From the NCBI GenBank assembly GCA_963682175.1, contig OY821771.1, positions 26,494,201-26,558,200 on the forward strand: DNA of 64,000 nt, given 5' to 3'. The notes under the pieces are model-generated. The model ran no database searches. It saw only the letters and a list, made by a program, of their open reading frames with translations, and was not told the DNA's origin. The stretch comes from Triglochin maritima. Its lineage: Eukaryota; Streptophyta; Magnoliopsida; Alismatales; Juncaginaceae. Shown here piece after piece: positions 1-64,000 of this stretch. Within the stretch, counting starts at the first letter, position 1, and each line of letters opens with the position of its first letter. The position numbers and the translations under genes are program-made.

Positions 1-195
1 CATATTGAAGATATATGTTGTATTTTTGAAGGAATTGGTGATGATCCAGATATTCTTTTTTGGAAGATTTTTCAAAGATATTTAGTGGATGTAAAGCTTT
101 GCCCGCTGTCTATATATAACTTTCCTCTCTTATCTGAACTAAATGTAAAACTAACGAACACACTATTTCCAAAACTAAATGTTGGAAAGTCATAA
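1..195 (+). other. Open stretch upstream of the EXD2-like exon, unidentified
   Basis: The first frame is open from the window edge to a TAA at 193-195, about 64 codons, and lies in the same frame as the conserved exon that follows. I do not recognise the translation as part of the exonuclease/HNH family. It may be intron, an unrelated exon, or diverged coding sequence interrupted by the TAA. Coding status is undecided; the sequence left of the window would settle it. Confidence 0.3.
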
Positions 196-332
196 ATATC
201 TATGGGTAAGAAAGCTTCCCGTGAACTTTTTGTCCAAAAGTTCTCGTGCAAATCTCCAGTTTATCACAACTGTAGAATCTATGCTACGGATGGGCGACTG
301 CTCTGTTATGGTGACCAGAGGAAGATAGAGTT
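196..332 (+). CDS. EXD2-like gene, first visible exon
   Basis: The frame from the ATG at 202 encodes MGKKASRELF, followed by the family's conserved SPVYHNCRIYA block. The donor GT is at 333-334, and two bases (TT) carry over to join the G at 425 and form a Leu codon. The left boundary is unclear: an in-frame TAA at 193-195 closes the frame and I see no convincing acceptor between it and 202. The exon may start just after 195, or the 5' part may be damaged. Confidence 0.7.
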
Positions 333-424
333 GTGAGCTTTATTTTGTCTTGGTATATAAATCAACTTCCATTTCTACGTCTGTAGCTGGCTTGTAATTC
401 GTAGATTTTCCATGTATGTTACAG

Positions 425-930
425 GTACTTGCGCAGAGATCTGGCGAAGATCATTGAAAATGATCCTCTTGCTATAATGCTGCTTTTTCAACCCAAAGGT
501 CGTCCAGAAGACGAGGGTAACGACTTCTATATCCAGAGCAAGAAAAATATATGTGTTGGCTGTGGTGAAGGAAATCATTATCTTCGTTATCGGATTATAC
601 CATCATGCTACAGGATGCACTTCCCTGAGCATCTGAAAAGCCATCGCTCTCATGATACAGTTCTGTTATGCGTGGATTGCCATGAAGTGGCCCATACTGC
701 TGCTGAAAAGTATAAGAAAAAAATAGCAGCGGAGTACAAAATTCTACTTTTTGTAAGAAAGGCTGTAGATTTAGGAGAAAACAAAGCTATAACAATAACA
801 TCCTCTATGATGGAGGGTTACGAGAAAATTGGTGTTCCCCCCTTGCATTTGCGGACAGCAGCTATGGCTCTCAAGCGTCATGGATCTAAGATGCCTCAAG
901 AACGCTGTGAAGAGCTCATACAGCATACAG
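425..930 (+). CDS. EXD2-like gene, HNH-type Cys/His domain exon
   Basis: The exon follows the acceptor ACAG at 421-424 and stays open to the donor at 931. It encodes the metal-binding part of the protein: CVGCGEGNH, then LRYRIIPSCYR and SHRSHD, then LLCVDCHEVAH, so both Cys pairs and the His residues are present. The last bases repeat CATACAG in tandem (917-923 and 924-930). Family members continue directly from EELIQ into IVKSYFGG, so the original donor was probably after position 923. The duplication pushes it 7 bases downstream and puts the next exon out of frame. Confidence 0.85.
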
Positions 931-2258
931 GTACTAGATCTTTGAGTTTAGGCATATTAAACATTTCTCACTGATATGCCACAGAATGGATCAAAGAATG
1001 ACTTTTTTCGGTGACTTAAAGTTCTCCAATGAGGCGTTAATATATTCTTGTGGTAAGGACTAGTTTATAGTTTTCATGATCCATATTGGATAACCTTGTC
1101 AACACCCAATCAATTTTGTCGGGTTTAGGTGCTGTTTTGACCCACTGGCCTGTAGCAGATTGACATTTAGTATTAATTCATAATGAATGCTCTGTTTATA
1201 TTTAATGGTCTGTCTGGACGCAAAGGATGTAGAGATAATAAGAGAATGTTTATTTCTCTCCTTTTCCTCGGATAGATAAGAAGAAACAGAGTTTCTCAGT
1301 TTCTCTTCTTCAGTTAAGAACTTGGATGAAAGGAATAATGAACATTTCATGATAAGTTTACAAGAATACCATTTTTTTGTTTTAGGAAGAAAATAAAAAT
1401 GTTTAGGTGAACGGTAATTAGGAATGAAATACAAGCTAGACATGTTTCTCATTTATCTCCATTTCTGGATAGAAAGATGAAGGGAACATTTGGATAACAA
1501 TCTCTCTCCTTCCCCTGAAAGAAAGTTCTAAGGAACATTCACATAGTTCCTCTCTAACATTCCAACCATCAATTGCTGTAATTTGAAAGTGTGTTGGATC
1601 GTTGCATTGATGATTCATGTCACTAGGAAATGTTATGATTTGAGATAATGCTTCTAATCGTTGTATCCATGATATTATTGCAGTGTTGGACCATACATGC
1701 AGATTGTGGCATTGTAGGACTGAAAATTTTCACTTAGAACTGATTCAAAGAACATATATTATAACATCTCTGATTTTTTTGTTTTTCTAGTTATTTGTTG
1801 ATCGTATTGCATAATCATTGCCCTTCCTATGAGTTTTCTCTTGTTGTAACAATAACACTTGATATTGTGAGATGACTTGCACGTGGGCAAGTAGAACTCC
1901 TGTTTATTTCGTTTTATTTTTTGTGTCTAATCCAGCTTCTTTTCTACTGAAAGAACTAGCGTCCTAGTGCTTAGGTTCGACTAATCCAAATTTTTATGTG
2001 GGGCTTAACTATAATATAATGTTACTCCAATTTAATTCCATGACAAGTACAACATCTGCATTGGGTAAAACACTCTCTCATAATATAATAGATATAAATA
2101 AAAAAATCAAGGATATGACCTTTTTCTGAAGATGGATACATTTTGGCACATATTTCTTATCTTGTTCCTTTATATTTTTGCTCGCTGTGGTTCGGAGGTA
2201 TGTGCGCTGTTGAGAAACTCTTCGTTGATCATTCTCAAAGAAGTGTTTCTGCATGCAG
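931..2258 (+). other. Intron 2 of the EXD2-like gene
   Basis: This 1.3-kb AT-rich intron runs from the GT at 931 to the acceptor TGCAG ending at 2258. I see no transposon, RNA gene or conserved coding block in it. Confidence 0.7.
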
Positions 2259-2874
2259 ATTGTCAAGTCATATTTTGGTGGAAGAGAGATCTCATCTGAG
2301 GATATAGAAGCAGCTCTTTTAGTTGGAATGAGTCCTCTGGAGCGAAGGAAACTTGATAGGAAAAGGGGAGTACAATTCACATCGTGTGACAAGGACACAA
2401 TATGCAGCACAAACACATTGTCCAATAAAGATACTGAAGTCAGTTATGAATCTAGCTATCCCTTGAATGATACCAAGACTACATGCAACTCTCCCATTTC
2501 GGAGCTGTATTGTATCTCAGAATCTGAAATTTATGTTCGTAATGAAGTTAAGCCAGAGTCAAACAACAAGAAATTGTTTGTGGAGATCAACGTCTCCATC
2601 ACAGATGATGATGATGTCAAGTCTGATAATTTGAAAGATAAGGACCCAGAAGGTGAAATTGGTGCATCTTCTTGTTCTTCTAAAGGTCTATCTAATAGAA
2701 CAGGCAAAAAATTGTCACTATTAGGACATGGGCCACATGGAAGGCAAGTTGTGGATTTTATTCTAAATGAGCATGGAGAAGAAGGGATTCTCCAATTTGT
2801 CAAAGATGGAGACAAGTTTTTGTTGAAGCCATACGTCCCCGATTCTTACCATCTGGCTGGAATATAAAGCACAG
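2259..2874 (+). CDS. EXD2-like gene, exon 3 with an internal frameshift
   Basis: The exon starts after TGCAG and opens with IVKSYFGGREIS, then the conserved ALLVGMSPLERRKL block, a variable acidic/Ser-rich linker and GHGPHGRQVVDF. Near 2800 the family sequence moves to another frame: after GILQF the expected Cys-Gln-Arg-Trp-Arg block and the PRFLPSGW block are read only in the +1 frame. This is best explained by one missing T in the run at about 2797-2800. Read without correction, the exon ends at a TAA at 2865-2867. The donor GT is at 2875, and in the corrected frame two bases (AG) carry over to the last exon. Confidence 0.8.
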
Positions 2875-3980
2875 GTAAAATGATTTACATATCCTGGGTG
2901 CTTAGTCTTGCATCTTTTTTTAGCATTGATAAATCTTATTTTAGTTCTTCATGTTTGATTAGTTGTGATAATGGGGAAAAACTGCAATTTACCTACTTCT
3001 TTTAGTTCTTCATGTTTTATCGTACAATACTTGGTTTGCATGTTTGAGCTTCAAGATTCATTCTTTAATTCAATCCAAATCAATTTTTATTATTCAGAAG
3101 GAATTAGACCAGCAGGGGAAAGTTGGTATAATATAAAGTTGGAATCGGCTTTATCCTTCATACGAGAAAGTGTCATTTCTTTTGATTTCTCATCCTCTCT
3201 CCTTTTTCTCCTCTTTTCCTCTGTTGTCTTTCTCTACTCCACCTTTCTACTTTCTCTTATTTCTCTTTTCTTTCCTCCGTTTCGATCCTCCATGTTCCCT
3301 TTTTAATGCTTGATTTCAGTGCCACTTGATCTTTTCTTTCACTATTTTACCTCATCCTCTGCATTTGTTTTACACTTTTATGTTCTGATCCTTGAATAGA
3401 GAACTTTAAGTAATGCTTTGTGTGGATGTTGAATCCAAGTAACCTTGATACTAGATTTCCATGATAATAGAACTGTTGTATTATAATTGCAATAAGAAAT
3501 TAGTGCAGGCATATAAAAGAACTTATTTTAACGCGTGATAAAAATTATGATCATTATTTTCTTTGTTCAGATTTTCACGTTGTTGTGGAGGAGTTTGTTT
3601 TCGGAACTAGAGTCCTATAGAGAAAAATTAGGAAAAGCCAGAGACGGTCATAGACAGCCTAAATGAGAGCATTCTGGAGTAAGAGGGAGCATGCTTGAGG
3701 GGCTATTGCCACATAAATTTTAGAAAATAAAACATACCTAGTTGATTTTCCCTCAAGGCCTCAAAACATTTGCCACTTTGGCGATCAGGGTAGGGAAGTG
3801 GGGTCACAAAATTAGGTACATTTTACATTCCTTTTATCGAAAAATACACAGTTAAATTACATCAACTTGATTTATCATGATTCATAATGCAATTTAATTA
3901 CATGAAATATGTTCTCATTCGATTGATCCATGCTGTGAAATTGTTAGTTGTATTTTGTGTCCAACATGAAGATCACCCTT
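2875..3980 (+). other. Intron 3 of the EXD2-like gene, left part before the transposon nest
   Basis: AT- and T-rich intron sequence follows the donor at 2875. I see no element ends or coding blocks in it. A pyrimidine-rich run at 3180-3300 only resembles many splice-acceptor tracts. Confidence 0.6.
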
Positions 3981-5108
3981 AACGGTTGCTCTTTGCTTGG
4001 GCGCCCGAGATGTCCTCTCTTAACGGGAGGGCGCACCCAGGGCAGGGGGCCCTAGGTGCATTTCCGGGGGGGGGGGGGGGGGGGGAGAGGGGGCACGTGG
4101 CCCCCCATTGGTCCCAATTTTTTTTTGTTTTTGTTTTAAAGATAAAGATTATTTATATATAATTAGGATAATGTATTAATTAGGTAAATTGAATTAAATT
4201 AATTAGGTATTGAAAAATAATTGAAAAAACATTTTATGATTAATTAACTTTTTTTGATTTATTTAGATAAAATTAAAAAAATCATAACCAAAATAAGAAA
4301 TAGTAGTACAATACTCATACACTTCGGAAACAAAATACAATACAAATACAGAATACGAAATACAACAGAAATAAAGAAAGGAAAGACAGTCCTCCTACGG
4401 ATACGAAATTTAAACTACCAGAATGTAGGATTCTGATCCTAATCCTAATCCTAATTGTGCCTTAATCTTGTTTTAGGTGGAGATTAGAGAAGATGAAGAT
4501 GGACGGCTGGGATTGAGAGGGATGGATGAAGGGCTTGGATGTTGTGGATGAGATGAGTGGTGGAGATGGAAGGATTGGATTGGATGGTTGAGATTAGAGG
4601 ATGAGGAGATATTTGGTGAGCTCTCTCCCTCTCTCTTAAATGCACGTCTCTCTCCCCCTTTGCTCACTCTCTCTCTTTCTCTCTACCACAGAGGTTGTGA
4701 TCCGGCGAGGAAGGTGGTGGAGATCTCCGACAAGGTGAAGATCGGCTCCGGGGAGTTGGTGGTTTGAGGTGAGTGTTACTCTCTCGGTTCGTTTCCGGCT
4801 CGTTTTGGTTTCTCTCTCTTGACCTCACCCGGGTTTCGGTGGTTGTGGTTGGCTTGTGGAGGTTGCCGGAGGTAGTGTGGTTTTGTGGATCGTCGAGGAG
4901 ACAATTGATCGTCGTTTGGACGCGAGGTTCGTCGACGGATCGTGATTTGGGGAGACGTGCTTGTGGAGGCGTCGTCGCGGTTTTTCAAAGGTCTCTTCAG
5001 ACCTTCCGGTATGTCAAGCTCGCTCACTTAAGTAGTGTGAGTATTTGGAAGTCGACGGTAGGCCTTTCGGCTCGTCGCGAGTAAATGTGCAGCAGATTTC
5101 ACTGCCTG

Positions 5109-8100
5109 ATCGGTCGACCGGTTTGTGCAAACGGTAGACCCTTCGTGAAGAGAATTCGGGCTCTGTCTCACATCGGTCGAACAATGCCCTTGGGGGCGGT
5201 CGACCGATCGTGCATAGGAGGCAAGTCTGGAGCGTTTCGGTCGACCGGGGCCCCTTTGGCGGTCGACCGTGTGCACTGTCTTAAGTCGGTTGGGGGCGTA
5301 GACCATCTAAACGGTCGACCGCTCGTTGATCTTCGTCCGACCCGACTTAAGTGAGTATTGTGGTCGGTTCGACCGAATGTGGTTTCGGTCGACCGGACTT
5401 GTGCGCTGAGCGTGGGGAACGTTCTGGAGGAATTCGATCGACCGAGATGTGCTCGGCGTTCGACCGAATTCATGGTGCGTGTAAGACCCGCTCTCCGGTA
5501 CCTTATTAAGTCTTATCCATCCTTACGCCCGAGTTTGTGTTTTCTTGATGAATGATGTTAGTTGTGTGATTTTATGCTTTGTTTTGGAAAAGCTTCCTTT
5601 CGGGGAAAAGTTTCCTTTTTGGGCGAGTCAATGCGACTCGTGGACGGGTTCGACCGTCAGGCAGATTTTCCAATCGATTGACTTAACCGGGTCGATCAAG
5701 TGGAATTCATGTGTGCGGTTTGGCTTGTGCTTTGAAGTAGGCATTTAGGGCTGAGGTGTGAAGGCTGGGTGACGTGGATGCCACATCAGCAAGAGCAAAT
5801 CTCTTGAGATTTGCAAAATATCTAAATTGGTTGCCTAAAGGAAAGTGCTGATTGGCCATCAAAGCAAAATTATCTCTTGCCTTTTTGCTAGTTGCTCTTC
5901 TCATCTTGCACCTTTATAAGCCCACCTTCCAGCCGACTTCCCCAAACCCTTTCTCCACCCACAGCCACCGAAAATCTCCCCCGCAATTCCAGCAACTTGG
6001 AAGAAGAGATCCGGAGGTGTTTCTTGCGTGCGGCTAAGGGGAAATCCTGGTGCATCCGGTGAAGTTCAGCATCTTCCTTTTTCAGGTATGTCTCTAGCCA
6101 TTAGTGTAGCATAAGGCTTGGGGCTGGGAGGAGGCCGTCCAGCATCAATGATCTCGGGTTTGATTGAATAATTCACGTGGCTAGAGTTGCAACTCAAACT
6201 ATGAGGCGGGTGAGGGTCTTGATTATTGCTAACATAGTATGTTGTAGTATTTTGTATGCTGCTGGTCGGATATTAAAATTATGTTGCAACCCTTGTATGA
6301 TTTTAGTTCTTGTTACGATTGAATCTGGGCATGTAGTTGCCATGTTCTTGTGTTTTTCGGTAGCCATATTCAGACCCTATTCTTCTATGATTGTCTGCGG
6401 TTTTGATAACAAATGATCATGCATTTCGTAGTGAAAGGTTTAGATCGTTCCCCATGTTTTGGTAGTAGATTTTAGATGATAAGTGGGGGTGTTGAATGAT
6501 GGTTCGTCCAGCACCAAGGGGCATCTATGGCACACATGGGAGTGGAGGTCAGCCTGGTCGGATTGAATAATATGTTTGGTTGTGTGTTGCACCATAGACG
6601 TCACCGGATTTGTGGTTGTTGCAAATTATAGATGTGTTCTAATGTTGGATCTCTGGGTTATTTTGTGGTCTACCTTGCTGTTAAGATACCCTATGCTTGT
6701 GTCTACTTTATATAGTTGAATTCATGCATTAGTTCCCCATGATCAAGTGGTTGCTGTGATGCTACTCGGATATGCCTAATTAGCTACTGGATTTGCATGG
6801 CCCTTCACCTTAGTTTCTGCCATAGGGACGGATATCTAGACATCTTTGGTTGCTGGACACATGAGTTATTTCCTGATTTTAGTGTTGGTCATAAGCCGCA
6901 AAATTCATACCTTAATAGGTGCTGGAAATCAAAAGACCACATGATTGGATTGTTACCAAAAACATTGCATAATTATTCATTCGGATTATTGCTGGATTTA
7001 AAACATGTGGATCCGGATTTGCTAGCTGGAGAAGGTTGCACTTTCATGCATCATTAGTTGCTAAATATAAGGTTTATTTCCTATCTCGTGGTTGCTAAGG
7101 GGATGGAGGTTCATGCAGCATTAGGAAGTTAGAATCAGGAAGGTTCAAGGCAAGACATTACCAAATGCGTTTTATAACCATACACACACTTGTTTCCTGT
7201 TTCTTCACTTATTCCGAAATTTACTAGCTGATTGGTGTTCAACTTGCATGCTTTATTTTAGTGGCTATATATTATATGGAACGCTTATCACATGCCTTTA
7301 TTTCCGGATTTTTGTGCTTGTCGAATTTAGGAAACAACCATGATTCTTGTTGTTGAATTTGGTGTGGTTTGGCTGGATTAAAATTCTGTTTTGCTTAGAG
7401 CTTGAGGGAGATATTGCATGTTCTCCTTTGAACTCATTCTGAATAATTTAGTTGCACTAGACTATAAAGTAGTTGCATTGCATCTAATCTGATGGAGTAA
7501 TTCTGGGCACGTTCTGTTTTCTGGGCCGACGGGCCACGGGTGGGTCCTCTAGCTTCAGAGGCCACTCGGTTAAGACCCTTGTAGGGGGCCAGGCCTAAGA
7601 TAAGTCCTGGGCATGCGCGCTGCCATTCTGTCTCAGCGTAGGTGTTCCCAAGTTCGCGATGACACCATGTAGGTTTATTTCCACGGATTGGGACGCTTAT
7701 CCGGCGCACCGCTTTGTGCCGAGCGGTGGGTCACTGACGAGTGACCGCCTTTGACCAGCTAGGCTGGTGTTCTGGTTCCTATGGAGGAACGATTCGGGTG
7801 TGCCCGACCGGCACGGCTTGTGTAGTCGTAGCCTTCTGTTGCATTTGATGCTTTCTGTTCTGTTCTGTTTCTGAAGCTTGCCATATTTGCATTCATGCTA
7901 TTTTACTATTGTTCGGCTGAGGCATACTGGGTTTTCTTAATTGAAAACTCACGCATTGTTAAATGCGGTGCTTGCAGGTACTTAGGTTCCACAGGGCAGA
8001 CTGGACGAGTTCCGAAGATTCTGTACACGAGGGACGCGTCGACCATATTCCCCAGTTATCTTTGCTTCCGCTTATGTCATTGTATTTCCTTTGAATCTCA

Positions 8101-8631
8101 ATGTATTGTAATTGGATCATTTATGTATACATGGATAATCATTTGGTTCAGTTTTATACCCTTATCGCCTATCCATGTATGTCTGTTTCATTTTATCGAG
8201 TCGTTGTTGGTCTGTCTTTTGTAACTCCTTCGGTCGTCGCGGAGGTCTCTGATCGCGACACTTGTGTTCCTTTCCCAGTGTGCGTACCCGCGAGATTGGG
8301 GGCGTTACAGTGCGAGTGAGGGATTATTCCCTGGACGGATTCGGTCGACCGAGAGTGCTCGGTGGTTCGACCGAATTCGTTGTGGTGTTGAGGGATTTTT
8401 CCCTGGTGACTTTCGGTCGACCGGGACCCTTTTGTCGGTCGACCGATTAGTCATTTTGTTCGTTGAACCGGGAGTTTACCATCTAAACGGTCGACCGTCC
8501 CTTGACTTGGGTTCGACCGAACGAGTACTGTTGGTGGGAATCGGTCGACCGATGGAGTGCCGGTCGAAGTGGATTGCCCTGTATTTGCTTGATTCGGTCG
8601 ACCGGGACTTTTGGTTCGGTCGACCGTTTGT
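5109..8631. repeat. CGGTCGACCG palindrome array of the outer LTR, in two halves
   Basis: About 13 perfect CGGTCGACCG copies and several one-base variants lie at 5109-5470 and 8338-8631. The two halves are one array split by the nested LTR. Spacing is irregular, about 20-60 bp. Flanking bases often extend the palindrome to TCGGTCGACCGA or ACGGTCGACCGT. Confidence 0.9.
5480..8309 (+). mobile_element. Gypsy-type solo LTR nested inside the outer LTR, TSD GTGCG
   Basis: This 2,830-bp LTR begins TGTAAGACCC and ends GGGCGTTACA. It is flanked by the 5-bp TSD GTGCG at 5475-5479 and 8310-8314. The palindrome-rich LTR sequence on its left continues on its right. It has TATAAG near 5914, a donor-like TTCAG|GTATG at 6086, the stem-loop GGGTTTTC/GAAAACTC at 7929-7950 and an acceptor TTGCAG ending at 7977. 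Unlike the other gypsy-type LTRs it carries almost no CGGTCGACCG copies, only decayed sites near 5648. No internal genes are present, so it is a solo LTR left by recombination. Confidence 0.88.
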
Positions 8632-8739
8632 GTCCTGTTTTGCACTATGGAGGTGTTGTTGTCGTGGTTGTCCATGTGAGGCAAGTCGTAGTGCCGATGT
8701 TCTTCCGGCAAGTGTGCTAGGGTGCACGAGTGTTGCGGT

Positions 8740-9132
8740 GGTTGGTTGAAATTAGATCTGGAGTCCCGTTACTGTGTTAGAGCTGTGGTTGGTTGAAAAT
8801 AGACCTGGAGCCCAGCTAGTCTGTACGGAGTTGGTTGAAAATAGACCTGGAGCTCCGTAGTGCGTTCGGGTTGGTTGAAATTAGACATGGAGCCTGAACA
8901 GGGACCGCGTGTAGGGGTTGGTTGAAAATAGACCTGGAGCCCTTAGACGTTTGGGTTGGTTGAAAATATACCTGGAGCCCTTGGTCGTGTCGTGGTAGCT
9001 GCGGTTGGTTGAAATTAGACCTGGAGCCCAGCTTGGCGACTAGTGTGTGTCGCGGCGGTTGGTTGAGAGTAGACCTGGAGCTCCGTGACTGTGGTGGGTG
9101 CGACGGTTGGTTGAGATTAGACCTGGAGCCCC
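8740..9132 (+). repeat. Nine-copy short-motif array in the outer LTR
   Basis: The motif TTGGTTGAAAATAGACCTGG, usually followed by AGCC, occurs nine times, starting near 8740, 8787, 8830, 8870, 8917, 8953, 9003, 9057 and 9104. The 10-30 bp between copies are unrelated. This is an interspersed motif array rather than a simple tandem repeat. No other LTR in the window carries this motif. Confidence 0.9.
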
Positions 9133-9449
9133 GTACCAGTAGTGTGTCCTGTGGTTGGGTATGAGAGAGCCCTAGAGCTGGGCGTGTTGAGATGCCTTTC
9201 TTGTTTAGTAGAATTGCATGCTAGGATGCTTTTGTTTCATGCATTTAGAGTTTGGCATACGGGGTTTCCTTCTGGAAACTCAGGCATTGTTGCATGTTTA
9301 CTTTCAGGTCGTGATCGGCGTTAGGGGGTGGTGATCGAGGAGAGGAGCGCTGCTACCGGATCCAGCTTTCTCTCGGTTGAGGTCGTGTGATTACTGTTTC
9401 CTTCGTTTATGCTTTTGATGTAATCACAACTTTTGTAAACTCTGATATT

Positions 9450-9452
<3 letters not shown>

Positions 9453-9512
<60 letters not shown>
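9453..9512. repeat. (AT)n(GT)n microsatellite in the outer LTR
   Basis: An uninterrupted AT dinucleotide run (about 9453-9486) passes directly into a GT run (about 9487-9512). Confidence 0.95.
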
Positions 9513-9657
9513 TGGTGCACCTGTGTTCCTTTATTTGCGTAATATCCTCTATTGATTGAGTGTTTATAAATTTTAAATTTTCCGCTGCTTTGAGGATGTT
9601 ACAAATATTGATAAACTACAACCGACATATTGATATTACAAAGGAAAACATGAGCAC

Positions 9658-10132
9658 CTACAGATATCCTTGTGCTTTAGCCCACTCCTTGAGTTCAGCA
9701 AGTGTTTCTTTATCGAATTCGTCTTTGTTTTCCTTCTTCATCAGAGCAAATAGGACATCAAGTTTCTTGCTGTTGAGTTTCCTTTGGAAATTCGCCTCAA
9801 CTTCGATGTGTTTCCTCTCCACCCGTTTTTCGTAACGCAAGTATTTTTCCTCTTTCACTTTTGCACTATATTCAATTTGTTTCCCCAGTTCTAAAATATC
9901 AGGATCAAGTTGTGCCTGAAATGGTTGTTTCTCCTTCTTTTTTTAGCTTTTTAACACCTTCAGGACGAGGACATGTTTCGACCATTTCATCTGTTGAAGG
10001 TGTTGCGTGACTCCCATCGTCGTCGGTGCTTTTTCTTTTCCCGATGCTAAAACTCTCTGGACTTTCTACAACAACGTTTCCGGTGTGAAGTCCAAGCACA
10101 ACAGACTCCCATTTAGGGTACCTGCGTAACAA
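9658..10132 (-). pseudogene. PIF/Harbinger ORF1-like protein (Myb/NAM-associated type), decayed
   Basis: Two minus-strand reading frames form one relic. The upstream part (10132-9905) opens with a YPKWESV block and carries RPEGVKKLKKEGE, similar to the RPxGxKxAK block of the NAM-associated C-terminal region found in plant PIF ORF1 proteins. The downstream part (9858-9658) is a charged, probably coiled-coil tail (KEEKYLRYEKRVERKHIEVE ...). The frame breaks between them. In intact elements ORF1 has a DNA-binding domain and assists the transposase; here the N-terminal DNA-binding part is not visible. Confidence 0.6.
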
Positions 10133-10141
10133 AAGTCACAC

Positions 10142-11111
10142 ATGCAAAAGCATGTCTTTCTTCACATTGTGAGTGACATTGAGGCGTCTGATGCCTTCTT
10201 CCAACGTAATCCAGACACCACCGGTAGGATGAGCATCTATGACCTGCAGAAATGTACCGCGGTGATTGGTATGCTAGTGTACAGTGTTGCTGCTGATGAG
10301 GTGGATGAATACTTAAGGCTAAGTGAATCCATGGCAGGAAACACACTTGAAAAATTCTGCGATGTTGTAATTAACAACTTCGGCGGTGAGTACCTCCGAA
10401 AACCTAATGCAAATGACCTAGCACGACTACTTCATGTTGGTGAGCAGCGTGAGTTCCCAGGCATGATGGGAAGTATCGATTGCATGCACTGGGTGTGGAA
10501 AAATTGTCCGGTTGCTTGGAGGGGCCAATATCAAGGGCGTAGTCGTAATGCCACTCTTGTCCTCGAGGTAGTGGCGTCGGCTGACTTGTGGATATGACAC
10601 TCATTTTTGGCACACCAAGTTCTTGCAATGACTTAAATGTCCTGCAATGATTTCCGATTTTTGACGACGTAATGGAAGGACGAGCTCCACCTGTGAATTT
10701 TGAGATAAATGGATCTCGATATAATATGAGATAACACCGAAGGACATGTTATTTGCTGAACGACAAGAAGCAGCACGCAACGATGTAGAACGTGCATTTG
10801 GAGTCTTGCAAGCACGATTCGCAATAGTGAAGAAGTCATCTCTTGCATGTAGTAAGGTTGTGCTTAACAAAATAATGACAGCTTGCATTGTAATGCATAA
10901 TGTGATAGTGGAGGATGAACGTGATTCCTTCGGTAATTTCGGAGATTGGAACGAATTTGTTGACCACCAACCTGGAAATTCCGTGCACGAGCTGGTTCGG
11001 TATTCCACTGAACGTGTAGTGGATATTACTAGGTACTTGAGAATGAGAGATCAATTGCGTGATCGCACCACACATTTGAACCTTCAAGCCGATTTGATCG
11101 ACAATATATGA
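10142..11111 (+). pseudogene. PIF/Harbinger DDE transposase, inactivated
   Basis: The relic has the family's order of blocks: TTGRMSIYDLQKCTA, then an LxRLLxxGExREFPGMMGSIDCMHW block with the first catalytic Asp, a CND block near 10625 that would supply the second Asp, and EAARNDVERAFGVLQARFAIV with the catalytic Glu, followed by CIVMHNVIVEDE. A TGA replaces a Trp codon near 10595, and a further frame change follows within about 30 bp. About 25 codons seem deleted between RYNM (near 10722) and LFAERQEAA (10746), compared with typical members. It cannot encode an active enzyme. Confidence 0.85.
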
Positions 11112-11892
11112 CAACGATTTGGAGGAAATGCGACTTGATGTATTTTAAGTTTCGTATTTTAGTTTAGCATTTAATGATGTATTTTTCGTTTTAGTTTTTA
11201 TATTTGTAGTTAATGTACTATGTAATGCGGTTTCCTAAATTTTAATAATATTTTCGTATTTATATATTAAATGTTAATTAAAAAAGAATGAATTGTTGAT
11301 ATTAAATAATTTCGATAATGATTATTAAAAGATTTTGTTGATTGTTGAAAGAGTTTCAGATAGAAGAATAAAAATAATGACATGACAACAAATATTGTAG
11401 CGTGACTGGGTGGATTGGATAATGGTTAAGGATTTTGTAGGGCAGTTGGTTTGTGCTGACGTGGCGGAGAGAGAAGTTGACGTGACTGAGAGAAACCAAT
11501 GCGCCCGGAAACTGCCCGGGCGACCTTAATGATGCTCTAACTAGTTTTGCTTAGTATTTATCATTATACATCATCTCATAACCCTAGTTACACCACCAAT
11601 GCTTATAGAAAAGATAACCTCATTATTCTGATTTATGCGAATAAAAAGCTCACCAAAATCATGTTAAACGAGTACTTTGATGGCCCATCTTGTTTTCTTT
11701 AAAATGCGATTGAAATAGAAATAAGAAGAGCACTGAAAAGACATGATAGTGGAACTCAAGCAACAGAACTGAATACGTGCGTGGTTTTTTTTCCTGGTCT
11801 ACTTTTTTTAATATTTAATAGATGCATGTAAGGATAACAACTGAAGGTTGCTGTTTGTTCCTGTTTGATTTAAAAGCATGTTTCTTTTCCAG

Positions 11893-11959
11893 CGGTCGAA
11901 GAGAATTTGGCGTTACAGCGTTTACAAGCCCTCGTAAGAGAATCCTCCGAATCGGCTGA
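11893..11959 (+). CDS. EXD2-like gene, last exon
   Basis: The acceptor TTTTCCAG ends at 11892. The first base completes a Ser codon with the AG left over from exon 3, giving the family block SGRREFG. The uncorrected frame reads on to a TGA at 11957-11959. With one T restored near 11913 the sequence reads VYSVYKPS and stops at TAA 11935-11937, which fits the family C terminus (GxFSVYNP-like) better. About 9 kb separates this exon from exon 3, all of it explained by the intron and its insertions. Confidence 0.75.
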
Positions 11960-12065
11960 GCTGAGCATTGATTGAACTGAAACTTACCCAGATACTTTAA
12001 TTTGTTAGCATTTGTAACTCCTTTTGTAACCTTATGCCCCGTAGAATGTTATTGCGTAAAGGAAT
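11960..12065 (+). other. 3' untranslated region of the EXD2-like gene, interrupted by a retrotransposon
   Basis: T-rich sequence follows the stop and is cut at GGAAT (12061-12065), the TSD of the next element. It resumes at 18805. An AATAAA at about 18992-18997 could be its polyadenylation signal, though nothing shows that it is used. Confidence 0.5.
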
Positions 12066-12925
12066 TGTAACGTACCCGAAAACAGCGGAAAATTTAAACA
12101 ATAATAAAGACCGTCAACGGTCAACACAGGGTACGTCACGGGAAAACAAACCAACATATATATAAAATATATAAGATACAGACCCACGTGGAAGTCAAAC
12201 TATATAAATGAGTCAACTGTGATTACAACAAAAGTGAATATACATGTAATCACTACCTCAAACAAAAGAAGATATAAAAGAGAACAGGATCTGATCCCGG
12301 GGGCACTCTCCTCGGTCACCACCTGACTCTAATGCTACTCGCTACCTGAAATGAAAACAAACAAACATGCCTGAGTTCCCTGCAGGAACCCCGTATACCA
12401 AGCCTCCTAAAAATATAAAAAGGAATTAAAGACAATGCAATACAATGCACATGATCATCCACCTCGGGCCCACAATAATGCCCTCACCGCCTCCGCGGCA
12501 CTGAACCACTCCTGTCACTAGGGTCAAGTCAGTCCACCGCTGCCTCACAAGGGTCAGTCGACACCACTGCTCCCCAAAAGTGCAGGAAGGAACCCCTGTT
12601 ACACGCCGCCACCCAAGGAGCGAGTCAGCCCGCCGAATACACAACTCGGGTCAGACGACAGCCGCTGCTCCCCCAAGAGCCGCCAAGCGCGCACCCTGCC
12701 GGAACATCCTCGGCCTACCGCTAAACCCTCGCAAACTGCCCAAGGTTTACGGCACACATCCCTCACACCCCGCTCGGTAAGAGAGGCAACATTAGTACAA
12801 TAATACGCCTTCGTCGAAGGTGAAATCCGTAGCTCTCAAAACCGGTAATCAACCGTCGCCTCGGAGCCGGTAGTCGACCTATACTCAACGGGTCGCGTGT
12901 GGATAAATCCACCAACCTGCGGCAG

Positions 12926-13602
12926 ATCGGTCGACCGCTAAAAGCACACCGGTCGGCCGGTCCCCCACACAGTACACGGTACTGTACAAACAAGTCTATC
13001 GGTCGAATCACGCCAACCGAAATACCGACCAATCGGTCGAACAAAAGTCATCTAGCGGTCGACCGTTTGGAAGGTTTAGGCTATACATTTTATATACATA
13101 TATATCTTGTCGGTCGAACCAGGGTCCGTTCAACCGATAAGGAAATCTGCATGAATCCTGCCCACTGGATTCGGTCGACCGAAACTCCTTCGGTCAACCG
13201 GATCAACAAGCACTTCACTACAGGAAAACTGCACTCGGTCGGTCGACCGGATCCAGAGCGGTCGACCGTTTAGATGGTCAACGCTCGTAACCGACCTTGC
13301 GCAGTTCGGTCGACCGAGACACACACTCGGTCGGCCGAAGGTCTGTCTAACCTATCTACTGGGTTCGGTCGACCGAAACAACACCGGTCGACCGGCTAAT
13401 GTAACCCTTTATTTCCCGCGAAATTTGGCATAAACGGTCGACCGTCACACAGACATCGTTCGACCGTTTTCGGGCAGTAAGTTAATATTTATAAATATCG
13501 GTCGACCGAACCTCACACGGTCGACCGTACAATACATAATCGCCAGTGTACAGGCATCATTTAGACGACGTTCGGTCGACCGAGACATACAACGGTCGAC
13601 CG
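12926..13602. repeat. CGGTCGACCG palindrome array, left LTR
   Basis: About 13 perfect copies and about 8 near-copies (such as TCGGTCAACCGG and CGGTCGAAC) lie in about 680 bp. Perfect copies begin near 12928, 13039, 13172, 13238, 13259 and 13306, and continue to 13592. Confidence 0.9.
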
Positions 13603-13755
13603 AACCAGTCGTCTTCAACCTCCATCCAGTAGGGTTTTCACCGGAGAAACGGCACCAACGCCGTCCTCTACACTCCCACACCTCTTGGGGAGTTAATATG
13701 AAGACTTGGCATACCTTTTGGTCGAGTGAAGAAGCCTCCCAAGCTTTGGCAACCT

Positions 13756-13801
13756 CTTCTCTTCTTCTTCTCTTCTTCTTCTTCTTCTTCTTCTTCTTCT
13801 C
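13756..13801. repeat. CTT-rich microsatellite, left LTR
   Basis: A CTT run is longer here than in the right LTR (about 18537-18561). This length difference accounts for most of the size difference between the two LTRs. Confidence 0.9.
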
Positions 13802-14042
13802 TCTAAACTCTTCTCTCACTCTCTGGTTAGCTTCAGAAATGGAGAAAACGATTCAATTAACCCTCTCCCTCTTATTTATAGTAAAATCCAAATTTATCTT
13901 CAATCCACCTCTTAAACTTCAAATCAAAACAAGCCACCTCATGCTCCCAACCTTATCTCCTCACCTCTTCATTAGCATGCATAATTAGGGTAAGTTAGGT
14001 TTAGGTTTAGTTAATTAAGATGTTTTAGATTAGGTTCTTACG

Positions 14043-14060
14043 ATCTACCCTCCTTAAAAG
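14043..14060 (-). other. Polypurine tract of the minus-strand gypsy element
   Basis: The minus strand reads AAGGAGGGTAGAT directly before the LTR, the position expected for the plus-strand primer of reverse transcription. Confidence 0.7.
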
Positions 14061-14091
14061 AATTTCGTCCGCGAAATTCAAAACAACAGAC

Positions 14092-14469
14092 TTACCGAAA
14101 AAACACTGGATACTGCTTCCTGACATCCTCCTCGATCTCCCAGGTAGCCTCTCTGACACTGTGATGCTGCCACCTGACCTTCACCATCGGAATCGCTCTC
14201 CTCCTGAGCTGATGTACCATCTGATCCACAATCTCAACTGGTCTCTCATCTAATGACAAATCCTGCCGGATCTCTGGTACTGCTATCTCTATCACATGAG
14301 CTGGATCGGCCACGTACTTCCTCAGCATAGAAACATGGAAGACGTTGTGAAGTCCTACGAACTGTGGTGGTAGTGCAATCCTATATGCCACCTCACCGAC
14401 CCGATCCAATATCTCAAAAGGTCCGACATACCTCGGACTCAGCTTCCCCTTCTTCCTGAATCTCATCAC
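14092..14469 (-). pseudogene. Integrase C-terminal remnant of the gypsy element
   Basis: A 125-codon frame carries the end of a chromovirus-type integrase: KGKLSPRYVGPFEILDRVG, then LHNVFHVSMLRKY, then a chromodomain-like tail with VKVRWQHHS and ATWEIEEDV. Upstream sequence to about 14565 matches the EVGDHVFLKISPSRG region in another frame. The HHCC zinc finger and the DDE catalytic core are absent, removed with RNase H by the internal deletion. In intact relatives this tail helps direct insertion into chromatin. Confidence 0.85.
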
Positions 14470-14519
14470 CCCTCTGGAAGGTGAGATCTTCAGGAAGACA
14501 TGATCTCCTACCTCAAAAG

Positions 14520-16721
14520 TCAGCTCACGCCTCCGCGTATCAGCATAACTCTTCTGCCTGCTCTGTGCTGCTCCACATCTGGTGAATAGATCAAAATGTC
14601 ATCCACGAAGACAATCACAAATATATCAATATACTGCCTGAATGTCCGGTGCATCAGATCCATGAACGCTGCCGGAGCATTCGTCAATCCAAATGGCATC
14701 ACCAAGAACTCATAGTGTCCATATCTCGTCCTGAAGGCTGTCTTCTGGATGTCCTCATCTCGGATCCTCAACTGGTGATATCCTGAACGCAGGTCAATCT
14801 TCGAGAAAACCTTCACTGACTGCAGCTGGTCAAAGAGGTCCTCGATCCTAGGTAAGGGATACCTATTCTTCACCGTCACCTGGTTCAGCATCCTGTAGTC
14901 TATGCACATCCTCAAGGATCCGTCCTTCTTCTTCACAAACAAAACTGGTGCACCCCAAGGCGAGACACTCGGCCTGATAAATCCAGAGTCCATCAACTCC
15001 TGCAACTGCTTCTTCAACTCTGTCAACTCAGCAGGTGTCATCCGGTATGGAGCCTTCGACTGTGGTGTAGTGCCAGCTACAAACTCAATGCCGAACTCCA
15101 ACTCCCGGTGTGGTGGTAAACCTGGAATTTCCGCTGGAAAAACATCAGCGAACTCCTGCACCACCTCAATGTCCTCTATCCTCTGAGACTCTGCCTCCGC
15201 AACCACAAGTGTCGCTAAAAATGCTGTACAACCCTGCTGCAACAGCCTCTGAGCTCTCACGGCAGATACAATAATGCAACCCCCTCTGTTTCTGATCCCT
15301 CTGATCAGAATATCAGGCAAACCCTTCCTCGGAATCAAAATCTTCTTCTCACGGCACAAGACTCGAACATCATATTGGGACAGCCAATCCATCCCAAGTA
15401 TGACATCAAAGTCCTCCATCGGTAGCAAGACCAGGTCTGCCGGAAACTCCTGATCTCCCGAAACAACCGTGGTGCCGGGGACAAATCTCCCCACAGTGCC
15501 CACCAGACCCAAGAGTGTGCTGACCTCCAACGTGGCAGTCAACATCGCAAGGGTACAGCCCAACACTCCCGCAAATCGCTCTGAGATGAACGAGTGTGTC
15601 GCGCCACAATCAAAGAGCACCCTAGCTACTGAACCTGCGACAAGAAGCGTACCTTCCACGACAGCACCTCCATCCCTAGCCTCCTCTGCCTGGATGGTGA
15701 AAACTCTGCCGGTGCGCTGTCCCTGCGGTGGTCTAAAAGGTGGTCTGCCTCCGCCTCCACCTCTGCCGGGTGCTGGTAACCCCGGTGGTCTGCTCGGTCC
15801 AGCTCCTCGGCTCGGACAGCTCCTAATAAAGTGGCCCAGCTGGCCACAACCATGACATGCTCCTGGGGTGAAACACGGCCCAGAGTGAAACCTCCCACAA
15901 CTACCACAAGGCTCAGGTCGTGGTACTGCAACTCCTGCTCCCTCGAACCGGGGCCTCTTGCCCGGATTCCCTCCAGTCTGACCTCCCGGCCGCCCAGAGA
16001 ACCTACCCGATGGCCTCCTCTCATCCTGGTAGTTCTCTCTGTAGTCACGATCGAGAACAGTAGCACTCTTCACTGCATCGGCTAACGTGCTCGGCATATG
16101 TGTCAGCACCTTCGTCCTCAACTGCTTCCGGAGCCCTCGGACGAACTTCCCCGCTCTCTGCTCCTGTGTGATATACATCTCGGGACAGTAACGCTCTAGG
16201 GCGTTGAACTTCCCGATGTAGCCTGCCAGGGTCATGTCTCCCTGCTGAAGACTCAGAAACTCCTCCCTCTTCGCATCCTGGACATGCTGCGGAAAATACT
16301 GCTCGTTGAACTCGGCAACGAACTTCTCCCAGGCTATATCATCTTGATCCGCAAACACCACTGCAGATGTGGACCTCCACCAGTTGGACGCAGCACCGCC
16401 CAAAACATAAGTAGCCAAGCCCACTCTCGCCTCTGGAGGACAACCAATAGCACTGAAGATCTTCTGCATCGTGAAGATCCACTCCTCCGCAGCCTCTGCG
16501 TCATACTGCCCCAGAAAGGTAGGCGGATGCTGGCGCATAAACCGGTCATGCATAGCGTCAGTCTCCGTCTGCCCAGTCTGTGCTGTCTGCTGCTGTAGCA
16601 TCTCTGTCAGACGTCCGACCGTATCGAACAATGTCTGACGCTCATCCTCCCACGCCTCATCCCTCGCAGTCTCACTCTCACCGCGAGTATGGGCAATAGC
16701 CTTCCCCCGTCTAGGAGGCAT
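14520..16721 (-). CDS. Gag-protease-reverse transcriptase polyprotein (truncated) of the gypsy element
   Basis: The start is taken at the ATG on plus position 16721 ([14 protein letters not shown]), about 120 bp from the primer site; an ATG 15 codons upstream is less likely. The frame is open for about 733 codons. In order it has a gag domain ([19 protein letters not shown] and NWWRSTS), a zinc knuckle [14 protein letters not shown] (about residues 289-302), a protease with catalytic Asp in [10 protein letters not shown] (Asp at about 371, with LGMDWL downstream), and a reverse transcriptase with [21 protein letters not shown] and FVDD (about 705-708). It ends shortly after YSPDVEQH, where the deletion joins integrase sequence out of frame. 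Domain order matches Ty3/gypsy, chromovirus (possibly Tekay) lineage. The truncated protein would lack RNase H and integrase. Confidence 0.9.
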
Positions 16722-16829
16722 CTGCCAAAAAAAACAAGACAATATCAATATAATCTGTGCATGCATGATCCTCTAGACCTAACTCCTAACTCAAAGGTGG
16801 TTTCTTTGGACAAGTACGCCGAGATCAAC

Positions 16830-16841
16830 GCTCTGATACCA
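16830..16841 (-). other. Primer-binding site for initiator tRNA-Met
   Basis: The minus strand reads TGGTATCAGAGC, the standard plant complement of the initiator tRNA-Met 3' end. It lies 3 bp from the 5' LTR (right copy). Confidence 0.95.
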
Positions 16842-16844
16842 AAT

Positions 16845-18804
16845 TGTAACGTACCCGAAAACAGCGGAAAATTTAAACAATAATAAAGACCGTCAACGGT
16901 CAACACCGGGCACGTCACGGGAAAACAAACCAACATATATATATAATATATAAGATACAGACCCACGTGGAAGTCAAACTATATAAATGAGTCAACTGTG
17001 ATTACAACAAAAGTGAATATACATGTAATCACTACCTCAAACAAAAGAAGATATAAAAGAGAACAGGATCTGATCCCGGGGGCACTCTCCTCGGTCACCA
17101 CCTGACTCTAATGCTACTCACTACCTGAAATGAAAACAAACAAACATGTCTGAGTTCCCTGCAGGAACCCCGTATACCAAGCCTCCTAAAAATATAAAAA
17201 GGAATTAAAGACAATGCAATACAATGCACATGATCATCCACCTCGGGCCCACAATAATGCCCTCACCGCCTCCGCGGCACTGAACCACTCCTGTCACTAG
17301 GGTCAAGTCAGTCCACTGCTGCCTCACAAGGGTCAGTCGACACCACTGCTCCCCAAAAGTGCAGGAAGGAACCCCCGGTACACGCCGCCACCCAAGGAGC
17401 GAGTCAGCCCGCCGAATACACAACTCGGGTCAGACGACAGCCGCTGCTCCCCCAAGAGCCGCCAAGCGCGCACCCTGCCGGAACATCCTCGGCCTACCGC
17501 TAAACCCTCGCAAACTGCCCAAGGTTTACGGCACACATCCCTCACACCCCGCTCGGTAAGAGAGGCAACAGTAGTACAATAATACGCCTTCGTCGAAGGT
17601 GAAATCCGTAGCTCTCAAAGCCAGTAATCAACCGTCGCCTCGGAGCCGGTAGTCGACCTATACTCAACGGATCGCGTGTGGATAAATCCACCAACCTGCG
17701 GCAGATCGGTCGACCGCTAAAAGCACACCGGTCGGCCAGTCCCCCACACAGTATACGGTACTGTACAAACAAGTCTATCGGTCGAATCACACCAACCGAA
17801 ATACCGACCAATCGTTCGAACAAAAGTCATCTAGCGGTCGACCGTTTGGAAGGTCTACACTATACATTTTATATACATATATATCTTGTCGGTCGAACCA
17901 GGGTCCGTTCAACCGATAAGGAAGTCTGCATGAATCCTGCCCACTGGATTCGGTCGACCGAAACTCCTTCGGTCAACCGGATCAACAAGCACTTCACTAC
18001 AGGAAAACTGCACTCGGTCGGTCGACCGGATCCAAAGCGGTCGACCGTTTAGATGGACAACGCTCATAACCGACCTTGCGCAGTTCGATCGACCGAGACA
18101 CACACTCGGTCGGCCGAAGGTCTGTCTAACCTATCTACTGGGTTCGGTCGACCGAAACAACACCGGTCGACCGGCTAATGTAACCCTTTATTTCCCACGA
18201 AATTTGGCATAAACGGCCGACCGTCACACAGACATCATTCGACCGTTTTCGGGCAGTAAGTTAATATTTATAAATATCGGTCGATCGAACCTCACACGGT
18301 CGACCGTACAATACATAATCGCCACTGTACAGGCATCATTTAAACGACGTTCGGTCGACCGAGACATACAACGGTCGACCGAACCAGTCGTCTTCAACCT
18401 CCGTCCAGTAGGGTTTTCACCGGAGAAACGGCACCAACACCGTCCTCTACACTCCCACACCTCTTGGGGAGTTAATATGAAGACTTGGCATACCTTTTGG
18501 TCGAGTGAAGAAGCCTCCCAAGCTTTGGCAACCTCTTCTCTTCTTCTTCTTCTTCTTCTTCTCTCTAAACTCTTCTCTCACTCTCTGGTTAGCTTCAGAA
18601 ATGGAGAAAACGATTTAATTAACCCTCTCCCTCTTATTTATAGTAAAATCCAAATTTATCTTCAATCCACCTCTTAAACTTCAAATCAAAACAAGTCACC
18701 TCATGCTCCCAACCTTATCTCCTCACCTCTTCATTAGCATGCATAATTAGGGTAAGTTAGGTTTAGGTTTAGTTAATTAAGATGTTTTAGATTAGGTTCT
18801 TACA
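16845..18804 (-). repeat. 5' LTR (right copy) of the minus-strand gypsy element
   Basis: It is nearly identical to 12066-14042, with the intact terminal TTCTTACA next to the TSD. Donor (18493) and acceptor (17125) positions match the left copy. About 10 perfect palindromes remain at 17706-18379, against 13 in the left copy. Confidence 0.9.
17706..18379. repeat. CGGTCGACCG palindrome array, right LTR
   Basis: About 10 perfect copies remain. Three sites intact in the left LTR are altered here by single transitions: CGATCGACCG near 18087, CGGCCGACCG near 18214 and CGGTCGATCG near 18279. Confidence 0.9.
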
Positions 18805-18809
18805 GGAAT

Positions 18810-21185
18810 TTCTGTTGTTTTTGATGTCTGCAGCCTCAGCATGAGCAGGACCTTATGTTAAATTAGAGTGGAAGTCCTCATCTTTGGAAGCTGTCATTTT
18901 AGACCTTTTTTTAGTCCGGTCTGAGGTTTCAAAACCGTTATTAGAATTGAACATCTTTTTAGAAGCGGAATTTTTTGCCTAAGTTAAGTGTAATAAACTA
19001 ATATCTACGTTGATATTTCCCAGAAGCAGCATGGGGTGGTAGTGTGTGGGGTTAGACCTTCATTAATTTATTGTTGTTACAAGTCTTTGGAATGTCATTT
19101 TCTTCCCATGTCCACTATAAAACGTGATAAGCGTGAAACCTTGAGTAACTCAATAGAGGAAGTTCCTCTTGTGTTGTTTTGTAATACTTTCTGGAAAAGC
19201 GAAACCTTTGTTCTTGACAAAATCGACTTTTAGGGATCGGAAACTCCCCATCACGGTTTGAGGTTGGTCTTGTTTATTCTTAATTATTAGTCAACAAACA
19301 TAAAGTTCTTCAGAAACTGAATCAGCGAGCGAGGTATATCTTTTTGGTTTTGTTTGAATAAAGATGGGATCGTGTCAACTGCGTTCTCTCTTTTGGAGTT
19401 TGGGATGCCCACACATCTTTCCACCCACATGTGAGGTGGACATCCACATCAGCAAAACAAAACTCAATCAGCAAAACAAATTGTGGTTCACTTTCCAGAA
19501 AACCACACCACCTCCTGCCCCACTCTTTCACCTACTCCTACATTTTCCTGCCATAAAAGTTCGAAAACCTATTACCATTGCCTAGAATACCTGCAAGCGT
19601 CGTACAATACAACACACCTTTAATGCATCTGCATCTTACATATGTAATTACTCTTGATTGTATTTGACTTTACCTCTAGGCGTAACTCAGTTTACCTTGT
19701 TTAATTATGACAACTTTTATTAGAGTTCTTTCACACGTGACAACAAATACTTACCTTACTCATGCAATGGTGAGTCAAACCATGTAATAAAATCACACTC
19801 ATGATTGCCTTCCACAAATACAACCATAGAACCATTTCAAATAAACTCAACACTAAAACAAAAGATTGTGGTGATATCTCCTGATAAAATGGTTCAATTT
19901 ACTCGTGTTTTGGGTTGGAAATTGGATTATTGGAAAGTACGACCCCAACTTTACTTGAAAAATTCATCGGCCTAATGCGCAATTACCTACCAACAATACA
20001 TGAAATTGTCCATATCAATAGAAAACTCAAACATCATAAATAGACACCCTCTTTGTTTTGTAGGATTGCCCTCACATGTATATGGAATTACCCCTCCAGG
20101 TTGTTTTCGTTTAATTACCATATTAGGAAGATAAAAATTGTATTCTTTCTAGAATTTAGGGTTATACTTTGTCTTTTATAGGAGTAAACTCACATTTACG
20201 TCGAATTATACCCCCACATTTGTTTGTGGTTGCGGTTAACCGTATATTCCTATCGATTGTACAAGGATAGACATATTTAATTGGAAGCACTCAAGGGACG
20301 AATGACAAATAGGACCCTAGTTATGGACTTACCCTTTCTAGTACTCGACTTGACTTTTATCCCTAACTCAGTTTACTCAGTCTTGTATCTTACATTATAC
20401 CACACATCCATTATAATTTTCCAAAGTTTATGTTGTTTTAAACTTCTATTGTGTGGTTCAACTAATTATGATTCAACTATCGTTAGAGTTTCATCTACGA
20501 GGGTTCACCCATGCCAATTTTTAAAGGTTATTTCACACCGTAACAACAAATACTTAAAATGTTCTTTAACCTATGACAAAAAATACTTACCTCACTCACA
20601 CATTGCTAAATTCATTGGCTTCAAATCATTATTTCGTGTACAGTATGAAGGCCAAAGCATTACTTCTTTGAGATTAATTAGTTAATGTAAGTTGTTGGTT
20701 CGTTCCTTGGCAGCAGGAACGATATTGGAAACATGAAGGGTTGGTCCTTCTTTTGTCCATATCTCTTAAAGGCTCATTCATGAGCAATCCTTGTTGGAAA
20801 ACAATGATTCTGCTTCTGTTTGATAGTCATAGGGGAGGATCCTATCAACTTGTTCCGACCTAGGATTATAAGCTCATGAGCTTGGTCAGTTATAGAATCA
20901 CTGTTGCAGAAATGCTCATAAAGCCGTTATAAGTGAAAGATATAAGCCAAGGTCTAGGTTCACTTAGCGTGAAACTAATCACTACCTCCCAACAATTGAC
21001 ATTCTCATATCATCGATCCCTGAGATCTCCTTGCTTCCCTGGGCAAATCATATCATATAGCAAATATAGAATCAGAAAGATCGGACACCCCGAGACCATA
21101 GCATGTCATGAAAGAAGCACACTAGGTGTGTGTGCTTTGACCATGTCTTCTGGGCACAGTTGGAGAGTAATCTCACATTCATAGG
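18810..21185. other. Sequence downstream of the EXD2-like gene; no gene recognised
   Basis: AT-rich sequence, starting with the continuation of the 3' UTR. Reading frames here are short and show no family features. Phrases around 19675-19760 and 20345-20600 (GTAACTCAGTTTAC-like and ACAACAAATACTTAC-like) recur in diverged form, suggesting old repeated DNA of unknown class. Confidence 0.5.
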
Positions 21186-21187
21186 AA

Positions 21188-21925
21188 GGTAAATCCAAGT
21201 AGAGAGTATGGTAAATCCAATTGGTGGAATTCATCACTAGGAAGTATTACATGGTTCCATGTAAGAGGGTAATTCAATATCTAAACAAGAGTAATTTTTT
21301 CATCAATAAAAACTTAACAACATATAAAACTTTATGTAATGAATTATATATATGTTGTGGTAATTGAATTATGGACTTTTCAGATGGAGCACAAAATAAG
21401 GCATAGTAAAATGGTGATCAACATGAATTTTTTTGAGGTATGTGATCAAGTGTAATCAACATGACAAGTTCCCTTTTGGGGTTCCACGAGGAAGAATTTG
21501 TGTGCAATTTATCTCGGATTTCATGTAAAGAATTAATGTTAAATACATGCATATAGTAGGGCAAAATCATGTTCATAATAGAATAAATCCATTAACTTTA
21601 AAACTATGTACAAAACTTCGAGTATAGTATGAATATCAAATCATTACTTCTTTTAGATTTAGTAAATCTAAGCTGCCGTAGAGAGCAATTCCAAATAGGT
21701 ACGAAGATAAATCCAAGTAGAGAGTATGGTCAATCCATTTGGTAGAATTCATCATTATGAACTCTTACATGGCTACATGTATATGAGGGTAATTTAACTT
21801 TTGTCGCAGGGTAATTCCGTATATATGTAAGAGTAACTCCATCAATAAATGGTAAACCATCTATAGAACTTGATTTAATGAAGTATATGTTTGTATTGAA
21901 TGAATTATGGACTCCCACAATGATC
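21188..21925 (+). repeat. Two diverged direct copies of an unidentified repeat
   Basis: About 210 bp at 21188-21400 and 21695-21925 share TAAATCCAAGTAGAGAGTATGG, GGTAGAATTCATCA-like and GAATTATGGACT-like segments in the same order and orientation. A short related piece (GGTAAATCCAAGTACGAGA) lies near 28796, just beyond the gypsy element, so this may be one older repeat that the element interrupted. Confidence 0.55.
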
Positions 21926-21951
21926 ATGCAACATTGTGTAGCTCATAATAA

Positions 21952-22206
21952 ACTAAGCATCCCAACATATTGGGACCAGGGCTGTATCAAGATATCTACT
22001 CGTCATTTGCTGGTCTTGTTACGCATTTAACCAAATTAGGATCTGATACTTTTAGCGGTCGATGCATCAAAAAAAATGTACTTTTTGCACAACACCTATT
22101 GAGATTGGCTTCTGAATTGCTTTATAAATGTCTAGAAGTTGGAAAGGCATACATACCCTCTGAGTGTTGTGTTGAAGACATGCCTGCAAAATTAGTTAAA
22201 AATTGA
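21952..22206 (+). other. Open 84-codon stretch, possible exon, unidentified
   Basis: The frame is open between a TAA at 21949 and the stop at 22204-22206. Its translation (...SSFAGLVTHLTKLGSD..., then LFAQHLLRLASELLYKCL) has gene-like amphipathic composition unlike the AT-rich noise around it. I do not recognise the family. No start, splice site or partner exon could be assigned. It could be a terminal exon, a captured gene fragment or chance. Confidence 0.25.
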
Positions 22207-22548
22207 TTCTGTAACTGAAATCACCCTTTGTTATATTGCGATTTACTCTAAGTGAACTGTGAAATTATTTGCTCCAAATACTTTGTGCAAACTGGAGTGT
22301 GAACTTGAGTTTGTCTTCCTTCATGTCCAGCCAATCAAAATTGTGTATTTTGTCTAACCTATGATCATAAAACATGGAAATAACATTACAATAATTTAAG
22401 AATTCAAAAATACCCGATGATCATATAGAAAAAAACCTACCTCTCAGAATTATAATGCACAATAACTCCATTAATCTCTACTATACAATGTAACATACCC
22501 TAACATGAACACGAAAATGCCCTAAAATACCGTCCAATGTAACTGAGA

Positions 22549-23416
22549 CAGGTTGGGCGAGTTTCTGGAGCGCCAGGGAGCCCAGAATGTGCAGGACGGG
22601 ATGGGCACTGAGCACGATCGATTTATGCATCAGCACCCACCGAGTTTTGATGGCAGGAGTGCTCCTGAGGTAGCGGAGGACTGGGTCTTCAAGATGTTGA
22701 AGATCTTCCGAGCGATTGGAGTGGCCCCGGAGATGATGGTGGACCTCGCCACCTATTTGTTTGATGGCGAGGCCGCCAACTGGTGGAGGACTGTGTCCAC
22801 GGTAATGTTTGAGGACCGTGAGGGAGTCATCTGGGAGGAGTTTCTGGAGGTGTTACATGAGTAGTATTTTCCCCAGCACGTCAGGGATCGAAAGAGGGAA
22901 GACTTCATGTCGCTGGAGCAGAAGGAGATGACCCTGGAGAGTTATATCAGCAAGTTCAACGTGTTGGAGCGTTACTGCCCAGAGATCTGTGTGACCCCTG
23001 AGCAGTGGGTGAGGAAGTTCGTGAAGGGACTGAGACAGTCGCTCCGATCGCGTGTGATCAACAGTATGCCGCTGACCCTTGCAGATGTGGTGAAGCATGC
23101 TACCATCATAGAACAGGACCAGAGGGAGTGTCTTCAGGAGGCAGGGAGGGCACCAGTGAGCACCGGTAGCCGAGCAATCAGTCGTGGAGCAGGAAACCCG
23201 AGCAAGAGGCCCAGGTTTGATGGAGGAGGAACACATCAATCTGGAGCGTGCACTTTCTGTGGGAGGTTTCACCCAGGTCAGGAGTGCTTCAGACGCACTA
23301 TAGCTTGCATGGGGTACATGCAGTTGGGCCACTTCGTTCGGGAGTGCCCGAATAGGCAGCGAAAGCCTAGCAGGAAGTTTGGGCCACCAGTAGCGGGGAA
23401 GAGCGGAGGCAGCTGA
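22549..23416 (+). pseudogene. Gag relic of the degraded gypsy element
   Basis: The frame matches the gag of the minus-strand element from its coiled N-terminal part: FMHQHPPSFDGRSAPEVAEDWVF, then NWWRTVST and ERYCPEICVTPEQ. A TAG at 22862-22864 interrupts it. The zinc knuckle region (QLGHFVRECP) keeps the His and final Cys, but its first Cys pair is altered (ACMGYMQ). A TGA at 23414-23416 ends the frame before the protease. Confidence 0.85.
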
Positions 23417-23497
23417 TCCGTTGTTTCACCGGGGCAGGGCAGGAAGGCGGGGCGAGTCTTCACCATCCAGGCTGAGAAGGCGAGGGACAGCAACACC

Positions 23498-24500
23498 GTG
23501 GTGGAAGGCACTCTTTATGCTTCTGGTTCGGTTGCTCGTGTGTTGTTTGATTGTGGTGCCACTCACTCATTCATTTCGGAGAAGTTTGCTGGCGAGTTGG
23601 GTCGGACTCCTGTGCTGCTGACTGATTGTTTGGAGGTCAGCACGCCCAATGGAAGACTTCGACGTCATACTGGGGATGGACTGGCTGTCGTTGGTAGTTC
23701 CTGATCCTGAGACGAGGAGGTTGGAGGACATAGAGGTAGTGCAGGAGTTCCAAGATGTGTTTCCAGCAGATATTCCCGCATTACCGCCGCACCGAGAGAT
23801 CGAGTTTGGCATCGATTTGGTAGCGGGTACGACACCTTAGTCAAAGGCTCCGTACCGGATGTCATCTGCTGAGTTGACAGAGCTGAAGAAGCAGTTGCAT
23901 GAGTTGATGGACTTTGTGTTTTTTTGGCCTAGCGTTTCTCCTTGGGGAGAACCTGTGCTGTTTGTGAAGAAGAAGGATGGGTCGTTGTGGATGTGCATCG
24001 ACTATAGGATGCTGAATAAGGTTATCATTAGGAATTGGTACCATTTTCCTACGATCGAGGACCTATTTGATCAATTGTAGTCGACGAAGGTCTTCTCACA
24101 TATTGATCTGCGATCAGGATACCATCAGTTGAGGATCAGGGAGGCGGACGTCCAGAAGACAGCTTTTCGGACGCGGTACGGGCACTACAAGTTCTTGGTG
24201 ATGTCGTTTGGATTGACGAATGCACCTGCAACATTCATGGATCTGATGAACAAAACATTCCGTCCGTACCTCGACAGATTTGTCATTGTCTTCGTGGATG
24301 ACATTTTGGTGTACTCCGCAGACAGAGAGCAGCATGGTGAGCACCTGAGGATTGTGCTTGGCATCTTGAGAGATCAGTAACTCTATGCCAAGTACATGAA
24401 GTGCGAGTTTTGGTTGGATCAGGTAGCATTTCTGGAGCATATTGTGTCAGCAGATGGGGATTTCGGTAGATCCGGCGAAGGTTGAGGTTGCGACTTAGTG
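23498..24500 (+). pseudogene. Protease and reverse-transcriptase relic of the degraded gypsy element
   Basis: The protease motif [10 protein letters not shown] is present near 23550, but the part before LGMDWL (near 23665) is shortened and frame-shifted. After MDWLS about 60 residues present in the related element are missing. Stops follow at 23838 (TAG) and 24078 (TAG). RT blocks are [27 protein letters not shown] and [10 protein letters not shown] (near 24295), then a TAA near 24378 and a further frame change near 24460. The active-site VDD triad is intact, but no continuous enzyme can be made. Confidence 0.85.
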
Positions 24501-24537
24501 GAGGGCCCCGACGAGCGTAACCGAGATCAGGAGCTTC

Positions 24538-25908
24538 GTGGGACTGGTGGGGTATTACAGACGATTCATTCAAGATTTCTCCAGACTTGCTTCGCCGCTG
24601 ACAGCGTTGACACAGAAGAGTGTCAAGTTCGTTTGGTCCCAGAAGTGCGAGGACAACTTTCAGGAGCTGAAGAGGCGACCGACGACAGCACTGATTCTGA
24701 TGCTACCGAGTGGCAGTGGAGGCTATGTGATTTACAGTGACGCGTCAGCGATTGGCTTAGGCAGTGTACTGATACAACACAGGAAGGTGGTCATGTATGC
24801 TTTGAGGCAGCTGAAGGCGCACAAGAAAAACTACCCTACCCATGATTTGGAGTTAGCAGCGGTGGTTCATGCATTGAAGACCTGGCGACATTATCTTTAT
24901 GGAGAGCAGTTCGAGGTCTTCACGGATCATCAAAGCCTGAAGTATTTGTTTTCGCAGAAGGAGCTGAATATGAGGCAGCGCATACGACTCAAGTTCATTA
25001 AGGACTACAACTTCACCATCTCCTATCATCCGAGGAAGGTGAATTCTGTTGCGGTTGCGTTGAGCAGGAATGTGGAGGTGTCAGTTGCGAGTCTATGCAT
25101 TCAGGAGTGGAGGCTACTCGAGAAGTTGTCAGAGTGGAGGCCGTTCATGGAGCGCTCAGAGGGAGCAGTGATTGTTGGGCTTCTGGTGGAGCCGCAGACT
25201 GTCTCGTGTGTTGTTCAGGCTCAGCATGATGATGAGGAGTTAGCTGGTCTGCTATGGTTAGCTTCCAGAGATGGATTAGACTTCAGTGTGGGGGTTGATG
25301 GTGGTTTGAGGTTCAAGAGTCGGATCTGGGTGCCGAAGGCCGATAGGCTGAGAGATGACATCATGGAGGAGGCACACAGAGCTAGATACACCATTCACCC
25401 TGGGAGCACGAAGATATATAAGGACCTGCAGCTGAACTTCTGGTGGAAGGGCATGAAGAAGGACATTGCAGAGTTTGTAGACCGATGCTTAGTCTGTCAG
25501 CAAGTTAAGATTGAGCATCAGCGACCTGCAGGACCGATGCAGTGTATTGAGCTACCAGAGTGGAAGTGGGAGCACGTAAAGATGGATTTCGTCATTGGTC
25601 TGCCGAAGACGAGGAGATTCCACAACGCGATTTCGGTGATAGTCAATCGACTGACCAAGTCGGTGTACTTCTTAGCTATTAATACCACGTTGCCTTTGGA
25701 GGGTCTAGCTAGGTTGTACGTGGATGAGATAGTTAGGCTGCATGGAGTACCAGTGAGCATCATCTCTGATCGAGATCCCAGATTCACTTACAGATTTTGG
25801 GGGAGTCTGCAGCAGGCATTGGGTACGCGTCTGAGGTTAGTACAACGTTCCACCCGCAGACAGATGTTCAGTCAGAGAGGACGATTCAGACCGTGGAGGA
25901 TATGTTGA
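24538..25908 (+). pseudogene. RNase H and integrase N-terminal relic of the degraded gypsy element
   Basis: This is the longest open part, 456 codons. It starts at the RT connection (GYYRRFIQDFS), then RNase H with YSDAS, ELAAVVHALKTWRHYLYG and FTDHQSLKYLF. It continues into integrase: a HHCC-like zinc finger ending CLVCQQVK, WKWEHVKMDFVIGLP with the first catalytic Asp, and IISDRDPRFT with the second. It then goes out of frame near 25830. The residues I can check match active relatives, apart from NSVAVALSRN, where most have DALSRK. Confidence 0.85.
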
Positions 25909-26600
25909 GGGCATGCACCAAGGATTGGGCAGGACACTGGGACGAGCACTTGCCACTGATAGAGTTCGCCTACAACAACAGCTACCATTCTAGTATTGGG
26001 ATGGCACCGTATGAGGCGTTGTACGGGAGGCCTTGCAGATCACCGGTATGCTGGAGTGACGTGGGCGAGAGGCAGTTAGTGGGGCGAAAGCTTGTGGAGA
26101 TGTATGCAGAGAAGGTTGATGTGATCAAGAGGAGACTGGCCACAACACAGAGCAGGCAGAAGAGTTATGTTGATCGACGCAGACGTGTGTTGAGATTCGA
26201 GGTAGGTGACCATGTGTTTCTGCAAATTTTCCCATTCCGAGGAGAGATGAGGTTTGGGAAGAAGGGGAAGCTTAGTCCAAGGTACGTTGGACCGTTTGAG
26301 ATCCTCGACCGAGTTGGAGAGGTTGCCTACCAGATTGCGTTGCCACCGCAGTTGTCCGGTCTTTACAACGTCTTCTACGTGTCGATGCTGAGGAAGTACG
26401 TTGCTGATCAAGCTCATGTGATTGAGATAGCAGTCCCAGAGACTCAGCAGTACTTGTCTCTTGAGGAGAGACCAGTTGAGATAGTTGATCGCATGGATCA
26501 TCAGCTCATGAGGAGGACCATTCCGATGGTGAAGGTCAGGTGGCAGCATCATAGCGAGGGCGAGGCCACTTGGGAGATCGAGGAGGAAGTCATGAGATAG
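25797..26600 (+). pseudogene. Integrase C-terminal and chromodomain-like relic of the degraded gypsy element
   Basis: This overlaps the previous frame and continues the integrase: STTFHPQTDVQSERTIQTVEDMLRAC with the catalytic Glu, PLIEFAYNNSYHSSIGMAPYEALYGR, then KGKLSPRYVGPFEILDRVG and the chromodomain-like tail VKVRWQHHS/ATWEIEEEV. A TAG ends the frame at 26598-26600. It matches the remnant at 14092-14469 closely over the tail. Confidence 0.85.
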
Positions 26601-26667
26601 TATCCGGAGCTTTTTGGTGAGTAGCTTGTTTTGATTTCGGGATGAAATCCTTTTAAGGTGGGTGGAT

Positions 26668-28757
26668 TGTAATGTCCCTAAACGCAATTAGGGGTTAAGT
26701 GGTGATTAGGTGGTGGTTTGACTTGGCTTGGAGAGAGGAGGCATGAGAGGTATGGGTTGAGGTGAGGGTGGTAAGGTGAGGTGATGGGGCGTGGGTAGGG
26801 GATGGTGTAGGGGATGGGTGTGGATTGGGTTTGGGTTTTAAGGAGAAAACCAACCCATTTCTTCTTCTTCTTCCTTATTTTCTTCCTTCCACCACATCAC
26901 TCACCTTTTCCGGCGGCATTGGAGGACGAAGCTCGAGTGGTCGGTGACAAGGGCGGACGATCGATCCCGGCATGAGGCATTCAGAGGTTGGCGCGCGAGG
27001 AGGTCCCAGAGACGACGTTGCACGAGCACGGCTCCAGCGAGTTTCGTCGTCTGGGAAGGTATGCCGGGTTATTTGTGTGTTTTTATTGCTCACCCACGTA
27101 TGGGTGATGTGTTGGTCGGTTGCGGGAAGTCGAAGACCTCACCGGCGACGTTCTTGGCGTAAATCCTTGGCCAACGCAAGGTTGCAGACGACCAACAGTC
27201 GACTGGTTCCTTCGGGTGGTCGACCGATGTAATGTTTTTTGCCCGACTTTAACCAACACCGATCGGACGATGCCTTGTGGCGCTCGACTGGTAGTGCATT
27301 GTGTTGGTGGGTCGGGGTTGCCTGTTGGATTTCGGTCTACCAGTTCTATGTTTTCGTTCGACCGGAACCTAAGTGTACTTGATTATTATGCATGATTGTT
27401 CGACCGATTTTTGGTATGTGTTCGGCCGATATATCACTTAGAACTGCTAGGATGCCCTGGTAGTTTTCGGTCGACCGGGACCCCTGAGTAAGTCGACCGT
27501 TAGTATTGATTGATGTTGACCAGACTCCGGATTTTGACCACGTATCGGTCGACCATTTGTGCACAGAACTGAATTCCCAGTCCTTTTAGGATGCCAACTT
27601 TGTCCACGGAAACCCGTGTCCTCGCCTAGTGCATGAGTCGAGAGGTGACGGTGGGCGTGTTACGTGTGCTTGCCCAGGGACCGCCGTGTAGAAGAGTGTG
27701 GGTGTTTGGGACATGTCACCTCCGTGTATGGATTATGACTTGATGTGATGGATAGATGGACTCATTGTCTTGTAGCAGGCCTGAGGGATCGCGAATCCCA
27801 ATGTATGATGTCGTGCGGGCACGCAACTGTCGTTGGGTGAAGTGACTACCGGCCTGGATGGCTACGGAGGTCGCTGCTCTGCTTTTATAGCGGCGAAGTT
27901 GGTGTTTGCGGCTCGTGGAGCCTGATGACCCTGCGGACTTCGGTACGAACCCGTCCGATGTTGTGCCGGACGTATGTCGGACCACCAATGTTGTGTCGGT
28001 GATGCCGTCGATGTTGTTCCGGCGATGATGGGTCGATGTTGTTCCGGCCATGATGTTTGTTGGGCCGATGTTGTTCCGGCTATGTTTTCCTCAGTTGGGC
28101 ACCTACTGAGATGATGATTGATGGACCGACCGAGCGACGGTTCCGTTGGGGTGGTTTGGTCCATGAAGTTACAGATCTGTTTATTATGGCGCAGACCTGG
28201 CGGATGCCCCTTGCCGAACCCCATGTTTAGTGTAGCCACGTGTGGGGAGCGTCACGTCTTGTTCCGCTAGACCGTATGTGCCTACGGTAGGTCTCCTTGG
28301 GAGACCCGATAATGATTGTCGGACTGATGTCCCGTGTTACCCTTCGGGGGAACTATTTTCCTTACTGCTGATGACATGACATGCTACTAGTATGATAGAT
28401 TTATTTGTACTACTGCATGCATATAGGTGAGCTTGGCATACGGGGTTTCCTTCTGGAAACTCAAGCATTGTTGTTGCATGTTTTATTTCAGGAACACAGT
28501 AGGTCCAGTTGGGTGGTGACAGCGGCCGCGTGCATTTTGGGATCAGATCCTCTCGTTCGGACCACTGAGGTCGACATGATTACTTTTATCTCCTTTTGTT
28601 ATATCTGATGTAATCGTGTAGTTTTTTGACAAACTCTGATGTAATATGGTGCACCACTTGGATGTTTTTATGAGAAGCAACAGTCTCGTCTTTTGATTAT
28701 TGGTCTCTGATTTCTTGATGATAAATTTTAAATTTTCCGTTGTTTCGGGATGTTACA
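26668..28757 (+). repeat. 3' LTR of the degraded gypsy element
   Basis: The LTR runs from TGTAATGTCCC to GGGATGTTACA, 2,090 bp. It has TTTTAAGGAG near 26837 as a TATA-like site, a donor GGAAG|GTATGCC at 27059, a decayed palindrome array (27190-27555), a second motif GATGTTGTTCCGGC repeated about five times (27957-28080), the stem-loop GGGTTTCC/GGAAACTC (28443-28462) and an acceptor TTATTTCAG ending at 28491. The order of parts is the same as in the other gypsy-type LTRs here. Confidence 0.85.
27190..27555. repeat. Decayed CGGTCGACCG array in the 3' LTR
   Basis: One perfect copy (near 27467) and about ten one- or two-base variants (GGTCGACCGAT, GTTCGACCGG, GTCGACCGTT, CGGTCGACCA) show an array in decay, consistent with the age of the element. 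Confidence 0.8.
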
Positions 28758-30459
28758 TTTGGTACTACACCCATTTGGAGTATGATGGGTCCTGAGGTAA
28801 ATCCAAGTACGAGAATGGGTAACTTGAGAAATACTCATTATAATTTAAACTTTAAAGAAACAACACATGGAAAGGAGCAATAAAACCTCTATAGAAACAT
28901 AGGATAATTGCAAAGAAGCAAGAATAACCTTCATTTAATAAAAGAATATTAATGAAGCTCAAGTAACAACTAAGAGCTTTCAAAGTGGATGAACAAAAAA
29001 GAACAAAAGTAAGTGTGGTGTATAAATACAAATGAAAGTGTTGAATGAACCTTGCAGCGTAGTCAAAGTGTTGAATAAGATATGGTTTTGTTTAGTTGTG
29101 TTATTTTAGTGTTTGTTAGTCAATATACTTTCATTTGAGGTGCAATTTTCTATGGGAGATCGAACTTTGAGGTTTGGAAAGTGGGTATTTTCGATAAAGT
29201 GGCTGGGTTATTTGGGTTTGAAGGTGGGTTATTTCGAAGCAAGCTGAGGTGTGAACTTCAATTTGTCGTTGTCAAGGTAGAACGAGTCAAAGCTTGAGTC
29301 AGGGTGGACATCTATAGGATATGTGTTGGTAAAATCACAATATATGTCGTTTTCAGGAAAAAAGCTAATGCATAGTAATGAACAATGATGAAGTTGCACC
29401 CACAAACATAATATGCACCCAAAAAACATAAGATGCCTCAATAAACATAACAAACATGAAAGAGAGCATAAAATGCAACAAATGAAGAAACAACCAAAAC
29501 ATTTGTGCAATGAATCCACTCTGAAGGTAGAATGAAGCAATAAATCATGACTTTAATGAAGCATCATGAAGCACAAAACACCATAGAAGAAGGGAGAATG
29601 GACAAATTGTAGTAGATGGCAACCCCATAAATGAAGCATGTAAATCTGGCTCCTCGGCCTTCACATGCACCACTTGGCGTTGATCACCTTCACCGCCAAA
29701 CACAACCCTTCATCCAAACTCAACCAAAACCCATCCAAAGATTCCATTTTCACCCTTCCACCTCTAGAGACCAAAAAAGAAGAAATTAAAATTTTACGAT
29801 AAGTTCCACATGAAAACCGAGAAAAAATCACTCTTTAAAACCAACAAATGGAAAACAAATTTGAACCCATTTCTCGAAACAAACCACCCAATTTTGACCG
29901 AATTAACAATTACACACCCATAAAATCCGACCTTTACGGATGAAAACCTCAAAAAAGTTTAAGACTCAATTTTTTCTTCTCTTCAAAGCCACAATACGAA
30001 TCTAGCCCATTTCCTGAAAGAAATCCAAAGCCCCTTTTCCACTGAATCAACCCATAAAATTCCAATTTATACTATCAAAACTCCAAAGAAAAGGCTAAAA
30101 AACCCAAGATAAATTACCATAAAGTAATAATATTAAACTTGAAAAACACAACCAGACCTGACTAAATTACAAATGGGGTTAGCTTTCAATTTTAGTCTCA
30201 GTACCATATATTTCTACCGAATAAAAGTTTTAAAAGTCAAACAATATAAATCACACCTTGATTAGGGTCAGCCAAACATGCTTCAAGTGGAATGTTAAAT
30301 AGAAATATTTTTATAACCATTCCAATACTCCATTAAATAATTAAGCATACACGTTATTCATCTTATAAAAAAACTCACTGTAATCAGAATGGGATAAGAC
30401 TCACTTCGACAACTTTTCACCGGACTCAAGATCAAGATGATATAACAAAACACTTTTAC
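28758..30459. other. AT-rich stretch with nothing recognised
   Basis: Apart from a short piece near 28790 related to the repeat at 21188-21925, I see no coding block, element end or RNA gene here. Confidence 0.6.
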
Positions 30460-30897
30460 TGTAACATCCCCGAACAGCGGAAAATTTAAACTTTTTAAAT
30501 CATAAGAAACACGTGGACAAACCATCAAGAGTGGGGACATTACTGAAAGAAATACATAAATAAGTCTGGTGCACCAGAATACAATACGAGTTTGTCAAAA
30601 GAGTGATTACATTACAACACGAAACACAAGGTACATGTAATCACGACAACCTAAAAGTAGGCAGACGACAGGATCCAGTCCCAAAGTGCAATCTCCCTCG
30701 ATCACCACCCGCCGGAACCTAACGCGGTCCTGAAAAAGATGCAACAACAATGCCTGAGTTTCCATAAGGAAACCCCGTATGACAAGCTCACCTATATGCC
30801 CTAACATACTAGTATAGCATGGCATGGAATACAAAGCAGTAAAACAACAACGCCACCAAGGGCCAAACCGGACATCCGTCCCGCGATCGTTCCCGTT

Positions 30898-31480
30898 GCC
30901 ACACAGGCCCCGCGGTCTACAATCGCCACCGCTGCCACACAGGCCTCACGGTCCGCAACATCGCCGTCGCCACACAGGCCCCACGGTCCACAAACACCGG
31001 TACCACACAGGCCACACGGTCCAACCTCACCGCCGCCACACAGGCCGCACGGTCCAAACATCGGGTCTCCGTAGAGACCTACCGTAGGCACATACGGTCT
31101 AACGGACAATACGCAACGCATCCCCACACGCGACTACACAAGCCAAGGGATCGGTGAGGACGCATTCGCACTTCCGCGCAAGGTAGAAATCAGATCTGAA
31201 TACATCGTGGTCCACCACCACCACACCAACGGAGCCGTCGCTCAGGTCGGTCCATCAACCGGCGCCACACAGACCGCACGGGATATCACTCGATAGGTGC
31301 CCAATCGAGCTACCTGCCGGAACACATCATCGGCAGTCCATCGCCGCAACCACACAGGCTACGCGCGATCCTCCCTGCCGCCACACAGACCGCACAGGGG
31401 CCCTCCCGCCGCCACACAGGCCGCACGACACGTGCAATAACTGCCATCAAGGCCAGTCGAACATATCCGCCACACATGGC
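30898..31480. repeat. Second short-motif array in the solo LTR (GCCACACAGGCC unit)
   Basis: The motif GCCACACAGGCC, often followed by GCACGGTCC, occurs about ten times: near 30898, 30934, 30969, 31002, 31034, 31263, 31350, 31380, 31410 and 31469. Intervening sequence is variable. It sits in the same place as the unrelated nine-copy array of the LTR at 4424-9603. Confidence 0.85.
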
Positions 31481-31945
31481 CAGACAATCGACAGATCCGA
31501 ACCGAAGTCCGCAGGGTCAACGAGCTCCACGTGCAACACCAACTCCGGCTCCAACTGAGCAGGGTCGCGACCTCCGTCACCGTCAATAGGCTGGTACCTC
31601 TCTGGACCTCCGTCGCCAATCCTGGCCGGTAGTCTCTGTGCCTCCGTAGCCATCGGCCGGTAGTCACTGCACCTGTCGGCAGTTGCGTGTTGCTGAAGCA
31701 ATGGGATCCGTAATCCCTCAGGCCGCTACTCTAACGCGAGTCAAACGATCCACCAGATATAGTCACGATCCATACACGGAGGTGACGCGTTCCGGACACC
31801 CACACTCTTCCACACGGCGGTCCCTGGGCAGGCACGCATAACGCGCCCACCGTCACCTCCCGGCTCACGCACAAGGCGAGGACACGGGTTTCCGTGGACA
31901 GAGTTGGCATCCTAAGTGGAACCAGGAATCCTGTCCTGTGCAAAA

Positions 31946-32428
31946 CGGTCGACCGAAAGAGACACGGTCGACCGTTTTCCTCAAGGGAATTCGGTCAACC
32001 GAAGTGACAAACGGTCGACCGCTTCCACAAGGGAATCGGTCGACCGAAAGTGACAACTCGGTCGACCGTTTCCACAAGGGAATCGGTCGACCGAAGCGTC
32101 TGTCACGGTCGAACAATTTGCGCAGCACATAAATCCCAACGGTCTACCGAAGGTCTAAAACCGGTCGACCGAACAAGGTCAAAATCCGGAGTCTGGTCAA
32201 CACTCAAAACGAATCTATCGGTCGACCGACTCAGGGGTCTCGGTCGACCGAACACTTACAGGGTCAACCTAATATTTTCTATGTCATCAAACGGTCGACC
32301 GAAGCTTACGTATCCTACCGGTACACTCAAGTTCCGGTCGACCGAACGAGGGATGCGGTCGACCGAAACACGACAGACAGTGAAAATACACCACGATCGG
32401 TCGACCGTCCAAGGGACCCGGTCGACCG
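31946..32428. repeat. CGGTCGACCG palindrome array of the solo LTR, the densest in the window
   Basis: Fourteen perfect copies lie in about 480 bp, from 31946 to 32428, with four one-base variants. Most are followed or preceded by A/T runs such as AAACGGTCGACCGAAA. Confidence 0.92.
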
Positions 32429-32930
32429 ACAGACGTCTTCAACCTCGCGCCAGCCGAGGTTTTGACGTCGAAACTCGTCGCCGGCGAGGCCTCCGACCTC
32501 GCGATACCGACCCCAACCTCACCCCAACATGGGTGATCAACTAAGGCCTCTAATGCAAGAACTTGGCATACCTCTTCGCAAGAACGACGACTTCGACGGA
32601 GAAATCCGGAGCTCACACGACCACGCCTCCGACAGCAACTTCACTCACGTCCTCCTTGCACCGCACCACACCCAACACTTCTTGCTTCACGCGCACCTTC
32701 TCCACCAACTCAGCAGCCACCAAGGAAGAGGAAGGAATGGGTGGAGAGGAGGAAATGAAGAAAGGAAGAAGGAAGGAAAAGAGAAGAAGAAACCCTTAAA
32801 ACCCCTCTCCTTACTACAGTGCACGCCCTTTCACCTTCCCATGCAACTCCTGCTCATTTACCTTCCCCATGCCAACCACACCCTTAAACCCGGATTAACC
32901 CTAAACCAGGGTTAGGGTTCTAACATTTAC

Positions 32931-33335
32931 AACTTTTTATTAAGAGGCTATTATAGTAGGCTAACTAAAAGGTCTAGTACGTAACCGCCACCAACAGCAG
33001 CAAATGCTAAAAAATTGGGAGATTCAAGGAAGGCATATCAAACCAGGGATCAGACATTCATACAAAACAGTAAGTAAGCAAATCAGGCTTTTCGGATCGT
33101 CTCTTGGGAAATTAACCTTTATTACATTCTTTGAAAGAGACTAAACAATGATTATTTGTTACATACACATAGATTCAACAAATGAATACAATTCTATACG
33201 TATGGCTTGCATTAATGTAGCCATTAAATTTTCAACACAACCAAACAATAAAGAACAAAATGCAATTAGTTCCCATCCGACTACTATAATTGACTGCCCA
33301 AAAATCGAGTCAAAGTTAGTAGAAAAATTGTGACT
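32931..33335. other. Short intergenic stretch, nothing recognised
   Basis: AT-rich sequence between the solo LTR and the small-peptide gene; it probably holds the 3' UTR of that minus-strand gene. Confidence 0.5.
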
Positions 33336-33563
33336 TCAAGGACATGGTTTTCCATTATTAGCAGAGCCATTTGTGCAACCTGAAGGACCTGAAGGTAAAC
33401 CTCCTTGTGGAAGCTGCTGAAATATCAAGGGTCCGTCGAGCTTTATTAACCAAGCATGTACTCCATCAAGGACTCTGGCCTCACCCAACCGTATCGACCC
33501 CATCATTATAGATAAACACAGAAGCACCACGATTAACGATTTGATCGTTCCTTGAGAATTCAT
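33336..33563 (-). CDS. Small secreted peptide with C-terminal SGPS motif (PIP/PIPL-like candidate)
   Basis: A single-exon frame of 75 codons starts at the ATG at plus position 33563; the frame also runs upstream, but from a non-ATG codon. Residues about 8-29 form a hydrophobic signal segment (IKSLIVVLLCLSIMMGSIRL) ending at GEAR, a plausible cleavage site. The mature part is about 45 residues and ends in GLPSGPSGCTNGSANNGKPC plus a final Pro. A Ser-Gly-Pro-Ser core near the C terminus is the hallmark of plant PIP/PIPL signalling peptides, which act outside the cell through receptor kinases. The two Cys in the tail are not typical of PIP1 itself, so a related Cys-containing peptide family is possible. 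A TATA box lies about 100 bp upstream. No frame damage is seen. The receptor and role cannot be told from sequence. Confidence 0.7.
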   Translation of the reverse strand: MNSQGTIKSLIVVLLCLSIMMGSIRLGEARVLDGVHAWLIKLDGPLIFQQLPQGGLPSGPSGCTNGSANNGKPCP

Positions 33564-33660
33564 GTTGCGGAATATTTGCAAACAGAGTGTCGTTGAATGG
33601 AGAGAAAAAGAAAAGAATGAAATGGATATTCTCGAGTAAGAGGATTTGAGTATCTAGCTC

Positions 33661-33668
33661 TATATATA
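33661..33668 (-). promoter_or_regulatory. TATA box of the small-peptide gene
   Basis: TATATATA lies 98 bp before the ATG on the minus strand, in a TCTATATATAGAGC context. The implied 5' UTR of about 60-70 bases is pyrimidine-rich, as is common for plant genes. Confidence 0.6.
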
Positions 33669-33699
33669 GAGACTATATGTTGTTTGATTTTGACTAGAG

Positions 33700-35224
33700 G
33701 TTTTGTTTTGTGTTGACTGCTGGGGAATGTATGCAAAAGAAGACCATGTTAAATAATTGCCAATTCTGGTAGAAGGATTGACCCGCGTGGGCACATTGAA
33801 ATTGAAAAGCTGAGCATTTTTTTAAGATGACTATTGACCTCCTGGATCAATTTTCAAATCACATACGTGTGAATGTTTGTGAGATACTGCGTGAGTAAAA
33901 CTATAAAGCTAACGTAGAAAATTCATAAAGTAGATGTTATCGTGTGACTGTCGGAAGAGAAAAAACTCATAAAGTCATTGTTATCTACTTTGGCCAACTA
34001 TGATTTCATAGATTGCTTCACCTGTTTGTTGGCTTTCAGGTATCAATCACATATGTTAATCTTTCGGATTAGCATTTATCTAATATTAATTCAAATCAAT
34101 TTGAGTCACACTGTGATTCTAAATCAAACGGTCGATTTTAGTCAAACATGCATTCCATATTGTTTCTGCATATTTGTTTTATAGGTAAGATTTTAAATAC
34201 TTAAAAGATCAATTTGTAAAGACTCTAAGACATATAATCAAGTTTAGATGAAGACTTGTAATTAATTTTACATTTATAGAGTCCATAGGAACATTAATGT
34301 GAGAGAACGTCTACTTCGGTTAACAGGACTTAATTTGGTCAATGGACAACTCCGGTCATTTATTCCCTTCTATGTTACCTATTATGTGTGTTTTGGTTAA
34401 GGAACACATCTAATAGGTGCACCTATTACGTGTGTTGCCAACTGACGAAACAGATTAGTGCACCATTACGTTTGCACCTAGTACTTGTGTTGGCCTCTGG
34501 TGAGTCAAACAGGAGTAATATGCTCAAATAACAGACGTAATAGCTTGTGTTTGTTCTAGCGACCAATTGTAAAGCTACATATCCAAATTCATTTACTATA
34601 ACATCGTATGTCTACTATCCCTGGCTTGCGCCGGCCAACTCAGGAGAATTTCCTAAACCACTTCAACTGGTTGACCAATCTTCCTTCGGTTGACCTAAGT
34701 GACCGTTGTCACATTTTTTATGGTAGACCCAACTTATGGTAGGTTGCGGCCGAAAAATCACAACCCACTTAATAAATGGGACGAGTTGCAGTTTTCTCTC
34801 AACTCGCCCCACCTCACAGGCCACCCGCTTAAAATATATTTATTATTTAATAAACATATATTATTATAAATATATAATTAAGAGAGTATTAGGACTTTAG
34901 ACCTAACTTAACTAAATTACATTTGATAAAAACTAGATTACAAAACACATGGATCTAATTTGTCTAGATTTTCCTTGATGATAGATCTAACTTAAGTGTT
35001 CGATGTCCTGATCATGTATTTTGTTGTTTGATTCCATGTGATCAAACAACTTGATTTATTTTTTCGTTCTTTACATGATTGATGGATCCTTGATTGTTTC
35101 CTTCTTTGTTTGTTCATTGTTTCCTCATTTTCCTATTATGTACACGTGGGCTATGTTGTAGCATATGATCTCATGGTGGCTAATATTTTCTTTAGGAAGA
35201 GTGGATCTCATTGAGTAACATTTT
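33700..35224. other. AT-rich intergenic stretch with a short perfect palindrome
   Basis: No gene is seen. An 18-bp perfect palindrome, TAATAGGTGCACCTATTA, lies at 34411-34428 and extends with mismatches to ACACA...TGTGT. A GC-richer patch with GGTTGCGGCC-like and CGCCCCACC-like words at 34735-34820 recurs in altered form near 38880-38990. Confidence 0.5.
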
Positions 35225-37016
35225 GTAGTGCTCAATGTCATAGTTAGATTGATACCCGGAGAGTGTGTGGTAACTCAACATAAGTTGGTGCTTCAGATTT
35301 TTCATTTTCGGATTGGTGTTACATGGAGGAAGTATAACAAAGATGTAGGGATTAGGTGGTGGAATCTTAAAGGGGAGACATGCCTTAGGTTTAGAGATAC
35401 GTTGATTGCTAAGGGACCTTATTAGGATGTAGAATATTATACTAATAGTATGTGAGAGGGTATGACATCTTGCATTAGGAGAGTGACTAGAGTGGTTTGT
35501 GGAGAAAGTAGAGTAGGTAATTCTAAAGATACGTGGTGATTGAGTGAAGAGCTACAACATACGATTAAAGCTAAGAAATAGTGTTATAGGAGGTGATATA
35601 ATGACAGAAATGAGACTAAGTTGGAAGAGTATAAGTTGGCTAATAAAATCTAAGAAAGTAGTTAGAGAGGCTAAATGAGTTGTTTGTGAGAATTTATACC
35701 GAATTAGGATAAAGGAGGGAGAAATTGGAATTTATAAGTTGACTAAAGTATATGGGAGAAGAAAACCAGAGACCTTAATCAAGTTAAATGCATAAAAGAT
35801 GATAATCATAAACTTCTAGGTAAGGACGATGATATTAAGGATAGGTGGAAAGTGTATTTTGATAAGTTGTTCGACGAAGAGAATCAAAGTGACATTTTTG
35901 AAGTGGAGGATGCATTTGAGGATGCTTATAGACGATTTATATGGAGGTTCAGAGAAGTTGAGGTTAAAGATGCCATAAAATTATGAAAGTAGGCAAGGCT
36001 TTTGGACCATATAATATCCCGATTGAGGTGTTAAGATGTCTTGGGGTAGAATGTGGTTAATCAAGTTGTTTAATAGTATTTTAGGATGAACAAAATGCGA
36101 AACAAGTTGAGAAAGAGTATATTGATACTAATTTACAAAAATAGAGGAAATATTCAAAGTTTCACTAACTATAGTGGTATCAAGCTTATGTACACACCAT
36201 GAAGTTATGAGAAATAATGATTGGGCGCAGTTTGAGGAGATATACAAGTGTTGAAGATAATCGATTTGGTTTTATGCTTGGAAGGTCAACGATCGTGTCA
36301 TATTCTTGGTTAGACAACTCATAGAGAGGCATAGAGAACAAAAGGACTTGCACATGGTTTTATTGATTTAGAGATGGCCTATGATAGACCCAAGAAGTAG
36401 TATGTGGGGGGTCCTTGAGAAGAAGAAAGTATAAACAAAATATGATTAAAGATATGTTCAAGGCAGTTGAAAGTATCGTTGAAGTATGCAATGTGGAGAC
36501 TAGTGCCTTTCCAATTAGGATTGGACTTCATCGGGGTCAGCTTTAAGTCCATACTTTTTTGTTTTAGTGATGGACGAGGTAACAAAAGATACGTAGTTGG
36601 AGGTCCCACGGTGTATGCTTTTTGCAGATGATGTGGTAATAATTGATGAGAGTAGGATAGGTGTTAGGAGAAAACTATAGTGGTTGACACATGGAGTGGA
36701 ATGTTAGGCTATGCAAAGACATGTGCAAAAGATGAGTGTTGCTGAAATGAGATTGTTGTGATGGATGTGTGGATATACAAGGATGGATCAGATTAGGAAT
36801 GAAGACATTCGTGAGAATTGGAGTTTATACAACATATACTGAGATGGTTTAGACATGTACAAAGAAGACCTATAGAGGTATCATATAGAAGAGGAGTATT
36901 GAACCTTGTTGAAGACATAGAAAGAGAGACCAAAATTAACATGGGAGGAAGTAGTTAAAAGAGGGCTAAAAGATTAAAACATTCCAGGGATTTGACATTG
37001 GACAGGAGTGTAGGAT
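35225..37016 (+). pseudogene. RTE-type LINE relic, first part
   Basis: Plus-strand pieces in changing frames match the ORF of plant RTE-clade non-LTR retrotransposons: a WWNLKGE block near 35370, a GKAFGPYNIPIEVLRCLG-like stretch near 35990-36045, the reverse-transcriptase GLHQGxALSPYLF region near 36525, and MLFADDVV with the catalytic DD near 36615. The relic ends with a GRPKLTWEEVVKR-like block near 36940. Stops and frameshifts are frequent. The sequence resumes beyond the solo LTR at 38576. Confidence 0.75.
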
Positions 37017-38575
37017 TGTTATGGGTCACTAATTCTAATCACTTTTAAGCTCAAATCTCTACCTAAACAATCAAAGATGCAACACAAACAATTTAAACAA
37101 AGGTAGAGAGAAACAAGCAAACCACAATGGAACCTGAAGATTTTTATAGAGGTTCGGCTTCCCGCCTACTTCCTCTCTTGCAAGCTCCGCTCGACTTCGC
37201 AAGCTCCACGTACGTCTTCACTATCCAATCTCGTTTTGAGCCGAGATTAAGCCTTTACATAGCAAGCTAGCGAACACCCATCGCGTAGCTTGGATCATCT
37301 TCTCACAATCCAAGAAGGAACACTTCGGGCTCTCACCGAAGTCTATACTCTTTGTCTTGGGCTTTCACCAAGACCCTTGCTTCTTAAACAATAGTTGTGG
37401 AGTGGAACAACACTCTCTGATTCTTGAGCATACTTTGAGTAGGATATTTCATTGATCAAAGGTGTCGAATTTAGGCTTGGAGAGTAGGATTGGGGAATTG
37501 AAGGCTTGGGAGTTTCTCTTAGGTGTATTGGACAATATAAAGTGTAATAGTTGATGAACTGTGTCTTGGTAACACCTATTTATAAGCTCTAAGAGAGTTA
37601 TAGCCGTTGTGATGTAATTAGAAGTTGTTTGTGTAAGATACACAAATAGAATTGAGCAGGTCATAGTTTGGGTTAAGTTTGGTCGACCAAAATAGGTCAA
37701 ACGGTCGACAGGATGACGTCCAGAAAGAATGTCCAGACAAGTCCAGAGACGTCCAGGAACGAAACGGTCGACTGAACAGTGGTCGGTCGAACGAACAAGG
37801 CTATAACTTAGGTTCGCTTAATTGAACGGTAGAACTAAATGAGGGACGGTCGACCGTTAGGCAATCCAGAATTAATGTCCAGGAAAGTCCACAGACAAAT
37901 GGTCGAACAAGAGACTTGGGAACAGTCGACCGAAAACTTCCAGTCACTGAGGGGTTCAACAGAAGTTTATGGTCAGTCGACTATTTAAAGGTCCACTGTC
38001 GACCGGTGGTCACTTGTATTTTTTGGGTATGGATAAAAATGTGAATACGATCGTTGGTATAATACGACAAGTCTAACGGTCAAATGACAGGTGTAGACGG
38101 TCGACTGAAAAAGGTTACGGTCAACCGTTCGAGCATATTAAATCACTATTGGTTAAAAGATCAATTCGGTCGAACGAAGGTGGTTCGGGCGACCGAATTT
38201 GCACAAGCAGTTCAAGTTTTGGTTTAGTGATTTCCAGTCTAAGTTTGGGTGACCTATTAAAGTCCAAATGATCTGAGATTTTGTGTGTGACTTCTATAAG
38301 GAACCTAGTGTCTATGTGAATGAATTTTAACTCTTGTATGCTCAAGATTACATAGATTCTTAACACTCAAAAGAAATATAAAATTACACGTCTTCAAAAA
38401 CTTGATTACATATCTTGACTTGAATTCATTTCTTCCTTGAGTCTTGATCACCTGTAGATGTTAGCACAAAGCAATATATATGCTATGAAATATGTGTGCT
38501 ACACTACATTTGATTATGTTTAAGATTATGTTGAGTAAATCATCAAAACATAGATTAAGGAAAAAAAATGCAACA
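37017..38575 (-). mobile_element. Copia-type solo LTR, minus orientation, inserted in the LINE
   Basis: On the plus strand it reads TGTTATGGGTC ... ATGCAACA, flanked by AGGAT (37012-37016) and AGGAG (38576-38580), a 4-of-5 TSD. LINE sequence on its left continues directly on its right, which supports the boundaries. The reverse strand shares the GGTTCG...AAGCTTG...GTGGTTTGC region with the other copia LTRs here. A decayed CGGTCGACCG array lies at 37676-38205, with one perfect copy near 37847 and about 12 variants. Confidence 0.75.
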
Positions 38576-38770
38576 AGGAGCATGTGGAAGAATATTCATG
38601 TGCATGAACCACGATTCTTTTGAGTTCATTTCTAGCATACCGCAACTAGTTTGGGATATAGGCTTATTGTTTTTATTGTTTTTACATGTGGGCTATATAG
38701 CTAATATTTTGTTTCATATTTGTGTAATGTGTGTACTATGTTGTATATGTATTTTTTGTTGACCACTTCT
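38576..38770 (+). pseudogene. RTE-type LINE relic, last part
   Basis: Immediately after the solo LTR the sequence encodes MWKNIHVHEPRFF, matching the end of RTE-type ORFs (xxWRxxIHVxEP). It completes the block broken at 37016. The hydrophobic reading frame that follows to 38763 is probably the 3' region of the LINE rather than a membrane protein. Confidence 0.65.
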
Positions 38771-38779
38771 ATTTGGAAG

Positions 38780-39337
38780 GCATTTAGTTGTTTGTTAACG
38801 ACTAACAACTTCTGATTCATAAATATAAAATCCAAAGACTCAACTCAACAAACACATTAACCCGTCCTGCACCTGCCTAAGCCACTCTTAAGTGGGGTGG
38901 GTAGTGGTTATCAATTTTTTACCCCGCCCCACCCCATTGACCCACTTAACTTAGTCGAGGCGGATAACAGTGGAACAAAAACTCAACCCGCCCCTTAGTA
39001 GGGGTGTCAACGTAGCAGATTCAGATCGGATACACCCATATTCGAATATGTGTCCAAACCCATATTCAAATCAGATGTTCCCTTGGTAGGGTATCATGTG
39101 CCCCTTCGAACATTTATAACCCAATCGACCAACTTCTGGTGATAGTAGCCCAAACGGTTGATCAAATAGGTTGACCCGCTACATGGTTCAAAATTCAAAT
39201 AACTTCCTATTTTAACTTGATTTCACCATATTTTGTTCCAAATTGTCATGCCCTAAAGGTAAAACTATTGGCTCACCTTATGACACGAATTTAAAGTCTT
39301 ATACATAAAAAAAAGGCATTTACAATACCAAATCTTA
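38780..39337. other. Intergenic stretch, nothing firm
   Basis: Contains GC-richer words (GGGGTGGG, CGCCCCACCCC) and a TAGGGGTGTCAAC at 38997 that resembles a hAT-type transposon end, but no partner end could be placed. Confidence 0.35.
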
Positions 39338-39589
39338 CTACTACGAGAATATAGGCCTAGGCCTAACCGTGGCTGAAATATTCGCCGCTGATTAATAAAT
39401 GAGCGACAGAAGTCGTATTTTTTTATATAATAAAAAAACCAAAAATTCGAGTTTTTTTTAAAATTTATAAAAATTAGAAAACATATTTTGAAGTATATAT
39501 ATATATAACATAGTTAAAATGATTTTAAAAAAATCAAAACATAAAATCAAAAACAATAAAAGAAAATAAATAAAGTCTCGGATTTTAGT

Positions 39590-40545
39590 TGGAATGTTTT
39601 ATGTTTTGAATTTTTTAAATCATTTTAATTAAGCTTTTTTATTATATTTCTTTTCAAAATATGTTTTGTAATTGTTATTATTTTTTAAAAAAAATTCATT
39701 GTGTTTTTAATTTTTTGCTGTACCGACCTCCAAAACTGTTTGTAATGTGTGTACACCCTACTTATTTTCGACAACGTTACCAATTTTTTGTTTTAATTAG
39801 ATTTAGTGTTTGTTTAAAATTCATTTGTAAATAATTTCTTATTCTTCTAAAGAAATTTTATTTTGTTATTGTATAAAATACCCTAACATTTCAATACGTC
39901 CAGTTATCCATGTGATTTGGACCGTAATTTTTTTATTTAATAAAAAAATCTAAAATTCGAAATTTAGGAAAAAAAAAAATTCCAAAACTACTCGGATCGC
40001 GGGTGTGACCCGCGATCCGTGCCTGCACGGATCGCCGGTCACACCGGCGATCCGTTTTCCCGCCAATTTTTTTTTTTTTGATTTTCTGTTTTTATTTTTT
40101 ATTGTAATTATTTGTAATCTTTTTTTAATTTTTTTTTCAAAATAAGTTTTCTAATTTATATTATTTTTCTAAATTTTTTAAAATTATTTTTAATTTTTCC
40201 AATAATCAACCTTCAAATCACATCGATAACCCGACGTATTGAAATGTTAGGGTATTTTATACAATAAAAACACAATTTTTTAGCAAGATTAATAAATTAT
40301 TTACAACTGAATATTAAACAAACACTAAAACTAATTAAAACAAAAAAATTGGAAACGTTATCAAAAATTAGTAGGGTGTACACACATTATAAATATTTTT
40401 GGAGGTCGATACAACAAAAAATTAAAAACACAATTAAATTTTTTTAAAAAATAATAACAATTACAAAACATATTATGAAAGCAAATATAATAAAAAACAT
40501 AGTTAAAACGATTTTAAAAAAATCAAAACATAAAACAAAAAAATC
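39590..40545. repeat. Large inverted repeat, arms about 340 bp
   Basis: The left arm (about 39590-39930) is the reverse complement of the right arm (about 40195-40545), roughly 80-85 percent identical by eye. Both include CGACCTCCAAAA, TGTGTGTACACCCTAC and GTATAAAATACCCTAACATTTCAATACGTC (given here as a location, 39868-39897 in the left arm). A 265-bp spacer holds the GC-rich hairpins. Confidence 0.85.
39993..40054. repeat. Double GC-rich hairpin at the centre of the inverted repeat
   Basis: Two perfect 12-bp stems with 3-base loops lie side by side: CGGATCGCGGGT with loop GTG (39993-40019) and CGGATCGCCGGT with loop CAC (40028-40054). The segment between them, GATCCGTGC/GCACGGATC (about 40013-40034), is a third palindrome that competes with the other two. 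The surrounding DNA is extremely AT-rich. Confidence 0.95.
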
Positions 40546-41281
40546 AAATAAAAAATTATGAAAGCAAACCATAAGTGGGACACCCGGAGTAGGGAGAACG
40601 AGAATGGCTTGGTGGACGGTAGTATGGCTTGGACGGGATGGATGGCCGAAGGAGGGACGTTTGGTTGGAAGTCGGATTAGGGATTTTGGTTATCTAGCAG
40701 AGTTGGGGGTTTGGGGTCGGGATTTCACCTTTGTTTCAATGGGCTTTTCAGCCACGGAATTTATCCATGGCTGAATCAATACCTTCTGTCGCCGTATTTT
40801 TTTTATATAAAAATAAAACAAAAAATCGAATTTTAGGAAGAATTTTTTTTTCTTCCAAAACTACTCGGTGACCCGCGATCAAAAACTAAAACATAAACAT
40901 GTAGTAATTTATAACTTGAGTTCATCAATTTACATCAAGTTATAACCTGAAGCGGTTGTTTTGCCGTGGATAAACATGTAGAAAATTTGTGGTTTATCTT
41001 TGTTTTTGGTGTGACTTAAAATTGTACTTGGTGTTATCTCTTATGTCGAAATTGATGATATCGATTGGGGTAGATCTGATCTTAAGGAATTTGTAGACCC
41101 TCCACTTGCAAAGGAGGGTGTCGGGATGATGATGTAGATGGTGATAATTAGTAAACTATTTATATATTTATAATTCTAGACCACTATGGTATTTATATAA
41201 CATGTTTTACAACTTTGGATTTTTTAAAGTATTGATTTAATATTATTTAACTTTTTTTGGTTTTTAAACATTTCACATATA

Positions 41282-41455
41282 TGAAGAGCTTGAGACGTCT
41301 TTCATGAGGAGTTCTTCAAGTCGAACATCACAACCCACTAAACATTAGAATGAGATTGTTAAACATGTCATAGATACGAAGAGCTTGAGGCATCTTGTGA
41401 GGGATTCTTCAAGTCGAACATCACAACCCACTGAACATGAGAATGAGATTGACGA
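41282..41455 (+). repeat. Tandem duplication of about 80 bp
   Basis: The unit GAAGAGCTTGAG ... CAAGTCGAACATCACAACCC ... GAATGAGATTG occurs at 41282-41360 and 41377-41452, with scattered differences. The second copy is in an open frame to 41594 (SSSRTSQPTEHENEIDEVV) that could derive from the transposon's coding region, though I cannot assign it. Confidence 0.8.
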
Positions 41456-42099
41456 GGTGGTTGTTGGGAATTTAAAGTTCAAAACCGCAAGTACACGACC
41501 GCATTGGAGTGGTGGCAAGTACGGATTGTGTCCACGAGGAGCGAGTGCAAGTCATCGTCAACCATACTCGAGTGGGGGAAGAAATGAAGAGTGAGTGGGT
41601 GTATCTACACTAAATTACGTTAATTACAATTTGTAAAATAAATGGGACTAATCCGATAGGAGGTGGAGAATGCATGCAACAGTGTAGATGTGTGACACGT
41701 TTGTGTACAATTAATCCCTAATGACATGCACGCCATAGAATTCTATCCAGACCAAATCACAACTGTGTTTCTACATGGATTAAGATTTATCCTCATTATT
41801 AAAACATTCAGAACACTACTTAAGATAAGGCTAAAGATAACTACAAGATTACATGTCAATTTTATCTTTTTATCCACTACAATCTTATCCTCACCTCATC
41901 ATCTCCATAAAGTGGGCCCACTAGCCAAAGCATGTGCTAAGCATTCATTTGGACCATTAACACATCAAAGGCAAGAGTGAGAAACTCATCAAAATGATCA
42001 TGAAAATCATGTGAAGCTCCAAGATTAAGATTAAACACACACCAATCTCACAATATTCACATTTCACATCATTCTCCACCACCCAATGTGGATGGATTA

Positions 42100-43005
42100 C
42101 TCACTAATGAACATGTTAACAAAGGAAACAACAACATAAAAACAACACATAACAAGTATAGGAAACTAAATATAACAAAGCAATGGAATAAAAATTTCAT
42201 CAAAAGAAAGACCAGAACATAAAAAACATAAAACTAAAACTTGATTAAGAAAGAAAGATTACGAAATGGTGTTTCTCTTCTCCTCCACTACACTACTAAG
42301 CAAGAAATAAAACCTACTACTAAGCAAGAAATGAAACCTACTCTAAACAAGAAATAAAACCCATTTTAATGGAGGGAAGAAGAAGGAAGAAAAGGGGAGG
42401 AAGGATTACAAGTGTATTTATAGAAGATTAGAGGGTATGTGTGAATCTGGGTGGGATCAGATGACTGAAAATAAGATATGGATGTTTTGTAGTGCTCTGA
42501 CCCGCCAACCCGATCCTCTAGAGAAATTGGCGGTCAAACAGACCAGAATGATCTACCAATAGTGGATTTGGATCCGCCAATGATGGATCTTTTGAGTCTG
42601 TTCCACCCAAAATTTCACTGGAGGCTTTAGTTGACCAATTTAACACGTGGGTGTTCTCGGAGCTATTGGTTCGAGCCCCGTTTGATCTTAATTATTGAAT
42701 TACTTCTCTGGTTCAGGAGATTATGGACTTCTGCAACAAATATATTTTTCTTTACGCATAGGTTCCTCAGGGTTTTCAGTTGAGTCCCTCCTGATTTTCA
42801 GTCTAGTTCTTGGGCATTACAAACAGATCTAGAAACCTCACAAATCAGTCCATTCTTCTTGCTTTTAGATCATTTTCTCTTCCTTTCTCTTCTTTATTAC
42901 CTAAACCCTGAAATATATGAAACAAATACCCGAGTAGCACAATTATAGGGTAAAATAAAAGATATATAGCATGAATGCACAATATGATATACTACTAATC
43001 AGTGG
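42100..43005 (-). mobile_element. Athila-like LTR fragment
   Basis: The end GATATACTACTAATCA at about 42989-43004 and the preceding CCTGAAATATATG...CGAGTAGCAC region match the LTRs of the element at 46202-51833. The other end is not clear, so this is either a diverged solo LTR or a fragment. It separates two parts of the CACTA relic. Confidence 0.45.
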
Positions 43006-43139
43006 TGCCAAAGACACAACATAATAGAGTTGAAGACATTCCTGAAGTTAGTAAATTTATTTAATAAGTATTTGTAATTGATACAAGTTGTGTTTTTACT
43101 TATTTATTTAAACTTTTAAATTATTATGTAGTTGATTCA

Positions 43140-43760
43140 AATTCCACAAAGCGTCGGGGACGTACCTAAACCCTATCTACATGGGAGCTGACATCCGAAA
43201 ATAAGTTAATGTTGAGTTGGGGCGTGAATGGGCTTCCTGTTGGACCTAATGTAGTTATATTAGCAACATTTTGTGGGTAGCATTGTGAGAAAGGGTAATC
43301 TTCTTCCACTAAGATATTCTAATTGGCATTTTGTTCCTAAAGAAGATAAAGAAAAGGCACAAAACGTTTTTAAGGTACATTTACATATCCAAATTTTAGT
43401 TAACGTAATGTAAGTTGAGAGGAACATCATAAGAAGAAGATGATTGCTTGGATGAATCACATGTTTTAGTTGAGGGTTTGGAGAGCAGATCTGACCGACT
43501 TGCTGTTAGACCCGATGAAGTTAATCTTCAATACTGGGTTGCACTATTAGACTATTGGGAAACACTGTAATTTAAGGTAATTTGGTATTTTTAAAAAGTC
43601 AAGGTTATGATATATTTTTAGTTTGTATTTTTATAATACATTGCATTTCTGTAAATTTAATTAGCACAAAAGTGAGGTAAACAAGAACAAAGCTAAAATG
43701 CAATACCACACACTTGCGACACAAAGTCCATTGCTCGGAAAGCTGAGGAAATTGTATGTT
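43140..43760 (+). pseudogene. CACTA transposase_24-like relic
   Basis: Scrambled frames contain NGLPVGPN, then SNWHFVPKEDKEKAQNVF near 43320-43375, and an NKNKAKMQYHTL block near 43680-43720. These match in order the GxPxGPN, DWRxVPxExKExIW and NRxKxxYxHTxGxKS blocks of the second coding region of plant CACTA elements. Several stops interrupt it. Confidence 0.6.
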
Positions 43761-43769
43761 GTGATAGTC

Positions 43770-45650
43770 TAAATTTATTTGGGGGATTTGTGTTTGCTGC
43801 TAAAGTTTGATGCTTGCTTATTCTTTCTTTGTTGGAACTTTTGGTTTAGTTTCTCGATTTTTACGTGGTTTAGTATTCCTCTAAACTAGAAAGTTGTGTG
43901 TACTCTGAAGGATATTGACTTTCCTATCATGTTGAGTATGATTATCTTTAGTTGTCAGAAGGAAAATAAGAGTTGGATCTGACTTGTTCCATGTTGCTTT
44001 TCTGTTTTCTATGTTTTTTTGTTATGATCTCAGGTGTGCTAATCTACATCTTTTTACTTGCTACATTACTTATATATATTTATGTGTCATATACTAGGTT
44101 TTCAGATGGGATCTTATGTACTTGTCTAGCTATGGTGGTCGTTTTGTTCCAAATTCAGCCACAAGAAAGTTTGTGTTTCAACTTTTAAATCAGACATTGA
44201 AACATTTGTTTGCGTTGTATTGACATACTTTGGAAGTGACATCCAAATATATTTTTTTCTTCTCTAAAAATGTTTTAGTATATGCCTTATTTATCTTTCT
44301 TCCTTGGTTTGTAAATATGCTTGTTGTGTAGTGATGCAAATATGGTTGTTATGCATTTTGCAGCGAAGCACAGATGTGGTGTTTGTTGCATTTTGACAAA
44401 GTTCCTGCTACCGTGCAGATTAAGGTGATAATATAGTTTTTTAAGCTTGTTTCTTGTTGGTATATGTCAAATTATTTTCTATTAGATTAATGAATGTGAG
44501 TGTAGAGTAAACTGAGAGAAGAGGATGTCAATATGCGAGATTTGGTTCTATAGTTAGCACTGGTAGGAACGACGCTCTTGTAAAAGTAATTGGCAATGAC
44601 GAGCATGGTCGTGTTCGAGGAGTAAACTCTCTCGTTACTCTTACCGACGTGTTTGGTTGTAGAGGTGCTCCAACTCCTTATGAGATAAATTTTCGAGTCG
44701 AAGTTGGAACCAACCAGAGAATGGAAATCATGGGAACTCAACAACAAAAAATAATTGGATACATCAATATTAAAAAAACACATTTGTAGGAGTAACGAGA
44801 GAGCTTACTCTTCAGGAATTGGAGCACCTCTACAACCAAACATGACATATTGATGTATCCAATTTCTCTCAAAGTCATCAACGATGACTTCGGGACAAAT
44901 TTGATACATCAATATTAAAATATTTTACTTGATAAAGAAATCTGCAATTGCAATACAGACCCATTTTCCAGGGACTATTGTATTTTATTTCAATCCCTGG
45001 GTTTTAGTTTAAATTTAGTTTTACAATTGAAAATGGAAATATAAACTAAATCTAGAATAACAATGTGAATGCTAACCATGTTTGAGTGTCTGACACATAA
45101 TACACCAAAAATAACAATAACATTAGGAATTAAAATAATAATTTAAATGTGATTAAATAATGATTGCAAAATGATAATATACATTTTTTTTAAAACCAAA
45201 AAATACCAAACTGATTTAGTTTCCATTTGAATTTCTTCATATATTTGATATTTATTTTTCACGATGTCGAAAATCCAAAAGATAAAAATGTGATGATTCA
45301 CCCTATACCTAAACCAAGATATGTTCCGATTTCCTTTTTTTAGTAAACATTAAATGTAGGTTCATTTCATATGGATCCCAGAAATTCATTATAGGCTTGA
45401 ATAAAAAAAATCAATTCGACACCATATAAATACCAAATCACCAAAATATATACAAACCGTACAACAAAAATTCAAAATTTATAGATTCAAAAAATGAAGA
45501 TCTAATTAATAATGGGAAAATGTTAAATAATAATGAAATCCCTGGGAAGGTGATTTATGACCCCAAAAGGCAACAAACCAGTAAATTCTATTGTAACAAT
45601 AATAATAACAACAACAACAACAATGTTGGCTTAATAACCTTCATCTATTT
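43770..45650. other. AT-rich stretch with inverted modules, no gene
   Basis: Around 44617-44850 two short modules appear in inverted copies: GTTGTAGAGGTGCTCCAACTC near 44657 versus its complement near 44812, and CTCTCTCGTTACTC near 44627 versus its complement near 44790. Their order is rearranged. No transposon family could be named. Confidence 0.5.
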
Positions 45651-45654
45651 GTGA

Positions 45655-46070
45655 TTAAAGCACCTCTCTCACCTTGATCAACACCACTCTCATATTTGTG
45701 ATTAAAGCGCCCACGTTTTAGTTCAACGTCTCTTGTTGATTCCAAGGTTGTAACTCCGGTTGGAGTGTTCTCCTGGGCGATGGAAGAAGTTCAACCATCA
45801 CGGGACTTGTTTGGGTCCTTGTGTTGTAATGAAGACTCGATCTCGGCCCGAAATAGAGATCGGATGAAGACGCAATCAGAGCTCAAGATCAAGCGAGTCT
45901 TGTAAGAAAAGACTAGGACCCGACTTGTGGGTGTCGAACCTCTTTACATAATTGTGTCTTTGTGGTTTGCGATGTTCTTTCACTAGTCTTTTAAATTGGC
46001 ATTTGCACTCCATCTAGTATATTCACCCTCTGAAAATATCTAGTAGTCCCATTTAGATCCTACAAACATC
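45655..46070 (+). mobile_element. Copia-type LTR 3' fragment
   Basis: It contains the copia LTR block shared with 60880-61248 and 62690-63017: GATCTCGGCCCGAA, GTCTTGTAAG, GACTAGGACCCG, GAACCTCTTTACAT, GTGGTTTGC and TATTCACCCTC...AGATCCTACAA. The rest of the LTR is missing on the left. Confidence 0.7.
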
Positions 46071-49000
46071 AACAACAACAATAATAATAAAGAAAAACAA
46101 ACCCAACTTTGGCTTTGACACTTAGTCCCTTATTAAAAGGAATGAACTTTCAATTAAAAACATAACAAAAGCAGACCACGTGGATCGAGATAATAGTGTT
46201 GTGATTGATCGTTTTAAATAACCGCAAGTGCACGGTGCCGGTGAAGACGCAACAAGTATGGGTCGGTCTACAGGGATCATGATTGTTCGGCTAAGAACTA
46301 ATTCCGTAATCGAATTGGCAAAAAAGATGGAGAAGGGAATTGATTTATCGTAATCTACACTACACTACACTACAATTAACTAAATGCAACTGCAACCTAG
46401 CTAACACTTAACATCTAATTTCAAGTTAGTGATGGAAGAATGGAAGGTGTCTAAAGATTATGGCAAACATCGATCAAACATTCACATAACTCATTATTAA
46501 GGTCAAACATGTATTTTAAACAACATTTAAGGCAATGCACTTAGATATGAGCACGAAGCATGAAACCATTTAAGAAACGACATTTTGTCAAACACCTAAT
46601 GAACATGTACTTTAAAAAAGTAAATCTACACATTAGAGTCTTAACCACCATATTCAATATAAAACAACAAAACACAACCACCATTAACCTATCCTACCAT
46701 CATCCCCACCTCCTAAGAGGTGGTTTAGCCACACAATTACATGAGTAGTAGAGAAGGAAGTGAGTGAAGATACTTACCAAGTAAAGGTTGCAACAATACA
46801 AAAAAAATCCAAAGCTTGAACACTAAATCTACTCCTAACCTATTCTAACCTACACTAATGGTGGGAAAAAAGAAAATAAAAGAGAAAGGAAAGGGTAGAG
46901 GGAGAGGTGGAATGGAGGCTACCCTCTCCTTACATGGGATTAAGGTACTAGATCTTCTTGATTAACTCAATCCAACGGTCAAGATGATTTCCCACGTTTT
47001 TCATCACTGAACCTGTCCTGATGTGGTTCATATATTGAATTCTGGATGTATATTTAGATTTCTCTCATCGAGCTATTCGATTTGAGTACCAATTCGAAGT
47101 AATTTGAACTTCTCTAGACTCGTGGAAGGACCTTTTAAGTCCATGCATCATTTCCATTGGGATTAGAGTCCAATTGGCTTTTTATTTGGTACATAATCCT
47201 TTAGTCTAGCCAAGTTATCTTTATTCCTGAAATACATATAAACATACTCGAGTAGCACTAGTAGAGGGTCAAAGTAAACAAATATATCATCTATATTACA
47301 CCTGATATACTACTAATCCAATACCCCTACACTTACCTTTTGCTAGTCCCGAGCAAACCAAAGAAAGAGAAAATATAGAAGAAAGGAAAATCATACGAAA
47401 AACAAGAAATTCTAACTCATTTTCGTAGGAATCATTGTTGCACTTAGCATGTGCAACAAGATGTTAAACCCCCTTGCCACGGAGGAGGAGGAGTGGTGTC
47501 TCCTGAGGGTTTTCAGCGGATATACCCACAAAATCTGAACATTGATGCATTATTCAACCTAGCAACATGAGTCGCAGGACTTACTTTTGTCGATCATTGG
47601 ACACAGTATCCTCCGGGTTGACACTATATGTGTATCCTGTCAACACATCTAGCCTAATGAATCATTCGTGCAAGTTAATTAAGGACTTAAGTGAAAGACA
47701 TAGGCAACCTTAACATTCTTATACAAAGTGTAAAGTCCATTAAGGTTCTCATTTGTATTACTTTTTTTCTCATTTCATATTTTTTTACTAGTTGATGTTT
47801 AATTATCTCAGGGTCAGGTTTCGTGCGTCATTGTCTATGAGCACTTACACTATCACGTACATCTTCCCCTAAAACTTCACATAGGGCGATCCCTAACACC
47901 TGTGTAACGGGAGTTCAGTCGATGCATCTGAAGTCAGATAACTCGAAAGCACCAGACACCAAATCCTCTCTCACCTAATTTCCCGAGTGATAGGAGTCGT
48001 GCGAGAAGAGAGAACATCATACTTAATTATTATTTCTTATCTACATGGGAACCAAAACCCCTACACTTAAGGTTTCACAACAAGAGTTTAAGGGTCCCTA
48101 ACTTCAACAAACTTCTTGATACTAATAGACACGAATTATTCGACTGACTAGGTTCAGAGTGGACTTCTTTATTTGTTTGAGTACTGAAACTCTATGATTA
48201 CTCTCCCCCGAGGGAAAATCGGAGTGCATCCTTATGACTATATAAGTCCTAAAGTCGGTGTACTAGATATCCTAATGCAACATGTTCAAATCAATTCTGG
48301 GAGCTTCCTTTTTACTTTGCCTCTCAACGGTTGTGCAAATGCTAAACACACGCAAAACCTACAACCATGTCCTCCCCATGTTTTGAGTCTTCTACCGCAA
48401 ACACATGAAGATTTTGAAAGAAATGAAAAATAAAGCACTAGGCAAACAAAATAAGACAAGTCGCCCAAGGATCATGGTATAATAGATATATCAATATAAA
48501 TTGTGGCACACCATCATGACCCTAACGATGCAAACAAAAACAAACAAAAGAAAATAAAAGAAAAGACTCGACTATATACACATGAAAAGCACCTTTCACA
48601 CTTACTTAATGTATTGTCCACAATGTATGGTAAATATGACCTACATGACATGCATAAGTAGAAAAGATCTCACCAAGGTTTAAGCACATAAAGAAAATTC
48701 CTTACACTTTGCACCTGTGAAACGAAGGGAGAGAAACAAGCAACCACAGAATGGATGGGTCCCAAAATGTGAACCCATCACCGCCCAACTTCGCAAGGTC
48801 GGGGCGAAACAAGATAATATTCATGTGGTTATCTCATTATTATTATTTTCATTTTGTCTTTTGTATTTTTTGTCTTCATATTTAATCATATTTACAAGAA
48901 GAGTATGCTCCCATTACATAAGTTCAATGCACCTGGAATGGGAACATGAGACCACGTGTGACTAAGATACTCATGTCGGACCCCACGTGGGTCTCACTAA

Positions 49001-49449
49001 TAGATATGTGGAAAGGTTCGTGAACCCAACATGGAGTCATGCGGGTCAAAATGTCAAACTCAAAGAGATCAAACCTTCCCAGCAATTTGTTGGAGAGCGA
49101 GAATGGGAATTGCTCTTTTCCCATTGCCGTAATATAAGCACGAACATCTATCCATACTCTCCAACCAATTGGTTGGTGTGAGAATGAATCTAGTAACATC
49201 ATAGGAAGAAACCGACACACCAACCTTACATAAAGTGGATCTATCACCCAAAATAACATTCAAGGACCTACCAACACTCTCCATATAATCATGAAAGACA
49301 TTTGTGATGCACCTTATGAGTCTCATGAAGACCAAAAGTGTCCGAGCGTGGAAGAGTCACATGGTCCTAAAAATATGGGAGTGTTTGGGAGATGCTCCTC
49401 CTCAATATGATGTTGGTCCTTGTAGGAATTGACACTAAGCTCAACAGGC

Positions 49450-50200
49450 TTAAAGGTCCACATTACGAGAATTAAAGGCACCTTCATGTGCCACATCAAG
49501 CTCAAACTCGTTAATATAATTAATCTCAACATGTTTTGTAACATCCACCACGTGTTCTTGGATTGGTATCTCAAGCTCCTTAGATTGAATAGGAATTTGA
49601 CTTTGAACAATTGTGCTTTGAATCTTTGCATGTGGTGGGGGTTCGATAGAAGGGGAGTCCTCACATTGACAGGAAAAGGCATCATCCTCACATTCACTCA
49701 ATTGTCATGCCAACTGGCTCACTTTCATTCTCAAATTTTCCAAGGAATTGAAATTGGACTGGATCAAACTATGAGTAGTTTGGATGAATGTGTGAAGGGT
49801 TTGTTCAATGGAATCAAATCTTGGGTCAATTGTGAGGTTCACTTCTTGGTCATTAAAATGTGGGACTTGGGTATTTGTATGTTGAGATTCATTCCATTGG
49901 TCTACATGTTGAGACTGGTATGGAGTTTGGAATAGAATAGGAGAATCATGTAGGGGATGAGATGACATGCATGATTTAAATCTGTCTTGGTAATCCCATG
50001 AAAAAATTTGGTGCTCACTCCATCATGAGTTATATGCATTGGCACATGGGTCATAATGTGGATAATAATAGTTGTTCCAAGATGATTCTTGAGGAGAACA
50101 AGCACACTCTGCGGAAACATGACTGCTTAACCCACACCAAACACATGATGATTTATAAAAATGGTTCATATGCCCAAGTGTTGAAAAAAAGAGTGGCAAT
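49450..50200 (-). pseudogene. Gag-like relic of the Athila-like element
   Basis: Minus-strand frames give SWNNYYYPHYDP-like Tyr/Trp/Asn-rich sequence, then a stretch ending FIQTTHSLIQSNFNSLENLR (near 49705-49770), which resembles the predicted coiled C-terminal part of Athila-type Gag before its end. An acidic, Glu-rich frame (49450-49701) follows. No zinc knuckle or protease motif is visible. Function beyond Gag-like cannot be stated. Confidence 0.5.
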
Positions 50201-50559
50201 TGTTGTTAAGATTTGGAATGAAAAGAGATGGTATACCATACATACAACAAGTTCCAAATATGAACAAAAGCACAAACCATAATTATGATGTGAGATGTAG
50301 AAAGACCTCACCAAGCCGCCGAATATGCGATTTGAAGGGTACCAATCAACTCACCAAGCTCCATTTTTTTCCAAGCAAGGATTCTCAATTTTATCCCTTT
50401 GGGTGTGATGTTGGCGTCAAATAAGAATTAAAAAAATGCTCCAATTTTTTTTTCTTGAACTCCAACAAATCCACTATTCCTGTAGGCTCAAGAAACAACA
50501 CAAAAAAACGTGAAATCCAATCGAAATATAAATAACTGCAAACCAAACAAAGTAATGAT

Positions 50560-50576
50560 CCCCGACAACGGTGCCA
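50560..50576 (-). other. Primer-binding site for tRNA-Asp
   Basis: The minus strand reads TGGCACCGTTGTCGGGG, two transitions from the standard TGGCGCCGTTGCCGGGG of Athila-type elements. It lies 6 bp from the right LTR. Confidence 0.8.
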
Positions 50577-51833
50577 AAAACTTGATTGATCGTTTTAAAT
50601 AACCGGAAATGCACGGCGTCGGTGAAGATGTGGCAAGTACGGGTCGGTCCACAGGGATCATGATGGTTTGGTTCAAAACTAATTCCGTAATCGAATTGGC
50701 AAAAAGGATGGAGAAGGGAATTGATTTATCGTAATCTTCAATACACTACAATTAACTAAATGCAACCTAGCTAACACTTAGAAGATGGGGACTATGGATT
50801 AGGCATAGATTAAGATTATGTGTGTAGTTGACATGAAGCATAAGTGGTGTCATTAGTGTCATGAAAGCATGGAAGGTACCTAAAGATTATGACAAACATC
50901 CATCAAACATTAACATCTAATTTCAAGTTAGTGATGGAAGAATGGAAGGTGTCTAAAGATTATGACAAACATCTATCAAAGATTCACATAACCCATTTTT
51001 AAGGTCAAATATGTATCTTAAACAACATTTAAGGCAATGCACTTAGATATGAGCACGAAACGTGAAACCATTTAAGAAACGACATTTCGTGAAACACCTA
51101 ACGAACATGTACCTTAAAGAAGTAGATCTACACATTAGAGTCTTAACCACCACATTCAATATAAAACAACAACACACAAGCACCATTAACTTATCCTACC
51201 ATCATCCCCATCTCCTAAGAGGTGGTTTAGCCACACAATTACATGAGAAGTAGTAGAGAAGGAAGTGAGTGAATATACCTACCAAATAAAGGTTGCAACA
51301 ATACAAAAGAGAAATCCAAAGCTTGAACACTAAATCTACTCCTAACCTATTCTAACCTACTCTAATGGTGGAAAAAAAGAAAATAGAAGAGAAGGGAAAT
51401 GGAAGAGAGAGAGGTGGAATGGAGGCTACCCTCTCTTTAAATAGAATTAAGGGACTAACTAGATCTTCTTGATTAACTCAATCCAACGGTCGAGATGATT
51501 TCCCACGTTTTTCATCACTGAACATGTCTTGATGTGGTTCATATATTGAATTCTGGATGTATATTTAGATTTCTCTCGTCGAGCTATTCGATTTTAGTAC
51601 CAATTCGAAGTAATTTGAACTTCTTCTCTAGACTCGTGGAGGGACCTTTTAAGTTCATGCATCATTTCCATCGGGATTAGAGTCCAATTGGCTTTTTATT
51701 TGGTACATAATCATTTATTCAAGCCAAGTTATCTTTATTCCTGAAATACATGTAAACATACTCGATTAGTACTGGTAGAGGGTCAAATTAAACAAATATA
51801 CCATTAATATTACACATGATATACTACTAATCA

Positions 51834-53454
51834 GGTTGTTACCTGGCCAATTAAACTCGCAGGTATAGGTATGTGTACGCTTTTTGTAGTCATTTAAATA
51901 CTTATACCCATACTCGCCTTACCCGGTTAATAAGTGGGGCGGGTAGGGTATGGCTCTACCCATACTTGTTTACACATTTACTCATTTAATATTTTAATTA
52001 TATTAATATATATTGAATATTAACACATTTATACCTTAATCTTTAACATAATATAAATATCTAACAATAATATGTAATATTTAATTGTTACATGTCTTGG
52101 AATTGAATTTAGACGAGTTAATCCAATAGAATTCACTTAATGTTGATACGAAACATGAGAGTCATATAATACTCATCATACCCGCTCCATACCCGTTTAT
52201 TAAATGAGTATGTGGTGGGTACGGGTACAACAAAACATAAAATAGGTATATACCCCCACCGATGGGTATGGATACGGATATGACCATACCCCCATACCCA
52301 ACCCATATACACCCCTCATGAAACGTATTCCATAGCTTCCCTCTCTTAATACATTGGTCTTGCTTGTCACAAGGGTAACCTGATGATATCATTTATTGGA
52401 ACACTGATAATATATTTTTATCATAACTCTAAGTATAGGTTGATTCAATGCAAACTCACATTAGAAATCAACTTCCCAACTCCCAAGTTTCAAGATCGAT
52501 ATAAATGGTACAAAGAAGCCCCAACACCAAACATAATAAAAAAAAGACAAAAAATAAAACCCAAAACATAACTGCTCGAAGTTATTGGGAAAGTTCTTCA
52601 TTGATCATTTATTTAAATAGGTGAAGGTGAATGCTAGCCGAAGTTGAGGAGTTGTTGGGGTGTTACCAAGCCACGGAAGGAGTTACAAAGGGTTATGATT
52701 ATTAGATCTCATTGTTGCCTTGGGAGGAGTTATTATGTGTCTTGATTGTTGGGATTTCAAAGTAGGAAGAATATGAAAGAAAGTAACTAAGAAGATGGAG
52801 AGGCATTTGATCGCAGGTTGAGATTTCTTATGCTTGAATTTAAGGGTTAAGATTCATGGAGATGTAAAAGGAAAGGACAATACCAAGTATTATATTAGAT
52901 TTACACTACATAAGTCTTCCTTAACATTATTTACTCGTGATTCCCCTTGGGTTCAGTTTGCATTCCCTTGTAATCTTACTTCAAAATTATCATCTGATTA
53001 TTCCAAGAGGATAGACAAAAACATCATGGTAGGAAAACAACTCTAAATATACTAACTCGGAAGGCCTACAGAGGAGTTCATCTCTATTAGTAGAACTAAA
53101 ATTAAACAAATTTTGCTAAACTGCCACTCGAAAACATCTTATTTCACAAAATATCATCACGTTATAGCTATTTTCTTTGATGTCACTCAAAAACATGGTT
53201 AACATCCAAAAAATGCCATTACATTTTCCAATTGTTGCATTTTTTCCACTCCATTAACTTTTTTCGTTAATGACTTAATTATTTCGTTAACGATGTTAGA
53301 AAATTACTATTTAGTTGTAAATTTTACATATTCACCCCTGAATAAGCTAACAAAGCTTTCTTTTTTTGTCTCTCTTCTTTCTCTTTCCTTTCTCTACTCT
53401 CTCCTTTTCCTCTCTTTCTCCTTCCTCTCTGTACTCTCTCCCAGAAATATTAGC
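51834..53454. other. AT-rich stretch, no gene recognised
   Basis: Repeated TACCCGxTTA and GGGTACGGGTA words at 51900-51970 and 52180-52310, ending in TACACCCCTCA, suggest the remains of a small transposon, perhaps hAT-like. Nothing else can be supported. Confidence 0.35.
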
Positions 53455-54660
53455 CTCCTCATGCATAATTATGAACTCTTCACTATGAAACCTGGTGAGA
53501 ACATAAGTGAGATGAAGACTCGATTCACTGAGATTACTAACTCTTTCAAAGTTCTTGGGTAGAAATTTCAGCGAAGGAGACATGCCGAGAAAGATTCTCC
53601 AGTCACTCACTGATGAAGGTGATAGCCATTGAAGAAGCATAAGATCTCTCCCAGCTAAAGGTGGAGGAGCTAATCGGCAACTTGATGGCATATGAGCTAC
53701 AAATGATGGACCAAAAGGAGAAAGAAGTATTCAAGAAGAAATCATAATTGGTGTTACACTTAATAGCCAATTTCAATGAACCAAAGAGGAGAAAAAGATG
53801 AGGATATTGAAGTCCTTAAGATTTCTCCAAATTTCTGAGGAAAGATAAAGGGAGAAAGAAAGAAGAGAAAAGGAAAGAAGGAGAAAAATAGGGGAGAAGG
53901 TGAGAAATGAAAATGAGAAAAAAAGAAAAAAAAGGAAACGAAAAGGAGCATAAGAGCAAGAAAAAGGGAGAGAGTAAGAAGTTCACAAGGGTACATATGA
54001 TGAGACATCATCCTTCATCTTCATCACCAAGGGAAGTTGCCCGCATGTGCTTCATAACATTAGAGGACGAAGAATTAAGGTATCCTCTAATTCTTGCTCT
54101 AGCCATAGTTCTAGTTTTAGTTCTAACAATAATTAATATTCTTTTGATGAGCTACAAAATGCATTTCATGACTAGTTGATAAATATGAGTCCATTTCTGA
54201 AAAGAACAAACTAGCTAGGAAGCAATTAGGTGATCTTCAATGCCAAATTGAATCTATCATGAATGAAAAAGAATGAGGTGTTTGCTAGACATGATACACT
54301 TGCATTAGAACTTGATAGTCTAAAACAACACTCATTGATGTTGAACAAATAGATTTTAAGGAATGCAATGTTAAATTAAGAAAAGATCTAGAGAAGTTTA
54401 CCAAAGGAAAGAAAATGCTTGACATGTTCTTAAGTAGTCAAAAACAATCCTTAGATTAACATGGTTTGGGATACAATGCAAATTTCAAAAATCATATAGT
54501 TCATACTACTTTGAATGTAAAGCACTTCTTTGTGAAACAAGTTCCTCAAGTATTTGGGCTCCCAAAACCAAAATAGTTTGGGTACCAAAGACTAACATTC
54601 ATGGACCCAAGGTAGTTTGGGTACCAAAATCTTCACCTGTAGGTACTTAGAAGGAGGATG
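53455..54660 (+). pseudogene. Copia (SIRE-like) gag and early pol relic
   Basis: The gag block MHNYELFTMKPGENISEMKT plus RFTEITNSFKVLG matches the UBN2-type gag of plant copia elements, as at 61700-61930 and 63430-63670. A long charged Lys/Glu region follows. Near 54560-54640 the phrase VWVPK appears three times (KPKIVWVPKT, GPKVVWVPKS), as in the linker of SIRE-type polyproteins. Stops and frame changes are frequent and no protease, integrase or RT follows. Confidence 0.7.
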
Positions 54661-55245
54661 ATCAGTAGCCATCAACTCAAACAAGAAAAGATTGATCCCA
54701 AGCTTCAAGTCAACATTTGGATCGAACTCACAAAGCTGGTTTTGCTATCAAAAGGAGAATATAACCAAGTGAGGATCAATAGTTGAGTAATATTTTTCAA
54801 TCCTTTTATTCATGTTGAATTGGTTCAAATCTATAAAATTGAATGCATGTTTGTCATATCATATCATTCATTGCACATTTGATCTTGAATTTGAGAAAAT
54901 GCATGCTTTTAGGCCTAATTATTGATTATTAAAGCAAAATGCAAATTAGTCTTAATGATATGGGGAGCATATTGAATATCTTCATGTGATTATGTGGGGA
55001 GAAGAATTGTTTTAGTAATGGGGGGAAATACCATCCTTTGCATTTCATGCCTTATATGTTTAATTTTGATTGATATAAAAAGAGGGGGATAAATTGAAGT
55101 TGAGCTTCAATTGATTCTAACTATGCACATTGATAGGGGGCGTCATATACGTGCATAGTTTATATATAAAAAGAGGGGAGAATACAATCTAAAGTTCAAG
55201 TAATAAGAAATTGGTTTGCCAGCATAAAAAATAAGAGATTGTTGG
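54661..55245 (+). other. Non-coding interior of the copia relic, with polypurine tract
   Basis: AT-rich sequence with purine-rich runs (AAAAAGAGGGGGATAA near 55078 and AAAAAGAGGGGAGAA near 55170) that resemble the polypurine tracts found before SIRE-type 3' LTRs. The LTR start follows at 55246. Confidence 0.5.
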
Positions 55246-55440
55246 CTTTTAGGCTTTAATCATGTTAATTTTGAAATCAACCTAATCTTAATCACAATCA
55301 AATTGAGTCAACCACATTGCATGCAATGCAGATATACTTGTATTGTGCATACTTTTATCTTAATAGGTGATCAAGACACAAGGGAAAGAGATTTAAGTCA
55401 AGACATCTAATTAAACTTTTGAAGACATGTAATTTTATCC
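55246..55440 (+). mobile_element. Copia-type LTR 5' fragment
   Basis: It starts TGTTGGCTTTTAGGC, the same beginning as the solo LTR at 59617, and continues for about 190 bp before the similarity is lost near 55440. Confidence 0.6.
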
Positions 55441-55579
55441 TTATTTGAATCATTATGAACCTTTGTAAGTTTGAAGGTATCTCTTGGAATATCCATCAAC
55501 ATGCACTATAGGTTCCATCTAGAAGTCACACACAAAATGTCACGTTATTTGTACTTTAATAGATCTTTTATAACATAGC

Positions 55580-56690
55580 CGGAAAATCTCACAAACTCAA
55601 CTTCAGTCTGCCTGTCCAAATCTGTCATCGGCCTTTTGTAAACTTTTCCAAAATTATGAAGTGAATTGGGAGTCACGCTTAGACACAATGGATGCTGGAA
55701 CCCCATGAAGCCTTATTATTTCCTTAATAAAATAATTAGCTAAATGTAGTAAGGAAGAATTCACATGTAAAGGTAAGAGGTGAGCAGATTTTATCAGTCT
55801 TTTTTCCATCATCACCAAAATCATGTCATTTCCTTTTTGAGTTTGGGGAAGTCGTACTAAGAAATCCATTGTGATATGTTCCTACTTTCATTCTGGAATC
55901 GGCAAAGGTTGCAACTTCCGACTAAGTGTTGATGTTCGGCCATTACTTGTTGACACCAAACATTTTGCTACATAGCTAGCCTACTATTTCTTTCTTCAGA
56001 TTCTTCCACCAAAAATTACCTTTCAGGTCTTTGTAAATCTTGATTCCCCACGGTGAATAGCTAATTTTGACCTATGTGCCTCATTGAGAAGTCATTCTTT
56101 CAACTCTGCATTATTTCACAGACATAACGTACCTTGAAATCTCACTAATCCATCAATCCCTAGAGAAAAGTTTGAATCTCTACCTGAAGGTATCTTCTTT
56201 TATTAGTACTAGGAGGTATGGATCTGCCTTTTGAGCCTCAAAAAATTCCTGCACTATTGTTGGTTGGACACCAATATTTTCTATTAGTCCACGAGAATTT
56301 ACAGGTACTCTGTAAGATCACATCTACTCATTTCTTGTATGACCTGCCACTCTTTTATCATAGTATGAGTTTCTATACTTATAAAGGTTTTCAACTCAAA
56401 GCATCAAACACAACGTTGGCCTTTCCAGGTTCCTGCATAATACCACAATTACAGTCCTTTAGTAATTCTGACCATTTTCTCTATCTCATATCTGATTCCT
56501 TCTTTGTGAAATGTACTTCAAATTTTTGTGATCAGTATAAATTTTAAAAAAATTCACCATAAAGATACCGCCTCAAATGTTCAGTGCAAAAACTATAACG
56601 GCTAATTATAAGTCACGAGTGGGATAGTTCTACTCAAAATTCTTCAACTGCGTTGAAGCATATGCTACCACCATCTCTCTTAGGATGGAT
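55580..56690 (-). pseudogene. Ty3/gypsy RNase H and integrase relic
   Basis: On the minus strand, fragments follow gypsy order from high to low plus coordinates: an RNase H piece (AYASTQLKNFE, then LAVIVFALN and YTDHKNLKY) near 56690-56520, an integrase zinc-finger region near 56030-55940, and the integrase core at 55869-55654 with MDFLVRLP (first Asp) and IVSKRDSQFTS (second Asp in a changed context). Many stops occur. The sequence is distinct from the chromovirus copies in this window, so it is a different family. Confidence 0.7.
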
Positions 56691-56734
56691 GCTCAAGAGT
56701 CAAGACTAATTAAATTTTAATGCAACTAATTGTT

Positions 56735-57580
56735 GTAGTAATGATGCACAGTGGGAATTAAGAGAAGAAGTAGAAACAAGGAGACCACAAATGACACTGG
56801 GAATTTTATAAAGGTTCGGCAATTCACCTGGGTCATAGTCCTGTCTTACAAGACTTGCTTAACTTCGAACTTCTCTTGCGTTTTCACTAATCTAATCTCT
56901 GTTCCGATCCGAGATCAAGCTTTTACAACGTACGCTCATGAACACCCCTCGCCGAATCTGATTTTCCTCTCACAACCCGAGAGAAGGTTTCCTCAAAGCT
57001 GTACAACCTTGGTGATTCTTGGATATGGAAGTTGAATTACAATACAATCACTCTAACTTGACACACTTGTTTAGGATATGAAACTGCACTCACAAATATA
57101 AGATTTAGGTTTTGAGTGGGGGAATAAAGTTAAAACATGAAACTTTAAAGCTTGAAGTTGTAGCACTTGAACACTAATGAAAGCTCTTGAGAATTGATGT
57201 AATAATTACTCGAGTGTAAGAACTCATATTTATAGGTTGTCAAAGTTTCATAGATGTAGGGAAATGTTTGGGGTGATTTGGTCAACTTTGGAATATATAG
57301 CAAAATGTTGATCCCGCTAGAGACAAATTTAGGATGACCAGAAATAGTGTTCGTCGTCTGAATTAGGAAAAAAACTGATTTAGTGGACAATAAAATGCAG
57401 TTTGATCGTCCTAAGATATTTCGGTCATCCAAAATACTAAAGTTGGGTTTTCCGAATTTCGGAATGGATGTCCGAATTAAAGGTCGAATACTTCGATCTC
57501 ATTATGGTTTTCTCATCCCATTAAGTATCATCTTCCTTTCCTTTCTAATTTACATTGTAATACCCTCTTGAGAAACAAAA
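56735..57580 (-). mobile_element. Copia-type LTR fragment, minus orientation
   Basis: It shares AAAGGTTCGGC, CAAGACTTGCTTAACTTCG, CCGAGATCAAGC and CTCACAACCCGAGAG with the other copia LTRs, on the opposite strand. Words such as CGGTCATCC, GATCGTCC and GGATGACC at 57325-57490 may be decayed CGGTCGACC sites. Boundaries are approximate. Confidence 0.6.
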
Positions 57581-58500
57581 ATAAATTGAACGCAACAGGA
57601 AAAATTGGAAAAAAAGAGAATTGCAGACCCATACTTTCCGTATCATCACCAACACTCTTGCAATTACAATTAATTTTAAATCATACCATGTTGTTTGGCA
57701 TTGGTGCTTTTGGGGAGACAATGTAACATCTTCATTCTCTTCTTCTATAAAGAAAGCAGAATAAATGTTTTTTGGTGGTTTTCGTTTTCTTTTATTTTTG
57801 GCTATTTTAAAAGGTTAATAACTTGTCAAACATTTTTAAAGAAAGCAGAATGTTGGACTCGATCTTTGGCGTAAACATAAGCCATTTGATTTTGCATATC
57901 ATTGGGCGTGGTGTATTCATCATCTTTGGATTCTTTTTCATCCTATCGTTCAAATTGTGCATGACTTGTATTGTTAAAGTATTTTTAATTTTCAAATGGT
58001 CTTAAAATTTGTAAAACACAATAAATGGGTTAATCAACATTTTCTTAAATTTAAAATCCAAATGATTGATTCGTTATATATTTGGGTCATTCATCGTCAA
58101 GGTATGCTGTATTCAACCATCGTCTTGTGTTTTTGTTTAATTTTCCTTGTGATGGCTGAAGAAGGTTTGTTGACTTAGTATTAAATAACTTTATCTTGAG
58201 TTATCACAACTTAATTCAACATTCAATGCATCACATACGTCAAATATTGACCAAAATCGATCCCATGAATTGCATAGATACAATATCATGGATGAATGGA
58301 TACATACAATATGTGGATATATTGTGCAAATCTTAATTAAAAGAGCATTGTGGGTGCTGACTCAATATATGTTACAAAACTTGTTGATGACATGTAATTT
58401 TCAATTTATTTCACTCCTAAAAGAATACATAAACTTGAGCAAATGGATGTTGCATTCACATAAACACACATACCAATATACTAAGGATCCATACTAAAAT
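57581..58500. other. AT-rich stretch, nothing recognised
   Basis: No coding block, repeat end or RNA gene was seen here. Confidence 0.5.
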
Positions 58501-58509
58501 CACAATTCA

Positions 58510-59553
58510 ATATTGAAATTTCTACTGGTTCATTTGCATCAACTGAGATCTAGTCCTGTCCTTCAGTCTATATCAAGAATTTCACTCGTATGATCTCAAC
58601 TCCAGATCAAGATTGTGCCTTCTTCACTACCATCTAGCAAACACACTCGCCTAGCTTGAAGTCGAAGGTAGATGTAAAGCTAATTACAACTCTTGTATCG
58701 AATGCATGACTTTCAAATACCTTCATGGGAAGCACTTGTATAAGATGGTAATAAAATTAACAAATGGTTGAGAGTGAACGAGAGTATGAATGAGGGTTTT
58801 GAATGTGAGATAGTTGAACGAAGTGTGAGCTGTAGGATTTAAATGGCCCTAAGTGAGGTCTCGAGGGAAGGTGAATAAACTAATGCAATGTTAATGGCAA
58901 ATCAAAATGCAATAAGGAAGAGAATAACAAAACAAAAAGAACACAACAATATAAAGAGGTTCGACACCCCAACCAAGTCATAATCGTTTTAGAAGCCCCG
59001 CTCAAACCGTGAGCCCCACTTGCGTCTGTACTAACTGATTCAAGTTCCGAACAGATCAAGCCTTGTATAGCTAGCACAAGCAAATGTCACTCTCCAATGC
59101 TTGAATATTCTCTCACAACCTAGGAGATTGCCCCAACCTTAAGCTACAACCTTCTTTGAAAAATTTGGGACTCTAACTGAGCAATTGAGAGGATTTGGCG
59201 ATGGAGACTTGAAATGGTGGAAATTGATTTGAAGAACAATGTAGGAAGTGATTTTTTGATCTCAAGAATGTGTGAATGATTTAGATTGCAAGAAGGATGC
59301 TAGTTAGGGTCTAAAACACTAATATTTATTGGCTTAGAGGAGATATACCATTGGGTAAAAGACAAAAGAGATGGTGAAGCAACCGACAAATGAAAGCAAA
59401 AGAGATGTGACAGTTGGGTGCCAGACGGTCGACCGTTACATGACTTTCGTCTAACCGTTTGCTTAAAACTTAAGTGAACAATTGAATGAAGTTGTATATT
59501 GTCAATCTTGCAAAGTTTAGGCTTAGAGTAATTTTGTCTTTTGACTAGGCAGA
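58510..59553 (-). mobile_element. Two copia-type LTR fragments, minus orientation
   Basis: A first piece (about 58530-58860) and a second (about 58890-59553) each contain the GAT(C/T)-rich LTR block with AGGTTCGACACC or ATCTAGTCCTGTC, CAGATCAAG and CTCACAACC on the reverse strand. The second has one perfect CGGTCGACCG at about 59427 and a variant 30 bp later. They look like separate, partly deleted insertions. Confidence 0.55.
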
Positions 59554-59616
59554 TGTAACACCCCAAAAGTTTAGTCCCACACTGCCTAACATGAAAATGT
59601 TAGTGTGGGTTATAAT

Positions 59617-61248
59617 TGTTGGCTTTTTGGCTAATAATCGTTAATCCATTTTGATGATTAATCAACATATCAATAAACACATTTACATCTATCATATCAT
59701 AGCATGCATATGTACACATATATTGTATTTACTAACATTTCAGGAGAGAAGTGTGGCTCAAGACAAGAAATCAAGTTGAAGAGTAGATAAGTTTTATATT
59801 TCTTGTTCTTAGGATTAATATATAACTTGAGCACTTGAATCCTGATGTATTGCATTGCATGATGCTTAGGAAACCCATAGAAGTCTCACGCTTAATTCCA
59901 CATCAAACCGACATCATTAGGAGGTCGACAAAACTTAGAAATTTCACTTTGAACAAGAATTCTGCTTCAATCGGTCGACCGACAGACCATCTCATTCGAC
60001 CGGAATTAACAAACTCCTAATTACTTTCCCATACGGTCCACCGATAGCACTTCTGGTTTGACCGATTCTTAGAGGTCATCTCACAGTCCCAATCGGTCGA
60101 CCGAATCTCATACCTTATTCGACCGATTTTATATGTAAACTGAGAATTCCTAGTTCTACCGTTTCACCCTTTGCACACCAGTTATATTGTGACACGTGTC
60201 CCATAACCGGTCGACTGAAACTTCACTTTGGTTCGATCGTTTGACACATCGCATTTCTTTTGAATATGACCGTTATACTTTGTTGTATTATACAACGGTC
60301 ATATACACATACTTCTACCAACCCAACTCGTATATTTGGCCACCAGTCGAACAATAACAGGACGACGGTCGACTAGATCAGACACAATTAGAATACCCAA
60401 ACTTCATGTTATTTTTGGTCGAACTGGATCCTTGTTTGGTTCAACCGTTACATCAATTGTTTAATATTATTCTGGCCAATTCTCTCTTAATGGTCGACCG
60501 ATCCTATATATCGTTCGACCATCCACTTAAGTTATAGTCTGGGTGGATCGGCCGGTATGCTCTTCATAATGACAATTTTCTTATTTACAAGAAACCAGAC
60601 GACTATGTAGCCCGATCCGGTCGATTGTTTGTGTCTTGATTTGAGTTCTAAACTTCCTTGTTTTATGCATTTCTGTCAAATCCCTATCACTTCAATGCCA
60701 ACAACTAAATTATGTATGGAGCTTATAAATAGAGCTTAGAACACAATTCTCAACTCACCAATCCTTTCTCTAAATCTCATACTCTCATACTTCTCTCAAT
60801 TGCCCCAAACTTCTCGTTGTGCTCAATCCTTCCATTTGAATCACTCATTGTATTCATCAATCCTTCAAGTGCTCAAGATTAGAAGTTGTTATTGAAATTT
60901 CTAGCAAAGTGTTGTAATAGCTTCCAGAGTGAAGTTCTTCTCTGATTGTGAGAAGGTGGTCCAAGCTTGGCGAGGGTGTTCGAAAAGCTTGAAGTGTAAA
61001 TGCTTGATCTCGGCCTAGAACAAAGATCAAATTAGTGGAGGACACGAAGTTGCTCAAAGAGGAGCAATTCGTAAGAGGGACTAGGATCCAGTGGTTGGAT
61101 CCAAACCTCTATACATCTCTGTCGTGGTTTGCTTCTCCCTTCTTTTTAAATTTAATTTTTGTCGCTTCATATTGCTAAATTTTTTAAAGAACGTAATTAG
61201 TCTATTCACCCCCCTTTAGACTAATCCTAGGGCTCATTAGATCCAACA
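59617..61248 (+). mobile_element. Copia-type solo LTR, TSD ATAAT
   Basis: This 1,632-bp LTR reads TGTTGGCTTTTTGGC ... AGATCCAACA and is flanked by ATAAT at 59612-59616 and 61249-61253. Flanking sequence is continuous if it is removed, and no primer site follows, so it is a solo LTR although a copia gag relic lies further right. It has CTTATAAATAGAG near 60724 as a TATA box and a decayed palindrome array at 59970-60630. Confidence 0.82.
59970..60630. repeat. CGGTCGACCG array (mostly decayed) in the copia-type solo LTR
   Basis: Two perfect copies (near 59971 and 60094) and about 15 variants (TTCGACCGG, CGGTCCACCG, CGGTCGACTG, TGGTCGACCG, GTTCGACCA, CGGTCGATTG) lie in 660 bp. The copia-type LTR is unrelated in sequence to the gypsy LTRs outside these motifs. 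Confidence 0.85.
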
Positions 61249-61437
61249 ATAATGACATGGATACACTACCACAACACTTACCAACTTATGTTTTGTGGCA
61301 ATATTTGGGTGTTGTGGGTCAACGGACTCATGGGTGATGAACATGGACTCAAGCTCGGTGAGGGTGACTCAATATAGATCCTACATTTGTTTTCAAAGCC
61401 TCGTAGATTACATCTAAACAAATTAACATTTGTAGCA

Positions 61438-62240
61438 ATGGCCCAACAACGCGAGGGATTCCACAGTGGTAGACCTCCCTTGTTTGATGAAATGAACTAT
61501 GCATATTGGAAGAAATGCATGATTACTTTCATTCAATCATATGATGTTAAGTTGTATGTGTTTCTTCAAATTCCTTACATTCAAAAAAATTACTTGAACG
61601 ATGATGAACTAGTCATGGTTCAAATGAATGCTAAATTCATGAACATTCTAATGTGGTTTAACCGAAGAAAAATAGAATCAATGCATGTGATTCAGCATTT
61701 GAGGCATGACATATGTTAGAGAGTCACTTTGAAGGTCGATCATCCATTAATGAAACTAGGATAGATTCATTTATGCATAAATATGAAATGTTTGCTATGA
61801 AGCCTAATGAAATAATAAGCGAGATGCACACTCGCTTCACCCATATTTGTAACTCTTTGAAGAACCTTGATAAGGTTTTGGTTGAAAGTGACAGGGTACG
61901 GAATGGGAGAAAAAGACTACGACGATTGAAGAAGCCAAAGACCTCTCAAAGTTAAAGATGAAGGATCTCATAGGAAGCATCATGGCTTATGAGATTAAAA
62001 TGGAAGAAAGAAGAGAGAAGGAGAAGGAACGGGAAGGGTTAAGAAGGAAAGAAAAGACAATTGCTCTTAAAGCAACCTCGGATCCAGAAGTTATTGAAGA
62101 CGAGGACACCGATGAAGATGTCGCATTTCTAACCCGCAACTTCAATAAGTTCCTCTCTAAGGGAAAATTCACAAGAGAAAAGGAAAATTGTCTTGGATGT
62201 TCACGTTCTATGATTGCGACAAAATTGGCCACATGACTGC
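61438..62240 (+). pseudogene. Copia (SIRE-like) gag relic
   Basis: It starts MAQQREGFHSGRPPLFDEMN, then AYWKKCMITFIQSYD, matching the start of UBN2-type gag. After a stop near 61718 it continues in other frames (MHKYEMFAMKPNEIISEMHT and later KDLIGSIMAYEIKM). Near 62200-62235 one frame gives a zinc-knuckle-like CDKIGHM. The relic breaks off near 62240. Confidence 0.75.
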
Positions 62241-62339
62241 AACAAACCAGTGACGCGTTGGAGGCTCTCTTCCGTGTGCCACCTGGGGACACCAATTCGG
62301 CCCGCGGCCACCAATCCTGCCACCGTCAAATTCCTTAAA

Positions 62340-63017
62340 CTCACCAAAAGAGGCGATTTCGGTGACCGTTTGAATTGTATCGGTCGACCGTTGGCGCACA
62401 AAATTGCTGAACTTCAGTTTCTAATTTGTGTCTTACACACAACTTAACCATTCTTCCCCAATGACTTAAATGTTTACGAGCTTATAAGTAAAGGTTTACA
62501 TACCATATTTATATAACTCTCAAGCTTTGAAATCACTCACACTTTAGGGAAAATCTCTCCCTCCCAAGAATCCCATTCTACACACTCAAAGGCTAAACTC
62601 CACACTTTTGATCCTAAATCCTATCCATCGAAGTGTGCTTAAGTTGGAGTGTATTATTACAAATTTCCTTTTACAAACAAAGGTTGTAAAGGTTTTGGCG
62701 AAAGCCCAAAGCATCCATCTCAGGTTGTGAGAGGAGGATCCGAGCTCGGAGAGGATTGTTCGCAAGTTCGTGGTGTAAAAGCTTGGTCTCGGCCCGGAAC
62801 AAGATCAGATAGTGAAGTCGTGAGCGGAGCTCGTGGAATCGAGTCGAGCTTGTAAGAGGGGAAGTAAGATCTGGTTGGTGGATCTGAACCTCTCTAAAAT
62901 CGCCAAGTCCTATTTGTGGTTTGCTTGTTCTATTCCCTACTTGTTTTTATTGTTTATTTCCACTGCATATTTAAGTAGAGATTAAGGAATTGATTAGATA
63001 TAATTAGACTCTATCGA
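62340..63017 (+). mobile_element. Copia-type LTR fragment, 3' part
   Basis: It contains one perfect CGGTCGACCG near 62380, TTATATAACTC near 62510 as a TATA-like site, and the shared copia block GGAGAGGATTGTTCG, GGTCTCGGCCCGGAAC, GAACCTCTCTAAA and GTGGTTTGC. It ends near GATCCTTACA at 63017, followed by a gag relic as in a normal 5' LTR position. The left end is not visible. Confidence 0.65.
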
Positions 63018-63119
63018 TCCTTACAATTCACATCAAAACATAGATGTTAAATTTCATCTACCTAATTGTATTTTAGCATAACTAGTACATCTAATCATGT
63101 TGAGGGATTATGAACAACT

Positions 63120-63850
63120 ATGTCTCATTTGCTTAATGGGTCAAATTACGATTATTGGAAGAATATAATGAAAATATTGTTAATTTCTAGTGACCTCAAG
63201 TATTGGATGTTTTTACAAAATCCCTACACACCCCCTAAGGAAGAAGAGTTAGTCAACTAAACTAGGACTACAATGAAGGAATATGAACTGAATTCCATTA
63301 TTATGAATATCCTATATTGTGGCTTAAATGAGGGTAAATACAATAGGATTAGAGGTTGTGATAATGCCTATGAGATTTGACATAGATGAGAAATGCATCA
63401 TGAGGGTGATAGTAAGACCAAAGAAACTCGTATAAGTCTCCTCATGCATAAATATGAAATTTCCACTACGCAACGCGGTGAGAACATAAGCGAGATGAAC
63501 ACTCACTTCACCGATATAACTAACTCTCTCAAAGTTCTTGGAAGAAATTTCAGTGAGGGAGACATGACGAGTAAGTTCCTCCGGTCACTCGACAACGAAT
63601 GGGAAGACAAGGTCGTTGCAATTGAAGATGTGCATGACCTATCCCAACGGAAGATAGAGGGATTGATTGTCTCATAGCTAATGAACTTCAAATGAATCAT
63701 CGAAGAGAAAAAGAAGCCTCCAAGAAGAACCCTTCCTTGGCCTTGCATTCGATTGCACAATTTGATGAACCAAGGATAAGATAAGAAAATGAGGACATTG
63801 AAGTCCTTGCAAAAGATTTCTTAAAATTCCTCAAGAAAGAAGGGGGAGAG
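63120..63850 (+). pseudogene. Copia (SIRE-like) gag relic at the right edge
   Basis: It starts MSHLLNGSNYDYWKNIMKIL at 63120 and hits a TAA near 63257. It continues with MHKYEISTTQRGENISEMNT and SEGDMTSKFLRSLDNEWEDK, ending at a TAG near 63675. This is the UBN2-type gag of copia elements and could be the gag of the element whose LTR ends at 63017. It runs to the window edge without pol. Confidence 0.75.
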
Positions 63851-64000
63851 GAAAGAAAGAAGAGTGATGCATTGCATACATTGCATCATATGTCTTTCAT
63901 TTAGATTACTTTTAGATCAATAAATGCTACTAAGGTATGTGTTTAGTCGTATTTACAGAATACAGGGACCTGAATGCAAATTACCCACATTCCGAACATA

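Follow-up and report, generated by a model that had tools for sequence, protein, structure and literature searches.

LTR elements and palindrome copies in the window

The window, a 64,000-nt stretch of the Triglochin maritima genome, contains LTRs and internal pieces of gypsy and copia retrotransposons, and it is in these LTRs that the palindrome CGGTCGACCG forms arrays; no match to Rfam was obtained in the window at gathering scores. We counted 56 perfect copies, against 0.0097 expected under a first-order Markov model, together with 28 one-mismatch copies, and 54 of the 56 perfect copies are LTR-borne. These figures agree with a sequence-only reading of the same DNA, which had estimated about 55 perfect copies, far above chance, with many one-base variants and a location almost only inside LTRs.

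The first LTR, the chromovirus-type LTR E on the forward strand, extends over about 4423-9603, its start being uncertain. Its array has a 5′ part with 6 perfect copies (5109..5470) and a 3′ part with 7 (8338..8631), separated by a nested TG..CA insertion on the same strand (5480..8309) that is flanked by GTGCG, a 5-bp duplication, and has no perfect motif; the sequence-only reading had rightly placed both arrays in gypsy LTR sequence, but they are the halves of one LTR split by this insertion. Chromovirus-type element A, on the reverse strand, comprises a 3′ LTR (12066..14041; array 12926-13602 with 13 perfect copies), an interior (14042..16844) with gag, protease, an RT piece and a C-terminal piece of integrase that weakly matches a chromodomain, a primer-binding site (PBS) at 16841 (TGGTATCAGAGC) and a 5′ LTR (16845..18804; array 17706-18381 with 10 perfect copies), its two LTRs being 97% identical. 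Pieces of gypsy element B on the forward strand (24499..26600; RNase H, integrase and SH3) precede its 3′ LTR (26668..28757), in which an eroded array (27190-27555) retains 1 perfect and 11 variant sites with up to 3 mismatches. The reverse-strand chromovirus-type LTR C (30460..32925) has 14 perfect copies at 31946-32428 and is probably a solo LTR, to judge from the GTAAA on either side of it. A tandem duplication of a 47-bp unit was also seen within LTR C.

Two LTRs are of copia (Sirevirus) type. The reverse-strand fragment D1 (37130..38500) carries an array at 37676-38205 with 1 perfect and 14 variant sites (up to 3 mismatches), and the word TATAAATA at 37584, 95 bp beyond the array. On the forward strand, the 5′ LTR D2 (59617..61385) has 2 perfect and 15 variant sites by the same threshold at 59970-60630, followed by TATAAATA at 60724 and a poly-C word at 61207, and broken copia gag pieces lie after it (61378..62236). 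A small insertion occurs near the end of D2. We first took D2 for a solo LTR (duplication ATAAT) but gave up this view when a comparison with locus L047 showed that the LTR continues to gag through this insertion. The remaining two perfect copies stand alone, one immediately upstream of the D2 LTR (59426..59435) and one in the internal region of element D2 (62381..62390), and not within copia LTRs as had been supposed.

Across the 1.063 Gb genome, the one genome to which all genome counts and comparisons here refer, CGGTCGACCG occurs 359,535 times, compared with 90 occurrences of the reversed word and 4,679 of a rearranged palindrome; the roughly 360,000 sites make up 0.34% of the genome. Position alone was used to select a sample of 18 ten-kb stretches. 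Of the 61 copies in them, 59 belong to clusters of at least 4 sites, and 7 of the 11 cluster-bearing stretches show evidence of an LTR element, the remaining 4 being without assignment. As far as sampled, the motif is thus not common in non-LTR DNA.

Spacing, conservation and placement of the sites

The sites are preferentially paired. Dyads, defined as CGGTCGACCG pairs with starts 19-22 bp apart (spacer 9-12 bp), number 33 against 8.7 expected in the gypsy arrays of the window and 14 against 3.1 in the copia arrays (0 of 5000 permutations in either case), and the spacing, previously described as irregular, is therefore not so. Only 3 perfect copies are present in the copia arrays, along with many that have 1-3 mismatches, and their consensus and pairing are as in gypsy. 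Genome-wide, perfect dyads with spacers of 9-12 bp number 83,769, an average of about 20,900 for each spacing value, whereas the 16,659 pairs with spacers of 13-30 bp average about 930. Beyond the dyad, start-to-start distances of 50-53 bp occur 28,483 times, compared with 10,862 for 45-48 and 6,589 for 55-58.

These preferences follow the helical repeat. For distances up to 130 bp in the position-only stretches, dyads included, the best period was 10.5 bp (R=0.60, n=178), and for all distances of 28-130 bp it was 10.5 in arrays of the Sirevirus, Tork and chromovirus types, while loci L045/L053 gave 10.6. Longer steps near multiples of 10.5 bp are clear in copia and weak in gypsy: adjacent steps of at least 28 bp in Sirevirus-type copia gave a best period of 10.4 (R=0.67, n=39; 0 of 1000 jittered sets), whereas in chromovirus-type arrays alone such steps were not significantly phased (best 10.3, R=0.34, p=0.41). 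For Tork-type adjacent long steps (n=16) the best single period was 9.2 (R 0.86), with R 0.82 at 10.4, and for L045/L053 phasing of such steps was not significant (n=8). An out-of-phase step of 57 bp is fixed in one chromovirus-type group.

The sites are also conserved relative to their surroundings, motif columns exceeding spacers in 18 of 19 LTR-copy comparisons (for example, 97% versus 79%), a set that leaves out the reversed L019 versus L020, which gave no usable alignment. The outer flank of the dyad has A/T at -2 in 209 of 232 cases and G at -1 in 5 of 232; at the corresponding positions on the spacer side, A/T occurs in 159 and G in 31. The dyad and flank statistics come from 22 arrays, 6 of which were retrieved by the dyad pattern itself. 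Half-site mismatches in copia pairs fall on the inner half-sites more often than on the outer (31 versus 14), a bias hardly seen in gypsy pairs (25 versus 19).

Arrays and TATA boxes lie in opposite order in the two superfamilies. In the copia LTRs measured, the TATA box follows the array downstream at a distance of 53 to 180 bp: 95-97 bp in six Sirevirus-type LTRs, 53 in two Tork-type LTRs and 179-180 in three LTRs of another copia type. In chromovirus-type LTRs the likely TATA box comes first and the array follows about 270-300 bp downstream.

Lineages carrying the arrays and previous descriptions

Gypsy LTRs with arrays were found in A, B, L042 and L050, elements that may be of the Tekay/Del type, a provisional label not drawn from a tree. 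A, B and L042 have clear gypsy pol domains, and L050 is classed by its similarity to element A; Chromo matches in A (E 0.001) and L042 (E 0.00017) are both under Pfam's cut-off, and none was found in B. Arrays also accompany the non-Sirevirus copia elements L019, L037, L045 and L053, the first two of which contain Retrotran_gag_2 and are putatively of Tnt1/Tork type, a lineage name read from gag and not from a tree. Two copia loci with long open frames had no array upstream of RT, although one is without a primer-site word and may miss its LTR.

In six LTRs or loci (D1, D2, L034, L035, L047 and L056) we found 9-17 sites each with up to 2 mismatches and a TATA box 95-97 bp downstream, an arrangement that corresponds to the rule for the Sirevirus repeated motif (RM), namely at least 8 clustered LTR copies upstream of TATA. 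Other Sirevirus signatures are patchier. The poly-C word CACCCCCC is present in D2 (61207) and L047 (5132) and was not found in L034 (LTR end included), L035, L056 or the D1 fragment; the LTR/PBS junction CA/ATTGG/TATCAGAGC occurs with one change in L034, is eroded in D2 and reads CA/TTTTC/TATCAGAGT in L047; and no AGGGGGAG polypurine tract, which in Sireviruses should occur several times before the 3′ LTR, was seen in L034, L035, L047 or L056, in stretches covering little or none of the 3′ parts.

The copia (Sirevirus) part of this picture is already known. Table 3 of Bousios et al. 2010 (PMC2829016) lists exactly CGGTCGACCG, a palindrome with a CGG-CCG core, as the RM of a Vitis Sirevirus with 12 copies, and the passages on the motif call it Sirevirus-specific. 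In Triglochin maritima, however, it is not confined to Sireviruses, and what is added here is its occurrence in LTRs of chromovirus type (Ty3/gypsy) and of further copia lineages. The passages on the motif in PMC2829016 describe no dyad spacing or helical phase, and the chromovirus-type array, downstream of its likely TATA box, departs from the upstream placement of the RM rule. Among the matches listed from the open-licence PMC literature, none places CGGTCGACCG in Ty3/gypsy LTRs or describes its dyad or phase. The CpG islands of Del chromoviruses (Cruz et al. 2014, PMC4029996) likewise form a block that is rich in CpG, varies in length and sits in the 5′ part of the LTR, but no short repeated motif appears in that paper's account of the islands, which also reports a cluster holding all eudicot Del elements as mainly without them.

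Whether the arrays share an origin can be judged from their spacers. Among the gypsy LTRs, A, B, C and E resemble one another, a resemblance that the copia LTRs do not share, so that the description of all these LTRs as otherwise unrelated holds between the superfamilies but not within gypsy. Once the motif sites had been masked, the strongest matches between gypsy and copia were 13 bp long (E 0.06-0.08). This is in keeping with the view that descent of the gypsy and copia arrays from one ancestor is unlikely, and the arrays do not align as one transferred segment. Spread of arrays among LTR lineages by recombination or template switching, followed by otherwise neutral tandem duplication, could draw on the 47-bp tandem duplication in LTR C; given such short masked matches and motifs that stay while spacers diverge, we regard it as very improbable. 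The action of a shared regulator or selective force on unrelated LTRs, as the sequence-only reading had proposed, appears well supported by motif constraint, dyad grammar, helical phase and the lack of spacer homology, even if the irregular spacing it had assumed does not stand.

A putative operator and alternative readings

The dyad grammar, its helical phase and its presence across unrelated lineages all suggest a protein bound to the DNA. On balance we favour, with some reserve, the reading that the arrays are operators in helical phase, that a single protein binding double-stranded DNA, probably a transcription factor of the host, occupies them, and that it drives the LTR promoter. The arrays would be cis-regulatory, with the dyad W-CGGTCGACCG-N9..12-CGGTCGACCG-W as the unit, its palindromes about two helical turns apart, and dyads recurring at near-whole-turn steps, best seen in copia; because such steps lie near whole helical turns, the sites would lie on one face of the DNA. 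The sequence itself shows the motif, the dyad, the phasing, the constraint and the spread over several lineages; we infer the protein, its host origin, its cooperative binding and its activating role: a single nuclear protein with CGG/CCG half-site specificity would bind as a dimer of dimers, fill the array cooperatively and activate the LTR promoter. Unrelated LTR lineages would have converged on this operator, with selection keeping the sites while the spacers drift. A precedent may be seen in ONSEN and other Brassicaceae COPIA families, in which the sections of PMC5059998 on these families describe clustered HSFA2 sites gained independently in several LTR families; the likeness lies in independently gained clusters of sites for one host factor, here a putative one, although those are clusters of a few nGAAn sites and here a paired palindrome occurs at hundreds of thousands of sites in two superfamilies. 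LOB-domain proteins were considered as binders and dropped, a search of the literature having brought no useful support.

Among the rival readings, neighbouring copies could form RNA stems of 10 bp with loops of 9-12 nt that serve small-RNA silencing or packaging, a role proposed for the maize Sirevirus palindromes, whose clusters are small-RNA hotspots in the relevant passages of PMC10760457 and PMC5311732. In the chromovirus-type arrays, 12-80% of 110-nt windows fold below -40 kcal/mol, compared with 1.6% elsewhere in the window, folding having been done on the forward strand when the transcript of A, C and D1 would be the minus strand; in the two copia arrays, however, the proportion is 0%. 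Neither between pair members nor within sites was covariation found (compensatory changes between pair members, 371 observed versus 370.3 expected), so there is no support for a conserved RNA stem, which moreover needs neither the 10.5-bp phasing of dyads 30-130 bp apart nor an A/T outer flank, and we consider this explanation unlikely. By analogy with VANC proteins on VANDAL elements, the arrays might instead be targets of an element-encoded anti-silencing protein: both are dense short-motif arrays in non-coding parts of elements with rapidly changing spacers, and VANC21 requires motif density according to the parts of PMC5735166 dealing with it. Those parts, however, concern another type of element and a binder that the element encodes, with a non-palindromic motif, YAGTATTAY, in one orientation and rarely outside one family, whereas CGGTCGACCG is palindromic, paired and common to unrelated lineages, which makes this analogy improbable as an explanation.

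A silencing or chromatin factor of the host might also recognise the arrays, or they might set nucleosome rotation, the elements retaining them only as passengers of a CpG-rich promoter region. Their CpG observed/expected ratio of 1.27-1.65 (0.76 for the window) and a 10.5-bp period that also fits nucleosomes are consistent with this, as is the excess of differing CpG columns between the LTRs of element A (12/266 versus 22/1693 for other columns), expected of methylated DNA. Yet selection in the element should not preserve a site bound by a silencer alone, and motif CpGs are better conserved than spacer CpGs in most, if not all, comparisons; we regard this account as quite unlikely.

A wider claim, about which we remain slightly more doubtful than convinced, is that convergence on a single operator grammar of phased CGGTCGACCG dyads, and hence on one host protein, extends to much of the LTR-retrotransposon load of this genome in both superfamilies. 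With some 360,000 sites to bind, that protein would act as a switch shared by the elements and would itself be titrated in the host, possibly caught in an arms race. If one factor serves unrelated retrotransposons, this could account for bursts in which several families take part together, and it would open a way to study how host and elements contend for one regulator. Function and binder of the Sirevirus palindromes were left open in the discussion of the motif by Bousios et al. 2010 (PMC2829016), and the dyad supplies a precise bait for finding the binder, two palindromes 9-12 bp apart with A/T outside. Perfect dyads also occur in 9 IMG/VR contigs with G+C of 0.53-0.69 and 2-3 perfect copies each in the stretches examined, and these we take, by a rough estimate, to be chance.

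Copy number and host LTRs

Here we report that the arrays of CGGTCGACCG, a palindromic 10-mer, represent in wider form a feature known from Sireviruses: they occur in several LTR lineages, follow a defined dyad grammar and reach a very high copy number. The window holds 56 perfect and 28 one-mismatch copies, with ∼0.01 predicted from dinucleotide content. LTRs, delimited via self-comparison, terminal words and duplications, contain 54 of the 56 perfect copies; those at 59426 and 62381, which the sequence-only reading had assigned to copia LTRs, both lie outside. The LTRs concerned belong to A, a deleted chromovirus-type gypsy element on the minus strand (both LTRs), and to gypsy element B (3′ LTR), together with C (a probable solo LTR), E (a single LTR interrupted by a nested insertion) and two LTRs of copia type: D1, which is a fragment, and D2, a 5′ LTR with a broken gag behind it. 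Family-specific tandem repeats occupy the 3′ half of LTR E (48 bp, GGTTGGTTGAAATTAGACCTGGAGCCC type, 8735-9158) and of LTR C (33 bp, CCACACAGGC type, 30898-31060). Elsewhere in the window, motif-free direct repeats at 46202-47318 and 50583-51832 (∼88-93% alike, 4.4-4.5 kb apart) are perhaps the LTRs of another element, a frame at 10130-10597 (+) carries the plant transposase domain PF04827 (E 8.7e-30) and no perfect motif, and 405-974 (+) is a probable host exon, with one of 103 matches named RRP6-like protein 3.

Across the 1.063 Gb genome (167 contigs) there are 359,535 perfect copies, compared with 90 for the reversed word and 4,679 for a palindrome with rearranged halves. Eighteen ten-kb stretches sampled by position only yielded 61 copies, spread over 13 stretches (339 per Mb), and 59 of these belonged to clusters with four or more sites, allowing up to two mismatches per site. 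The assembly also places contig C2 (152,656 bases, the size of a plastid genome) among the chromosomes.

Array-bearing lineages and the published motif

The copia half of this finding is a known feature, since CGGTCGACCG already appears in Table 3 of Bousios et al. 2010 (PMC2829016), where a Vitis Sirevirus has it as repeated motif in 12 copies and most other Sireviruses in the table have CGG-CCG palindromes resembling it. The palindromes are there described as lying upstream of the TATA box within CpG islands and termed Sirevirus-specific, with the statement that a common binding factor could not be named.

In this genome, coding evidence in or beside arrays identifies four gypsy elements (A, B, L042 and L050) and the copia locus L047, which has a Sirevirus-type LTR with relatives at L034, L035 and L056. 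Two further copia loci with arrays, L045 and L053, are 82-87% alike in gag and RT pieces and only 28-41% alike to L047. The copia LTRs of L019 and L037 also bear arrays; behind them come a primer site and a gag of another kind, and the two loci are read, from the gag and without a tree, as Tnt1/Tork-like. Both LTRs of L050 and both of L045 contain the array, and in L053 it adjoins a 3′-LTR portion that is repeated at the 5′ side. Arrays not assigned to a lineage occur at L043, L048 (which matches the border of the L045 array over 21 bp), L051 and L057. At the copia loci L058 and L059, which have long open frames, the array was absent 2.6-5.6 kb upstream of RT; the primer-site word is also absent at L059, where the LTR may have been overlooked. 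Once motif sites were masked, the top matches between gypsy and copia spanned 13 bp (E 0.06-0.08), whereas relatives within one lineage aligned strongly, so the gypsy and copia arrays do not represent a single transferred segment.

Dyads, phasing and constraint

The spacing of sites, earlier described as irregular, proved to be ordered: pairs at 19-22 bp numbered 33 in the window's gypsy arrays (8.7 expected; element A entered with one LTR only) and 14 in its copia arrays (3.1 expected), with 0 of 5000 permutations in either case. In 22 arrays with 274 sites (up to two mismatches), 232 sites were paired at 18-23 bp, or 154 of 193 without the six arrays from loci fetched via a perfect dyad, and 60 of 116 pairs were exactly 22 bp apart. 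Genome-wide, 83,769 perfect dyads have spacers of 9-12 bp and 16,659 have spacers of 13-30 bp, ∼22-fold fewer for each spacing value. A dyad amounts to more than a pair of sites, given its outer-flank preference: A or T stands at -2 in 209 of 232 outer sides and 159 of 232 spacer sides, and G at -1 in just 5 and 31, respectively.

Sirevirus-type copia arrays show clear helical phasing and chromovirus-type arrays weak phasing, as steps of 28 bp or more between neighbouring sites are significantly phased in the former (best period 10.4, R 0.67; 0 of 1000 jittered sets) and not in the latter (10.3, R 0.34, p 0.41). Tork-type arrays gave a best period of 9.2 (R 0.86, and 0.82 at 10.4; 0 of 1000 jittered) from just 16 steps, and L045/L053, with just 8 steps, gave no significant result. 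Twelve step signatures together had a best period of 10.3 over such steps (R 0.42, n = 61; jittered 99.9th percentile 0.413), and R was 0.487 over all steps (n = 115; 0.357). When all distances of 28-130 bp were taken, the best period was 10.5 in Sirevirus-type (R 0.68), Tork-type (R 0.79) and chromovirus-type arrays (R 0.30), and 10.6 in L045/L053 (R 0.44). The position-only stretches gave 10.5 bp (R 0.60, n = 178; periods 6-16 scanned) from distances up to 130 bp that include dyads and are not independent. Genome counts were 28,483 at 50-53 bp, 10,862 at 45-48 bp (including sums such as 22+25) and 6,589 at 55-58 bp, where a step of 57 is common to most places listed.

Among same-lineage LTR copies, motif columns were conserved above spacers in 18 of 19 comparisons, which share sequences and are thus not independent, and in which choosing sites by motif similarity somewhat favours the motif; only L019/L020, a near-identical pair, deviates. 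Motif and spacer identities were 97% vs 79% both for L024 to L021 and for L031 to L037, and 89% vs 68% for D1 to L056. Spacers were conserved below the aligned remainder of the LTR in 13 of the 19. Motif CpGs are mostly retained, although differences between the 5′ and 3′ LTRs of element A are more frequent at CpG columns (12/266 vs 22/1693).

Promoter position and possible function

In the six Sirevirus-type LTRs measured (D1, D2, L034, L035, L047 and L056, a set that omits D1-like stretches present in L041 and L054) the TATA word TATAAATA lies 95-97 bp past the last site. The distance in other copia LTRs is 53 bp (L031, L037), 76 bp (L020) or 179-180 bp (L045, L010, L053), and the word is absent behind the array of L019. 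In chromovirus-type LTRs the likely TATA precedes the array by ∼270-300 bp (161 bp into LTR A, and also in L042), with the perfect word absent from B and C. A conserved GGTATGCC block stands between it and the array, and TTTCAGG near the LTR end. These splice-like blocks lie, approximately, at ∼13710 and ∼12313 (-) and at ∼27055 and ∼28490 (+), and their placement on either side suggests that the array may sit in a leader intron within the LTR.

Given the pairing of sites, their near whole-turn steps, the selection on the motif and the preference at the outer flanks, a protein is predicted to bind one face of double-stranded DNA at the array. As unrelated lineages share the array, such a binder would more readily be a host protein than an element-encoded one, and where the array adjoins the TATA box it would be expected to act as an activator. 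The palindromes could instead function as RNA stems, given that the plus strand folds strongly in chromovirus-type arrays and that palindromes of this kind in maize are tied to small RNAs in the account of PMC10760457. However, the window's copia arrays lack such strong folding and co-variation between pair members is absent, making this less likely than protein binding; the same maize account describes Ty3 elements as generally without an obvious structure peak.

Nine IMG/VR contigs (L001-L009) also bear a perfect CGGTCGACCG dyad at 19-22 bp, perhaps by chance or as a phage operator.
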